Below are positions 1 to 64,000 of a DNA stretch of 64,000 nt, piece after piece. Below the pieces are notes generated by a model that had not been told where the DNA came from, did not search any database, and saw nothing but the letters and a program-made list of their open reading frames with translations. The translations under genes were made by a program, and so were the position numbers. The stretch spans positions 682,001 to 746,000 of the forward strand of contig JASPKZ010001230.1 in assembly GCA_030220185.1 (NCBI GenBank), in the 5' to 3' direction. The stretch comes from Diploptera punctata. Taxonomy: Eukaryota > Arthropoda > Insecta > Blattodea > Blaberidae. Each line of letters opens with the position of its first letter. Position 1 is the first letter of the stretch.

Positions 1-579
1 CTACGATTATTCTCTCATTCCAGAAACATTTAAGAAATTGTAAAATTATATATTAACACATAATATTGTTAATAACTATTGTATACTAATATATGCATAA
101 TTAAAATTATATTTAACTTCTAACTCACTATACAGTCTTTGCAGATCTGCAAACTTGTGAGTTAAAAACAATAAGATATTATTTTAAATTTGACTGTGAC
201 TCTTAAGATGACGAGATGCACTAAACATACTGATGTAAATCAACTGTCTAGTATGTAATCTGAACTTGAGAATTGTTTATGTAAAACAGATGTTTAAGGA
301 AGACTTGCTGATGCTGCATTATTATCGTTTGGTAGGAAGTGGTACAAGTATTAAAACATTCGGTTTTATTTGGAAGTGATATCTTATAACAAAACTATTT
401 CGTCAAAGTTTTCAGGGTACAATACACTGAATAAAAAGTTATTTTAAGACTGAAATTAGTAATTATAACCTAATAAAAATGTATACCAGTTTATTCAATT
501 AATGATGAAAGAGTTTTTATTATATAATATTGCATTTAAACTGTAATAAAAAATTTGTAACAAAATAAATAATTTGTTT

Positions 580-999
580 TAAAAAAGGGCAGAAGATTAC
601 GAGTATTTGAGAATAAAGTTCTTAGGAAAATTTTTGGATCACAAAGAGATGAACAGACAGGTGAATGGAGAAAACTACATAATAGTGAGCTACATGATCT
701 GTATAGGAAGCCAGATATAATAAAATCAGTTAAGTCTCGTAGGCTGCGATGGGCAGGAAATGTGGCACGTATGGAGGATGAAAGAGGTGCTTGGAAATTT
801 CTGGTAGGAAAACCAGAGGGAAAACGCCCAGTTGGAAGACTAAGAATGAGGTGGGAGAATAACATTATACATGATTTGAGGGAAGTAGATTATACAGGGG
901 ATAACTGGAAAACGCTAGCTCGGGATGGGATGTATGGAGAGCTTATGTCCGCGCTGCCATGAACATACAGGTTCCACAGAGCCAGTGAGTGAGTTAGTT
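580..999 (+). pseudogene. LINE family A, 5'-truncated 3' end of ORF2
   Basis: The plus strand reads the post-reverse-transcriptase end of a non-LTR retrotransposon ORF2: RRLRWAGNVARMEDERGAWK, then KPEGKRPVGRLRMRWENNI and REVDYTGDNWKTLARD. A perfect 15-bp target duplication (565-579 and 1000-1014) defines the 420-bp insertion. The 3' end is GCCAGTGAGTGAGTTAGTT with no poly-A. Other copies are at 7252, 8466, 11970, 26330, 39710, 54125, 55140 and 62690. Confidence 0.88.
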
Positions 1000-1014
1000 A
1001 TAAATAATTTGTTT

Positions 1015-2250
1015 AATAATTCACAGTAAACGTAAGTAACAGAGATCTATACTTCTCACTTCAGCAATAAAATTTGATAAATAAATATCTACTGCGTAAG
1101 AATTGAAATATCACCACTTTTATAAATTTACGGTACTGTTCCATTAAACAGAACATATAATAATCTATTCGATTTAATGCCAGTTGAAAAAGTCACTGAT
1201 GAAGCTCTTTCAATAAAGTACGCGCGCGACCTTGGTCGTGAAATGAATCTGCTGCGTCGTGGACCCGCGTGTTTTTTACGAAAATAGAATAAAAAAATTA
1301 TATTGTCTGAACTATTCAACTCTCCAAAAGGGTAATTGCTGGAAATTAATCCTTATTACGTAAGTAGTATCCTGTATTTTTTCCGTTTTCATTTTTTGAT
1401 ATGTACTGCAGTAAACCGCCATAAAACAGAAAATTGACAACGAAAATTAAAATATCCTAATTATAAAAATAACACCCTTAAACTACATGATATCACCTAT
1501 ATAAATATGTTTGAAACAAATTTTTGCTGTTTACTGTTTCAGAAATATCAGTTAGTAAACATTTTAGTTTATCATATTTACGATAATTTTAGATCACCAT
1601 AACTACGAACCTATAAATGATAAAAATTAAATTTCTGTATTAATACGTTTATAAATGTATTCACTATATTTAGGGATACATAAAATTAAAAAAATAAATT
1701 GCAAGATTTTTTGCTGTCCGATTTGATATAGATTGTCCCTACCATATCCTCAACTTCAGGCATAATTTTTGCAAGCCTACCTGCTCCCCTATCATGTGCA
1801 AAACTCCCATTTTCTTTCAAGTGCTGATGTCCCTTGTGAATGTGCAATTTTCAAGGTGCCTTTGACCAAGATACTGTTTTTTTATACAAGCATGCAGTCT
1901 CCTGTGCACTGCCGTAAGCATTACTATAAATGAAATGCATATCCACATACTGTTCATTACTGTAAGATTGTTCCATGTTGAATACTGCAGCACAACTAAT
2001 GTACTACTGATACCTAATCAGACAGTGTGCAGAATCCTGTTAGTTTGATTACATTCCACCTCTCGGCAATGTTCAGTTGTGTAAACACAGAGCAAACCTG
2101 GAACTGCTTCAAGTGCTCAACGAGAAAAATGTATACAATGTTAATAAATAATATAGTCAGTGGCAGACCATAATCATACATTCACCAATTACTCACAAAC
2201 GGTTTTTTTTAGAACCCATGTTTACTGAGACTTTTCTATGATGTAAAATC
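1015..2250. other. Unannotated AT-rich intergenic sequence
   Basis: I see no gene, conserved protein segment or recognised repeat here. Confidence 0.4.
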
Positions 2251-2252
2251 TC

Positions 2253-3935
2253 CAGCTCAACTGCACTTCTACTTACTCTTGATTTTTTAGTTTATTGTTG
2301 TAAACTATAGCTCTTCTTCTATATTTACCAACATTTTTTAATATTTTAAACTTTTTCAAAAACATTTTATAACATTATTAGACAATTTTCAAGTATTTAT
2401 TTAAATACGCAAATCACAATATTATTACACTGTTAGACAATATTGTGATATTAACTGCCATTTTCTCCACAGTGTAATATTACTTAGTCTATGATTTTTC
2501 TATCGCTGGTTAGTATGGCGTTAGGAAGTGATAAGTTAGTGTACGCCCATTTTAAATAAATGTTTGGTAATTTTAATATTATTAATATATTTCTTTAACA
2601 TAGAATTGGGGATTTATTGCAAAGATTGGTCATTTAAATTTCATAGCGTCGTGTTGCCATCTAGCATAAGCTGTATGAACTTTAGTATGATATAGATGAT
2701 GATCAATATGTGGCAAGGGTAATAATCAATATGTGCTTCGATGGTGGGTTATCGCTGGCTCTGTAAACTCTGGCGCATGCGCACTGTTGTTCTATGAGAG
2801 TAAAATAAGAGAATCTGTGCACGGTATTTCAAAATCTGTATCACATGATGGAAACTTGAGCCCCATATTGTTTTTAGTCATATTCCTGTTCCAAGTGTAG
2901 CCTATATATATATATATCCATCCATGGTAATTCTGCCCGAGAGCAGGTCTTTCACTGCAATCATAGCATTTTCATGTCCACCACTGTGGTCTCGAGGTAG
3001 CATGCTGCCTTGTCACACAGCGGGCCCAGGTTCAATCCCCGGTTGGGATAGTTTTTCTGGGTGAGGTTTTTATCGGGGTTTTTGCTCATCTGTAAGACAA
3101 ATGTCAGGAAAACTTTAAGGCCAAAACGGTCCCCGAAATCATGTGGCATAATACAAACATTTGCAATAAATTCCCAAATGTTTATAAGAAATAGATGTAT
3201 ACCAACTTCTATCTTCCTAACGTAACAAAATTAATTACATGCATATAATTTAATAAACTATGACTAACTTGTCCCATTGGAACCTAACAAAATGAAGTTA
3301 ATTTGGAAAAACTGCACGTAAACTAGCGTGAAATATCTTCATTAATTTGGAAAAACTGCACTTAAACTAGCGTGAAATATCTTCAAAGTCCTATAGAACA
3401 ACAGTGCGCATGTGCCAGAGTTTATAGAGCCAACGATAACCCACAATCGAACCACATATCGATTACCATCCTTGATTACCATCTGTCGCTATGAAATTTA
3501 AATGACCAATATTTGCAATAAATCCCCAAATCTATGTCAAAAAAAATATATTAATAATATTAAAATTACCAAATGTTTATTAAAAATGGATGTACACTTA
3601 CATATCACTCCCTAACGCTGATCCAACCAGCGATAACTCAAAACAGCGATAGAAAAATCATAGACTAAGTAATATACTCTGTGGAGAAAATAGCAGTTAG
3701 CATTACAATATTGTCTAACAGTCATAATTAGCATCACAATATTGTCTAACAGTGTCATAATATTGTGATTTGCATATTTAAATAAATACTTCAAAATTGT
3801 CTAATAATGTTATAAAAATTGTTTGGAAAAATTTAAAATATTAAATGATGTTAGTAAATACAGAAGAAGAGCTATAGTTTGTTTGTAACATTATAACTGA
3901 AAAATCAAGCACTAGTAGAAATGCAGTTGAGCCGT
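2253..3935. repeat. Large inverted repeat X (about 550-bp arms)
   Basis: The left arm (about 2253-2805) is the reverse complement of the right arm (about 3393-3935) with small gaps. Both hold the sequence around TCATAGACTAAGTAATAT and the GCGCATGCGC palindrome. The loop holds SINE-1 at 2960-3155. Right-arm-like copies occur at 48727-49410 and 51185-51500. I see no coding capacity, so it is probably a non-autonomous element. Confidence 0.75.
2960..3155 (+). repeat. SINE-1 copy (tRNA-like head)
   Basis: The tRNA-like head has box A-like GTGGTCTCGAGGTAGCATG and box B GGTTCAATCCC. A body ending in GGCCAAAACGGTCCCCGAA follows. The same unit occurs in reverse at 13808-14190, 29830-30195 and 37555-37750. 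A short piece of another LINE 3' end (CTGCCCGAGAGCAGGTCTTT, also at 37082 and 56575) abuts it at 2934. Confidence 0.7.
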
Positions 3936-3949
3936 TAATTTTTTGAAAT

Positions 3950-5140
3950 ATGGTTTGGAATTAATTGCAAATATTGGTAACATTTATTTCACTGCCATCT
4001 AGTAGGAATTACATAAGCATTCGCATATCTCATTCATGCGAACTGCGATTCTGTAGAACATCACTGATAGATACACAGCAATTTTTGTGTAAATATATAA
4101 ATGGAAAAAGTCCACTATTTATCTGCCATGAATTCTTCTAAGTTCTACAGAATCATAGTGCGCATGCACAAGTAGCTGTAATGGTTATTGTAGCTTCCGT
4201 TAGATGGCTCTGAAGTCGGCATTACCAACTTTTGGAATAAATTTCCAAACGTTTAAGAAAAATGGACGTAAACCAACTTCCCATTTCCTAACCTAACAAA
4301 ACAAATTACATGCATATTATGTAATAAATTATAAACTAATCTTGGATATACTTTCCTTTAGGTCCGGAGAAAATTTTTCTAAGTTCTATAGAATCGCAGT
4401 GCGCATGCGCTAGTGCTCCAATTATCCCAGGTAGATAAATGCAGCCTCCAGCAGTTGGCGGTGTATATATGTGAAATCAGTATGACCAACATTGACACAA
4501 AATTCCCAGAACTTGTCTAAAAATGTATAATTTATTTTACGTATCAAATCACTTTTAAAAAGCAAGGAACCTAAAAGCTAACCAAACCTAAATCAATTAC
4601 TGTAATACAAATCAATTACTCTAACGTAGGTGAAATCCAGGGAACGTGGAATCACATTTAAAAAGCAAGTTCGGGTTGTTGATGGTGGCTACGCTGGAAC
4701 ATAGGAAGTGGAGGGAAAAAGACAAAGAGCAGGAAGTAAGAAATGTAGCACGACCATGTTTTACGCAAATATATAAATATGGAAAAAAACTCGTTGGAAC
4801 ATTGGAATATGTTTAAAATGTGTTAAAAAGTGTTGCAAAATGTTTTGAAAGTGTTTAAGAGTGTTTAGTGCATCAGTGGAATAAGATATAAAATTGGAAA
4901 ATTTTTCGGACCTAAAGGAAAGTACAGCCCTAATCTTATGTACACTAACTTGTCTCATCGGAACCTAATAAAATGAAGTTAATTTCTTGAAATATGGTTT
5001 GGAATTATTTATGAATATTGGTAAAACCGATATGAGAGCCATCTAGCAGATGTTACATTAAGCATTTGCATGTCTGTGGAACTCGATTCACAATATTCGC
5101 ATATTTATATAAATATTTTAAAATTATAAGAAATGTTTAT
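3950..5140. repeat. Cluster of repeat family Z modules
   Basis: Tandem and inverted pieces of a dispersed repeat. Recurring blocks are CTAAGTTCTACAGAATCGCA, a GCGCATGCGC palindrome, a block around CCAAATGTTTA, and CCATTTCCTAACCTAACAAA. The same blocks recur at 41600-41766, 45850-46170, 46740-47420, 48100-48720 and 51505-52160. No open reading frame of note. Confidence 0.6.
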
Positions 5141-5144
5141 AAAA

Positions 5145-6095
5145 TGGGGCTGATGTTTCCATTAAGCGCAGTGAGAAATTTTTCTAAGTCCGAGGCAGAC
5201 ACCATGTGCATGCGCCAACAGGGTTTCATTTTCAAATTATTTCCCACCATTTACAACAATTTTACATTTTTTCTGATGATTATTTGAACATACTTTTCTA
5301 TGCTATTTAACTACATACGTAACATGAAGATGTGGCAGCCATATTGATTTTAAAGAATATTCTATACAACAGCAGTGCAGTCAACATAGGGTATGTACTT
5401 CAGAATTTCAGAACTTACTATTTATTTTTGGGCGTTGCATTCTTTTGCAGGTTAGAGTGCTTAAATTGCATTAGGTTAGCTTTTAGGTTGGTCTTTCACA
5501 GGTTAGACTACTGAATCAGTGACATAAGAATGTCATATGGAAAATCACACATACATACGGATAATCTTTCCATTAAGCGCAGTGAGAATTTTTTCTAAGT
5601 CCCAGGCAGACGCCACACGCATGCGCCAAACAAACGCAAAGCTGTTTACCCAATGGAATACCGCGAAGCAGTCAACATTATACAAGCTATTTAACAAACG
5701 TAAAAGCTAACCTAATGCAACTTAAGTACTGTAACCCTGTGAAAGACCAACCTAAAAGCTAACCTAACACAATTTAAGCACTCTACCCTGTGAAAGAATG
5801 CAACACCCAAATTAAATAGTAAGTTCTCAAATTCTGAAGTACATAACCTATGTTGGCTGCACTGTTGTTGTACTGAAAATTCTTTAAAATCAATATGGCT
5901 GCCACGTCTTCATGTTACGTATATAGTTAAATATCATAGAAAAATATGTTCAAATAATCGTTTAAAAAATTTAAAATTTGTTGTAAATGGTGGGAAATAA
6001 TTTGAAAATAAAAATCTGTTAGCGCATGCGCATCATGTCTGCCTCCGACTTAGAAAAATTTCTCACTGCGCTTAACAGAAACATGAGCCCAAACT
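5145..6095. repeat. Inverted repeat Y (about 380-bp arms)
   Basis: Arms at about 5145-5520 and 5715-6095 are near-perfect reverse complements. They begin and end with TTAAGCGCAGTGAGAAATTT and AGTCCGAGGCAGAC blocks. The 5561-5960 part is repeated directly at 47708-48095. It holds GCATGCGC-type palindromes and no protein signal. Confidence 0.72.
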
Positions 6096-6299
6096 CCTTC
6101 CTAGGACAAATTTAAGGTTAGAGTGAGAACATTTTGGTTAGTTTTTTTAGTTTAAGGCTTCAATAATGGGGTGTTTCTCTTGTGGTTGTCAATGAGAGTT
6201 GTATATGTAGGCTGTATCATGCAATTATATCCACTTACATTTGCTGGCACATGCGCATGGTGTCTACTTTGGGCTTAGAAAAAAATTCTGTATTACAAA

Positions 6300-7250
6300 A
6301 TGGAAACTGTATTAATGTTCCTTCTGTATATTCATCAAGAATTTGTACACTCGATTAAAAAGCATAATGTTATACAGTTTGACAAAATTCAAATCATGAA
6401 TACATAAAATAATCCATTGATGCCCTTGTCCATAGGGCATATAAAAAAGTTAGGTTAACATGAACTCTCTTATTTTCTTATCAAACATTTTCAAATACAA
6501 GTTTAAATTTGAACAGTGATAATTTAATTCCAAAAGAACAATCCTAAATATCTAATGCTACTGAATTTGAATATTTTGAAAACTGTAAATATACAACACA
6601 GAAAGAGCAAGTAGTTAAAGACAATACTCAAAAATTCTCCGATATATTGATTGAATATACATACTTATTTATAAATGGAATTAAAATAATCATACATTTT
6701 CACATATAAATTATTTGTATCATATAAATAACGCTTAAATGTTTAGTCGGCATTTCAAGTTGTTCTACGTAACCTAGCACATGTAAAACATGCAAAATTG
6801 CATATTATAATGAGTAATTGTATATAATACGTAGGTAGATAAAATATTTACTTGAATTTCCGCTATTTGGAAAATAAAGTTCAATCTTCCTTGTCCTTTT
6901 CACAACTAAATAAATCAAAAAACCACACGCCTTCAGAAGAACATTTCCACCGCCAACTCCATTCCATAACTACACAGCGTTACCAACACCATAACATTTG
7001 AAGCATAAAATTTCTTTTAATTTTCAGAGTACAATAATAATATATTTAAAAGATTGGTAAATATTTCATAAGATTAAACTTATAAGCATTAAAAACAAAT
7101 TTATAAATACAATTTTCACAAATAATAAATAATTGTTAGCTTTTATTATGTTGGTAATCCACAGAATCTATCGTTGAAAGAGGCCATTTTAGAACATTTC
7201 TGATGCACTGAATATCTACAACAGATTCATTGGAAAAGTCAAAGAGAAGA
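6300..7250. other. Unannotated AT-rich sequence
   Basis: I see no gene or recognised repeat in this stretch. Confidence 0.4.
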
Positions 7251-7251
7251 G

Positions 7252-7343
7252 CTTAATTAACTGGCACTATCGAACGTTATCTCTGATCGAACATGTAGGT
7301 TCATGAACACAAACTCTCCATACATCCCTATCCTGAGCTAATG
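7252..7343 (-). pseudogene. LINE family A 3'-end fragment
   Basis: The minus strand reads DWKTLAQDRDVWRVCVHEP and ends with the family A 3' sequence (CGATAGTGCCAGTTAATTAA). LINE B abuts it exactly at the ATG-repeat tail, which suggests LINE B inserted into this older copy. Confidence 0.75.
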
Positions 7344-8142
7344 TTTTCCAATCATCATCATCATAGTACATTCACGAATTTAGGCCATTTGTTGACCTGT
7401 TTCGGCCTCAAGAGAAACACCATCCAGAAGTCTTTTGTGTGGACGTCCTGGTCTTCTTCTTTCTGTAGGTTGATATCTTAACATTAGTTTGGGTATTCTG
7501 TGATCTTCCATTCGATGAACATGTTGTATCCATCTTGACTTATAATCAGAAATTTTGTTTTCTAAAGATTCCATGTGTAATTCTTCTAAGATGTCTTCAT
7601 TTTTTTTTTTTTTTGTGATCTAGTAGTGTGTATCCTGCAGTCCTCCGAAGATATCTCATTTCAGCAGATCTAAGTCTCTGTATATCCTTCTGTTTCAACG
7701 TCCATACTTCGCTACCATACAAAAGAGTTGGAAGAGCCAGTGTTTTATACACTTTCAGTCTTGAATGCTTTTGGACTAACTGTGGCTTGAAGATAGAATT
7801 TATTAACCCTAAAATTCTTAAAAATTTAGATATTTTTGCATTTACATCCTTTTCTTCTTCATATGAGATATTGCATCCTAGATATGTAAAATTATTCACC
7901 TGCTCCAAAATTTTATTGTCCAGTACAATTTTATTTCTGACAGGATCTACACCTTGAAATGTCATAATTTTTGTTTTTTCTGTAGATATCTTTAATCCAT
8001 ATTCTTCTGTAATTTTGTTAAGTTCATACAGACCTTTCTGTAGATTATCTTCGGAATTTGCTATTATTATATTTGGTCATCTGCAAACAATAGGGTGTTT
8101 AATTTTCTATTTTCTGATATTCTTATTCCAAATTTATATGTT
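7344..8142 (-). pseudogene. LINE family B, C-terminal ORF2
   Basis: The minus strand reads RISENRKLNTLLFADDQ (reverse transcriptase active-site box), then a stop, then GLKISTEKTKIMTFQG, FTYLGCNISYEEEKDVN, LPTLLYGSEVWTLKQKD and HVHRMEDHRIPKLMLRYQP. This is the end of a reverse transcriptase plus the usual C-terminal tail. The 3' end is an ATG-type microsatellite at about 7344-7357. A 12-base T-run at 7601-7612 (poly-K) and a stop near the active site show decay. Confidence 0.8.
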
Positions 8143-8144
8143 TC

Positions 8145-8465
8145 GTTCCAGCAACATTGCTGTGGGTCGTCATATTTCAATTCCTTCTGGATTTTTTCGT
8201 GTTGAGACTTGAAAGTAGTTTTGAAGTTCCTTAGGACAGGTTACTGGCCCGACGCTAAGTAGTCCAGTGGTAGGGCTGCTACCTTTTAGTGTCTGGACAG
8301 ACATTAGGATACCGCATTTACTCAGTACCTGATGGAACGGTTATACCGCCGTGACTCGGTCCTCAGAGCCCCGTTTGTGAAAACAGGTTGTACCACGAGA
8401 AGGTGAGGATGAGAATTGGGTAGGAGAGGTTATACACACGTCACTACCCCTTACAACCCCTATAT
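8145..8465 (-). repeat. Unclassified interspersed repeat next to LINE A
   Basis: A moderately GC-rich block between LINE B and LINE A contains AGTAGTCCAGTGGTAGGGC and reads RGTTCFHKRGSEDRVTAV-like sequence on the minus strand. I see it only once here but its composition is repeat-like. Confidence 0.35.
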
Positions 8466-9965
8466 AATCTACTTCCCCTCAAATCTTAGTTAATGTTATT
8501 CTCCCACCTCATTCCTGGTTTACCCACTGGGTGTTTTCCCTCTAGTTTTCCTACATGAAGCTTCCATGCACGTCATTCATTCCCCATTAGTGCCACATTT
8601 CCTGCCCATCGCAGTCTATGAGACTTAACTGTTCTTATATCTGGCTTCCTATAAAGACCTTGTAGTTCACTGTTATGCAGTCTTCTCCATTCACCTGTCT
8701 GTTCATCTCTCTTTGGTCCAAAAATGTTCCTAAGGACTTTATTTTCAAATACTCGCAATCTCCTTTCCACCCTTAAAGTAAGAGTCCATGTTTCGAATCC
8801 ATATAATCAGTTTAACGTTTTTTGAAAGGAGTTGGGACATCAAGAGTCTCTGCAATGCATAATAGCACGCATTCAGAATTGAGCCTGTGTTTAATTTCTT
8901 TGTGCATCTCATTCCTATTTGTGATTATTGTTCCTAGGTATTTGAATTCAGCCACTTCCTCAAAATTTCCCTCATTTTTGTCATTAGCTGTCCATTTCCA
9001 TTATATACTGTATTTCTACGTGTGACCATATATTTAGTTTTATTTATATTTACTTCCAGTCCTAATTCCTTAGTGTTACTCAATAGTGTGTGCGTGTTGT
9101 CCTTTAGTATCTCCTCGCTATCGGCCAATAATACTACATCGTCAGCATAAACTAACAGCTTATTAATATCATTGAGTTGTAAGCCTTCCTCATTCTCTAA
9201 AGATGTAATGGCATGCTCTAGTACAAAATTAAACAGTAGAGGAGATAGTGCATTTCCTTGCTTCAACCCATTCTGGATTTCAAAAGTGTCCGAAAACTGT
9301 TTGCCTACACGCACCTTGCTCTTTGTGCCATTTAGACACATTCGTATAAGTCTAACTAACTTTTTAGGAATTCCGAACTCCAGCAGGATACTATATAACT
9401 TCTCCCTCTTAATTGAATCATATGCTTTCTTGAAGTCTACATATAGTTGATGTACAGTACTACTATATTCCCATTTCGTTTCTAAAATCTGTCTTATACT
9501 AAAAATCTGATCTGTTGTAGACCTGTTTCTTCTAAATGAACATTGATGATCTCCTAGGATATCATTGATATAAGGAGTAAATCTGCTTACAAATATATTT
9601 GTTAGAATTTTGTACGAAATTGAGAGTAATGAGAAGCCCCTGTAGTTGTTGCAATCAGTTTTAGCTCCTTCCTTATAAATTGGTACGATAATCGATTATT
9701 TCCATTCATCTGGAAGTGCCTCTTTATCCCAAATGATATTAAGCAACTGGCGTATCTTAACAATCAATTTTTCTCCCCCTGATTTTATCAGTTATGCTCG
9801 GATCTCTTCTAAACCTAATGCTTTATACAGCTTCAATTTTTCTATCGCCATTTGAACCTCTTATGCGCTTGGTTCTGCGACTAGCACCTCTGCTATCTAC
9901 AAATTATCCTCTTCAATATCCTATTTTGTATGTACATTTAATAGCTGATTAACGTAACTTTTCCA
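8466..9965 (-). pseudogene. LINE family A, reverse transcriptase to 3' part
   Basis: The minus strand encodes, in order, the fingers region (NQLLNVH, then EVQMAIEKLKLYKALG), NGLKQGNALSPLLFNFVLEH, the active site LLVYADDVVLLADS, and the C-terminal tail RRLRVFENKVLRNIFGPKRD up to REVDY. Stops and frameshifts are scattered. It joins an oppositely oriented upstream part of the same element at 9966. Confidence 0.88.
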
Positions 9966-10553
9966 TTTGAACCAGATAGATCAAATATTAGTAGACAAAC
10001 GCTGGCACAGTAGCATCATCGATGTTAGATCAGTTAGAGGGAGAGACTGCAATTCGGATCATCATCTGGTCAGGGTAAAAATCAGACAACGGCTATCGCG
10101 TATGAGAAGAACGAACGCTAAATATGATTCTGAAACTTTTGATTTAAAAAACTAGTACTGAATTCTTCAGATGAAAATGTGGCAAACGAAGAAGAAACTA
10201 ATATAAATAAAGAATGGGAGGCTATAAGAGATACTATTAAATTGTTAGCATAAGAAAGCATTGGTTATTTAAAAAAAGAGGCAAAACAAGAAATGGTTTG
10301 ATGATGGATGTGCCGAAATTGTAAAGAAAAGAGAGCTAGCAAAAATTAAATGGTAACACGAGCCAAATGAGGTAAATTTAGAGCAATTCGGTAGTATTAG
10401 AAGGGAAACCACGAGGTTACTAAAGAGTAAAAAGAGGGAATATTTGAGAGAGAAGATCAATGATTTTGAAATTAATACCAAAAATAGGAACATTAGAGAA
10501 TTATATCAGGGAATTAGAATAGAGAAGAAAGGGTTTCAGGCTAGAACAAAGAG
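9966..10553 (+). pseudogene. LINE family A, inverted 5' part (endonuclease end and linker)
   Basis: The plus strand reads NQIDQILVDKRWHSSIIDVR, then RDCNSDHHLVRVKIRQRL, the C-terminal motif of an APE-type endonuclease (SDH). A linker ending ELYQGIRIEKKGFQART follows. In an intact element this immediately precedes the reverse transcriptase, which here lies on the other strand starting at 9965. The arrangement fits a 5' inversion by twin priming. Confidence 0.82.
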
Positions 10554-10918
10554 AAGACCTTAGTAATATTAATTGAGACCTGCACAGATTCATAACTGTA
10601 AAAACAAAGTGAACTTGTGCGCATTTTAGTTTAATAATATACTAAGATTATAAGCGTTGTAAAGCGGTGTCGTTAGTGGGTAAACGCTGAGCGATGTTCT
10701 TATAGATATTCTTGGCCAGGGATTACTTCTTTTGATCTATGTTCATAGCATTCAGACTAATTTCTCCATTGCAAAGTAATTGACATATTTCTACGTGATC
10801 GTTTGCGATGTTCTTAATACTTATTCAGGCGCACCTTCTCTCTATATTTATTATAAGCGTTGTGACATCAAACTCTGACGTCACACGTTATCATAAAGGA
10901 GGGTACACACGTTCAAAC

Positions 10919-11164
10919 ATTAATGAATGAGTCGATTCTTACATGGGAACTGCAGACAGAGACTAATCCCTGCTGCTGATTTCAAGAGTCATCCCTCTCA
11001 TCCTCAAACGACAACACGACTACCGGATTCTGTCGGCTGAGGATGAGAGGGTTGCCTCTTGAAAACTGCAGTTCCCATGTTTGAAAAATATGAACTAAGA
11101 TTAGAATCGACTCATTCATAAATTGAAGAACCTCATAATGTTATTTCCCATTAATAACTTATAA
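10919..11164 (+). mobile_element. Penelope-like fold-back element PLE-A
   Basis: A 10-bp target duplication (10909-10918 and 11165-11174) flanks it. Left and right arms are reverse complements around a loop near 11010-11035. The 3' terminus CCTCATAATGTTATTTCC is at 11131-11148. The plus strand carries a complete hammerhead core. Confidence 0.75.
11037..11074 (+). ncRNA. Hammerhead ribozyme motif in PLE-A
   Basis: Core CTGAGGA (11037-11043), helix II GAGAGG/CCTCTT, GAA at 11061-11063, helix III the palindrome AACTGCAGTT (11064-11073), predicted cleavage after C11074. All invariant positions are present. Helix III has no loop, so a dimer is more likely to fold than a monomer. Confidence 0.7.
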
Positions 11165-11699
11165 ACGTTCAAACGTGCTTCACAAGCATGTTCGAAACTG
11201 TGTATACAAACTTTGGTCAAAACAGCTTGAGGATTGATGGAAATTTCATCAAGCGTGATTGAACATGTCTATGGAAGCTTATGCAAGCTTAAGATTAAAT
11301 TAAAATGCTTCTTACCTCACCTCATATCCAGTCTTCTAATTAGACTGCGGTTTCAATGGCGGCTTCATCTTCAGAACTTTCTCGTCGCCTCGATTGTTCT
11401 CCGTCGACATTTTTAATTTTGAGAATAGGGAGTATTTATAAGTTTATTTGGCGGAGACAAGGGAACCACTCATTCATTTGTATTTTAATTCAATAATTAT
11501 TTATCGAAATTTCAAAATAATGCCCAGGCCCGGAGGGATGAACGAAATTACAACACATAATCTATGGTGTATACTTGGCATAATTACCTTGCATATATTT
11601 ATGCCTTCTCCAAGGCATGACAATCCTAGCAAGTCCTTAACCTACCAGATAGCTGCTGCAATTGCATCCATATATATTACTCGCAAATGTGTACGACCA

Positions 11700-11955
11700 T
11701 CTAATCAGTATAGAAGCAACATGTGGTCAGCATGTTGGCTCTTCCAGTCGTTATAGCTGGTTTTGTCAATCTGAACCTGCTACTAATTTTAGGTGTCCAG
11801 ATTCCTCATGATGTTGAGTGGGCACCGGTCCCATACTGCCCGAAATTCTATGAGTAAATATCTTTCCCCATGATGACTCGAGTCAGTGAAAGTCCCATAG
11901 CTCTTCACCAAGGCATCATGCCTTAAACGCTCGGCTATGGTTATTTTTACAATAT
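11700..11955 (-). repeat. SINE-3 copy
   Basis: The body GTGGGCACCGGTCCCATACT and the tRNA-like head (CCATAGCCGAGCG on the minus strand) match copies at 17526-17877, 39205-39650 and 46225-46530. Confidence 0.65.
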
Positions 11956-11969
11956 ATCGCCAGATTTCA

Positions 11970-12310
11970 TAGCCAAAGAGAGACGAACAGGCAGGTAAGT
12001 GGAGAAGGCTACATAACAGCAAAGCAGATGTAATAAGAACAATTAAAGTCTCATAGACTGTAATGGGCAGGACAAGTGGCAAAAATATGGATATGAAAAC
12101 TCTAGTAAGAAAACCAGAGGGTAGGTGAACCATGAATGAGGTGGAGTATAGGAAAACCAGATGGAAAGCACCCAATAGATAGGCCAATAATGAAGTGAAA
12201 AAATAACATGCACCTAGATTTGAGAGAAATAAATTATATAGGGGAAGATTGGAAAAATCTCAGAATAGGGATGTATGGAGAGCTTACATCAGCCAAAGCC
12301 AGTGAATCTT
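11970..12310 (+). pseudogene. LINE family A, decayed 3' part
   Basis: The plus strand holds the family A segments from RDEQAGKWRRLHNS to the REINYIGEDWKNL end, with an internal duplication and frameshifts. It ends near GCCAGTGAATC. Confidence 0.7.
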
Positions 12311-12817
12311 CATCTGTACTCAACATTTTCTAAACACAAACTGATGTTTGTGCAATAATGCTTATACATGTTGAGGTGACGGGTATTTATTTATACTTGC
12401 ACAAGCATAAGCTCGCTTGAACATGTGTACCCATTTCTACACCACTCCATTAAAAATAATGAAAACTCAGTTTGGTTAGTTTAGTTCATTAGTAATGTGC
12501 TTCTAATGTATTTCAAAATGTACATTTATACTCAACCTAGGTTGATCGGTAAATTTTAGTTTCACATTTTGAATCTTCGTTAATCAATTTGAGGATTCTA
12601 TGCCATGTATCAGTCTGCATGAATTCAAATAAAATAATCAAATCTAATCTAACCTATGTTTTTATTATAAATTTAATACATCTCACTTCAAATATAAAAA
12701 AAAAATCTTATCTAACCTAAATAAATATGTTGATAACTGGTTATAACAGAAACCTGAATGAACATGTTGGCAACCACATCTCTATAATGAATGTTATTCA
12801 ATAAGTACTGATATTTA

Positions 12818-13599
12818 ATAATTATCATAAGTAATGCCACGAGTGATTTCCAAATTATCGATAAATTCACGACTCACGAAGTGAGGACTATTTAACTCAT
12901 GCCCCAAATGGGAGTCAATGACCAATCACGTTTCAATGATTTCTGTTTTACAACCAATCAGAGTCGTGTTTCACGAAATATTTATCAGTGTTAGGATTAT
13001 CATATATTAAACAAAGCTCCTCCTTTTTAATATTCTGAACAGGTCTGACCGTTATTTTGCAGTGACTGAGCCTATAACAAATACGGCTACCAGATTGTAT
13101 ATAATAGTGCTTACATGTCAACATTTGTAGCAATTGATTATACCACCAAAAAAAGAAACCACTGTTTGCACTTTCTTAAATGTATTTTTTCCCAGGTAAT
13201 AATCGAGAAAAATATAATTGTCATATTTACATCATACGACATCAAAAATGAATTAATATACAGATTGATGTGTTTCATTTTTTCTCCACTAGAGAGCATT
13301 CTTACAATATTGCGTTCCTTTGGCAATAAATAGTATGATCTGGTTGCAGTGATAAACAAAAGAAGCAGTAGAAGCGTACCTATCGTTTCTCATTTGTTTT
13401 CAAACATCGCCGTTTACATTAAATATATAAATATTTTAAAATAACTATAGTTAAATAATGATTTGTGAGTAAACAGCTTAATTTTATTCGTTAAATAGTC
13501 CTAACAAATGCCACTCTTGATTTCCAAATTCTCTAGATAAATCATTGAAACGTGATTCGTCATTGACTCCCATTTGGGGCATGAGTTAAATAGTCAGTA
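12818..13599. mobile_element. Unclassified TIR element with copy at 42660
   Basis: Inverted ends of about 50 bp carry ACTATTTAACTCATGCCCC (12887) and its complement ending at about 13595. The interior matches the reverse complement of 42660-43305 nearly throughout. No transposase is recognisable, so this is probably a non-autonomous DNA element. Confidence 0.6.
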
Positions 13600-13807
13600 T
13601 AATCTATTAGCAACTAGTAACAAGATTCATGAACTGATACTTGCATAGACCAACAAAATGATTTATTATTAATAAAGGATTTTACTAGCAATGAAAGAAC
13701 AACTAAAATTAATTTCTAAATATATATCCATGTAAATGTCAATTCATTATACACAACACATAGGCCTGATACATCCTACTTATCAGGTCAATATTGGAAT
13801 TTTTTTT

Positions 13808-14190
13808 TTCAAATGCCCCAGGTTGTCTTTTGACATTCCTGGTGTTCTCTCCTGGCATGGCATACTTGTAATCCACTTCTGAGGTTGGGGCGCCTGGAAG
13901 GCAGGGTTACGTTGCCCCGATGATATGATGTGTGATGATGATGATAATGGTGCGCCAGGAGAGTTCCTAATCCTAAGCTTAACCTAAGATGAATATGAAT
14001 GATGATGATTGTGATGGCCATATGATTTCGGGGACCGTTTGGGCCTTAAAGTTTCCCTGACATTTGTCTTACAGGTGAGGAAAAACCCCAATAAAAACCT
14101 CACCCAGAAAAACTGTCCCGACTGGGAATCGAACCTGGGCCCGCTGCATGACAAGGCAGCACGCTACCCTGAGACCACAGGAGTGGATGA
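13808..14190 (-). repeat. SINE-1 copy, long form
   Basis: The tRNA-like head is at the right (GGGAATCGAACCTGGGCCC on the plus strand). The body GGGGACCGTTTGGGCC and the 3' part around CTCTCCTGGCATGGC follow. It has the same layout as 29830-30195. Confidence 0.7.
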
Positions 14191-14199
14191 TTCCAAATT

Positions 14200-15060
14200 T
14201 ATGATACAATGGCAGTAAAAAACCTCTCCAAAATAAGAAGAATACAAGCAAGTACTAGTAAACCTGTAACTGGACTTAATCATACATTTCCTCCCCTAAG
14301 AGAATAATCACATACCGTATTTGCTCTCATAATTTGTGCATTTTTAATTTACTTCGGCCACTGAAAATTGGGGAGCGTAAAATATGTAAATTTTTAAAAT
14401 CAGAGGTCCTGTTCTGAGTTATTTTAATTATGGTAGTTATTCTCCGTTCGCGAAAAATGTAGAGAAAATTGTTCGAAATAAACCGTCTGCGCAAAATGCA
14501 CGGCCAAAGAGGCCACAATATGAAGTGCTGATGGGAGAACAGATCACATGGCATTACTGAACTGCTGGTGGGAGAACAGATCACGTGATATTACTTCACT
14601 TCGCTGTAGGGTTTCAATCGAGAAAGATGTCTAATTGGAGACCTGGCATGTCCTGGAGAACGCAATATTGTTCTCAATGTTTTTTTTTGTCACAATCTTG
14701 TCCATAACTCAGAAATTATAATTTTACAGTAGGCCCATATATGAAATAACAAAAAAAAAACTTTTTGTGAGGCATTACAAAAATGTACAACCTTAGACAA
14801 AAAAAATAGTAATTTCTTGAACGTACATTTCTTCTAAGTCCTACTCGGCACAGCGCTGGGTTCAAACTAGGAAACTAGTCGTAATTGTGCAGTCCCTGAG
14901 CTACTGTGTTATGTGGCATGAACTGAAGACACTTCTACATGTCCTCTTAGGTCAGCGATACAGCATGCAGTCACTGTTTCTGTTAATGAAGGTCGCAGGT
15001 TCGGGACCTCAATTATGCAGTTTCTTTCGTGATATTTGTATTAAAAATTTTATGAATTAA
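14200..15060. other. Unannotated; weak tRNA-like block
   Basis: I see no gene. A box B-like CGCAGGTTCGGGACC at about 14994-15008 follows an A-box-like GTCAGCGATACAGC, suggesting a decayed SINE. Confidence 0.3.
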
Positions 15061-15072
15061 ATACATTTTATT

Positions 15073-17082
15073 TTAACCCCTCAATGTGGGAGCATTTAAA
15101 TCCCCTGGCGGTTCCCAGCTGCGGGAGGAGCTCTCGGAAGGGTATTTAAATTTGTAAGTTACAATGTAAACATTCGTAAAAATTAAATATCTCGATTGAT
15201 AATTAAAATATAAAAATGAAAATTTCTACAGTTAAATGTTAGGCTATTATTAAGTTAAATGTGAGGTTAACTATAATAATTATAAATTACAGTAATATAA
15301 TTAACACATTTAATATAAATAAAATTTACAATACCTTAGAAATTAAGTTTAGTGTGATAGATTTTGAAACACCCCTCCACACACAATCCTGCTTCACAGT
15401 CCGGGCACCAAAACACGGTCTCTTTTCGTTTGTTGTTTTTGTAACATACAACACATCTTTTGCTGGGGAGGGCTTTATTTCCTCTTGGGGGTATTCTTTC
15501 TGGAAAATGCCTGCCAACTAATCGCGGTATTGTATTGTCAGTTGAATGACGTCCAGGAACCTTTCTTTCAACACCACCCCGATGTTCCGCAAGTAATGCT
15601 TCTGCAAGGTCAATGCGAAACTTGAGATGGTCCAGTTTATTTTGTTGAGAATTCTCCCTACAGATAATCATGCTATTTAGTACAGAAACATTCAGAAGAC
15701 GAAGAAATATTTTCATATACCACTTTTTTATTTTCTTTCTTTCCAACAAATATGCATGTAGCAATTGGTCTTTTAGGTCCACACCTCCCATATTGAAATT
15801 ATAATCCAGAACAGATTTTGGCTTTTCTTTTTCAGAGCCATTTTTTGTTACTTTACATGTGCTATCACTGTGATACGTAGATATCATAGTAACATTTTTC
15901 TTGTCATCCCATTTTAGCACTGAAATTGGACCAGAATGCTGAGCTACAATTTCCCCCTTTTTCAATTTTTTCTCCTTCACAAGTTTTGGTGTCTTTCCTG
16001 TTGAGACGCAATGTCCCCATACAGTCAGTTTTATTTGATTTTAGCGTGAGCGGTAATGACAGAGAATTATAATAGTTGTCCATCCATAAGGTGTAACCCT
16101 TCCCTAACAACGGTTCTGTATGTTTCATAACAATGGCTGATGTTTTTAGAGTTATCTCCAGTTGAAATGTTTGATCTAAAATTTTATCTTTCCCTGTATA
16201 AATGACAAAAGACCACAAATATCCGGTTGAGGACTCGCATAATTCAAAACTTTTTATACCAAATTTTGAAGCCTTCAGTGGAATATACTAAGAGACAGCC
16301 TCCCTCTCCATAATGTGAGAGACTCATCAATTGCAATGTTTTGCAAAGATAAGTATAGTGACTGAAATCTGCAATTTAGGTATTCAACTATAGGAAAAAT
16401 TTTAAATAGCTTGTGAGGGCCTTGGAATGAGTTCATGTTTTCATTGTTGTTGAAATGCAAGTATCTACAAATAGCTTCAAATATATCCAGTGAAATAACT
16501 GAACCAAAAATTGGAGTTGCTATTGTGGCATTCTTTGAAAAATAGGAACAAAAAGTAGGCTTTCGAACAATTCCCATTAGCATAAAAAGAGCTAGAACAA
16601 TGTAAATTTCATCTATTGTAGTCGGTTTCCAATCCCACACCTGAGAATGTCGTGGAAGAGGGAAAAATTGTTTTTTTATTTGCTGTTCAGCATACAAGTT
16701 AGTTTCCTTTACTATCATCTCCATTAGTTCCAACAAGAAAAATAATTTGAAAATGTTTATTCCTTCACTGATATTCACAGCAGCATTGACAGGGCCATGA
16801 TTTCCTAAAAATTGGTCTCTATTGCTGGTATAATTTTCCATATCCTCCCATACAAATACTGCGGTATCTGCCACGCCCCCCCCCCACCCCCACATGTTCA
16901 ACTCCATTATCACTTTCAATGTCATCTGTTATAAGTTCACGAACCGGCACATCATCACTTGAACTCGATTCAGTAGTACTAGATGAGAGGCTCAAACTAC
17001 TATTACTTAGTTCTTCGTTCAACCATCCTGAAATTTTCTCACTCTGATTATTTGTAGAGGCCACAGCGAAACTCATAAACAC
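15073..17082 (-). pseudogene. piggyBac-type transposase, frameshifted
   Basis: Four minus-strand segments (17082-16819, 16925-16275, 16218-15904, 15980-15336) in successive frames make one piggyBac transposase. The first is a Ser/Asp/Glu-rich N-terminus. The catalytic aspartates are all visible: NIAIDESLTLWRGRLS, LWMDNYYNSLSLP and NMGGVDLKDQLL. The C-terminal Cys-rich finger reads RCVVCYKN, FWCPDCEAGLCVEGC. Three frameshifts break it, one beside a run of about nine Cs at 16876. A TTAA at 15073-15076 followed by CCCCTCAATGTGGGAGC could be the 3' transposon end. The other terminus was not found. Confidence 0.88.
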
Positions 17083-17299
17083 TTGACTTCCACGCTCGTG
17101 CTAACAAGACTGAACAGAGCCCCTCGGTTATTTTAGAATTTCTTTTACACGTTTGGTGTCATATAAGTGTCACATATATCATTTTTAACAGGAAATGACC
17201 ACTAACCCAGCAACATACATAAAATTTGAAACTGTTTCATGGTTTTAAAAAAGAGAGCAATCTATATAAACAACTAGGAACTATATGAACAAAATAATA

Positions 17300-17525
17300 T
17301 AATCATTCTATGTATGGGATTGGTGGCCAGTGGCCACTTACTATCATCATGATTTTTGGTAGCTCAATAAGCAGCAGCTCAGGTTGAAACCAATTATAAT
17401 GGCTGGAGGACTTGACATATTGAACAGCCGTCACCTTTATACTGGCTAGATATTCCACCTCTGTGATCAACACATGTGGATGTGAGGCCAAGAACCTTCT
17501 AGGCCTGTCTTGCCATGGAGTTTAT
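17300..17525 (+). repeat. SINE-3 outer copy, 3' part
   Basis: The plus strand carries the SINE-3 3' region (TATAATGGCTGGAGGACTTG to CTTCTAGGCCTGTCTTGCC). It is interrupted by another SINE-3 and resumes at 17878. Confidence 0.65.
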
Positions 17526-17877
17526 TTCCGATTCCGATTGAGGGTCTTTCCACTTTTCAGCGGTTGCCCTTTTACCAGCCGGCTGCTGGCCCTTCACATC
17601 CACGTGTCAATCACAGAGGTAGATGATCAACAGCCAGTGTAGGGGGTGACATGTGGTTAGCATGTTGAGTCCTCCAGCCGTTATAGCTGGTTCCTCAACC
17701 TGGAGCCACTACTTATTGTAGCTACCCAATTGCCTAACGATGCTGGGTGGGCACCGGTCCCATACTGGCCGAAATACCATGAGAAAATGTCTTCCCCCAT
17801 GGAGACTCGAACCAGCGCAAGTCCAGTAGCTCTGCGCCAAGGCTTCCTACCTTAACCTCTCGGCTACGGTGCGGGAC
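17526..17877 (-). repeat. SINE-3 inner copy with 14-bp target duplication
   Basis: GCCATGGAGTTTAT flanks it at 17512-17525 and 17878-17891. On the minus strand the tRNA-like head starts near 17870 and box B-like GGTTCGAGTCTCCA is near 17802-17815. The full-length 352-bp copy gives the best view of this family. Confidence 0.78.
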
Positions 17878-17991
17878 GCCATGGAGTTTATAATACAGTA
17901 AATAAATGAACACACTATATTTTAACGATTTTATTATTAATTTAACACTTCTCATAGAAGGATAAATTATATTTGAAGAGAAAATTTTTTC

Positions 17992-18064
17992 GCCTAGACC
18001 GGGACTCGAACCCAGGACCCTTGGCTTTCCGGGCCAAGTGCTCTACCAACTGAGCTACCGAGGC
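17992..18064 (-). repeat. tRNA-like unit of SINE-4
   Basis: 73 nt with acceptor-like GCCTCGG/TCTAGGC ends, box A TAGCTCAGTTGGTAGAG and box B GGTTCGAGTCC. The anticodon-arm region CTTGGCCCGGAAAGCCAAG gives a loop without the invariant U33. I treat it as a SINE promoter head, not a tRNA gene. Confidence 0.65.
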
Positions 18065-18394
18065 GAGTTACGATCTAGACGCAAATTTTTCTCTTATGTA
18101 CGTTGTAATTCCCTCACACTTGGCCCGGAAAGCCAAGGGTCCCGGGTTCAAGTCCCGGTCTAGGCGAAAAATTTTTCTCTTCAAATATAATTTATCCTTC
18201 TATGAGAAGTGTTAAATTAATAATAAAATCGTCAATAGAAGCCCTACTGGCTATAAAGTAGTGTTAAATTCCCAATAAAAGTCTTCTTAACTAGGAAGCC
18301 GCCATTTGCAAAGATAGAAGCTATGGTTTCAAGCATTTGGCGCAAGGGAATTACAACATACATAAGAGAAAAATTTGCATCTAGATCGTAACTC

Positions 18395-18467
18395 GCCTCG
18401 GTAGCTCTGTTGGTAGAGCACTTGGCCCGGAAAGCCAAGGGTCCCGGGTTCGAGTCCCGGTCTAGGC
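18395..18467 (+). repeat. tRNA-like unit of SINE-4
   Basis: A 73-nt near-identical copy of the unit at 17992-18064, with GTAGCTCTGTTGG in the A-box region. Confidence 0.62.
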
Positions 18468-18934
18468 GAAAAATTTTTCTCTTCAAATATACACTATATT
18501 TTTCTATAATGCCAGGGCAAATGAGACATGGATTATTGTCAGATATCTTTACTTACACAATAAGTGGAATGTCAGTGATGTATGTAAAATTTTATTGTCA
18601 ATATAAATTTGTAATTACAACTTTATGTTATATAACACATTTTATACAGTCCACATATAGAATAAAAATCAAAATAAGACTATTGTAGGGAATTATACAA
18701 TATAAAGCTGACTCAAGAAATAATTGCCTTGGTATTCTAAGTACAGTACAAACTTAATGAAGCACCAGGTTATAGTAATGGATGAAAATTAACTTTTTGC
18801 AGAAATGTTTTTAAGAAATAAAACAAATCTAACAAAAGTTTTAATAAAATTACAGTACAATTCTTAATTATGTCACTAATTTCATGTATCTAATTATAAG
18901 AAACACATAAGTACAGGAGTGAGTATTTTATTTT

Positions 18935-19070
18935 CTGGTGAAAGGTGGGACGAAATAAATACTGTCTTATTTTAATATAATTGAATTATTAAGTAAAAAA
19001 GCTTAAATAATTTTATGGGACGTGAAGACCCTATAGAGTTTAATAATTTTATTAATTTAATTCCTCTCAA
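18935..19070 (+). pseudogene. Nuclear mitochondrial 16S rRNA fragment (NUMT)
   Basis: GTGGGACGAAATAAATACTG, then TTAAGTAAAAAAGCTTAAAT, then GGGACGTGAAGACCCTATAG follow the order of insect mitochondrial large-subunit rRNA around the peptidyl-transferase region. The canonical GACGAGAAGACCCTATAGAG carries a GAG-to-GTG change here. Flanks are nuclear repeats, so this is a dead insertion. Confidence 0.85.
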
Positions 19071-19079
19071 AACTCTGAA

Positions 19080-20000
19080 ATAAATTTTACATTAAAAATA
19101 GCATAATTTTATAATTATGGAGCCTTCCTAATCAATTTCAAATGAAATTCAGGAATAAAGCCACAAATTAAAAGAACACAAAATGCATTCTACTTTAACC
19201 ATTTCTACATGCTGATCAATAGCTGAGTAGATTTTTGAGAGACGTGATTATTAGAATTAACTTCCTCAGAACCTATGTGAAAATGAGTATATTCATAAAT
19301 TATAAAAGTGTAATATTTTCCCTGACCCTCAGGGGTCCCCATCTAGGGGATATGTGGATGGTGACCACAAGGTGCCCTAGCTGAGCAAAACATTGCTTCC
19401 ACTTACTTGTGTTTTGCTCCTTACTTTTATCTTTAACCGATCTGGTTTTTCTTCCTTTTGTAGTACCAGATCCCTCTTTTTTACTTTCCTGTCCAGTCTC
19501 CCTTGCCTGACCTCTTTGTTTTCTTCGACCCCGATGGTATTAGAGTATTCGAGGCTGAAGGGTTAATTTCTGTCTTTCCTATCTCTCTTTCTTTTAACCT
19601 CGTGGACACTCACCTTGAATGCCCACATAAGCTGCATGTTCAAATGCAGTCCCATTGCAACTTATAGCATAATAGCATAAGTATGCAATGGATTTGTGAC
19701 ATCAGCTAAGGCTGAATACACGTAATGAAGAAGTAGTAATATTTTTCCTGCAAATTCTCTAAGCCATCATAACAAAATGTGTAATTAATGAAAACATGGG
19801 TTTATGTGATTTAATATTTTATAATATTTTAAAGATTATAAATAAGACAATTCAAATGCAACTTTTCATTGTACAAGAGGGATGTGCAATATAATTGTAA
19901 TATAATCTGCCAATCAAAGGAGAGAATGCCTGAAATATTATAAAACCTGCTGACATTGAAAAAAAAAAAAAAATAATAATAATAATAATATAAACACACA
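19080..20000. other. Unannotated, decayed repeat fragments
   Basis: It contains a block reading AGGGGTCCCCATCTAGGGGA and GGTATTAGAGTATTCGAGGC that looks repeat-derived. A simple AAT/CA repeat lies at about 19960-20010. No gene seen. Confidence 0.35.
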
Positions 20001-20996
20001 CACACACACAAGCGATAGACAAAATAATGGAAAAACACATATTTTTAGTATGTTTAATTTTATGATCTTGGTTAACCTGACAGGTTCTCTATGAAATGAA
20101 TTTTCTTTTTCTTTCAGATGTTTAACATTCTTGCCTCAGATTCCAAGGTTCGCAGATTTAAACCCGGCCAGGGTTGATAGATTTTCGGGGCATTAAAGTC
20201 CAGAGCAACATCGTGGGCACTCACCTTTATGTGATGAGAGGATTTAAGTTGTTACCAAAATTTTAAGAAATGCCCACATAAGCTGCAAATACACCAATAC
20301 AGCTACATTGCAATAAACACATGGTATGGAGTTTTTTTACATAGGAAAATCACCAATCAACTCTTCAAATAGTGTAATTATGTACTGGAATCGTGAATTA
20401 GTTATGACTGGAAACATGTAATGATGAATGAATCAAGATATTTACGCTGAATCTAGTACTGTACTCAATTGCACAAGCATTTCTTTTACTATAGTTGTAG
20501 ATGTGTAATCAAACTTATGATGTATGACCTGAGTGACTTTCAAAGATGACAAATTGTTGGTGCCCAGTTAACTGGAGCTACAGTGACCAAACCTGGCAAA
20601 TTGTTAAGGTTTTCAAGGAGTTTCTAAGGTTATGTCAGTATACTTTCAAGGTGAAACAATCTTCATAAAAGGTACAATGGTCACAAAAAGAAACTAAATA
20701 AAGGAGATTGAAAGTTCTGAAAAGAATTATATCACAAAATCATAAAACTACTGCAGAAAAAGTGACTGCAAAAATACATAACAGAACTAGTTTCCAACAG
20801 AACAGTGCAGCTAGATATTACTTTATGGCAGATGAGCAATTAAGTAAACCATTGATTGCAGACAGAAATACAATAAAGTAAAAACAGTAGTGTTATGAAC
20901 GAAAGATCTGGATTGCTAATGATTGGTAAAATGTAATAGGGTATGATGAGTTTGAGACCTTATTAACATTTACACTTTAAATAAAAATTCTAGGAT

Positions 20997-21155
20997 GGGA
21001 ATTAAACATTATGAGTCATTTCACAATTTATAGAAGTGAATCGAAAATAACTTTTTACATCTCAGCTTATAAAAATCTGTGTTTCTCGCAGGACTGGCTT
21101 CTGAAACCAGTCCTGGAGTTTTATGAGGTGAGATGTAAAAAGTTATTTTCAGCTC
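20997..21155 (-). mobile_element. Penelope-like fold-back fragment PLE-B
   Basis: The 3' terminus in reverse (GGGAATTAAACATTATGAG, 20998-21016) is followed by arms TTTTTACATCTCA and TGAGGTGAGATGTAAAAA. The centre has CTGAAACCAG, which could be the ribozyme end, but the CTGANGA box is missing. Confidence 0.6.
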
Positions 21156-21162
21156 ACTCATA

Positions 21163-21340
21163 AACACTTTTGAGTCCTGCAGTGGTACTAGTACCACGGC
21201 ATTTAAATTATACTGAAACCGGAGAAAATTAAATCCCTCGGCATGCCTGTGCAGGCGGATTTACAGGGGTGTTTTCTGGTTCAGTGTCATTTAAATCTCA
21301 TGGTACTAGTACCACCGCTGGACTCAAAGTGTTAAACGTA
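21163..21340. mobile_element. MITE with about 45-bp terminal inverted repeats
   Basis: The left end AACACTTTTGAGTCCTGCAG then TGGTACTAGTACCACG is the inverse of TGGTACTAGTACCACC then GCTGGACTCAAAGTGTTAA. TTAA at the right and ATAA at the left suggest a piggyBac-type target. No coding capacity. Confidence 0.68.
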
Positions 21341-21889
21341 GGGGGTCAATAATGGTTTGGTCTGCAATATCCTTGTATTCTGCACGTCCTATTGTCACAG
21401 TGAATGGCAAATAAGACTGTTCTGGTCTGTAAAGGCATTCTAAAGGACAATATATACTCAATGGTACATACATTGTTCCTTTCACATAATGCTACATTTG
21501 AAAATGACATTTGAGGAGCATGAAGGAGAGGTCAGATGTCTTCTATGGCCGCTCAATTTCCAGATCTGAATATTATTGAGGCAATATGGTATGCATAGAA
21601 AACCACAGTAAGGACTTCCATAAAGAGCCAGAAGAAATTTTCCATGAAAAATTAAACAAGATGCCCACAGAATATGTTTATACATTCATCAGTTGTATGA
21701 ATCAATTCCAATAAAAATAATTGCAGCTTATATTTAAGTTTTATAGGAATTAATTGCAGCTGTTTTAAAAGATGATGGTGGCCAACACCACAGTAATAAA
21801 GATTTGGATGGTGTTTCCATTATTTCATATACCTCCTGTATATAAAGACAATAAACTGTAACCTCTTCAGCTTTGTAAATCTTTTAAAA

Positions 21890-21934
21890 TTATATTGAAC
21901 TTTTATAGGAATAAATCACAATAAGGTTTAATTT
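21890..21934 (-). mobile_element. 45-bp Penelope-like 3'-end-only insertion (PLE-S)
   Basis: An 11-bp duplication ATCTTTTAAAA (21879-21889 and 21935-21945) brackets only the 3' terminus, read on the minus strand as CCTTATTGTGATTTATTCC plus a short tail. Confidence 0.7.
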
Positions 21935-21949
21935 ATCTTTTAAAAAATT

Positions 21950-22792
21950 ATATTTCAGCAATTCTCTACAAAGTGGAGTAAGACTATGATGAACAATTTT
22001 AGTTGCCAGCATATAGCGGAATGTTATATTATCTTAAAATATCCAAACTATAATATTATAATGTGTGTGTTTCAACACGAACCATTGCACTTTTCATGCC
22101 TTGGCTTCCCCACTAGGCATTTGTGCTCTATTTTCAATTTATGCACAACTAGGTTCGTTATGTAGGTTATGTGTTTTTTTATATTGTGTACAAAGATGAG
22201 TGTCTATTTAAGTGTTTGTGCAGTGTTAGAGTGTTGAAAACCACAAGAAAACCACCAGGCTTAACATCCGCATATGACTGATGAATTGCTATCAATAGTA
22301 TTATTTGCATTCTCAACATATATACTGCAGAGGGATTTAGAATTTAATCCAGGCTTCTGGTGCAAAATCAAGTTATTAAAAATTGTACACTATTAGCCCT
22401 CCTAGCCTAAAGAATGAAAATTTTGTAATTAAAATTTCCAATCATGCTGGAAATCAAACTTGGAATGACAAGTCACGAGAGAAGCAGCTACCACCTGAGC
22501 TAATGCAATGGACATAATTATGGTATAAAATTGATAGTTGTACATTTGATTAGTGGGATGAGTGATACAACTATATTAAATTTTTAAAACTTTCAAAACA
22601 ATGCTAAGAACAGTATAAGAGAAAATATAATGAAAATTAGACAATCTATAGGAATAAATATTATGTACATTAACACATATAATAGAATTAAATAAAATAT
22701 CTATATACAAAAGCATCTATATTAATTTCTGTACCTAGTCTTCATTAGTTGTAAGTAAATTTAAATTTTCAAAATTCTTGATAAGAAAAAAA

Positions 22793-22838
<46 letters not shown>

Positions 22839-23220
22839 ATTTCAAAAAATTTAAAACAGATGCAAGATTACCAATTTTAAGTATTAAAATAATTCAATAT
22901 ATTGTTTGTGAAATTTAAAATAATAATAAAAGAAGACAACCAAAGCAAATATTTTTATGGACAACAAAGAAAAAGGACTAAGAGAGCAATAAAGGACAGT
23001 TGGAGAAAGAGTACTGAAGAAAAAAATGAAGGAGAGAAACATATATAGAGAGACTTGTGAAAGGATAAGGATTTGTGATGGTTAGGAATTGGATGACAAC
23101 GTAGATCATCACAACTGAATCCATCTATAAAATAGAATAGAGTAGTATTATTTGATTGTCATATTCTGAAGTTACTTATTTTAGTTTGAAAATGAGAAGA
23201 TAAATGAAAGAAATAATTCA
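21950..23220. other. Unannotated AT-rich stretch with CA microsatellite
   Basis: A CA dinucleotide repeat spans 22795-22834. No gene or named repeat seen elsewhere in it. Confidence 0.5.
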
Positions 23221-23230
23221 TATTTTAATT

Positions 23231-23540
23231 TATGTTGAGTTGTTTTTGACTCACCTCATACTTCTTAACTCCCTCACAGACTCGAGTTCCATCATTGCAT
23301 TTGTGACATTCTCAATGCTATATCATGATAACAACTGATGTCCAACAGCCTTCTCTCCTGCAGACCGACCTCCGTGCCCTCTGATGGCTGACCGACGAAC
23401 ATCCAAATCAATCCCCTCTCCTTTTCACCAGGTATTTCAAAATTTAGCATTGAGAATGTCACAAATGCAATGATGAAACTCGAGTCTGCGAGGAAGTTAA
23501 GAAGTATGAGGCGAGTCAAAAACAACTCAACATAATTTTG
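23231..23540. mobile_element. Penelope-like fold-back PLE-C
   Basis: The left arm (about 23231-23318) and right arm (about 23447-23537) are reverse complements ending in CTCACCTCATACTT and its inverse. The middle resembles the arm of PLE-D. The plus-strand hammerhead relic has TTGAGAA (23450-23456) and GAAAC with helix III palindrome ACTCGAGT (23478-23485). The 3' terminus is not seen. Confidence 0.6.
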
Positions 23541-23759
23541 TTTATTTTTTCTTTCACTCACCTCATACTTCATAACTCTTCTCAGACCCGGGTTTCGTCA
23601 CATCATTTGCGACATTCTCAATGCTGTGTCATGTTCACAACTGACATCCAACGGCCTTCTATCCTGTAGACTGACCTCCGCGCCATCTGATGGCTGACCG
23701 ACAAACTTCCGAATCAATCCCCTCTCCTTATAACCGGGTATTTCAAAATTCATAGTTGT

Positions 23760-24290
23760 TGTTTTTATTATTAATTTAACATTTCTCAATGAAAGATAAA
23801 TTAAATTTGAAGAGAAAATTTTTTGCCTAGACCGGGACTCGAACCCGGGACCCTTGGCTTTCCGGGCCAAGTGCTCTACCAACTGAGCTATCGAGGCGAG
23901 TTACGATCTAGACGCAAATTTTTCTCTTATATACGTTGTAATTCCCTATAGTCCCGGTCTAGGCAAAAATTTTTCTCTTCAAATTTAATTTATCTTTCAT
24001 TGAGAAATGTTAAATTAATAATAAAAACATCATTAGAGGCCTTACTGGCTTTTAAAGTAATGTTAAATTTCCAATAAATGTCTTCTTAACTAAGAAGCCG
24101 CCATTTGCAAAGATAGAAACAATGGTTTCAAAAGCATTTGGCAATAGGGAATTACAACGTATATAAGAGAAAAATTTGCGTCTAGATCGTAACTCGCCTC
24201 GATAGCTCAGTTGGTAGAGCACTTGGCCCGGAAAGCCAAGGGTCCTGGGTTCGAGTCCCGGTCTAGGCAAAAATTTTTCTCTTCAAATTT
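23760..24290. repeat. SINE-4 double insertion inside PLE-D
   Basis: The 13-bp duplication AATTCATAGTTGT (23747-23759 and 24291-24303) bounds a block with tRNA-like units at 23825-23897 (minus) and 24196-24268 (plus), again arranged as a hairpin with AGAGAAAAATTT flanks. Confidence 0.72.
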
Positions 24291-24502
24291 AATTCATAGT
24301 TGTGTTTTCATTCTTGCATATGTAATTTTTTTCCCCAAAAATGTACATATGCAAGAATGAAAACACAACTATGAATTTTGAAATACCTGGTTATAAGGAG
24401 AGGGGATTGATTCGGAAGTTTGTCGGTCAGCCATCAGATGGCGCGGAGGTCAGTCTACAGGATAGAAGGCCGTTGGATGTCAGTTGTGAACATGACACAG
24501 CA

Positions 24503-24539
24503 TTGAGAATGTCGCAAATGATGTGACGAAACCCGGGTC
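24503..24539 (+). ncRNA. Degenerate hammerhead motif in PLE-D
   Basis: TTGAGAA replaces CTGANGA (two core changes). Helix II GTCGC/GTGAC, GAA at 24528-24530, helix III palindrome ACCCGGGT (24531-24538) and C24539 are kept. Probably no longer active. Confidence 0.45.
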
Positions 24540-24732
24540 TGAGAAGAGTTATGAAGTATGAGGTGAGTGAAAGAAAAAATAAACAATATTAAAAAACCTC
24601 ATAGTGTTATTTCCTACCCACATAACTTAAATAATTCATAACCTATATTATTATAAATTAACCCTCTCATTATATTGAATTATTTTTTTACAATTTTATG
24701 AAATTCTACAAATTAAAAAAAAAAAGACATGT

Positions 24733-25059
24733 CTATTCTCTCCATCGATGTCCACATTGATGATTGCAGCATTTATAGAAGGTTGTCATAGGTTCATCAG
24801 CAGAACGAGTCTGTATTTGCATAAAATATGCTCTTGGATGAGAACATTTTGGACACCTTTCTTCAGTGGAATCTACATTGTCCCATGCTGCAGCACCACC
24901 CAACACATCATCAACTTCTTTCAGTTTTGGATATATTTTTATGCCCATATGACGTGAAATATTATAAATATATGGACAAGTATTACACGAAAATCTTAAG
25001 CAATTTAGACCTTCTTCGACTCCAAGAGTATTAGCACAAGTTGGACAAAACATCAACAT
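24733..25059 (-). CDS. POLR3K: RNA polymerase III subunit RPC10 (POLR3K)
   Basis: This is the small TFIIS-like subunit of RNA polymerase III, needed for transcript cleavage, termination and reinitiation. The single exon encodes 108 residues, the usual family length. The N-terminal zinc ribbon starts MLMFCPTCANTL and pairs with CNTCPY. A linker KLKEVDDVLGGAAAWDNVDS follows. The C-terminal TFIIS-type ribbon has CPKC, the catalytic hairpin QTRSADEPMTTFYKC and the second pair C..CGHRW. An in-frame ATG nine codons upstream (25086) exists, but the family start MLxFCP and the A at -3 favour 25059. It lies 242 bp downstream of the RABL3 stop on the same strand. All Cys and the acidic DE hairpin are intact, so nothing suggests a dead retrocopy. 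Confidence 0.97.
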   Translation of the reverse strand: MLMFCPTCANTLGVEEGLNCLRFSCNTCPYIYNISRHMGIKIYPKLKEVDDVLGGAAAWDNVDSTEERCPKCSHPRAYFMQIQTRSADEPMTTFYKCCNHQCGHRWRE

Positions 25060-25301
25060 TTTGTTTCTGGTGATATTGCACCTCACTTAAATATGAGTTG
25101 AAATATTTACATAGAAATAGTACTAATAGTTGTTAAAGAAAAATATGAAATATATCTTGAAATATAAAAATTGAAATAATGTTTATGTTCAAACAAGGAA
25201 AGATTTATATTCTAAATAAATGTTTCAAACTAGAAAGCAAAATTTATGTGCAATATGGAACACAAAAACTGAAATAACTAGCAAGTGGGTATTTCAATTA
25301 T
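25060..25301 (-). other. RABL3-POLR3K intergenic spacer
   Basis: 242 bp, AT-rich and repeat-free, between the RABL3 stop and the POLR3K start on the same strand. No AATAAA on this strand. Confidence 0.6.
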
Positions 25302-25475
25302 TTAATCATTATGATAGAACTTTTGGTTAAGAGATGCTAATGTTCGCCTTCTTTCTGAAAATGGGCTGATTCCGTCTCGAGAGTGGTATCTTCTTTCTAT
25401 CACTTTGTCAAAGAAACGACTTAATTTGACAGCAGAACTTGACCCAGCTGCTAAAGAGCGTGCCTGGCGACAATC
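25302..25475 (-). CDS. RABL3: RABL3 exon 5 (C-terminus and stop)
   Basis: The acceptor is GTTTCAG|GATTGT. The exon reads [20 protein letters not shown], then [10 protein letters not shown], and ends KFYHND with TAA at 25302-25304. There is no CAAX or double-Cys tail, as expected for RABL3. An ATTAAA hexamer overlaps the stop (25301-25306), and no AATAAA was found on this strand before the POLR3K start. Confidence 0.94.
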
Positions 25476-25597
25476 CTGAAACCACAAAGAAAATTTAACA
25501 AAAACTCTAGAAAAATTTGAAAGAAGAAAAGAATAAATAGAAAGGTTATCATAAAGTACACAACAAAGTGATATATTTGAAGGGAAATTTGGACAGT

Positions 25598-25830
25598 ATG
25601 TGACCATGCCCTCCCAGCATCATGAGGAATTTGGGTAACAATAATAAGCACCAGCTCCAAGTTGAGAAAATCAGCTATAATGGCTGGGGATCTGACATGG
25701 TGACCACATGTTATCCCTATAGTGTTTGGATGATCATACACCTCTGTGAATAACACATGTGGATGTAAAGCCAGTAACCAACTAGTAGACCAGGGCCTTC
25801 TGGGTCTGTTATGCCATGAAGTTTAGTTTC
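25598..25830 (+). repeat. SINE-3 copy, 5'-truncated
   Basis: Begins in the body (CCCAGCATCATGAGGAATTT) and runs to CTTCTGGGTCTGTTATGCC, parallel to 17300-17525. It lies in RABL3 intron 4. Confidence 0.62.
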
Positions 25831-26319
25831 AAATACTCTACAAACACACTGTCCAGTTGGCATGTCTGACCAGTATCTTAAGAATCATGGAGACAATTTT
25901 TCTTTTCTTCTTTTCTTTCCAGTATAGGATATTAAATTAACCTAGCGAGGACAACTGATCAGCTACTCGGATTGAGAAGCAGCAGGTAAAATATAATATA
26001 TACATTAGGCAAATTACACATGGTTAAAAAAAAATTAATAAGTATCTTTTATTTTTCATGAACAGTTGAGTAGATAATTAATATTTAATTTAGGAAGTGA
26101 TATTTTGTGATATAGTTGAGTAGATATTTAGTGTTATTTCTGCCATTTTAAACATAGATTCAACTCTGGAAACACAAGCTATTATCATTACAGGGACTCT
26201 TGTCTCAAAAAATAATGTTAAATGGTGATTCTTCCAGCCATAATATAATAATGTGAAACATGATTTACTATTTTAAGAGATAACACAATGAGTATTCAAG
26301 GATAAAGAGCTTAGGCACA

Positions 26320-26835
26320 TTTTTTTTACCAAAAAGAGACCAACAGACAGGTGACTGAAGAATGCTACATAACAGTGAGCTATATAATATTCCTGAGAAA
26401 CCAGATTAATAAAAAAAAATTCCATGGTGCAATAGGCCTAGGAGGCCCTTGGCCTACATGTGTTAATCAGAGTGTATGATAAGCTAGCCAGTATAGAGGT
26501 CACATATGGTCAGCCATATGTCACAGTCCCTCAGCCAATGTAGCTAAACAAATTAATAATAAACATTAATTTAAAAATACAATAGGAAGTAACATTATGA
26601 GGAAGTTAATTCTCATAGATTATGTTGGGAAGGACATGTGACATAAATAGGCAATGAGAGATGAGCATGGAAACTTCACGTAGGAAAACCACAGGAAAGC
26701 TCCCAGTATGTAGACCAAGAATGGGGTGGGAGAGTAATATCTTGAGAGAGGTGGATTATACAGGGAATGGTTGAAAAATATAAGTTCTGGATATGGATGT
26801 ATCGAAAGCTTACATTTGCATGGTCATGAATCTGA
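26320..26835 (+). pseudogene. LINE family A, split copy
   Basis: LINE pieces 26328-26410 and 26602-26835 are separated by a SINE-like block and a Penelope-like 3' end (GGAAGTAACATTATGAGG, 26585-26602). Heavily decayed. Confidence 0.62.
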
Positions 26836-26929
26836 AGTTCAATAGTGTCAAGAAATTAGCAGTTTTAGTTCTATTGTCCACTAAAATAATGGGCGAGTTT
26901 ATCTTGTGTCATTTTGGTACATCATTTAC

Positions 26930-27230
26930 ATGCATCATCATCATCATCACAGAGGCATTTCACTAGCATCAGTTCCATGGAAATTGTTTCTGATTGGGAT
27001 TCTTCCACTTTGATGTTTTATAATTTCACAAATTACCAAAAAATGCAGAGTATGAATAAAGAGTGATTGGGGAGTTGGAAAGAATTGAAAGAAGATGTAT
27101 ATCATGATTTGGGTGGTGGAAGAAAAGTATTGTATAATTCTTCACTGTCACTCAAGAACAGGGTGCAACTAGGGGTAGAAGGTAAGAATGTGGTATTCCT
27201 ATAAACTGGTCATTAGCAAAGTACAGTAAC
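26930..27230. other. Unannotated intron sequence with ATC repeat
   Basis: A short CAT/ATC microsatellite (26936-26950) and repeat-like text; nothing coding. Confidence 0.35.
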
Positions 27231-28008
27231 ATTCTTACCTTGTAGGAAAAAATTGCACACACTTTTATGGAGAAATTCAGGCAATAGAGCTAGCACTAAA
27301 ACAACTCCTATACAGAATAAATACATTGCAGAGAGCAGCTGTTTTAAGTGACTCAACCTCAGCTATACAAGCTATAACAACACATAATTCTCCAATCTCT
27401 TGTAAAGTGTAGGAAATGAAAAAAAAAAAAAAAAAAGATCATAAGATTAATATAACAAATTTGGGAATTTTTACATTGAGGTTTTCTCAATAAGAATCAA
27501 ATGAATCGTGAATTCTTCTTAGATCATAAGATTATTGACTAAACAAAATAAAATTATTCCACTCTAATGGATATCTTCTCATTGTGGGATTTATGGAAAT
27601 GAAACGGTGGATCTCTTAGCAAATAGGGTACTAAAATTTTACGGAAAACGAATCTGCTCTATCATTCTGCAAAAATTATTAAAAGAAACTTCTAAAAAGA
27701 ATTGATGGAACCCTTTAAAACACAAAGTAATGAGAAATCATGGGTGGCTATCTTACAGAATAAAAACTTAATACCAAGGCACAAAGTAGTAGCAACATTC
27801 AGACCGTGAACAGGCCATGACTATCTGCCAGCACACCTACACAAAATTGGAATCTTCAACTCTCCAAATTGTATACTGTGTCAAGATAATAACTCAAAAA
27901 TGGACAAAGACCACCTTACTTATTTTAGGAATTCTCACTATGAGGTATATTCATTAAGGTAGAATATGTTTATCACTCACCTCATATTGTTCTTCTTATT
28001 TGATTATA

Positions 28009-28045
28009 AACTAGTTTCGGAACATAGTTTCTGTTCCATCCTCAG
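28009..28045 (-). ncRNA. Hammerhead ribozyme motif, PLE-E left arm
   Basis: The exact inverted copy of the right-arm motif, with CTGAGGA at 28045-28039 and GAAAC at 28018-28014 on the minus strand. Confidence 0.72.
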
Positions 28046-28217
28046 TATCATCACGACCGTTGTTCTGTCGTCTTGAAGAGTTGTCCTTCTCTCCTTCCAT
28101 TGGCTGACTGAAAAACCTCGAAACCAGGTCATTCTCTGGTTTCGAGGTTTTTCAGTCAGCCAATGGAAGGAGAGAAGGACAACTCTTCAAGACGACAGAA
28201 CAACGGTCGTGATGATA

Positions 28218-28254
28218 CTGAGGATGGAACAGAAACTATGTTCCGAAACTAGTT
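28218..28254 (+). ncRNA. Hammerhead ribozyme motif, PLE-E right arm
   Basis: CTGAGGA (28218-28224), helix II GGAACA/TGTTCC, GAA 28245-28247, helix III from AACTAGTT, cleavage near T28254. Helix I pairs GATGATA (28211-28217) with TATAATC (28255-28261) at six of seven positions. Confidence 0.75.
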
Positions 28255-28602
28255 TATAATCAAATAAGAAGAACAATATGAGGTGAGTGATAAACATATT
28301 CTACCTTAAAGACCACCTTATTGATTGCGCAGCTCTCAAGATGTCACCTGCAAGAACTTGGCTGGACTCTATTGGGGAGCAAGAAAGCAAATGGAACACA
28401 TCCAAGTAAATGGGCATTGGACTACTACAAGGAATCCATTTTAAGAGGAAACCTCGCATCATTTTGCCGCCGTCTCTGTGAGCAGTACGACTGCAATGTG
28501 GGAGACAAGTTGTACACAACATCCTAGCAGTTAGTTGCTTCAGTGTGTTGTAGTGGGACGCATGTCACTTGTTGTCGTTGTTACATAAGAAAGTAATCGA
28601 AA

Positions 28603-29236
28603 ATGAAGTATACGGTTGAACAGCGAATTTATTTGGTGGAATGTTACTTTTTGAGAAATAACCATAGAGTTTCATCTTTCAGGACATGTAAATTCCCAAA
28701 ATGTGCAAATGTGAAGTACTGAGAACCCACATATTATACAGGAAGTGCCTTTGCATCCCATTAAAATTGGGGTTTGGTGTGGTGGTAAGCGCATGGCGGA
28801 TAATTGGGCCAATATTTTTTTTGAAAACCACATAAACTCAGCTGTTTATGTGACAACAATGTTGTGTCCACTTCTTAATGAACTGACACAGGAAGAAAAG
28901 GAATATGGATATTTTCAATAGGATGGTGCCACCGCGCATTCCGCTAATAATTGTATAGAAACTTTACGTGAAGTTTTCGATGACAGTATAATTAGCACAG
29001 GTTTATGGCCCCCTAGATCAGTGGATCTAACTTACTGTGATTATTATCTTTGGGGATACCTAAAGGGAAAAGTTTACCAAAATAATCCTCATACCTTAGA
29101 ACTTAAGATCAAAATAACACGTGCAATGAAATCTATTACCGAAGCTGAATAACAGAAAGTGGCAGATAATTTGTTTAAATGATGTGAGGCATGTCTTACT
29201 GCAGATGGGGGACATTTTCATCAGTATTTCAAATAA
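28603..29236 (+). pseudogene. Intronless DDE transposase, broken (mariner/Tc-like)
   Basis: It starts MKYTVEQRIYLVECYF and holds the recognisable order: QQDGAT-type box (MDIFNRMVPP in shifted frame), PPRSVDLTYCDYYLWGYLKG with a catalytic-type D, and an end ADGGHFHQYFK before TAA. At least three frameshifts or stops. This is the DDE_3-type family common in insects. Confidence 0.72.
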
Positions 29237-29239
29237 ATG

Positions 29240-29825
29240 GTGAGTACTAAGCCTATTTTTTATAATCTAAATTAATTGAGTTATTTATATTTTGTAGCTT
29301 CATTTGCCAGTAGTAACGTAACACACTCCCGCCGGTGCAAGCACAATAACGGGGAAAGTGAGAGCCGCTGCAACGCTGTAAAAAGGTTTCCACTTAAAAT
29401 GGATTCCCTATACTACTACTACTACTACTACATTCTTACCTTAGGGAAAAACTATTACACTACACACTTGGGAACAGATGAATCTAAAAAGAAAGACCTG
29501 AAATTTATCCGGATAAACTGAAGATTCAGATTAAAGAATGATGAATACTGAATATGAGTATTTCACAGACATTTTGCATATTACGTTATAATTATTACAT
29601 GCGGGAAGTATAGTAGAAGTACTGAGTGTGCAGCCAAAATCAATGAAAGCACGTTTTTCATTAAATATTAAATGTTGAGCAAATGATTGTTGTTAAGCTG
29701 ACCCAAAAATTGCTCCAATCAAAATGAAACTGGAAAATTAGTGCTGATAATCTCTCAGTATTTTTCAAATAACAGCCATATTCTGATGCATGCAAAACAT
29801 CCTATCTAAACATAAAACATCGCTA
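29240..29825. other. Unannotated RABL3 intron 4 sequence
   Basis: A TAC microsatellite lies at 29410-29431. No gene or named repeat seen. Confidence 0.4.
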
Positions 29826-29829
29826 CATG

Positions 29830-30195
29830 CATACTTTTTTTCAGTGACCCAGGTTGTCATTTTTGGTGTTCTCTCCTGGTATGTAACCCATTTCTGAGAT
29901 TGGGGTACCTGGAAGGTGGGGTTATGCTGCCCCGATGTTATGAGAGTTGATGATGCTGGTAATGATGCACCAGGAGAGGCCTTAAACTAAACTTAATCTA
30001 ATTAGGCGAATATAATATTAATGATATTGGTGTTATGGGACCGTTTGGGCCTTAAAGTTTCCAGACATTTATCTTACAGGTGAGAAAAGACCCCGAAAAA
30101 ATCTCACCCAGTAAACTTATCCCGACCAGGAATCTCACCCAGGCCCACTGCATGACAAGGCAGCATGCTTCCTCGAGACCATAGTGGTAGACTTT
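29830..30195 (-). repeat. SINE-1 copy, long form
   Basis: Same layout as 13808-14190: CCCAGGTTGTC at the left, CCGTTTGGGCCTTAAAGTTT in the middle and the tRNA-like head at the right. Confidence 0.68.
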
Positions 30196-30765
30196 GCATG
30201 CATATTAATTCAGTGCATTCACTAATATCATGACATCATCAAAAGTAACAGAGGAGGAATTAAAATTCTCTATAGTTCAAAATAAGTTATATATATCCTT
30301 GGGTTCTAGTTTCCTTATTATTGCCGTAAAACTAAGGTTGAGGGATTGCATCATACTAATTTTACTCTTTCTACCATCACCTAAAATCCAGTGATAGCAA
30401 TTACTTTAGTAAGCCTTGGCTCTTCTGAGCTAGAGTATCATAGATTTTTTTAAAGATATTTAATATATACATTCTCTCATTTCTTAGAACATATTTCCCC
30501 TCATATAATAAGAATTTTTCCATATTAATTTTTTATTTAAAGTAATTCAAAATAAAACAGGATACAGTTTTATTGTAATTGAATTATAGTGTGAGTACCT
30601 ATGCAGAAATATCAGGGCTCTCAGAAAAAGGAGAGGACATTAATACAGTACTCCAAACATTCCATAGCAGTTAATGGTTTCACAAATATTTTTACAAACT
30701 TTATTCAATCAAATTTTTTTGAGAATGGAAAACATCTTACCTCAAATTAATGTTGGTTCAATTTG

Positions 30766-30801
30766 AACATGTTTCGATGTATTCTTCTATATCATCATCA
30801 G
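30766..30801 (-). ncRNA. Hammerhead ribozyme motif, PLE-F left arm
   Basis: Minus strand: CTGATGA (30801-30795), helix II GATATA/TACATC with one mismatch, GAA, helix III within AACATGTT, cleavage near T30766. All invariant core bases are present. Confidence 0.72.
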
Positions 30802-30995
30802 CTTGCCCAGACTGCTGTTTTATGTTGTGGACCCTGGATGCCGATATCAGCTCCCTCCTCCAGCTGGCCGAAGAACCTCCACACTAGGTCTTCCTGCTGA
30901 ACATGATCTAGTTTGGAGGTTCTTTGGCCAGCCGGAGGAGGGAACTGATATCGACATCCAGGGTCTACAACATAAAACTCAATGGTCTGGACAAA

Positions 30996-31031
30996 CTGAC
31001 AATGATATAGAAGATTATATTGAAACATGTT
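30996..31031 (+). ncRNA. Hammerhead motif with G8 change, PLE-F right arm
   Basis: CTGACAA (30996-31002) in place of CTGANGA, helix II ATATA/TATAT, GAAAC at 31022-31026 and the same AACATGTT palindrome. Confidence 0.5.
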
Positions 31032-31191
31032 CAAACTGAACCAACATTAATTTGAGGTAAGATGCTTTCCAGTCTAAAAATAATTGATTAAAAGGACCTC
31101 AAAATGTTACTTCCTAAAATAAACCATTAAACTTTAGTTAATATCAAAAGATAATAAATCAAACTGTATTAAAAGGAAATTTAAACCTCAC

Positions 31192-31305
31192 CAAAAAAAT
31201 TTCATCTGCTCCACACTCTTCTGCTATTGTGGAAGATCTTCGATGAGAATGTGTTCTAACTTCCTCTGATAAATCGTACTTAGTGCCAATTACCAATATA
31301 GGAAT
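31192..31305 (-). CDS. RABL3: RABL3 exon 4 (TKxD motif)
   Basis: The acceptor is TTTCAG|ATTCCT and the donor TTTG|GTGAGG. The 114 nt encode IPILVIGTKYDLSEEVRTHS followed by RRSSTIAEECGADEIFL. GTKYD is the guanine-binding NKxD-type motif. Both ends fall on codon boundaries. Confidence 0.94.
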
Positions 31306-31900
31306 CTGAAAAATAAAAAGGCTTATTTTCATTAAATCGAAAAAAAAAAAAAGTAATTCTGTCTGTCAGTACCCATTCATTCCTATGTGGGGCAAAAGTG
31401 CTCTTATGGGAGTTACTTAACTGTGACAATTTAGTTACACCTACTTTCCTACTGATGTCAGAGAGTGACAAGTAGTTTGTTGCCTCAAAGAGACATCTAA
31501 GGTGTTACTTGGATTGGAAAGGCCAATTAAATTTTGCTCAGGCCTCTAATTTAGGCTTGACATTCTTTTACGAGCTTGAAAATCTTCAAACTCAGAACCC
31601 ATGGTCTATATCCTTCCCAGGAGACTTGTTCCTTGGATATTGCTATAATAGGCCATGAAAATCCTACGCATGCATACACCCTCCCCCCGCACACATTGTT
31701 AAATGATACTTGCAAACAATTATCTAAAAAATTTATTATCCATTTTAATTAGTAAAATTTTAAAATTATGTAATGCATAAACTACAGGAGGCAGACTAAA
31801 TAATGGAAACAACTTCCAAATCTTCTTTAACATAGTGTAAGACCACCATTAGTCTTTAAAATAGCTGTAATCCTTGAAATTGATTGGTACAATTTATGAA

Positions 31901-32503
31901 TGGGGGCACGCCGTAGCGTAGTGATTAAGGCACTACGCTACAAGCCAGAAGGTCGAGTCCCAGTAAAGTAAAGTGATCCCACAATAGACCCGGAGGCCCT
32001 TGGGGTAGTAGGAGGTTAAGGCTCCCACTTTTACTAGACAATCGGCACTTTATGTCAGCCCTGCGTGACGGCCGCCTTTACCCCCAGAATAAGTGTCTGG
32101 TACTCATTTCCGTTAGAGGCTGAGTCGACCCCAGGGCCATAGTGCCGCCAGTGGGTTTGGGTCAGTTTAAAAATCCTGACCCCAACGGGACTTGAACCCT
32201 CGACCCTCCGGCTTGAAGCTCAGTGCCTTAACCACTACGCTACGGCATGCCCCTTCGAGTCCCAGTGGGTCAGGATTTTTAAACTGACCCAAACCTTCTG
32301 GCGACACTATGGCCCTGGGGTCGACTCAGCCTCTAACTGAAATGAGTACCAGACGCTTGTTCTGGGGTAAAGGCGGCCGTCACGCAGGGCTGACAACCCG
32401 GCTGACATCAAGTGCCGATTGTCAAGAAAAAGTGGGAGTCTTAACCTCCTACTACCCCAGGGCCTCCTGAGGCCTGTAGTGGGATCACTTTACACTTTTA
32501 CTT
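31901..32503 (+). repeat. SINE-2 outer copy with 12-bp target duplication
   Basis: ACAATTTATGAA flanks it (31889-31900 and 32504-32515). The head GGCACGCCGTAGCGTAGTG has box A-like and GGTCGAGTCC box B-like motifs. It is interrupted by an inner SINE-2 at 31965-32254. Confidence 0.82.
31965..32254 (-). repeat. SINE-2 inner copy with 12-bp target duplication
   Basis: TCGAGTCCCAGT flanks it (31953-31964 and 32255-32266), so it landed in the box B of the outer SINE-2. About 290 bp, full length, opposite orientation. Confidence 0.85.
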
Positions 32504-33705
32504 ACAATTTATGAAAGTATTCTATAGGTATCTTGCACCATTTTCCATGGAGAATTTCTTCTGGGTCTTTAAGAGATAAAGGAGGTGAAAATTTTGTCCT
32601 CAGTTTTCAATTCACACCACACTGCCCCAATAATATTCAGATCTGGAGATTGACGTGGCCATGAACAGATCAGAATTTAGATAAATAAATGAATCACTGA
32701 ATTTTATGATCCTCAAATCAGTCTTTTAACAAACCAGCAGTGTGAGTAGGGACATTGCTATCTTGAAATATAGCATTACCTGACGAGAACAATGTCTGTA
32801 ACATTGACTGCACAGTCTCCTAGAATTCTGCCATAGACCTTAGTTGTCTCTTTGCCATTATCTGTGACAATAAAACCTACAGAATTCCAGGATATTGCTG
32901 TCCAAATCATTATTGACCCTCCATATTTAACTGTAGGCACTAAGCATTCTGAGTTGTAAGATTCTTTTGGTGCTCTCCAGACATATATATTACCAGTAAT
33001 AAGGGAAAAGTGTATATTGACTCATTAGACCATATTATATTTTTCCAACCATCAGCAATCCATGACTTGTGTTCATAATGTCACAGATTTCACTTTACTG
33101 GGTTCCTGTCTGTAATCAATGGTTTATTATTTGCTGCTCTGCCATATATATATATAAGCCGTGTTGCAGGTACATTTTCGTGTGCTCAAGATATGTGTGA
33201 TATCACTCTTTTCCACTGATGTCTATTTGTATACTGTGCCAACCTTTCCTGAATTTTCCCTTCCCTCTCCACTTCCTTTTATTATGTGCGCCGGTTTACG
33301 GTTTCCTCCAGCTTTCTGAAACAAGGAATTAGCATGGGAGGAACTAACTTTTGTTTGGGAGAAAATGCTGTATGGATTGAGTGTCATTGGTATGCATTTT
33401 TATTATTATATCATTTTGTTAAACATCCAAAGGACTGCAAAGCAAGAAGATTATATCATTTGTTACTTATGATTTCACTTTATATTTGTAAAGAAGAAGT
33501 TAATTATTTATTTATATTATTTAAATCATTATTGACTCACATATACTTATTTATTTAAATATATCTATTCATTTTACACGCTAGTTTGTTATTTATGTAG
33601 TAGATCATTTGAATCTCAGTCTAGCAGTAGTTCAGTACAATATTTAAGTATCCCTGTCAAGACTCATGATTATAGAACATTTATTAACTCTAATTAGATT
33701 ATTTA

Positions 33706-33840
33706 ACTTTCACAGGGAAAGAACACTATGAGGTTTAATTTAAGAATTAAATTAATGTTTTTATTACCTCACCTCATATCCTATTTCTTCTAGAAGAAAA
33801 AGGATATGAGGTGAGGTAATAAAAACATTAATTTAATTCT
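33706..33840 (-). mobile_element. Penelope-like fold-back PLE-G (deleted core)
   Basis: The 16-bp duplication CTAATTAGATTATTTA (33690-33705 and 33841-33856) flanks it. It shares ends with PLE-J (54710) but the centre is only TCTAGA, so ribozyme and inner arm are deleted. The terminus GGAAAGAACACTATGAGG is at 33717-33734. Confidence 0.8.
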
Positions 33841-34095
33841 CTAATTAGATTATTTATCATAATTGATTACTTGTACCTAGTAGTTACCCATGTTAAAGTA
33901 ATGAAACATGTCCGTGAACATTTTGGGCCCAGCCACGGATATACTCTGCTTAGATACTTGTCTTTTAGTTTTCTCTTGTTACGCGACATATTATGTTAAG
34001 TCACACTGATGGACATTTTGTTACGCTATAATCTCTATGTCTGTCATATTTACCTATTTGTTAGAGAGCTTACTGGATACCCTGAGTTATTTAGG

Positions 34096-34280
34096 TCCCC
34101 TCTCAACCCGTGCAATATGATTAAGAAAGTTTTCTTGGGTTTTCCACATCATGGATTCAAGGTCGGCCTCTGGCCACTGATCCCATTTCGTTGAATCCAC
34201 GATGCAGAAAACCCAAGAAAACTTTCTTAATCATACTGCGAAAATCCACAATATAACATATATATATATATATATATTTG
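34096..34280. repeat. Short inverted repeat plus TA microsatellite
   Basis: Arms 34117-34158 and 34191-34236 contain GATTAAGAAAGTTTTCTTGG and its inverse. A TA repeat follows (34257-34277). No hammerhead core. Confidence 0.55.
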
Positions 34281-35072
34281 TGATGGTGCATCAGATGTGG
34301 TCGGCTGGCACCCTCGTCATTTACAGACCTCTATATATGGGCTTCATCTCATCTCATCCCGACCCTGAGTTGGATACAAGTTGTGGATATCATATATAAA
34401 ATATGTGTAGCTCTCTCCTAACTGTTCTGGTTGAAACTAGTTTCCTTAAACTAGTATTTATGTCTGCATTCATTTTATCTGCACTAGTTTTATGATTTTG
34501 TGATACAATTCTGTTCAGAAGTATCCTGTCTCTTTCATTTACTTTCTGTTTGTGACCACTATTCCTTTCTGCAGATGATATCTTACCTTTAGACTATACT
34601 TCTGAGATTAGACAGAAATAAGTCAAGGTCGGAAAGCCAAAAAAGTAACTTAAAAAAATATGTTGAAGTGAGGATACCTATGTAAATAACAGAAACAATC
34701 CTGAAATAAAAAAAAAATGACAATCTGCACAAAGGATATTTACTAGCTGACCATAGTTACTAGCTCAGTAATTTCCCGAAAACCTTGCCATGAGTAAAAT
34801 ATGCAAACATCAACTTCAGAAATTGTATTCCTTAAAAACCCAAACAATTTGCCAGTTTCATTCATTTAGTTCCAGCTAACCAGGCACTAACAATTTGTCC
34901 TTTTTGAAAGTCATTCATGTCAGATATCACAAGCCTTGTTCCACAGCTACAACTACAAGGGAAGAAATTCTTGTACAGTGAAGTACAGGATTATATTCAA
35001 AGTTAACATATGAAAGAATTTCTGACACCATCTGCAGGTTAACCAAACACATGAAAATAATAGATAAATTTG

Positions 35073-35160
35073 GTCTGCTTTCATCTTACCTCGTAATTAT
35101 GAGGTAAGATGAATGCAGAGAAAACTTATTTATTAAGAAGAACCTCATAATGTTACTTCC
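35073..35160 (+). mobile_element. Penelope-like remnant PLE-H
   Basis: Minimal arms ATCTTACCTC and GAGGTAAGAT, then terminus CCTCATAATGTTACTTCC (35143-35160). It directly abuts the mariner element. Confidence 0.65.
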
Positions 35161-35165
35161 TTTTA

Positions 35166-36067
35166 CGAGGGCGGATCAGAAAGTAACGCACAATAATTTT
35201 TTTCTGCCTTGGTATTGCAGCTAGAATGTTGAAATTTCACAGAGATATAGTTTGAAGTTTTCACTACAGATGGTATTTTTTTCTCAGGTGCACCTCTTGC
35301 GAGAGAAGCTTGAACTATGCAACAAAGATGGTGTGCATGCTACAGTCGTCCACCTGTGAGGAACAGAGAAGTGTTGTTCGATTTTTGTGGGCCAAAGGGC
35401 ATAAACCCAGTGAAATTCACAGGGACATGCGTGGCGTGTATGGGGATGATTGTATGGACCGTAGCAATGTCTTCCGTAAAGTTAGTGCTCGCTGGGTGCC
35501 TAAGAACCTGACAGACGACCACAAGGGCCAGCGAATGATGGCAAGCTTGGACCACTTAACGCGGTACACCGCACAAGGACATGACTTTCTGGAAGGAATC
35601 GTCACAGGTGATGAGTCGTGGGCATACCACTACACGCCCGAAACAAAGCAGGCATCAGCAGTGCGCAGATGGCTACACTCCAACCAAACGGACTTCTACG
35701 AACAGGGCATATTGAAACTGGTAACACGATGGGAAAAATGTGTTGAGAAAGTTGGTGACTATGTCAAAAAGTAGGTAAAAGATGTAAGTTCATTTGTGAT
35801 TTTTTTTCCTTTTTTTACTATTAAACTTTAAAAAAAAAATTATTATGCGTTACTTTCCGATCCGATCCGTCCCTCACAGGTGGACGACTGTAGCATGTGC
35901 GCCATCTTTGTTGCATAGTTCAAGCTTCTCTCGCAAGAGGTGCACCTGAGAAAAAAATACCATCTGTAGTGAAAACTTCAAACTATATCTCTGTGAAATT
36001 TCAACATTCTAGCTGCAATACCAAGGCAGAAAAAAATTATTGTGCGTTACTTTCCGATCCGCCCTCG
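35166..36067 (+). mobile_element. mariner element, internally deleted, with long inverted ends
   Basis: TA at 35164-35165 and 36068-36069. The left end CGAGGGCGGATCAGAAAGTA and its inverse at the right extend as about 190-bp inverted arms that include the start of the coding region. A second internal right terminus (CGTTACTTTCCGATCCG) is near 35848. The reading frame 35310-35774 keeps HTH text, PKNLTDDHKGQRMM and the first catalytic box TGDESWAYHYTPETKQ, but the second and third acidic boxes are deleted. It cannot supply its own transposase. Confidence 0.85.
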
Positions 36068-36270
36068 TACATGAAAATAAATGTATCAGAAAATGTGGTG
36101 TTTCCAATATTTTGTTTACTTCGTGTATGTAAGCTTATATCATCTTCAATACTAATAAAATTCATAAATTCCATTGATGTGATAAGTCATAAGATAAAAA
36201 TTAAAATGTACATGTTGGCAGGTGCCGTCATCCTCAACTTCGTTAAATAATGTATTTAAAATATTAATTG

Positions 36271-36302
36271 GAGGCCTTTCGGAAGTTAACTTCCATCATC
36301 AG
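36271..36302 (-). ncRNA. Hammerhead ribozyme motif, element Q left arm
   Basis: Minus strand: CTGATGA (36302-36296), helix II GGAA/TTCC, GAA, helix III palindrome AGGCCT, cleavage after C (36271). All core bases present. Confidence 0.72.
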
Positions 36303-36453
36303 CAAGATGAGTATGTGTTGTATTTAAGATGCTGTATACGTCAATGGTCTTGATACGTTGCCAGTAGGAGTTCCTACTGCTACTAGTTGTTGTATTTAAG
36401 ATGTTGTAAACATTGATGGTCTTGATGTGTCGCCAGTAGGAGTACTCATCTTG

Positions 36454-36485
36454 CTGATGATGGAAGTTAAATTCCGAAAGACCTC
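36454..36485 (+). ncRNA. Hammerhead ribozyme motif, element Q right arm
   Basis: CTGATGA (36454-36460), helix II GGAA/TTCC, GAA 36476-36478, helix III A-G/C-T with a two-base loop, cleavage after C36485. Confidence 0.72.
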
Positions 36486-36764
36486 CATTTAATAATATTT
36501 TTAAAACATTATTTTAATAAAGTTGAGGACGACGACACCTGTCAACAGGTACATTTTAATTTGTATCTTATTATATCATTTTTACAGTTAACATTAATAC
36601 TAATTCAATGCTTCCAGATATTGTGTGTCAAGTTTTATCTTGATATAAGTATAAACAACTGAAAAAAATGGAAGCCTGGAAATCTGAAAATGTAACATAT
36701 AAATGTCTTTCATTCAAAGGATTTAAGTGAATAATAAATGAATGTGAAAACTCTTTATTCATAC

Positions 36765-36916
36765 CTGTGTTGTTCCCACAAAATGTTCAGGATCAAAATC
36801 ATCAAAACTTGATTGTTTTGACTTTGAGCCTCCGTCCCTGTTGATGACTTCAGCTAACCACTTTTGAAGATTCTGTTGTGATTTCCGGTTTGAAAGATCA
36901 TGAACTAAGATTATAC
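36765..36916 (-). CDS. RABL3: RABL3 exon 3
   Basis: The acceptor is TTTTAG|GTATAATC and the donor ACACAG|GTATGA. The 152 nt encode GIILVHDLSNRKSQQNLQKW, then a variable linker rich in Ser/Asp (GGSKSKQSSFDDFDPEHF) in the region where the human protein also has an insert. It ends on a codon boundary. Confidence 0.94.
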
Positions 36917-37164
36917 CTAAAATAAAAAGAAAAAAGTTTGTCACACAGGAACTGCATAAACCAAGCAAATTCCTCAGATCAAAATTATGATCCAATTTTG
37001 GTGGTTTATGGAATATATATTTCTTATGTTAAAATGGAGAAACTCAATTTCTTATGCTATCTATTCTACCTACAGTAATTCTGCCCGAGAGCAGGTCTTT
37101 CACTGCAATCATAGAATTTTCATGCTATGCTTTGCAGCTTTATTAAGGAATTATAGGTATGATT

Positions 37165-37545
37165 AGCTTCCAAACTATACATAAAACACTAAAGAACAAA
37201 ACAAGAAGAGATACTAGATTAAAATTTTATAAAACATTGGCAATTCCTGCATTACTTTATGGGAGTGAAACTTGGGTAATGATAAAAAATTGCAAAGTAG
37301 AATACAAAGTGTAGAAATGAAAGATCAAAAGGCTGCACACGAATGGATCAGTTAAAGAATGAAGATATAAGAACAGAGTTAAATATATATCCATTAAATG
37401 ATAAAATCAAAGGATATAGAGAAAAATGGTTCAGACATGTAGAAAGAATGAATGTAACAAGATTACCAAAAGCATCATTTTACTACAAGGACAGAACAAC
37501 TGTGAAGCGGAACAGGCATTTTGCTTAGCCCGTGAAGTGAAGAAG
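37165..37545 (+). pseudogene. LINE family B-like 3' part
   Basis: The plus strand reads TRLKFYKTLAIPALLYGSET, then KIKGYREKWFRHVERMNVTR, then stops. Same domain order as 7344-8142. Lies in RABL3 intron 2. Confidence 0.7.
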
Positions 37546-37554
37546 AAGAAGATT

Positions 37555-37750
37555 AGCTTCTAGTTGCTTTCCACACCGGTGATGGATGATGATGTGATAA
37601 TGATAAGGATGATGATGATGGCCTATGATTTTCGGGGAATGTTGGGCCCTAAGCTCCCTGACATTTGTCTTACAGGTGAGGAAAAATCCCAAAAAAAAAA
37701 TACCTCACCCAGGAGCCTATCCTGACTGGGAATCGAACCCAACTTATTTA
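37555..37750 (-). repeat. SINE-1 copy, truncated
   Basis: GATTTTCGGGGAATGTTGGG, TTGTCTTACAGGTGAGGAAA and the start of the tRNA-like head (GACTGGGAATCGAACCC). Confidence 0.65.
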
Positions 37751-37974
37751 AATGGGTCGGACTGCTGAGAAAACAAACCTAACAAAACCCAAGTTATTAC
37801 TTTTTGAATATTGTATAATTTGATTAAGAAATTCCACTGTAATAATAGCAATGTTGCACTTTAGTTATCTGTTTTTAATAATTATTAATAAGACATCAAA
37901 AGTTGGTTCTTTTATTATGGTGATTGTATATTTGACATTTTATATGTTGACAAAATGACATAAAAGAGACTTAC

Positions 37975-38184
37975 CATGTGTAGGATTATAGAATACTGAT
38001 CTAGTATTCCTATGACTGCTGCTTCCTCCGATATCCCAAAGTTCTATGAAGTAAGTTTTCTGATGAGGTGTTCCTTCTTTATACTCGTGGAGTTTCACTT
38101 CAACTGAACAACCAACAGTCCAGGATGGGTTGCTTATGGGCTGGTTATGGCAAATTAAATTAGTCAGTGATGTTTTTCCAACTC
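37975..38184 (-). CDS. RABL3: RABL3 exon 2 (P-loop, switch regions)
   Basis: The acceptor is TTTTAG|GAGTTGG and the donor CATG|GTAAGT. The 210 nt complete the P-loop ([15 protein letters not shown]), then read [20 protein letters not shown], then [25 protein letters not shown] replaces the DTAG box of ordinary Rabs, as is usual for RABL3. The exon ends NPTH plus the first base of a Gly codon that exon 3 completes. Confidence 0.94.
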
Positions 38185-39325
38185 CTAAAATGTAAATTAT
38201 ATATACGTCATCAGTTCAGTCTGTATGTTTTCTAATGCCACCATTTGAAAGCTTTGTGCTTCATGCTCCACACTAAGTTGACAGATTGAATTATTGCATC
38301 TAGTTTAAATTCATTCATCACTTTGGCAGACCATGTTACATAGGTGATGTGTATATGTACTATGTATAGAGAGGAGTGTAGGGTGAATGTCTTTACTGTT
38401 TTACTGTTTATGTAGTATTATACCACCAGGGGAAGAGTTTTAGCGCTAGTGTTGCCGAACTACTGAATCTATGGAGTGGATGTAGGAGAAGACTGCACAT
38501 CTGATCATGAAATGGTTCAACTTTTAAGTGTGCGCAGAGAATCCCTAAACACATGTGAAAGATCTAAACATGGTTGTCAAATTAGTCATTTAAACAAGGA
38601 ATGCTCAAGCGGTCGGATCATTTAAAAATCACAGTATTTGTCATCTCTCCGATACCAGTCTCACAATAAATCACAAGTGGCAACATATAATGAAAAGGGA
38701 CAGCCCATTTCTACACGTAACCCCTATAGTAACAGGGTTGTCAAATTAGTCATTTTGCCAATGACCACATAGAAGAACGGATATTAAAATCCATACTATT
38801 TGTCAGCTCTCTACTTGCCATACAAAGAACATATAGAGATGACAGGAAGTGGCAATATATAAGGAAAAGAAAGACAGCATGTTAGTTAACATATTTTCCG
38901 CCTGCACAGATTATTTAGTAGAGTTGTATAAGTGTGTAATATGAGAGATGATGATGGAAGATGAAATCTATGTCACCACATAGTCTATTCTGTCAAAAGC
39001 ACAGAGACAACTACAAGGCTTAATATCCTAATCCAAAGACAAATCACTATCAACAGTACCACATGCCTTCTCAGCACATGTACTGTGGAGGAATTCTGAA
39101 CTTATCCATACATCTGGTGCATAATATAGCAATTAAAAATTGTGTACCTAGCCCAAGATTGAAAATTTAAAAATCTCTGTCTCACTTGTTCATGACTAAG
39201 ATCATAACTTGTTTGTGCCATAGCAGAGCGGTTTAACGCATGGTGCCTTAGTGCTGGGACTTGTGTTGGTTCGAGTCCTCATGGGGGAAGACATTTTCTC
39301 AAGGAATTTAGGTAAGTAAGGGACC

Positions 39326-39374
39326 TTATAGTTAACTTTTATAGGAATTAATCACTATGAGGTTAATTTCACCA
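39326..39374 (-). mobile_element. 49-bp Penelope-like 3'-end-only insertion
   Basis: The 13-bp duplication TAAGTAAGGGACC (39313-39325 and 39375-39387) brackets 49 bp containing the terminus CCTCATAGTGATTAATTCC on the minus strand. Empty site recoverable by comparison with other SINE-3 copies. Confidence 0.82.
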
Positions 39375-39513
39375 TAAGTAAGGGACCGTTGGTCACCCAC
39401 CATCATGAGGAATTTTGGTAGCTACAATGAGTAGCAGTTCCAAGTTGAAAAAACCAGCTATAATGGTGGGGAGACTCAACATGCTGACCACATGGCTGAT
39501 AGGCAAGTGTCAT

Positions 39514-39625
39514 AGGTTATGAAAATACAATAGAAAGTAACATTACGAGGTTCTAATAAAATATCACGTCTTACAAGAAACAACAAAATATGAGATAAGA
39601 TGACGGCAGACTCAACTTATTTATT
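39514..39625 (-). mobile_element. Penelope-like fold-back remnant PLE-I
   Basis: The 9-bp duplication AAGTGTCAT (39505-39513 and 39626-39634) flanks it. The terminus on the minus strand is CCTCGTAATGTTACTTTC, preceded by an inverted piece shared with PLE-H. Confidence 0.7.
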
Positions 39626-39709
39626 AAGTGTCATGGAGTTTAAGATAATTACTTGCACCCTTACAAATTTTGATCTATGGCTACACTATGAAAAGCCAAA
39701 TAAACTACT

Positions 39710-40140
39710 CTTAATCTTTTCTCCTCCCTTAAAATTAGAGTAAGTTTCATATCCATCCATATAACTGGGAGAAAAACAGTTTTATACATTTTTAGTTTAA
39801 CTTTTTTGAGAGAAGTTGGGATGGCAAGAGTCCCTTTATTGCATAACAGTATTTATTTTCAGAATTGATCCTATGTTTAATTTCTTTCTTCACCTCATTC
39901 CTGTTTGTAATTACTGTTCCTAGGTATTTGAATTCAGGCACATCTTCAAAATTGATATTAACTCTACAATTCAATTGAATTATGTATTTCTATGTTTAAC
40001 TATTTAGTTTTATAGATATTTACTTCCAGCCTCAATTTCTTAGTGTTACTCAAAAGAATGTGCATGTTGGTCCTTAGTATCTCCTTGGTATTGCTTAATA
40101 TCATCATCATCATTCATGCAAGTATTAGGCCGTGTGGCCT
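39710..40140 (-). pseudogene. LINE family A reverse transcriptase tail
   Basis: The minus strand reads INFEDVPEFKYLGTVITNRN and VKKEIKHRINSENKYCYAIK, the segment after the active site. Decayed. A LINE B-type 3' tail (TCATCATCATC) and SINE-2 follow at 40100-40170. Confidence 0.68.
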
Positions 40141-40169
40141 AATAATATATCATCAGCATAATAAAAGCT

Positions 40170-40459
40170 GGGGCACGCCGTAGCGTAGTGGTTAAGGCAC
40201 TGAGCTACAAGCCGGAGGGTCGAAGGTTCAAGTCCCGTTGGGGTCAGGATTTTTAAACTGACCCAAATCCTCTGGCGGCACTATGGCCCTGGGGTCGACT
40301 CAGCCTCTAACAGAAATGAGTACCAGATGCTTGTTCTGGGGGTAAAGGCGGCCGTCACGCAGGGCTGACAAAGTGCCGATTGTCTAGAAAAAGTGGGAGC
40401 CTTAACCTCCTACTACCCCAAGGGCCTCCGGGTCTGTTGTGGGATCACTTTACTTTTTT
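40170..40459 (+). repeat. SINE-2 full-length copy, 12-bp target duplication
   Basis: ATAATAAAAGCT flanks it (40158-40169 and 40460-40471). Box A-like TAGCGTAGTGGTTAAGGC and box B GGTTCAAGTCC, 290 bp, poly-T tail. Confidence 0.85.
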
Positions 40460-40759
40460 ATAATAAAAGCTTATTAGTACCACTAAAACTGATCACTAAG
40501 ACTAGGATTTTTATGCAAGATTAACATGCAAAATATGTAAATATTTATGTAGTAACATTATGTAAAATGTGTAAGATTACATAAAAATGTCTTAAAATAT
40601 GTAATATTAAATATGTTAAGGGGGAATGGGGGGGACCTACACCTTTAGCCATTAAAAATATGGCATATTTCAATTTTTTTTTCTCAGCAACAATGCTGGT
40701 TACAGAAATGAAATTTGGTATGTGATATCTATATTACAATGTGAGCATGTTTGTGTACA

Positions 40760-41110
40760 AGAACACCCTTCAGAATCCACGTAAAGAAAAAAGCAATAGC
40801 AGCTATCAGAGCTTTCCAGGACATTACCAGACCAGAACTCCTAGATCTTAAAACAGCTCTCTTCCTATTCAAGGTTAAAGTAATGCCTATAGTCACATAC
40901 GGTATACATCTTATCTGGCAATACCTAACGACCGCCAACTTAGCAACCATAGAGAGAGTGAAGGAAGTTTTCTGAAATGCACTCTTTGCATATCAAAATA
41001 CACACCAACTAAGACTGATATACGAGCTAGCAAAGGAAACATTCTAAATAGAGGATATCAGAATCAGTATAGGATTCTCATCTACAAGTGCAACTGAGAA
41101 ACACATCAAG
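40760..41110 (+). pseudogene. LINE fragment, R1/Jockey-like
   Basis: The plus strand reads KKKAIAAIRAFQDITRPELL, then PIVTYGIHLIWQYLTTANLA, the tail after a reverse transcriptase. Ends in stops. Confidence 0.6.
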
Positions 41111-41849
41111 GAAGGGATGAAGAGAAATTAAGCATCTGGGAAGACTTATACTGCACTGAAGCCATGATGAAGAGAGTGGATGAAAGCGAACTACAACCTT
41201 AGACATATGGTGACACATTTTGCGATAAATGTATTGTACCACAAAATATGTGTAACAAAGTCATTTTGCTCACCGAATGATAAGTGTATTTGTTAACTTT
41301 TTGGCAAAAAGTATGAAAGGTACCACTTAATAAAATGCATAAAAAGAGTGAAATCGCTTGCTGAATATAGCAGAGATCTAAACCAATCTTTGCACAAATG
41401 TGCACATTCCAGTCATTATATTATTAATTCTGGTTATGCTACAACATCATGCATCATAAATATTTGGTCATATAACACAATTAAACATTAGTTTAATAGA
41501 CATATGCAGATCTAATGAATCTGGTAAATTACCCAAGATTTTTATGACCTAATATTATTGAGACCATAATAAGTAGGCCTATTTAAATTGGAAAAAGTCT
41601 AGTATTCGTCACTCACAAATTTTTCCAAGTTCTACAGAATTGTGCAAGATGCTCGAATGTTTAATGTAGCTTTCACAATATGGCAGTGAAATCGGTGTTA
41701 TCTACTTTTGCAATAAATTCCCAAATGTTTATAATAACCTAACAAAATTAATTACATGCATATTATACTGAAATTAATACTGGGAAGTAAACATTATGAG
41801 GTAATAATCATTTAAAATTCACCGGAGAAAATTTTTTGAAAACTCACCT

Positions 41850-41884
41850 AACCATGGTTTCGGGTAAAGTCTCACCAACTTCAG
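41850..41884 (-). ncRNA. Hammerhead motif in PLE-L (A9 changed)
   Basis: Minus strand: CTGAAGT (41884-41878, last A is T), helix II GGT/ACC, CGAAAC, helix III palindrome ACCATGGT (41858-41851). It lies just after the endonuclease on the same strand, where Penelope hammerheads are expected. Confidence 0.55.
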
Positions 41885-41959
41885 TCAAAACTCCGACTGA
41901 TAAAATACTTCCGTTGTCAACCTTCCATTGTCACCATCTTCTGTGCTGCCATCTGGGTT

Positions 41960-42560
41960 GAATTTACAAACTTTGAAATCAAATTTTGTTTGTTAGGAAT
42001 ATCAAAATTCATCGATCTATATTTATTTTTCAGAATGTATATTTCTCCCAAACCGTCGATTCTAAAGATTTATCCAATTGTTTTAAAAGTTTTGCTTCTC
42101 TTCCAATTTTACGATGTTCTACTAAACTATGTGCAGCAATTGTAGATTTTTCAATTTCACAATTTTTAATATTTCTAAAATGTTCTTTAGTACAAGTTTC
42201 CAAATTCCTTTTCGTTTTTCTTATTTAAACCTTACTACAATCATTACAACTTATTTGATAAATTTCAGATTTCTTTCTGTCTAGGACATTAACTTTTTTA
42301 TTAGTACTTAGAAGATTCTAAGTACTATATTTATTGGTGCCAAAATAATACTGTATTTGTCAATTTTTTTAAATTTCTTATGCATTTCAGGATGGTAAGC
42401 AACTTTCTCAAATTTTTTTCTTTTCTTTGTAATTTTATAGAGTAGAAATTCTCTAAGTCTTTTTTTCTGTTTGAATTTCTTTAACTTACATGTAATTAAC
42501 TTCTTATCAAAACCACTTAATCTAGCTGTGTTTAAGATATGATTATATTCTTTCATGAAA
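41960..42560 (-). pseudogene. Penelope-like GIY-YIG endonuclease end (PLE-L)
   Basis: The minus strand reads EIYQISCNDCSKV, a stop where YIG should begin, then RKTKRNLETCTKEHFRNIKN, then TIAAHSLVEHRKIG. This is the Cys-pair plus GIY-YIG signature of Penelope-type endonucleases. Upstream, 42556-42308 encodes a Lys-rich linker. At least one stop and a frameshift. Confidence 0.78.
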
Positions 42561-42659
42561 TTTTCTTCATTTAATGGGATATCTATTCAACAATCTATGT
42601 ATTAGGCTATTAAATATTGCATGCTCATGTGCAATGTGATTAAATCCTGATGTTTCTAT

Positions 42660-43305
42660 ATAATTATCATAAGTAATGCCACGAGTGATTTACAATTTAT
42701 CTAGATAATTTGGAAATCAAGAGTGGCATTTGTTAGGATTATTTAAGGAATAAAATTAAGCTGTTTACTCACAAATCATTACTTAAATATAGTTATTTTA
42801 AAATATTTATATATTTAATGTAAACAGCAATGTTTGAAAACAAATGAGAAATGTTGTTTTATTTGTTCGCAACCAGATCATATTTATTGCCAAATATAAT
42901 CACAATATTGTAAAAATGCACCCTAGTGGAGAAAAAATTAAACACATCATTACAGGTTATTAATTAATTTCTGATGTCCTATGACGTAAATATGTCAATT
43001 ATATTTTTCTGCAAAGTTAATTCCTCGGAAATAATACATTTAAGAATGTGCAAACAGTGGTTTCTTTTTTTTTTATGGTTTAATCAATTGCTACGAATGT
43101 TTTTCTATTATATCTTGCAAGCAGAATCTGGTTACATTCGTGCAGTATATACACAATCTGGCAGCCACTTGATTAAATGAAAGCGATAAAATTAAAGTGA
43201 TAAAATTGAGGTGAAAAACGACTGTGATTGGTTGTAAATCAAAATTCATTGAAATGTGATTGGTCATTGACTGGCATTTGGGGCATGAATATCCTTTCTA
43301 CATAA
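42660..43305. mobile_element. Copy of the 12818-13599 element inside PLE-L
   Basis: Reverse-complement match to 12890-13595 over nearly the whole length, with one inverted end deleted. Confidence 0.6.
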
Positions 43306-43578
43306 ATAAAATTCAATTTTTTTGTGTCTGATCATTCCTAATTAAATATGGATCCAAGAACAGGATTTTATTTTATTTTTCTAATTATTCTATAGTAGAT
43401 TTCACTGATTCATCATGAAGGTTTTAAAGCATCTTCAATATATTTAGAATTTATTTTTGAAGATATCAACATGAAGAGCACGAAATTTATGAGGTGAGTT
43501 TTCAAAAAATTTTCTCCGATGAATTTTAAATTACATGCATATTATTTAATAAACTATAGAGTAATCTTGTGTACACTA

Positions 43579-45845
43579 CCGTATTTACGCGTGTATAGGC
43601 CGCACTTTTTTTAACCTAAAATTAGGTTTCAAAATTAGGGTGCAACTTATACATGAAATAGCTAGATAACTGGTACATATAAGGAAGTTTCTGCACTATT
43701 GATATATGCTGCCGAATTACAAGGTCCGTGACATGACATAAACTGCCTTGCCCAGCCGTAATTTGCCTTAAATTCATTGCATGGGATTTCCATATTCTTA
43801 GCAATTGTATAATTTCGACGGATACAGAAATTGTCTGCCCTTGTTTTCCGTATGTAATCCAGAACTCTTTTTAACTGTGGATATTTCGCTTTCTTTCCAT
43901 GGAAAGATTATCGATGTTGCAATGTGTTTTCAAGTGCATGTTTTGTTTGGATCCACAGTCACACATGTTTTTCGTCCACATCAAACTTTCTTCCTGCTGT
44001 CCTATTTCCGTGTTCTGCTGCATAGGACACCACTTGTAGCTTGATTTTGGAGGTATAACTTGCTCTGCACCGACCCATGTTTACACAAGGTGAACAGGAA
44101 TGACAATGAATACCGTACCTACCAACTAACCGTCCCTTTTACCCTTGTGTTAATGACTGAGCAGCAGCCTAAATGTATCGTTACATAGCCAGGAAAAAAA
44201 GTTTTGGAATTTATAACATTGTGAGATTTAAAAATGGTATAGGCCTATTTCTGTCTTTTGCACTGCATCTTAAAGGAGAATATAAACCAAATATTTTTTT
44301 GGTAATTACCAAGAAAAGCTGTACGAACGATATATAATGTTCATTTGAACTAGTGAACAATGCTTAATATTCATAAAATAAACTATTGTTGGTCACATTC
44401 ATTTTCAATATGGTGGTAAACTAGTTTATTATATGTTACTTAATATTTACACGCATTTTTATGGTTTGTTAAGCAGTTTGGGGGTCAGATTTTCAGAACA
44501 CGAACATATTCTAATTTTGGACTATATATTAGATAATAGTTAAAACACATCATTCCACTTCTGATATCCAAAGATTAATATTTGAGTTATGTAACACTTT
44601 TAAACATTCCTGTCTTCAATTTAAAAGCTAACAAAATTAATTTCACACTAATCAAAATTAATTCACACTAACCTTAGTTGTTTTTCGTTAAGCGTTGGTT
44701 ATTAGTAAGATCACATTTTGGTTAGGTTTTAATATCGCACATATCTTTCAAATAATATTTCAGTTTTTCTGCACATGAATAAACATCAAACTTAAAATAT
44801 GTATACAACATAACTCACACTAATATTAATTAATCCATTCTGTACAGCTTTGGTTTTTAGGTAACGTTTCGGTTAGATTTTTATATTCCTTCAATTAGAA
44901 GTTTAACTTAAATAAAATTGCTGTGCCATCTGTAATAACAAAACATGAATATTGAAGGTAAACAATGGAAATGACATTACAGTTTTAACAATTTGTAATT
45001 ATTCGTTTTCTGCCAATATTTCTACAATTTCTTACCTGAAACGAAGTAATTTTGTTATTTTCTTATGCGATAAGTAATTTACAATTCATAGGAAATATTA
45101 AAACTGAATTATTATTTCCCGAAATCTAGGTAATAAATAAGGCATTACATTCTCAATGTGGCTAATTAGCCAAGGACGTTAAGGTATGGTGCTATAGATC
45201 TGAAAGTCCAAAGTTCGAGTCAAAGTACAATTTGTAATTATTCTGTTTTCTGCCAATATTTCTACATTTTCCTACCTAAAACCAAGTAATTTTGTTATTT
45301 TTTATGTGATAAGTAATTTACAATTCGTACAAAATATTAAAATTGAATTATTATTTCCCGAAATCTAGATAATAAATAAGGCTTATAAAAACATTACTTT
45401 CTCAACATGGTTAATTAGCCAGGGTCGTTAAAGACATGGTGCTATAGATCTGAAGGTTCAAAGTTCGAGTCTCGCCGAAATCCACAGAAAATAATCATGT
45501 TATTTATAATGTGTAGTGAACTAGTTTGGATTGCATAGAATTGTATTGGTAGAAGTAGAATTGAAGTAGATATAGAATAGAAAATAGGATAAAGGACAAA
45601 GAAAGGTATGGGAGATAGAAGGAGAAAGATAGGGAGACAGAGAGTTCTAGTATAAAAAAATGTTTTTTTCCAACAATGAACTAGTTAAAATAATCTAGAA
45701 TGATGAACTAATCCAGTTATTGTTCATTTATTACTTAATCGTTCATACATTTCTTGGTAATTACCATTTTTTTCCCCTCAATTTATTATTGTAAAACTTG
45801 GATGTGGCTTAAACATGCACGTGGCCTAAACACACGTAAATACGC
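43579..45845 (-). mobile_element. pogo/Tigger-like transposon remnant
   Basis: TA duplications at 43577-43578 and 45846-45847 rebuild the site GTACACTAACTTGTCCC seen uninterrupted at about 4940. TIRs CCGTATTTACGCGTGTATAG and the inverse at the right match over about 24 bp. The minus strand from 44080 to 43650 reads VSYAAEHGNRTAGRKFDVDE, then KKAKYPQLKRVLDYIRKTR and PCNEFKANYGWARQFMS, the paired helix-turn-helix (Psq plus CENP-B) of pogo-type transposases. Two stops; the DDE part is lost. Confidence 0.8.
44988..45472 (+). repeat. Two tandem 239-bp tRNA-like units
   Basis: ACAATTTGTAATTATT starts unit 1 (44988) and unit 2 (45227). Each ends in a tRNA-like block with AATTAGCCAGGGTCGTTAA (A-box-like) and AAAGTTCGAGTC (box B). 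Confidence 0.7.
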
Positions 45846-45849
45846 TAAC

Positions 45850-46170
45850 TTGTCCCATTAGAACCTAACAAAATGAAGTTAAATTCTTGAAATATGATTT
45901 CTAATTAATTGCAAATGTTGGCGACACTGATTCCATTGACATCTAGTAGAAGTTACATTAATCACTCGCACGTCTTGCGCATGCGCACTACGATTCAGTA
46001 GAACTTCATTCACTACCAATATATTTGTGTAATTATATAAATATTTAAAAATCGTAAGAAATGTCTAAAGAATCATTGTAAAATGTTTAAAATAGTACGA
46101 AACATTATTACAAATGGTAAAGGAGTGCAGTGCAATAGTGGCATAAGAATGTTGTATGGAAAATTGTGAG
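45850..46170. repeat. Repeat family Z modules
   Basis: ACTTGTCCCATTAGAACCTA, TTGCGCATGCGCACTACGAT and AAATATTTAAAAATCGTAAG blocks as at 4755-5130 and 51820-52160. Confidence 0.6.
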
Positions 46171-46224
46171 CGACAAATACTAGACTTGAGTCATTTACCA
46201 TAATTAATTTTAAATATTCAGAGG

Positions 46225-46530
46225 ACTATAGTGTTCTGTTTGGCGCAGAGCTACAGGACTTGTGCTGGTTTGAGTCCCATGGGGGAAGAAATTTTCATAT
46301 GGAATTTTGGCCAGTATGAGACCGGTGTCCACCCAGCATCGTGAGGCATTTGAGTAGCTACAATAAGTAGCGACCCCAGGTTGAGAAGACCGGTTATAAC
46401 GGCTGGGGCACCCGACATGCTGACCATGTGTCACCCTACACTGGCTAGATGATAGTCTCTGATTAACACATATGGACATGAGGCCAGCAGCTGGTTGGTA
46501 GGCCAAGGACCTTCTAGGCCTGTTTTTTTA
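46225..46530 (+). repeat. SINE-3 copy
   Basis: Box B GGTTTGAGTCCC, then AGACCGGTGTCCACCCAGCA and AGACCGGTTATAACGGCTGG. The head is shortened. Confidence 0.68.
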
Positions 46531-46739
46531 TTTTTTTTATTGTGTTCTGTGGCTCAAATTTATATTAATTTGCACTTGATTCTCCATACTATATACTTTA
46601 ATTCTGTTGCTCTCAGTACTTCTTTTGTTTTTTCTAACATTTCGTACCATTTTCAACATTTTATGATGATATTTATAACTTTTTTTACAAATATTAAATA
46701 TTTATCCATGAATGCAATTACTTTTACAGAACCGCAGTG

Positions 46740-49410
46740 CTCAAGCATGAGATGCGCAAATGCTTAATGTAACTTCCACTACATATCAGTGATATCAGCA
46801 TTACCAACATTCACAATTAATTTCACACCATATTAAAAAAAAACTTAATTCGCTGAGGTGTACAAACCATCCCACACAATTTTCCATCTAATAATCTTAT
46901 ACCACTGATGCACTAAACACTTTTCAACCATTTATAATAACATTTGGTATTATTTAAAACATTTTATAAACATTTCTTACGATTTTTAAATATTTCTAAA
47001 TTATGCGAATATTGTACATCGAGTTCTACAGGCGTGGAAATGCTTCATGTAACATCCGCTAGGTGACTCTCATATCGCAGTTACCAACATTTGAAAATAG
47101 TACCAAACTATATTTAAATTAGTTTCGTAAAATTAGTTTATAGTTTATTAAATAATATGCATGTAAATTGTTTAGTTAGGATAGGAAATGGGAAGTTAGT
47201 TTACGTCCATTTTTTTTTTTGCATTTGGGAATAAATAATATGCATGTAAATTGTTTTGTTAGGTTAGGAAATGGAAAGTTAGTTTACGTACTTTTTTTAG
47301 CATTTGGGAATTTATTCCCAAAGTTGGTGATGCCGACTTCAGAGCCATCTACCGAAAGCTACATTAACCATTACACCAACTCCCGCATGCGCACTGCGAT
47401 TCTGTAGAACTTACAAGAATTCATGTGTGACGGTTTCTCCACCTTATCCACTTCATTTTGTTAGGTTAGTGTACAGTACATTGAATAATATACATATAAC
47501 GTATTTTGTTAGGTTAGGAAATTAGTGTATAATATAAATGTTTGGGAATTTATTGCAAAGGTTGGTCATATCGATTTCATAGCTATGTGGTGCCATCTAG
47601 CGGCAATTCCAAAAACTTTTTGTAGGACTTCATAGATGTGGTTCAACAAAGCGTCAACTCTATAAATGTTGAGCATGCACACTGGTATTCTGTAGGACTT
47701 TGAAAAGGATAATGTTTCCATTAAGCGCAGTGAAAGTTTTTTCTAAGTCGCAGTCAGACACCACGGGCATGACCCAACAAACGTGAAGCGGTTTACTATA
47801 TGGAATATCGCGATGCAGCCAACATTATACATGCTATTTAACAATCCTAAAAGCTAACAACGCAATTTAAGTACTCTAACCTGTGAAAGACCACACTAAA
47901 AGCTAACCTAAAGCAATTTAAGCACATTAACCTGTGAAAAAATGCAATGCCAAAAATAGGTAGTAAGTTCTGAAATTCTAAGATAAATACTCTATGTTGG
48001 CTGCCCTGTTGTACAGAATATTTGTTACAATCAATATGGCTGCCATGTCTTCATGTTATGCATATAGTTAAATATAAAAAAATATGGGCAAAAGTCCGGT
48101 AATTGGCACACACAAATTCTTCTAAGTTCCACAGAATCGCAGTGCACATGTGCGAGTTGCAGGAGTTGCTATAATGGTTAATGTAGCTTCCGGTAGATGG
48201 CTCTGCAGTCAGCATCACCAACTTTGGGAATAAATTCCCAAATGCTAAAAAAATGGACGTAAACTAACTTGCCATTTCCTAACCAAAGAAAACAATTTAC
48301 ATGCATATTATTTATTCCCAAATACTAATAAATGGACGTAAACCAACTTCCCATTTCCTAACCTAACAAAACAATTTACATGCGTAATATTTAATAAACT
48401 ATAAACTAATTTTACGTACACTAAGACTAAATATGGTTTGAAATTATTTTCAAATGTTGGTAACTCCAATTTGAGAGCCACCTCGCAGATGTTACATGAA
48501 GCATTTCCGCTTCTCTATAACCGATACACAAATTTCGCGTAATTTAGAAATATTTAAAAATGATAAGAAATGTTTATAAAATGGTTCCAAAATTTTTAAA
48601 ATAGTACAAAACATCATTATAAATGGTTGAAAAGTGTTTAGTGCATCAGTGGCATAAGAATGTAAGTGTAAAATTGTGTGTGCCAATTAATGGACCTCAG
48701 CCATAATAATCATTAGAAAAAATGTAAGGGAAAACTGCCCTTAAACTAGCGTGAAATATTTTTAAAGTCCTAAACAACAACAGTGCGCATGCGCCAGGGT
48801 TTATAGAGCCAGCGATAACACACAACTGAACCACATATCGATTATCATTCTCAATTACTATCCATCGCTATGAAATTTAAATGACCAATATTTGCAATAA
48901 ATCCCCAAATCTATAAATTATATTTGAAGAGAAAAATTTTCGCCTAGACCGGGACTCGAACCCGGGCCCTTGGCTTTCCGGGCCAAGTGCTCTACCAACT
49001 GAGCTACCGAGGCGAGTTACGATCTAGACGCAAATTTTTCTCTTATATATAACCCCAAATCTATGTTTAAAAAAATATATAAATAATATTAAAATTACCA
49101 AACTTTTATTAAAAATGGATGTACACTCACTTATCACTCCCTAATGCTGATCCAACCAGCGATAGAAAAATCATAGAATAAGTAATATTCTCTGTGGAGA
49201 AAATACCAGTTAGCATCACAATATTGTCTAACAGTGTCATAATATTGTGATTTGCATTTTTAAATAAATCCTTCAAAATTGTCGAATAATGTTATAAAAA
49301 TTGTTTGAAAAAGTTCAAAATATTAAATAATGTTAGTAAATACAGAAGAAGAGCTATAGTTTACAACAGTACTACTGAAAAATGAAGTGCTAGTAGAAGT
49401 GCAATTGAGC
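46740..49410. repeat. Dense cluster of X, Y and Z repeat modules
   Basis: 46790-47110 is the inverse of 51820-52160 (Z). 47708-48095 copies 5561-5960 (Y). 48727-49410 copies the right arm of X with SINE-4 inserted. GCGCATGCGC-type palindromes recur. No coding sequence. Confidence 0.65.
48915..49052 (-). repeat. SINE-4 single copy with 12-bp target duplication
   Basis: CCCCAAATCTAT flanks it (48903-48914 and 49053-49064) inside an X repeat. The 138-bp unit consists of the tRNA-like core (48942-49013) between near-inverted flanks AGAGAAAAATTTGCGTCTAG and AGAGAAAAATTTTCGCCTAG. Confidence 0.82.
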
Positions 49411-49599
49411 CAAATGTAAAAATTTATTGTAAATAGTGGGAATTAATTTTAAAATATAACCTGTTGACGCATGCGCATGGTGTCTACTTCGGACTTTGAA
49501 AAAATACTCGCTGCGCTTAGTGGAAACTTCAGCCCTTTGAAAATTTATAGTGGAAATAAAACTGAAGTTTTGCCATGTTCTGTTTTTCATTAAGGTTAG

Positions 49600-50119
49600 T
49601 TGTTTTTTTGTTAGTATGATGTTTTAAAGTGATAACAAATAGTTTTATTTACTACAAATTATGTAAATATAACCATAATGTTATTACATTTTCCGATTTA
49701 TAATCAACAAATTTAAAGGAAATCAATGTTAGAATAATAATAAATACTCACGATTGTATCCTAATGAACATGAGCATCCCTATGATGAGTACAGACTAGA
49801 ATAAATCTGACCACGTTGTCTATAATTATGAAGAATGACCGAATATTTATGAGAGTTATTATTGTATGACATAACATATCTTATTCTCATATAAATTAAA
49901 CCTGACAAACAATTTACACAATTATTATGATGAATTTTCTACTTTCTTAGCACCGGCCACATGCATCCAAAATGTGGTATACCCAAAAATACACTTATTA
50001 GGCTCTCATTTTCGCTATTAAATGCCTTTTCTTTTATCTGTGAAAATATAAAGCATAACCTACGTATTATCAGTAATTATATTTAAATATTACTTGAATA
50101 AATTACTAACAAAACACAC
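49600..50119. other. Repeat-poor start of RABL3 intron 1
   Basis: This AT-rich stretch shows no coding potential and none of the repeat families that fill the rest of intron 1. Confidence 0.5.
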
Positions 50120-50165
50120 CAGAATCTCCAATAACAATAACTTTAACTTTATCTATTGCAGCCAT
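50120..50165 (-). CDS. RABL3: RABL3 exon 1 (start codon, first half of P-loop)
   Basis: The ATG is at 50165-50163 and the exon encodes MAAIDKVKVIVIGDS plus the first base of a Gly codon. The donor is G|GTGTGT at 50119. The reading matches the start of the RABL3 family, and the split of the P-loop GDSG/VGKT across the intron fits exon 2 exactly. No in-frame upstream ATG of note was seen. Confidence 0.93.
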
Positions 50166-50854
50166 TGAACGTGAATTCAGTTGTTGGTCCTACAAGATAA
50201 ATCGACAAATGGAGTTGCTTCTCTGACTATTGTTAACTTTTTACATGTCGGCGTTTCTTCGAACTATTTGTATATCGGCTATTTAAATTGTATATACTTA
50301 CTGCAATTCTAATTATATTGTAATGGCACTGTATAATATTTAATATTAAATGTTTAACTGCATTGTACATAATATTCTTGTAGTTATTATCGTTATTATG
50401 GCAACATGAAGAGGTTAGGTTGTCATATCACTCTCAGTGCATAACAAAATATCTATGACATTACCAGCTTTGAATTCGATTTATATATCCCAGTGGTATC
50501 TTTAAATATGTCTTAATACCCTTATAATTTTTAATTTAGGATTAGCATTTCTAAAATTTCTCATGCAGATATTCTTTATACTCTTTGAGGTTATGAAATT
50601 CCGGTTAATATAAATTTTACTTCATCGTTAAATATTTTATTTTTTTACATATAATGCAATAATAATAATTTAAGCTAGCTTACTAAGTAACTTTAATGGA
50701 TTACTCGATATTTTCCAATTTACATAAAAGTAAGAGAATTTTGAAAACCTACAAAATTAGTTTTTAATGTTTTATTTGAATGTACTATAACTATTTTTTT
50801 TTCCAGAGAAATGGTTAATAAACTATTTAATATGATGTAAGAAAAAAGTCAAGA
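50166..50854. promoter_or_regulatory. Divergent RABL3/GTF2E1 promoter region
   Basis: These 689 bp lie between the RABL3 and GTF2E1 start codons and should hold both promoters and 5'UTRs. I see no transposable element in it. It is AT-rich with no clear TATA box for either side. A tract ending CAG (50795-50806) may be a GTF2E1 leader-intron acceptor. Confidence 0.7.
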
Positions 50855-50978
50855 ATGGGTGAAGAGAGATTAGTGACAGAAGTCCCAAGCAGTCTCAAAC
50901 AACTTGCACGATTAGTTGTTAGAGGATTCTACACTATAGAGGATGCTTTAATAGTTGACATGTTGGTTAGAAATCCTT
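50855..50978 (+). CDS. GTF2E1: GTF2E1 exon 1 (winged-helix N-terminus)
   Basis: The ATG at 50855 is preceded by AAGA. The exon encodes MGEERLVTEVPSSLKQLARL, then VVRGFYTIEDALIVDMLVRNP, and ends one base into a Cys codon. The donor is CCTT|GTAAGT at 50979. It matches the family start TEVPxxLKxLAxxVIRGFY. A pyrimidine-rich tract ending CAG at 50806 is a possible 5'UTR intron acceptor. Confidence 0.94.
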
Positions 50979-51184
50979 GTAAGTATTTGTTTATGAATGA
51001 TACAGGGCCAATAGTGCAGTAGTAAAGGAACCAGGACCCAAAGATGTATGCTGTTTTTTTCAATACTCCCTGATAATAATATACTCAAAGAAATTCTAGT
51101 ATTTCCTGTATATGGTAATTTAAATTTGTGTTGTAACCTAATCAGGAAAAATATTGCTCTGTTATTAATATATTTTATAGTTTC

Positions 51185-52160
51185 ATGGAAAAACTGCACT
51201 TAAACTAGCGTGAAATATTTTCAAAGTCCTGTAGAACAACAGTGCGCATGCATCGGAGTTTATAGAGCCAGCGATAACCCGTAATCGAACCACATATCAA
51301 TTATCATTCTTGATTACTATCTGTCGGTATGGAATTTAAATGACCAATATTTGCAATAAATCTATGTTAAAAATATATATTAATAATATTAAAATTACCA
51401 ACGTTTATTAAAAATGGGTGTACACTTACGTATCACTCCCTAACGCTGATCCAACTAGCGATAACCCAAAACAGCAATAGAAAAATCGGATAAGGTGTAT
51501 AAACCGTCGCACATTAATTCTTCTAAGTTCTATAGAATCGCAGTGCGCATGCAGGAGTTGTAATGGTTAATGGTTAATGTAGCTTCTGGTAGATGGCTCT
51601 GAAGTTGGTGTCACCAACGTTGGGAATAAATTCCCAAATGCTAAAAAGAAAATGGACGTAAGCTAACTTCCCATTTCCTAACCTAACAAAACAGTTTACA
51701 TGCATATTATTTATTTCCAAATGCAAACAAAAAATGGACATAAACTAACTTTCCATTTCCTAACCTAACTAAAACAATTTACATGCATATTATTTAATAA
51801 ACTATAAACTAATTTTATGAACACTAAATATGGTTTGGTATTATTTTCAAATGTTGGTAACTACGATATGAGAGTCACCTAGCGGATGTTACATGAAGCA
51901 TTTCCACGCCTGTAGAACTCAATGTACAATATTCACGTAATTTAGAAATATTTAAAAATCGTAAGAAATGTTTATAAAATGGTTCCAAAATGTTTAAAAT
52001 AATACCAAATGTTATTATAAATGGTTGAAAAGTGTTTAGTGCATCATTGGCATAAGAATATTACATGGAAAATTGTGTGCGACGGTTTATACACCTCAGC
52101 CAATTATGTTTTTTTTAAATATGGTGTGAAATTAATTGTCAATGTTGGTAATGCCGATAT
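51185..52160. repeat. X and Z repeat modules in GTF2E1 intron 1
   Basis: 51185-51500 matches the right arm of X. 51505-52160 matches Z copies at 48100-48720 and, inverted, 46790-47110. Confidence 0.62.
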
Positions 52161-52302
52161 CACTGATATGTTGTGGAAGTTTCTGAGAAAATGCATCGAG
52201 CATTTAAACCTGAAGCGAATGGGTTAATAAGATGATGTCATTAATAGTGAGTGGAGAACATATTTTTATCGACTCACCTCATATGATTTCAAATTTCTTT
52301 GA

Positions 52303-52339
52303 TACCAATGGTTTCAGACAATATCATGTCCCTCTTCAG
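52303..52339 (-). ncRNA. Hammerhead ribozyme motif in PLE-M
   Basis: Minus strand: CTGAAGA (52339-52333), helix II GGACA/TGTCT, GAA, helix III ACC-ATT-GGT, cleavage near A52303. Helix III changes to ACC-GTC-GGT in the right arm (52756-52764), keeping pairing. Confidence 0.72.
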
Positions 52340-52429
52340 CCATCGTTTCCACTGATGAAATTCTGTGATTGTTGATTTCTCTAATGATATCACCTCTTGT
52401 GCTGCCATCTTTCGTTGGGATTATAAACT

Positions 52430-52730
52430 TTGTAATTCAATTTTTATCCACCTGAATATCGAAGTTCATAGATCGATATTTATTCTTCTGAATGAATATC
52501 ATTCCCCAAATTGTCAATTCTAACGGTTTATCCAATTGTTTCAAAAGTTTTGCCTCTTTCAATTTTATGATGTTCTAGCAAACTATGTGCGGCAATTGCT
52601 GATATTTCAATTTCACAATTTTTAATATTTCTAAAATGTTCTTTAGTGCGTGTTTCCAAATTCCTTTTTGTTTTTCCCATGTATACTTTGCTACAATCAT
52701 TACAATTTATTTGATAAATTCCAGATTTCT
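52430..52730 (-). pseudogene. Penelope-like GIY-YIG endonuclease end (PLE-M)
   Basis: The minus strand reads GIYQINCNDCSKVYMGKTKR, then NLETRTKEHFRNIKNCEIEI, then AIAAHSLLEHHKIER and a frameshift. The YQI and YMG elements correspond to the GIY and YIG of the nuclease, with the preceding Cys pair (CNDC) usual for Penelope elements. Confidence 0.82.
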
Positions 52731-53283
52731 TACTGTCTGATATTGATATTGTCTGAAACCGTCGGTATCAAAGAAATTTGAAATCATATGAGGTGAGTCG
52801 ATAAAAATATGTTCTGCACTCACTATTAATGATATAACCTCATAATGTTTACTTCCCAATATTAATTTAAATATAAGATGATGTCATGTTCGTCTTTTCC
52901 CTTTTTATCGTCATTATGCCTCACACAACTTACCTAGATTGGTCATATATTGAATATTAGCACTGTTCAACTGAGAAGACAAGAGATAGTAAGAGAGAAA
53001 GAAATCTTGGTATATCACATAATATTGCTGGTCCAACTATAACCACATTCAGTTTTCTCTTTTATTCTAATCCTACACCGTTTTATTTATTTATTTTTTT
53101 TTCATTCTGTACCTTCCCTATTGAGATTGGTATCTTCAACATGTGATATTTTATTCTATCCCTTCTTATCATGTAGCATATCTGAAAAATAATTCAGAAT
53201 GATTTGTTGTGCCCATAAAGAGATTTTTAAGAAATACACACTTTTTAGACACAATTTCACTAGAACTGAACAAAATTATTACT

Positions 53284-53510
53284 ATGATGATCATGTAGAA
53301 GATTTCCGGGCTGTCGGCCATGGTCTTGAGGCTTGTAGTTCCCCGACGTTTTGCCAGAGACTGCATCCAGCATCCTCAAGGGTTGTCTTGAGGATGCCGG
53401 ATGCAGTCTCTGGCAAAACATCGGGGAACTACAAGCCTCAAGACCATGGCCAACAGCCCGGAAATCTTCTACAAGATCATCATAATAACTCCGGCCGTGA
53501 AAGCCTAAGT
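53284..53510 (+). mobile_element. Penelope-like fold-back T with hammerhead relic
   Basis: The 13-bp duplication CAAAATTATTACT (53271-53283 and 53511-53523) flanks it. Arms of about 95 bp are reverse complements. The 3' end is AACTCCGGCCGTGAAAGCCT, a different terminus from the CCTCATA set. The relic core is TTGAGGA (53388-53394), helix II GCCGG/CTGGC and AAAAC, two core changes. Confidence 0.78.
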
Positions 53511-53529
53511 CAAAATTATTACTGTATTT

Positions 53530-54120
53530 AGATTATGTTGCAGACATTGTGCAATATTCAAGTTTTAAAAAACTTACAGTAAAATAAAAATCATATAGCG
53601 TTAACAGACACACACTAACACACATATAGATATAGTCGGCTCATTCATTTAGTTTACAGGCAGCATCAAAGGGAAACTATTTTCCTCTGGTTTAAAAAAA
53701 TACATTGTTACTGCCAGGCAGAGCTGGAGAGTTGTTAGAGACTTCTAAGACACTGCTCCAATTACCAAAAACTGAAAACAGTTCTCTGCCAATAATGTTT
53801 TCAAATTTTTAAATGACGTTTCTATGTCTACTCCACATGGATATAATTTTTAACAACATTGCAACTTTTGTCTTTTGCAGTATCTTTAATTGGTAAAAAT
53901 TAATTCTAGTGAATAAAACATGATAATGCTGCTTGATATGCTAAATACTTATGCGTGCAAAATAGACAAAGTAAAGCGCCTGTAAAGTAAATGACTGATT
54001 CAACTGACTGTGTGTATGTGTATACATGCATAAGAAAAGGGACCACTTGGCAGCATTTAGTATCTGTAAAAAAATAGGAGAGGATGCAAAACAGTGATTT
54101 TTTGTTTTTATGTATTTGTT
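53530..54120. other. Unannotated GTF2E1 intron 1 sequence
   Basis: No gene or named repeat recognised. Confidence 0.4.
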
Positions 54121-54124
54121 ATCT

Positions 54125-54605
54125 CACACTCTAAACTATCATAACTAACTAACTCACTGGCACTATCGAACCCATAGGTTCATGACCATGCAAACATAAG
54201 CTCTCCATACATCCCTATCCTGAGCTAATGTCTTCCAATCATTCTCTGCATAATCTACTTCCCTCAAATCAGAATTAATGTTATTCTCCCACCTCATTCT
54301 TGGTCTACCAACTGGGCATTTTCCCTCTGGTTTTCCTACAAGAAGCTTCCATGCACATCTTTCATTCCCCATTTGTGCCACATGACCTGCCCATTGCAGT
54401 CTACGAGACTTAACTGTTCTTATTATATCTGGCTTCCTATAAATACCATGTAGTTCACTGTTATGTAGTCTTCCCCATTCACCTGTCTGTTCATCTCTCT
54501 TGGTTCATAAATTTTCCTAAGAACTTTATTCTCAAATACTCATAATCTCCTTTCCTCCCTTAAAGTAAGAGTCCATGTTTCGCATCCATATAACTGGTAG
54601 AATAA
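54125..54605 (-). pseudogene. LINE family A 3' part
   Basis: The minus strand reads MGNERCAWKLLVGKPEGKCP, then VGRPRMRWENNINSDLREVD and ENDWKTLAQDRDVWRAYV, ending CAGTGAGTTAGTTA. One of the better-kept tails. Confidence 0.78.
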
Positions 54606-54801
54606 TTTATGTAGAATAATTGTTTTATGTATGGTTCCCTTGATATTTTAAGTTAAGCAAGAAGAGGAAAAGTTACCACATAGTGTTTGGATGCAGACAT
54701 ATGTTAATTATTTAACTTTCACAGGGAAAGAACACTATGTGATTTAATTTAAGAATTAAATTAATGTTTTTATTACCTCACCTCATATCCTTTTTCTTCT
54801 A

Positions 54802-54834
54802 GACCGCAGTTTCGGAGCTTATCTCCATCGTCAG
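54802..54834 (-). ncRNA. Hammerhead ribozyme motif, PLE-J left arm
   Basis: Exact inverted copy: CTGACGA at 54834-54828, GAAAC at 54813-54809, cleavage after C (54802). Confidence 0.76.
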
Positions 54835-54926
54835 TAGCCTCTGGTCGATCGGTGTTATGTCGTTTCTTGGTAGAAGTAAGAAGAAAACCGCCAAGAAACG
54901 ACATAACACCGATCGACCAGAGGCTA

Positions 54927-54959
54927 CTGACGATGGAGATAAGCTCCGAAACTGCGGTC
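54927..54959 (+). ncRNA. Hammerhead ribozyme motif, PLE-J right arm
   Basis: CTGACGA (54927-54933), helix II GGAG/CTCC with a five-base loop, GAA 54948-54950, helix III AC-TGCG-GT, cleavage after C54959. CTA/TAG pairs start helix I. Every invariant base is present. Confidence 0.78.
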
Positions 54960-55139
54960 TAGAAGAAAAAGGATATGAGGTGAGGTAATAAAAACATTAA
55001 TTTAATTCTTAGATATGTTAATTTCTGAGGTTCTCTCTTCCATATTCAATGTCTGCCTGGACATTTAAGCTTGTTTAGTTGCATTGATTATATCTCGCAG
55101 TACAGTTGCTAATAAGAGTGTCTGCGTTCTGAAACAGGA

Positions 55140-55435
55140 ATAGCGCCGATTAGGTAGGCCAAGAATAAGATTGGAAAATAACAATAACCATGATTAGAGA
55201 GATGAATTATATAATGATTAATAAATAAGATGAATCCGGAGTCATCTTACCTCATAACTACTTGTGTTCTATTTGAACATATTTCGATATGCCATGTATA
55301 GCATCATCAACTTTAGCAGAATTTGTTAATATATAGCAGTTGATTGGAAAACGTTGGCTCAGGATAGGGAAGTATGGAGAGCATATGTCCATGCAGCCAT
55401 GAACCTCTGGGTTTGATAGTGCCAGTGAGTTAGTT
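55140..55435 (+). pseudogene. LINE family A 3' end split by a Penelope-like piece
   Basis: LINE text before 55212 and after 55330 (DWKTLAQDREVWRAYVHAA). The inserted block 55212-55330 carries a minus-strand hammerhead relic (TTGATGA 55310-55304, GAAAT, ATATGTT) and the GAGGTAAGATG arm. Confidence 0.65.
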
Positions 55436-55639
55436 ATATGTAGGAGTTAGTAAAGAAAATACATCATAGAATGTGGAAAAACTTCATCAGCGTAACTTTC
55501 CAGTAATTAGTAGATAGTTACAGTTGTATATAGCAAATTTTTAAATGGCTATATTGTAAAAAAAAAGGGAAGCTACCACACCTATATATCTCTAGTAAAG
55601 CTGCAAACATGGCATGATGAGTCTTTCCACTGTAAATAG

Positions 55640-55964
55640 TGAATGAAAGTGAAGATAGGAGAAGAAATGTTAGAGGGAAGAGAAATTGGAAGGGGAGTAC
55701 GACAAGGATGTCCTCTATCACTTACTCTTTTCAACATCTGCCTGGAAGACCTAATGAAGAACTGCTTCAGGAATACAGGAGGCATAAACGTGGGAGGAAG
55801 AAGAATTAACTGCAAGATTTGTTGATGATATGGCTTTGCTAACAGAAGTTGCCATGACACTGAGGAACATGCTGATGGAGCTAAATGACAGATGCAAGGA
55901 TTGTGGGATGAAGATAAATATAAATAAGATGAAGGCCATGATTATAGGAAGGAAACCAAGGAAG

Positions 55965-55995
<31 letters not shown>

Positions 55996-56605
55996 TATAT
56001 GAGGATTAAAGATGAGGCCATTGAGCAAGTGCAGAGCTTCAAATACTTGGATTGTACTATCAGTAGTAACATGAACTGGTGTCAGTAGGTAAAGCAGCGG
56101 ATAGCAATGGCAAAGAAGCTCTTAACAAGAAGAGAAGCATTTTCTGCTGACCTTTTGCAAAAGAATTACGGAAGAGACTAGTGAAATACTTTGTGTGGAG
56201 TGTAGCATTGTATGGTGCAGAGACTTGGACATTATGATGGAATGAGGAAAAGCAACTGGAAGCTTTTGAGATGTGAATATGGAGAAGGATGGAGTGTATA
56301 AAATGGACAGACAAAATAAAAAATAAAGTTGTGCTAGACAGAGTGGGTGAAAGAAGAACATTGCTGGAACTCATAAAGATGAGGAAAAGAAATTGTATTC
56401 ACCACTAGCTAGGAAGAAACTGCCTGCTGACGGATGCCCTAGAAGGAATGGTCAATGGAAAGAAAGTTAGAGACATCAGATGATAGACAGTATTAAATTA
56501 AATGGTTTGTACGCAGATACATAATGGAAGACTGAGTTAAGGAAAGAGTGAAGATTGCTGTGTTTGCAGTGAAAGACCTGCTCTTGGGCAGAACACTATG
56601 TATGT
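55640..56605 (+). pseudogene. LINE family E, reverse transcriptase to 3' end
   Basis: The plus strand reads LEGREIGRGVRQGCPLSLTL, a frameshift, FVDDMALLTEVAMTLRNMLM (FVDD active site), MKINIKMKAMIIGRKPRKI, then decayed C-terminus. A TA repeat sits at 55967-55985. The 3' end GAAAGACCTGCTCTTGGGCA also marks short fragments at 2934 and 37082. Confidence 0.8.
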
Positions 56606-56609
56606 ATAT

Positions 56610-57055
56610 TGTAAAATTGAGTTTATAGTAAATGAAAATTATGGTTACTTTTGGACCTTTAAAATGGAATTTAACCAGCCCTCTTCAGTTTTATTATCGA
56701 AAATGCATATTTCAAGGGTTATAAAAGTGCCATTAACTCAACACCTCCAAGTGGTCCTTGTCATGGGCATGTACATTATAGTTAATGGCTATTCTGTTGT
56801 TCACAATATTCTTTCTGCTATGCAATTATATGGCATCCTGCCCTCTTTTATTAGCAAATTCTGAAGGTATGTAGCTATTAAGTTTCTCATAAAATTATTT
56901 TTTGAAAAGATTTTTACAAATCTTCATTGATCCTACTTAAGTAGACACCAAACATTATTGTGACAAATATATATATATATATATATATAAAACCAAAGCT
57001 CTAATTGCCATAATTTTTTGGGAACCAAACTTGACATATAGCAGTCAATTATGAA
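56610..57055. other. Unannotated intron sequence with TA repeat
   Basis: TA microsatellite at 56969-56988; nothing else recognised. Confidence 0.4.
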
Positions 57056-57059
57056 AAGT

Positions 57060-57710
57060 AAAATCAAATTTGTTAACCAATAAAATTGGACCATTAGGAA
57101 TGAGAGTTTTAAATACTTAGGTACTAAAGTAAATGGACATAGTACATTAGAAGAGGAAATCAAGGAAAGATTGGTAAATGGAAATAAAGCTTATTTTGCA
57201 AATAGAACCTTATTTAAAAGCAAATTAATATAAAAAACTGCAAAAGTAAGGTTATACAAAATGCTCATTAGACCAATAGTTACATATGCTTGTGAAACTT
57301 GGGTCCTAAAAGAAACAATAAAACAGAAATTACCAATTTTTTAAAGAAAAATTTTAAGGAGAATATTTGGACCAAATAGAGGAACTGTTGGAGAATCAAA
57401 ACAAATAACGAACTAAACAAATTAATCAAAAATCAGAATATAGTAAACCATATAAGATCTCTCAGAATTGGTTGGCTTGGACATTTGATAAGAATGGATG
57501 ACCAGAGACTGGTCAAAAAAACTCTACAAATGGAAACCTATAGGAGGCAGAGCTATTGGAAGACCGAAGATCAGATGGGAGGATGACACAATGAACAATG
57601 TAAGGAAAATGAAAGTGACTAGTTTGAATATGGCAAGAGACAGATTGGCATGGAGGAGGATTGCTGAGAAGGCCAAAACTTTCACTTTTGAAGCCTTAAG
57701 ATGATGAGGA
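57060..57710 (+). pseudogene. LINE family F C-terminal part
   Basis: The plus strand reads ESFKYLGTKVNGHSTLEEEI, YKMLIRPIVTYACETWVLK, LRRIFGPNRGTVGESKQI and IGRPKIRWEDDTMNNVRKM. Frameshifts present. Confidence 0.75.
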
Positions 57711-58101
57711 ATGAGAGTTCACTTAAAGTGAAAATTTAAACATCACTCTACCAGCCATAATTTTCAAATTTTTGCAACAAAACTTGTTATATGCCATTGA
57801 AATAAAAAAAAAATCTAAAAAAAAACAGGAAAAATCCAAGCTTTAGGAGTAGGGAAGTCTTAATTTAAAATTGTTCTAGCGGTCGCACTTTAACTAAATA
57901 CATACAATTTAATTAACAAAAGAGATATATCAGTAAACCAGTAAAATCAGGTCATAAATTTGACTTGCTGAGGAATTTGCTTAGTTTACACAGTTTCTGT
58001 TCTGCATGTTGATCTTTTTTTAATACGTAACTGGCTAGTTTTACACAAATGCTGATTCTACTAATCTAAACTCTCAATGAGAAATAAATATCATTTTATG
58101 T

Positions 58102-58209
58102 TATGTAGATAGGAAATAACACTATGAGGTTTTTTAATATTGTTTATTTTTTATTATTTCACTCACCTCATTATGAAGTATGAGGTGAGTGAAATAATAA
58201 AAAATAAAC
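58102..58209 (-). mobile_element. Penelope-like fold-back PLE-N (108 bp)
   Basis: The 15-bp duplication AATATCATTTTATGT (58087-58101 and 58210-58224) flanks it. It has terminus GGAAATAACACTATGAGG (58112-58129) and a minimal hairpin of CTCACCTCA and TGAGGTGAG, with no ribozyme. Same arm sequence as PLE-D. Confidence 0.84.
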
Positions 58210-58424
58210 AATATCATTTTATGTAACTATATCTGCTGAAGTTATATGAAAATTATAAATAGATCACACTCACATCAATCATTTACAGTGTTTGCAAAAC
58301 TCCAAGCATCAAATGCAGTGAATTGACATTTGAAATACAGATTTTGGAGAGAGAAAAAAAACTAAAATCTGAGTCTGGTGTATATTTTTTCTCAGTAACT
58401 GATTTTGGGTTCACCATATCATAG

Positions 58425-58680
58425 CTGATTATGGCATTACACTACTAGCTGGAAGGTTGTATGTTTAAGTCCTGACAGAGTCAGGATTTTTAAACTGATC
58501 TTTACCTACTGGCAGCATCATGGCCCTGGGGTTGATTCAGCTTCTAACGAATATAATTACCATACATGTTCTGGGAATAAAAACAGCTGCCATGTATGGT
58601 TGACATCATGTGTCAATTATCTACAAAGGTGGGATCGTTAACCTCCTACTTTCCCAAGGCAAAAGTATCTCCACTTTCGT
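58425..58680 (+). repeat. SINE-2 copy, decayed
   Basis: TTTTTAAACTGATCTTTACC, CATCATGGCCCTGGGGTTGA and TTAACCTCCTACTTTCCC follow the SINE-2 order with many changes. Confidence 0.6.
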
Positions 58681-58800
58681 ACCAACTGGCACTCTAATCA
58701 ATTAAGCTTTCATAAAATGATTGCACTACAATTACTGGAGATTCTTTCGCCAAATTAGTATGACACAACTTACAGCATGTAACATTTTAAAGAAAAATGG

Positions 58801-58922
58801 CTGAAGTTGGGAGGAATGCCTCCTAAAACTGCAGTTCTGTTCTTGAAGAATACATAGTTTATAAGGTGAGATTTTTACGACTCACTAGTTATTTATTAAT
58901 TGAAAGCCTCAATGTTATTTCC
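58801..58922 (+). mobile_element. Penelope-like 3' end PLE-O with hammerhead relic
   Basis: CTGAAGT (58801-58807), helix II GGGAGG/CCTCC, TAAAACTGCAGTT (helix III as in PLE-A), then AAGGTGAG and terminus CCTCAATGTTATTTCC (58907-58922). Not a fold-back: a simple 5'-truncated copy just upstream of the GTF2E1 exon 2 acceptor. Confidence 0.65.
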
Positions 58923-58970
58923 CATAATTAATTTATGAAATTTTAATTAATTTTTTATCTTTTCTTTTAG

Positions 58971-59137
58971 GTATGAAAGAGGATGACATCTGTGAACTTC
59001 TCAAATTTGAACGAAAAATGTTGAGAGCTCGAATATCAACGTTAAGAAATGATAAATTTATTCAAGTACGGCTAAAAATGGAAACTGGTCTAGATGGAAA
59101 AGCACAGAAAGTTAATTATTATTTTATTAATTATAAG
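58971..59137 (+). CDS. GTF2E1: GTF2E1 exon 2 (winged helix)
   Basis: The acceptor is TTTTAG|GTATGAAAG and the donor TATAAG|GTAGAG. The 167 nt complete the Cys codon and encode MKEDDICELLKFERKMLRAR, then ISTLRNDKFIQVRLKMETG and the conserved NYYFINYK end. A poly-pyrimidine tract precedes the acceptor. Confidence 0.95.
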
Positions 59138-59344
59138 GTAGAGACATATTTATGTTTAATACTATTTTCACTATGCTTGGTAAATATGAATGAAGGAGAA
59201 AAAATTACATTTCATTGTCACAATAATATTGCCTTTGACTCTATTAAGATCATCTGTTAAAAAATTGTATCAACTTTAAAATATAGATTTTGACAAACAA
59301 TCCCACGTGTATCAAATTTGATTGTAATTAAGTTTTACAATATT

Positions 59345-60200
59345 ATGCAATTGTACTTATCATCATCATCATCCATGCAAGTATTAGGTCATGTGGCGTG
59401 TTATGATCTCAAAGAGGAATTTTCCATCCAGAGCTTTTTTGGACATTCCAGTGATCTTTTGCCTTGAGGGCAGTAAGGAAGCATGGCTTTTGGAATTCTA
59501 TGAGATGGCATTCATTGAAGATAGGCTTTCCAGTTGTTCTGGTAGTATATGGTAGAGAATGGGTTCTACATCCAATTCTTCCATAATTTCCTCATTTCTT
59601 TTATAGTCCCACTTTGTATAGCCTGCTGTACGATGCATAAATCACAACTCATTTGCTGTTATTCGACTTTCATCTCTTCATCGTATTGTCCATGCTTCAC
59701 TACCACATCTTAATACTGGTCTTGCGAGAACCTTATAAAGCTGTAATCTTGTGTTCTTTTGTACTAAAGATGGTTTCATTGTAGTGTTAATTATCGCCAT
59801 TGTTTTTTGTGAAATTTGTTTTTTTTTATATATCATCTTCATCTTGAAATGTTAAATTATAACCCAAATAATTAAATTCATTTATTTGTTCTAAAATTTC
59901 ACAATTTTACTTGTCAATTAGTATAATGTTAAGAAACACCAATATCTTAAAAGAATTGAAGACTACGCCAATTTTGGAATATATTAAACAGTACCCACTA
60001 AATTGGAAACACCATCTAGAAAGAATGAGTTCAAATCGGATCCCCAAAGCTGTTTATAATTATATACCAAGAGGACGAAGATCACTGGGCCATCCTATGA
60101 AACGCTGGAGGGAAAATTTTCTATAGGATCGTAACAGGCCTTGGCCTAATACTTGGAAGGAAGAAGAAGATTAGTATAATGTTAAGAAATGAAGTTACAT
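59345..60200 (-). pseudogene. LINE family B-like, older copy
   Basis: The 3' end with TCATCATCATCATC is at 59358-59374. The minus strand encodes decayed text of the LINE B tail. A younger LINE B copy lies within it at 59937-60169. Confidence 0.65.
59937..60169 (+). pseudogene. LINE family B, young 233-bp insertion
   Basis: A perfect 20-bp target duplication (59917-59936 and 60170-60189). The plus strand reads LKELKTTPILEYIKQYPLNW, then HHLERMSSNRIPKAVYNYIP and RGRRSLGHPMKRWRENFL, then the 3' end GGCCTTGGCCTAATACTTGG. Confidence 0.85.
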
Positions 60201-60202
60201 GT

Positions 60203-60251
60203 AATATTAAAATTAAACCTCATTGTGATTTTCCTTATAAAAGTTCAGTTC
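60203..60251 (+). mobile_element. 49-bp Penelope-like 3'-end-only insertion (PLE-R)
   Basis: The 11-bp duplication AAGTTACATGT (60192-60202 and 60252-60262) brackets 49 bp with terminus CCTCATTGTGATTTTCC. Same subfamily and size as 39326-39374, inserted 84 bp before GTF2E1 exon 3. Confidence 0.82.
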
Positions 60252-60335
60252 AAGTTACATGTGTTAATATTTTAGAAACTTTTACAAAACCTAGTGATGG
60301 GAGCATATTTTTAGTAAATTTGCTTTGTTTTTCAG

Positions 60336-60464
60336 ACGTTTGTTAATGTTGTCAAATATAAATTAGATTTAATGAGAAAACGGATGGAAACTGAAGAACG
60401 TGATGCAACTAGTAGAGCTAGCTTTAAATGTCCATCATGCTGCAGTACATTCACAGATCTTGAA
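60336..60464 (+). CDS. GTF2E1: GTF2E1 exon 3 (zinc-ribbon first half)
   Basis: The acceptor is TTTTTCAG|ACGTTT and the donor CTTGAA|GTGAGT. The 43 codons read [20 protein letters not shown], then [21 protein letters not shown] is the first zinc knuckle. The second Cys pair must lie in the next exon, outside this window. Confidence 0.95.
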
Positions 60465-60709
60465 GTGAGTAAATGTCAATCTTGAATTGAAGCCTTCACC
60501 AATCACTATACTTGATACAAAATGTACATGTTTCTTTCTGTCTGCATGCCTGTTCCATTATAAGTTTTATTTTTTAAAATTTTTCAATCGTGATGAAATT
60601 TGTTATGTATATACTTTTGACTTATAAATCACATTTACAGCTTCAATTGAAATTGGTCAAGTGTAAGCAAATGTTTTTGATGTTTTTATTTTAAATTTGT
60701 CATTACACT

Positions 60710-60840
60710 TACGGACAAATAAATATTTGAAGAGAAAAATGTATGCCTATACTGGGATTTGAACTCTAGGTGTCTGGTTCTATGCACCAGTGTACTAAAC
60801 CACTGTGCTACTTAGGCATCTTACGTTAAACAATTTTTTT
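60710..60840 (-). repeat. SINE-4-related tRNA-like copy, diverged
   Basis: A 73-nt minus-strand unit (60745-60817) with GCCTAAGTAGCACAGTGG and GAGTTCAAATCCCAGTATAG, flanked by TTTGAAGAGAAAAATG. A further decayed relative is at 61587-61715. Confidence 0.6.
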
Positions 60841-61091
60841 TTCTCGCTTGTACAATTCCATGTGTCCAAGGCCAAGAACATTTATTCTACATGCCATCTG
60901 GCTGATTCTTATACAAGAAAACTTTTTTTAACACTTCTATTATAGTCAGTAAAGCTTATATTTACAATTCTTTTATTTCAAATTTATCACTCACACTGAA
61001 AAAAGAATTTGAATAGAAAAATTTACATATTTAAAGAGCATATAATTTTTCTCTTCAAATATGATTTATCCATCATTGAGATGTATGAAAT

Positions 61092-61584
61092 TCTATCTAT
61101 AAAAATCAATGTTTGTTGGTTTGTTTGTTCGTATTCTATGCACAGCCATACCATTGATCCAATTTTGATGGGGTTTTTGCAAAATGTTCAGGAGATTCAT
61201 GGGATGAACATAGGATATAAGAGAGTTGTGATATTCAACCTCTTCACCCCTAAAAATCACCCTTTGTAGTGAAAAATGTAAATTAATAATTTAATAGTGA
61301 AATAAAGTCTCTATTTTGACTCTTAAATAGCTTACGCTGCCTAAATCATAACAAATCCAAATTAATGTACACAGAATTTAACATCTCTAAAAACTCTACA
61401 AAAAGTCCACGACAGCACATGTTTATCTTCTACAGATAACTCACAATAATCATTTTTGTCTTTCATTGATACCAAGAAGATCAGGATGTGCAGATTCCCG
61501 GGCAAGTAGAACAGCGCATGGCTGGTGGTAAAAACACATTAACATTTATTTAGGAGTAGCAGCACACGGTGGGTATTAGCTAGT
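61092..61584 (+). mobile_element. Possible Helitron-like non-autonomous element
   Basis: Starts TCTATCTATAAAAATCAATG with TTGTTTGTTCG, and ends GGTATTAGCTAGT, resembling the 5' TC and 3' CTRRT of Helitrons. The 3' hairpin is weak and no A|T site is clear. Confidence 0.4.
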
Positions 61585-62689
61585 GAATAATAAAAACATA
61601 GAAAAATTTGCACTTAAACTAGGATTTGAATCCTAGGTTTCTACACACCAGTGCATTAAACTATTATGTCAAATCCTAGTTTAGGCATACATTTTTTCTC
61701 TTCAAATGTCAATATTTGAAATCTAATTCAAGAAGCTGTACATATTGACATGTAAGGTTGATTTATGTGATCAAATTTGGCAAAATCTTGAGTAAAATAT
61801 TTCCAATCCTTATCAAAAGATATTTTTGTATATATTCACATGTAATACATCCAACATTGGATGATATTTGTTTTATTACTCCACCAAGTAATCTACACAG
61901 GTGGAAAATATGTTAACTAATGCTGTCTTTCTCTTCCTAAATATGTTGCCACTTCCTGTCCTCTGTATATGTTCTTTGTCTGGCAGGTAGAGAGCTGACA
62001 AATACTATGGATTTTAATGGTCCATCCTTCTAGGCAGTCATTGGCAAAATGACTAATTTGACAATCCTGTTACTATTGAGGTTATGTGTAGGAATGGGCT
62101 GTCCCTTCTCATTACATGTTGCCACTTGTGATTTATTGTGAAGCTGGTAACGGAGAGACAACAAATACTGTGATTTTAAATGATCCGACCGCTTGAGCGT
62201 TCCATGCTTAAATGACTAATTTGACAACCATGTTAAGATCTTTCACATGTGTTTAGGGATTCTCCGCCCACACTTAAAACTGAACCAATTCAGTAAGAGA
62301 TCGGATGTACAATCTTCTCCTACATCTCTTCCACAGATTCAGTAGTTTGGCGTCACTAGCGCTAAAACTCTTCTCCTCCGCCCATGCGAAGTTAACTTGG
62401 TGGTGTAATAATAAATATGTCTTATTGGATCTATCAAATTATGCACATGTGATACATCCAACTTTGGATGATATTTGTTTTAATGGGTATGTTATATTAG
62501 ATATTAGATTTATCAAATCATGTACCAGTATTTCATAGTGACCAAAAGGTAGTCCCAGCTCACATGTGGTCTACAATATTACCAAATGGCTCACAAGCCC
62601 AGGCTTAGTAATGTATTTTTTTATCAGAACATCAACTTTTTTAATATTATATTCTAGGAACTGATTGTCCTTAAAAAAAAAACAAAGTT

Positions 62690-63255
62690 TTAAATAACTA
62701 ACTCACTGGCAATATTGAACCTGGAGACTCATAACCACATGGACCTAAGCTCTTCATACTTCCATATGCTGAGCTGTGTTTTAATCATCCTCTGTATAAT
62801 TTGTTATTATGAATATTCCACAATATAGTGTTCTCCTTCAACCCAAAGTGATTTGTCGCCAGAAGTTCATGTCTAAAGCATCTTCTTCCCTCAAATCTTT
62901 AGCCTCCATACTTCTCCTCACTCAATCTATCCAATGTTCTCTAGATCTGCCTCTTCCACTTATTCCATTAGCTTTCCAATCAAGGATCTTCTTTGGTATT
63001 CTATCTTCTTCCATTCCACTTATTCCATTAGCTTTCCAATCAAGGATCTTCTTAGGTATTCTATCTTCTTCCATTCTTATGAAGTGTCCATATCATTTTA
63101 AACTTTTTTTTTCTATTTTTTCTAATATTTTTTTTTTCAAGTTGTGTAATTTCCCTTATTGTGCTGTTTCTGACTTTATCATTAAATCTCTATCACAAAA
63201 CCTATACTTAAATTCAAAACCAGCTTGTATCATGCAAGGTCCTAAGCAGAGTCTG
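62690..63255 (-). pseudogene. LINE tails (family A and a B-like copy)
   Basis: 62695-62805 is the family A 3' end in reverse (AACTAACTCACTGGCAATAT). 62820-63250 is a B-like tail with a perfect-register tandem duplication of 60 bp (62955-63014 and 63015-63074). Confidence 0.62.
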
Positions 63256-63259
63256 TAGC

Positions 63260-64000
63260 TGGGCCCAAAATACAGACAAATTTCATCTTTCTGATAATAG
63301 ACCACTTGTACATTATTCAACATAAATACTTTGAGTTACAACTAATCTCTTTGACTTTACTTTTGATTTAAATGACTGATCATGAAAGGAATAGGAACAT
63401 ACTCTATAGCACGCAAATCTCAGGTTCAAGTATACGTTAGCACAGCTAAGCAAATTCATAAGAACAAGACACATTTAACTAAAATCTATATAATTAAAAA
63501 TAGTAAGCAAACAAATAATATAGTTAGCTGTCGTATTTAAATAATTCAACATACACATAAAGAACAGAAAAATAATAATGAACAGTCGGCAATATAGTTT
63601 TTTGAACCTTAACAAAAGTTTACATACTTTCACTCTTAGACTTAAACTCTTCATTCATCCCCAAATAATAATGTCTTCTTAACAGCTTCTTCTTAAACTC
63701 AAAATAGAACAGTCCTCGGCCAGGAATCTTGCCTGGATCCCCGGCGATCTTCCTGGAACCAAACTTAACTTGCAACTGTTAGTGAATCTTGCCTTCGCAT
63801 CTCGGAATCAGTCTCGGCGCACATCTAATCGCACCGAAGACATAAGGAGGAGAAAGAGGAAGGGATAAGAAAGAAGAGGAAAAGAGCACCAAATATAGTC
63901 TTTCACCATCACAGAGGATAAAATGCCACGGCAGTACATTTCATGTCACCACAGCACAAAACCTTTGTTTCTATCTTGCAAAGGGCAGCTTCTTTATTAA
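63260..64000. other. Unannotated right edge, possible retroelement
   Basis: The last 350 bp are more GC-rich (TTGCCTGGATCCCCGGCGAT, AATCAGTCTCGGCGC) than the AT-rich surroundings and purine-biased at 63840-63890. This may be the edge of an LTR element, but I cannot identify it. No GTF2E1 exon seen. Confidence 0.3.

Follow-up and report, generated by a model that had tools for sequence, protein, structure and literature searches.

Hammerhead ribozyme motifs in fold-back insertions of Penelope-like retroelements in Diploptera punctata

Results

Insertions in the window

The analysed window is a 64,000-nucleotide stretch of Diploptera punctata DNA (contig JASPKZ010001230.1, positions 682,001 to 746,000). 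It contains dispersed insertions, most of them fold-backs, with hammerhead motifs in many of their arms (Table 1). The inverted-repeat arms described around the ribozymes in an earlier note were confirmed, with terminal repeats inverted head to head and an optional one-sided tail, as in Penelope-like elements.

Table 1. Insertions, hammerhead motifs and endonuclease remnants in the window. E values are from covariance model R1 unless stated; TD, target duplication.
Feature	Position	Strand	Remarks
Fold-back A11	10909..11176		tail 11130-11148; TD marginal
A11 hammerhead	11032..11079	+	10-nt self-complementary stem III; weak, E=5.8
Decayed hammerhead, F54 type	11338..11379	-	E=0.045
Fold-back T23	23205..23560		related to T24; TD not clear
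T23 hammerhead, U3-A8	23274..23320	-	E=1.2e-7
T23 hammerhead, U3-A8	23445..23491	+	E=2.2e-10
Fold-back T24, U3-A8 family	23533..24614		nested tRNA-like fold-back; tail 24596-24614; TD not clear
T24 left-arm hammerhead, U3-A8	23580..23626	-	TTGAGAA; E=4e-11
T24 right-arm hammerhead, U3-A8	24498..24544	+	E=4e-11
Fold-back B28	27906..28322		177-nt arms, 99%, 8-nt loop; 15-bp TD, 1 mismatch
B28 left-arm hammerhead	28002..28050	-	E=6.4e-9
B28 right-arm hammerhead	28213..28261	+	E=6.4e-9
Fold-back C30	30704..31114		tail 31096-31114; TD marginal
C30 left-arm hammerhead	30765..30801	-	descriptor match; absent from R1 list at E<10; right arm decayed at position 8
Miniature fold-back K33	33688..33858		arms start at most 2 nt from predicted F54-family cut; 20-bp TD, 1 mismatch
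Miniature fold-back R35	35085..35160		tail 35142-35160; no TD seen
Fold-back D36	36189..36571		family with a different tail; TD marginal
D36 left-arm hammerhead	36253..36307	-	E=0.016
D36 right-arm hammerhead	36449..36494	+	E=0.013
Truncated Penelope element G41	41750..43545		17-bp perfect TD
G41 decayed hammerhead	41850..41884	-	CTGAAGT core, stem III ACCATGGT
G41 endonuclease remnant	41942-42282	-	DNA identity to E52 remnant
Truncated Penelope element E52	52227..52887	-	inverted end; 15-bp TD
E52 hammerhead	52298..52344	-	downstream of endonuclease remnant; E=0.0011
E52 GIY-YIG endonuclease remnant	52398..52738	-	Pfam E=1.3e-6
Fold-back F54	54699..55023		two head-to-head inverted Penelope 3' ends; intact-core hammerhead in both arms; 11-bp TD
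F54 left-arm hammerhead, C3-G8	54797..54839	-	E=1.8e-11
F54 right-arm hammerhead, C3-G8	54922..54964	+	E=1.8e-11
Miniature fold-back J58	58087..58226		tail 58112-58130; 17-bp TD, 1 mismatch

The insertions end at the tail ACCTCATARTGTTNTTTCC, which occurs 12 times in the window against 0.19 expected and lies on one side only in F54, K33, B28, J58 and E52. Within the window copies the order is the predicted cut, 14-22 nt, TATGAGGTRAG, a further 28-38 nt and the tail. Two further fold-backs bear a tRNA (18.0-18.5 and 23.8-24.3 kb). They are repeats distinct from the others, and the second is nested in T24.

The target duplications previously attributed to these insertions are variable, as expected of Penelope-like elements. 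Six of the 13 window insertions have clear ones of 11-20 bp (28.0, 33.7, 41.8-43.5, 52.2-52.9, 54.7-55.0 and 58.1 kb; scores 11-17) and three have marginal ones (11.0, 30.8 and 36.3 kb; scores 8-9), while comparison of the flanks revealed none at 21.1, 23.2-23.5, 23.5-24.6 and 35.1 kb (scores 5-7). The best score among 300 random flank pairs was 10, although some of the flanks compared were larger than these pairs. A score of at least 9 was reached by 28 of 36 sampled genomic fold-backs, leaving eight below it, versus 3.8% of 209 mismatched flank pairs.

GIY-YIG remnants had been placed upstream of the ribozyme in two insertions. The one at 52.4-52.7 kb on the minus strand scores above the Pfam cut-off; the piece at 41.9-42.3 kb has no Pfam score, yet at the DNA level the two are 83% identical. 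Of the two Penelope domains, reverse transcriptase (RT) and GIY-YIG, only the endonuclease remnant was found in the window.

Hammerhead motifs

A descriptor consisting of CTGANGA, a stem II of at least 3 bp with an optional one-base bulge, and GAAA matches the window exactly nine times. These are the nine intact-core motifs of the earlier note, each at its reported position and strand. Chance motifs were rejected as an explanation: 300 dinucleotide shuffles of the window gave a mean of 0.34 matches and a maximum of 3. Because 28045/28218, 36302/36454 and 54834/54927 are arm pairs of single insertions, the nine motifs represent six insertions rather than independent events. The conserved core CUGANGA / GAAA / UH is present in the window motifs, with a U3-A8 variant in the T family, and all nine carry an extra unpaired base between A9 and stem II (U in eight). 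Near-miss motifs, which the note also mentions, exist at 11374-, where stem II is broken, and at ~30996+, 41884-, 55310- and 58801+. To these are added the four U3-A8 motifs of T23 and T24, all overlooked in the first reading.

Rfam hammerhead models, the check originally proposed, gave zero matches in the window at the gathering threshold and zero at E<10, probably because stem III is minimal and a base is bulged. With a cut-off of E<0.05, the covariance model R1, trained on copies outside the window only, matched 12 sites in the window: seven of the nine motifs, one decayed motif and the four overlooked ones. Minimum-energy folds of five single-arm pieces included no hammerhead, and their stability was close to that of shuffles (z -0.1 to -0.9). 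These folds and the lack of Rfam matches count against the motifs, whose identity as hammerheads is supported overall; self-cleavage is a prediction from their sequence.

Further support comes from 99 copies sampled with positions 3 and 8 left unconstrained, of which 94 keep a Watson-Crick 3-8 pair (permutation mean 48, maximum 70). Stem III, allowing an unpaired middle base, is self-complementary in 74 of the 99, against 8.0% of 5,109 control GAAA sites from 15 sequences, which suggests that the ribozymes may act as dimers. A looser tally of 77 copies, in which stem III was required and positions 3 and 8 were free, comprised 39 C-G, 32 U-A, 4 G-C, 1 A-U and 1 U-C; the stem III strings of the four G-C rows are unlike the others.

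The covariation test found the three-helix pattern of a type I hammerhead. Rows had been selected on stem II, stem III and the 3-8 pair but not on stem I, in which pairing reaches 90.9%. Over the whole structure pairing is 89.1%, compared with 66.7% for shuffles and 28-45% for slid versions. Two of the five covariation measures were no higher than in shuffles (7 pairs changed on both sides, against 6.5 in shuffles; 15 further pair types, against 17.4).

Abundance in the genome

The earlier note had regarded the window as a single unusual locus. This was rejected, since the same elements occur by the tens of thousands: the 3.12-Gb genome contains 32,920 exact tails (reversed control, 0), and strict hammerhead patterns match it 46,788 times with C3-G8 and 40,479 times when the pair is the compensatory U3-A8. 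The window is nevertheless dense, with 4 exact tails where the genome total predicts ~0.7.

For a sample of tails drawn from 100 listed genome places, four of them left out, 61 of 95 lie in head-to-head fold-backs (median span 227 bp) and 34 were not scored as such; target duplications enclose most of these fold-backs as complete units. Of 66 fold-backs, 23 have an inner loop of at most 12 nt, compared with 9 of 330 under the null. Fold-backs are thus the commonest form among the sampled tails, which fits part of the proposal of an expanding non-autonomous population. Their truncation points, however, vary widely, which suggests that longer parent RNAs repeatedly gave rise to abortive products rather than that one short element copied itself. 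Some re-copying or duplicated assembly still has room, because in a search for the F54 family 3 of 24 places share their exact centre string with another place and one more is a single base away.

Beyond this genome, scans of viral contigs for the pattern yielded a single match and then none; the contig with that match has phage-like frames and no DNA in common with the window at E<1e-5. A pattern scan of genome contigs gave 28 stretches in bacterial records, judged from their titles to be chance, and a plasmid search gave zero matches.

Discussion

Origin of the insertions

The structural and genomic data indicate that the insertions are very probably short truncated copies of EN-containing Penelope-like retroelements, with the second arm made in the same event and the hammerheads brought along. 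A parent copy in the genome is L111:2213-3481, where RT and GIY-YIG share one 423-aa frame and both score above the Pfam cut-off (RVT_1 E=3.2e-7, GIY-YIG E=1.4e-7, in this one copy). In its family (T), the reading frame at its 3' end and a minimal type I hammerhead overlap, and the translated C-termini reach the hammerhead. No element complete at both ends was traced. The Penelope origin is supported, and the hammerheads lie at the 3' ends of EN-containing Penelope-like elements.

If the insertions arise in this way, the element enzyme would nick AT-rich DNA and reverse transcription would begin inside the tail stem. The second arm could then be produced during that event, with synthesis primed on the opposite target strand or with the cDNA turning back to copy itself, and the outcome would be two truncated 3' ends joined head to head. 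The hammerheads would be carried along; any activity would be that of dimers, formed via the self-complementary stem III in parent RNAs that are tandem or paired. The paired opposed ribozymes emphasized earlier do occur in some of the insertions, one in each arm. The fold-back transcript 27935-28310, however, is predicted to fold as one long hairpin (-326.6 kcal/mol), in which both ribozymes should be sequestered and would not be expected to work, making them probably passengers of the insertion mechanism. As a whole, the original observation is confirmed and its interpretation partly supported.

Cleaved RNA as a possible template

It is possible, if doubtful, that many short fold-backs are instead cDNA of ribozyme-cleaved RNA, with run-off at the cleaved 5' end and arms that meet at the cut site. 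Consistent with this proposal, the centre of K33 (33738-33850) lies within 2 nt of the predicted cut, but K33 alone as proof of cleavage was downgraded once the sampling limit (total gap of at most 30) was modelled. For the F54 family, the genome-wide comparison used 20 distinct fold-backs in which the 12-nt inner arms were exact and the total gap was at most 30, leaving out three identical-centre repeats and, in the modelled test, also the window copy and one substituted copy. Here 22 of 40 arm ends fall within -2 to +1 of the predicted cut (null 9.5; the inner search bound was +1, and ends farther inside are invisible), and 14 of the 20 have an end in this interval (null 8.8, p=0.018). Both ends lie there in 8 of 20 (null 0.65), an excess that is inflated because the null assumes independent arms and the inner-loop data suggest otherwise.

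These F54-family ends are suggestive of cleaved RNA templates. Against this, the pile-up comes from one family and is unreplicated, and a mixed-family sample of 214 ends has no unique peak (12 at -2 to +3, 10 at +9 to +11). Structured RNA may equally halt the enzyme at that site. In the purified Anolis system, zero RNA ends were at the cut site and cleavage was unneeded for insertion in vitro (PMC11167929).

If cleaved RNA did serve as template, the hammerhead would gain a role in the insertion cycle, unlike in that in vitro study. Fold-back ends number in the tens of thousands here and belong to many families, each of which predicts its own cut site, so that clustering at these sites becomes a matter of counting.

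Other explanations

Retention of the hammerhead-like letters merely as coding for the C-terminus of a Penelope protein would account for the overlap of motif and frame end in the T family. This is improbable, as CTG-AGG and TTG-AGA there both encode Leu-Arg, so that coding imposes no joint change at 3 and 8; the pair is nonetheless kept in 94 of 99 copies across all families, and the stem III palindromes differ in sequence yet remain self-complementary.

Metazoan retrozymes are small tandem hammerhead repeats that yield circular RNA. The insertions resemble them in being short, mostly non-coding and low in G+C, with a type I hammerhead, but their copies are inverted rather than direct and none of 18 Tandem Repeats Finder rows in the window covers a hammerhead, so this assignment is very improbable. 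DNA-transposon fold-backs or MITEs with acquired Penelope ends would likewise have inverted repeats and target duplications, but are just as hard to credit, given the varying duplication lengths and inner truncation points and a one-sided tail that matches Penelope anatomy as described in the available part of PMC3846280.

Comparison with known systems

Reading the insertions as truncated EN-containing Penelope-like elements places them in a published setting, at least as far as the accessible portions of these reports extend. RT and GIY-YIG share one frame in L111, as in Adineta vaga Pen families, Anolis PAc and Drosophila virilis Penelope (PMC3846280, PMC11167929). Penelope inserts are bounded by inverted pLTRs, with a tail and a target duplication (PMC3846280), and the Anolis enzyme acts on both strands of the target, each of which it cuts and extends, beginning inside the RNA (PMC11167929). 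EN-containing Penelope/Poseidon elements have head-to-head inverted ends, a ~30-nt tail, a target duplication and a hammerhead near the end in common with the present insertions (PMC3846280, PMC11167929). Published Penelope hammerheads likewise have a minimal stem III and type I order and lie inside terminal repeats. The motif differs in position: it overlaps the frame's 3' end in the T family but the start codon in PAc (PMC11167929).

At the level of the ribozyme core, the partial text of Perreault et al. 2011 (PMC3088659) reports a natural U3/A8 swap in 'several hammerhead ribozyme examples' and, in the Fig. S8 legend, a dimer-ready palindromic stem III. Compared with those examples the natural sample is far larger here: a single genome has both core pairs in roughly equal numbers, which also provides a natural test of how well the core tolerates pair exchange.

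The insertions are not a new system: as the earlier note recognized for hammerheads, these, the head-to-head inverted ends and the tails are all published for Penelope elements. Unlike in the EN-containing Penelope/Poseidon elements described, the fold-back is here the main sampled product. The copies here number in the tens of thousands, their ribozyme cores include naturally exchanged pairs, and they may preserve a record of RNA cut points.

Hammerhead motifs in the window

The earlier note listed nine motifs with an intact hammerhead core, and all nine are present at their positions in the window. A simple descriptor matches exactly these nine, and in shuffled windows it finds a mean of 0.34 matches and a maximum of 3. 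The motifs fall into six insertions, three pairs being the opposite arms of single insertions. An unpaired base, U in eight cases, lies between A9 and stem II in 9/9; in Anolis, the start codon likewise begins at stem II, according to passages of PMC11167929. Rfam hammerhead models reported nothing over the window, which by the earlier note's own wording would refute its claim, and a model was therefore built from copies outside the window. This model, trained on 22 copies that include some from the same families as the window motifs, returns 12 window sites at E<0.05: seven of the nine motifs, the decayed motif at 11374, and four further sites (23.3-24.5 kb), overlooked earlier because their core reads TTGANAA. 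The families of motifs 11037 and 30801 were excluded from the model because the aligner displaced them by one base; motif 11037 reaches only E=5.8, and 30801 is absent among the matches listed for this model in the window.

Architecture and origin of the fold-backs

Hammerhead-bearing Penelope fold-backs are real, and their kind had been correctly identified. The window copies are oriented head to head, with clear 11-20 bp duplications in 6/13. Outward along an arm come the end of the Penelope frame (in longer copies), the hammerhead, TATGAGGTRAG, 28-38 bases, and the tail ACCTCATARTGTTNTTTCC, the short terminal sequence where insertions end. By appearance, GAG|GTRAG is a candidate 5' splice site. 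The tail occupies one side of the fold-back, and that of the D36 family differs from the others. In the window, TATGAGGTGAG has 46 matches at <=2 mismatches versus 15.5 expected, and the tail has 12 at <=3 mismatches versus 0.19; their two ends are able to pair, TATGAGGT with ACCTCATA. In several families, a short conserved frame, roughly R-F-F/V-G/S-Q-P-x-x-G, precedes the hammerhead; in longer genomic copies it comes after the endonuclease.

The 3.12 Gb assembly, window included, contains 16,614 + 16,306 exact tails (control, 0). In a non-random sample (90 loci, read at 96 places out of the first 100 and from only four contigs), 61 of 95 tested tails belong to fold-backs, whose median span is 227 bp. 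Fold-backs were also defined by their two heads, which gave 66 with the window copies counted in. The inner loop measures <=12 nt in 23 of these and <=30 nt in 38, compared with <=12 nt in 9/330 random stretches. The target-duplication score is >=9 in 28/36 fold-backs with a one-sided tail versus 3.8% of mismatched flanks. A fold-back is therefore mostly a single insertion event, and its two arms often stop at almost identical element positions.

Copy-back on the first cDNA would couple the arm lengths; it corresponds to the self-priming that Arkhipova and colleagues proposed for palindromic junctions (part of PMC3846280). A common template 5' end would couple them as well. Independent priming on the two target strands would not, by itself, do so.

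Arm ends and the predicted cut site

Fold-back K33 consists of two tails of the F54 type meeting at CTTCTAGAAG, <=2 nt from the predicted F54 hammerhead cut. Genome-wide, 24 fold-backs of the F54 family with a gap <=30 were retrieved (control, 0). Against a null in which the gap limit is modelled, 22/40 arm ends lie within -2..+1 of the predicted cut (null 9.5), and 14/20 fold-backs have at least one such end (p=0.018); both ends do so in 8/20 (null 0.65), but the arms are coupled. Position +1 is the bound of this search; without it, 16/34 ends lie at -2..0, the window copy and the substituted copy counted. In a mixed-family sample of 214 ends, 12 lie at -2..+3 and 10 at +9..+11. The gathering of ends at the predicted cut site in the F54 family is a lead.

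The 3-8 core pair and stems I and III

The core tally left positions 3 and 8 free and required TGA, A9, a stem II >=4 bp long and GAAA, so decayed copies are under-sampled. Across 99 copies from 58 loci, 49 are U3-A8, 45 C3-G8 and five other. The 3-8 pair is kept in 72/77 distinct strings; permutation means are 37 for distinct strings and 48 for copies. Strict patterns, with stem II not enforced, match 46,788 times genome-wide for C3-G8 (control, 2) and 40,479 times for U3-A8 (control, 8). In the endonuclease tree, U3-A8 copies form one tight clade while others adjoin C3-G8 copies; L109 and L072 stand next to window, L076 and L097 copies. This hints at two or more switches between the genotypes, weakly, because the tree comprises 35 short, decayed pieces (78 residues), midpoint-rooted and shown without support values. 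Przybilski and Hammann reportedly observed cleavage with any Watson-Crick 3-8 pair in 2007. The U3/A8 swap itself is already known, since PMC3088659 reports natural cases in 2011 and describes in vitro activity of such ribozymes as proven.

A self-complementary stem III occurs in 74/99 copies versus 8.0% of control GAAA sites, and takes the form of 15 different sequences such as ACCCTGGGT, ACTGCAGT, AACTAGTT, ATCGCGAT, ACATGT and ATCTAGAT. Stem I, which played no part in selection, is 90.9% paired, with changes on both sides in 2/3 pairs. In this helix covariation test, 2/5 measures were no higher than shuffles.

Other features

Two tRNA-like stretches (18.0-18.5 and 23.8-24.3 kb) lie within inverted repeats, the second nested in a Penelope fold-back. 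The likely host gene for a small RNA polymerase subunit adjoins the T23/T24 Penelope cluster. The nested long inverted repeats are a separate repeat family, with similar stretches near 2.3-4.9 kb. Pfam gave no match on one piece of the broken transposase-like frames. At two loci elsewhere (L034, L047), tRNA-like letters, judged by eye, replace the Penelope end upstream of an exact tail; these joins may be other RNAs captured by Penelope machinery.

Coordinates of features in the window
Feature	Position	Strand	Evidence
Short conserved frame	27976-28287, 30736-31061, 23533-24591		
tRNA-like sequences	17968-18491, 23799-24294, 48941-49013		Rfam tRNA, 49.8-58.9 bits
Likely host gene, small RNA polymerase subunit	24736-25086	-	Pfam Zn_ribbon_TFIIS, E=1.2e-19
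Broken frames resembling piggyBac-type and mariner-type transposases	15339-17100, 35256-35771	-, +	
Nested long inverted repeats	46771-52181		Arms 160-205 nt, 92-96%, ~5 kb apart

Comparison with known systems

In the open-licence literature searched, no paper was found joining 'Penelope-like' with 'fold-back' or 'hammerhead' with 'U3-A8', and no study of cockroach or termite Penelope hammerheads was evident among the titles listed. Type III hammerheads are described in termite genomes (excerpts of PMC7936874). Palindromic stem III, potentially dimer-forming, also appears in the Fig. S8 legend of PMC3088659, and amphibian retrozymes are known to act as dimers (part of PMC7229834). The pairing ends may be likened to the AC-rich stem where the Anolis enzyme starts (passages of PMC11167929). 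The one-sided tail is common to fold-backs F54, K33, B28 and J58, the truncated Penelope element E52 and the published Penelope, as portrayed in sections of PMC3846280. Published Penelope biology mostly accounts for the observation; what lies beyond it is the scale, the paired core genotypes and the cut-site lead.
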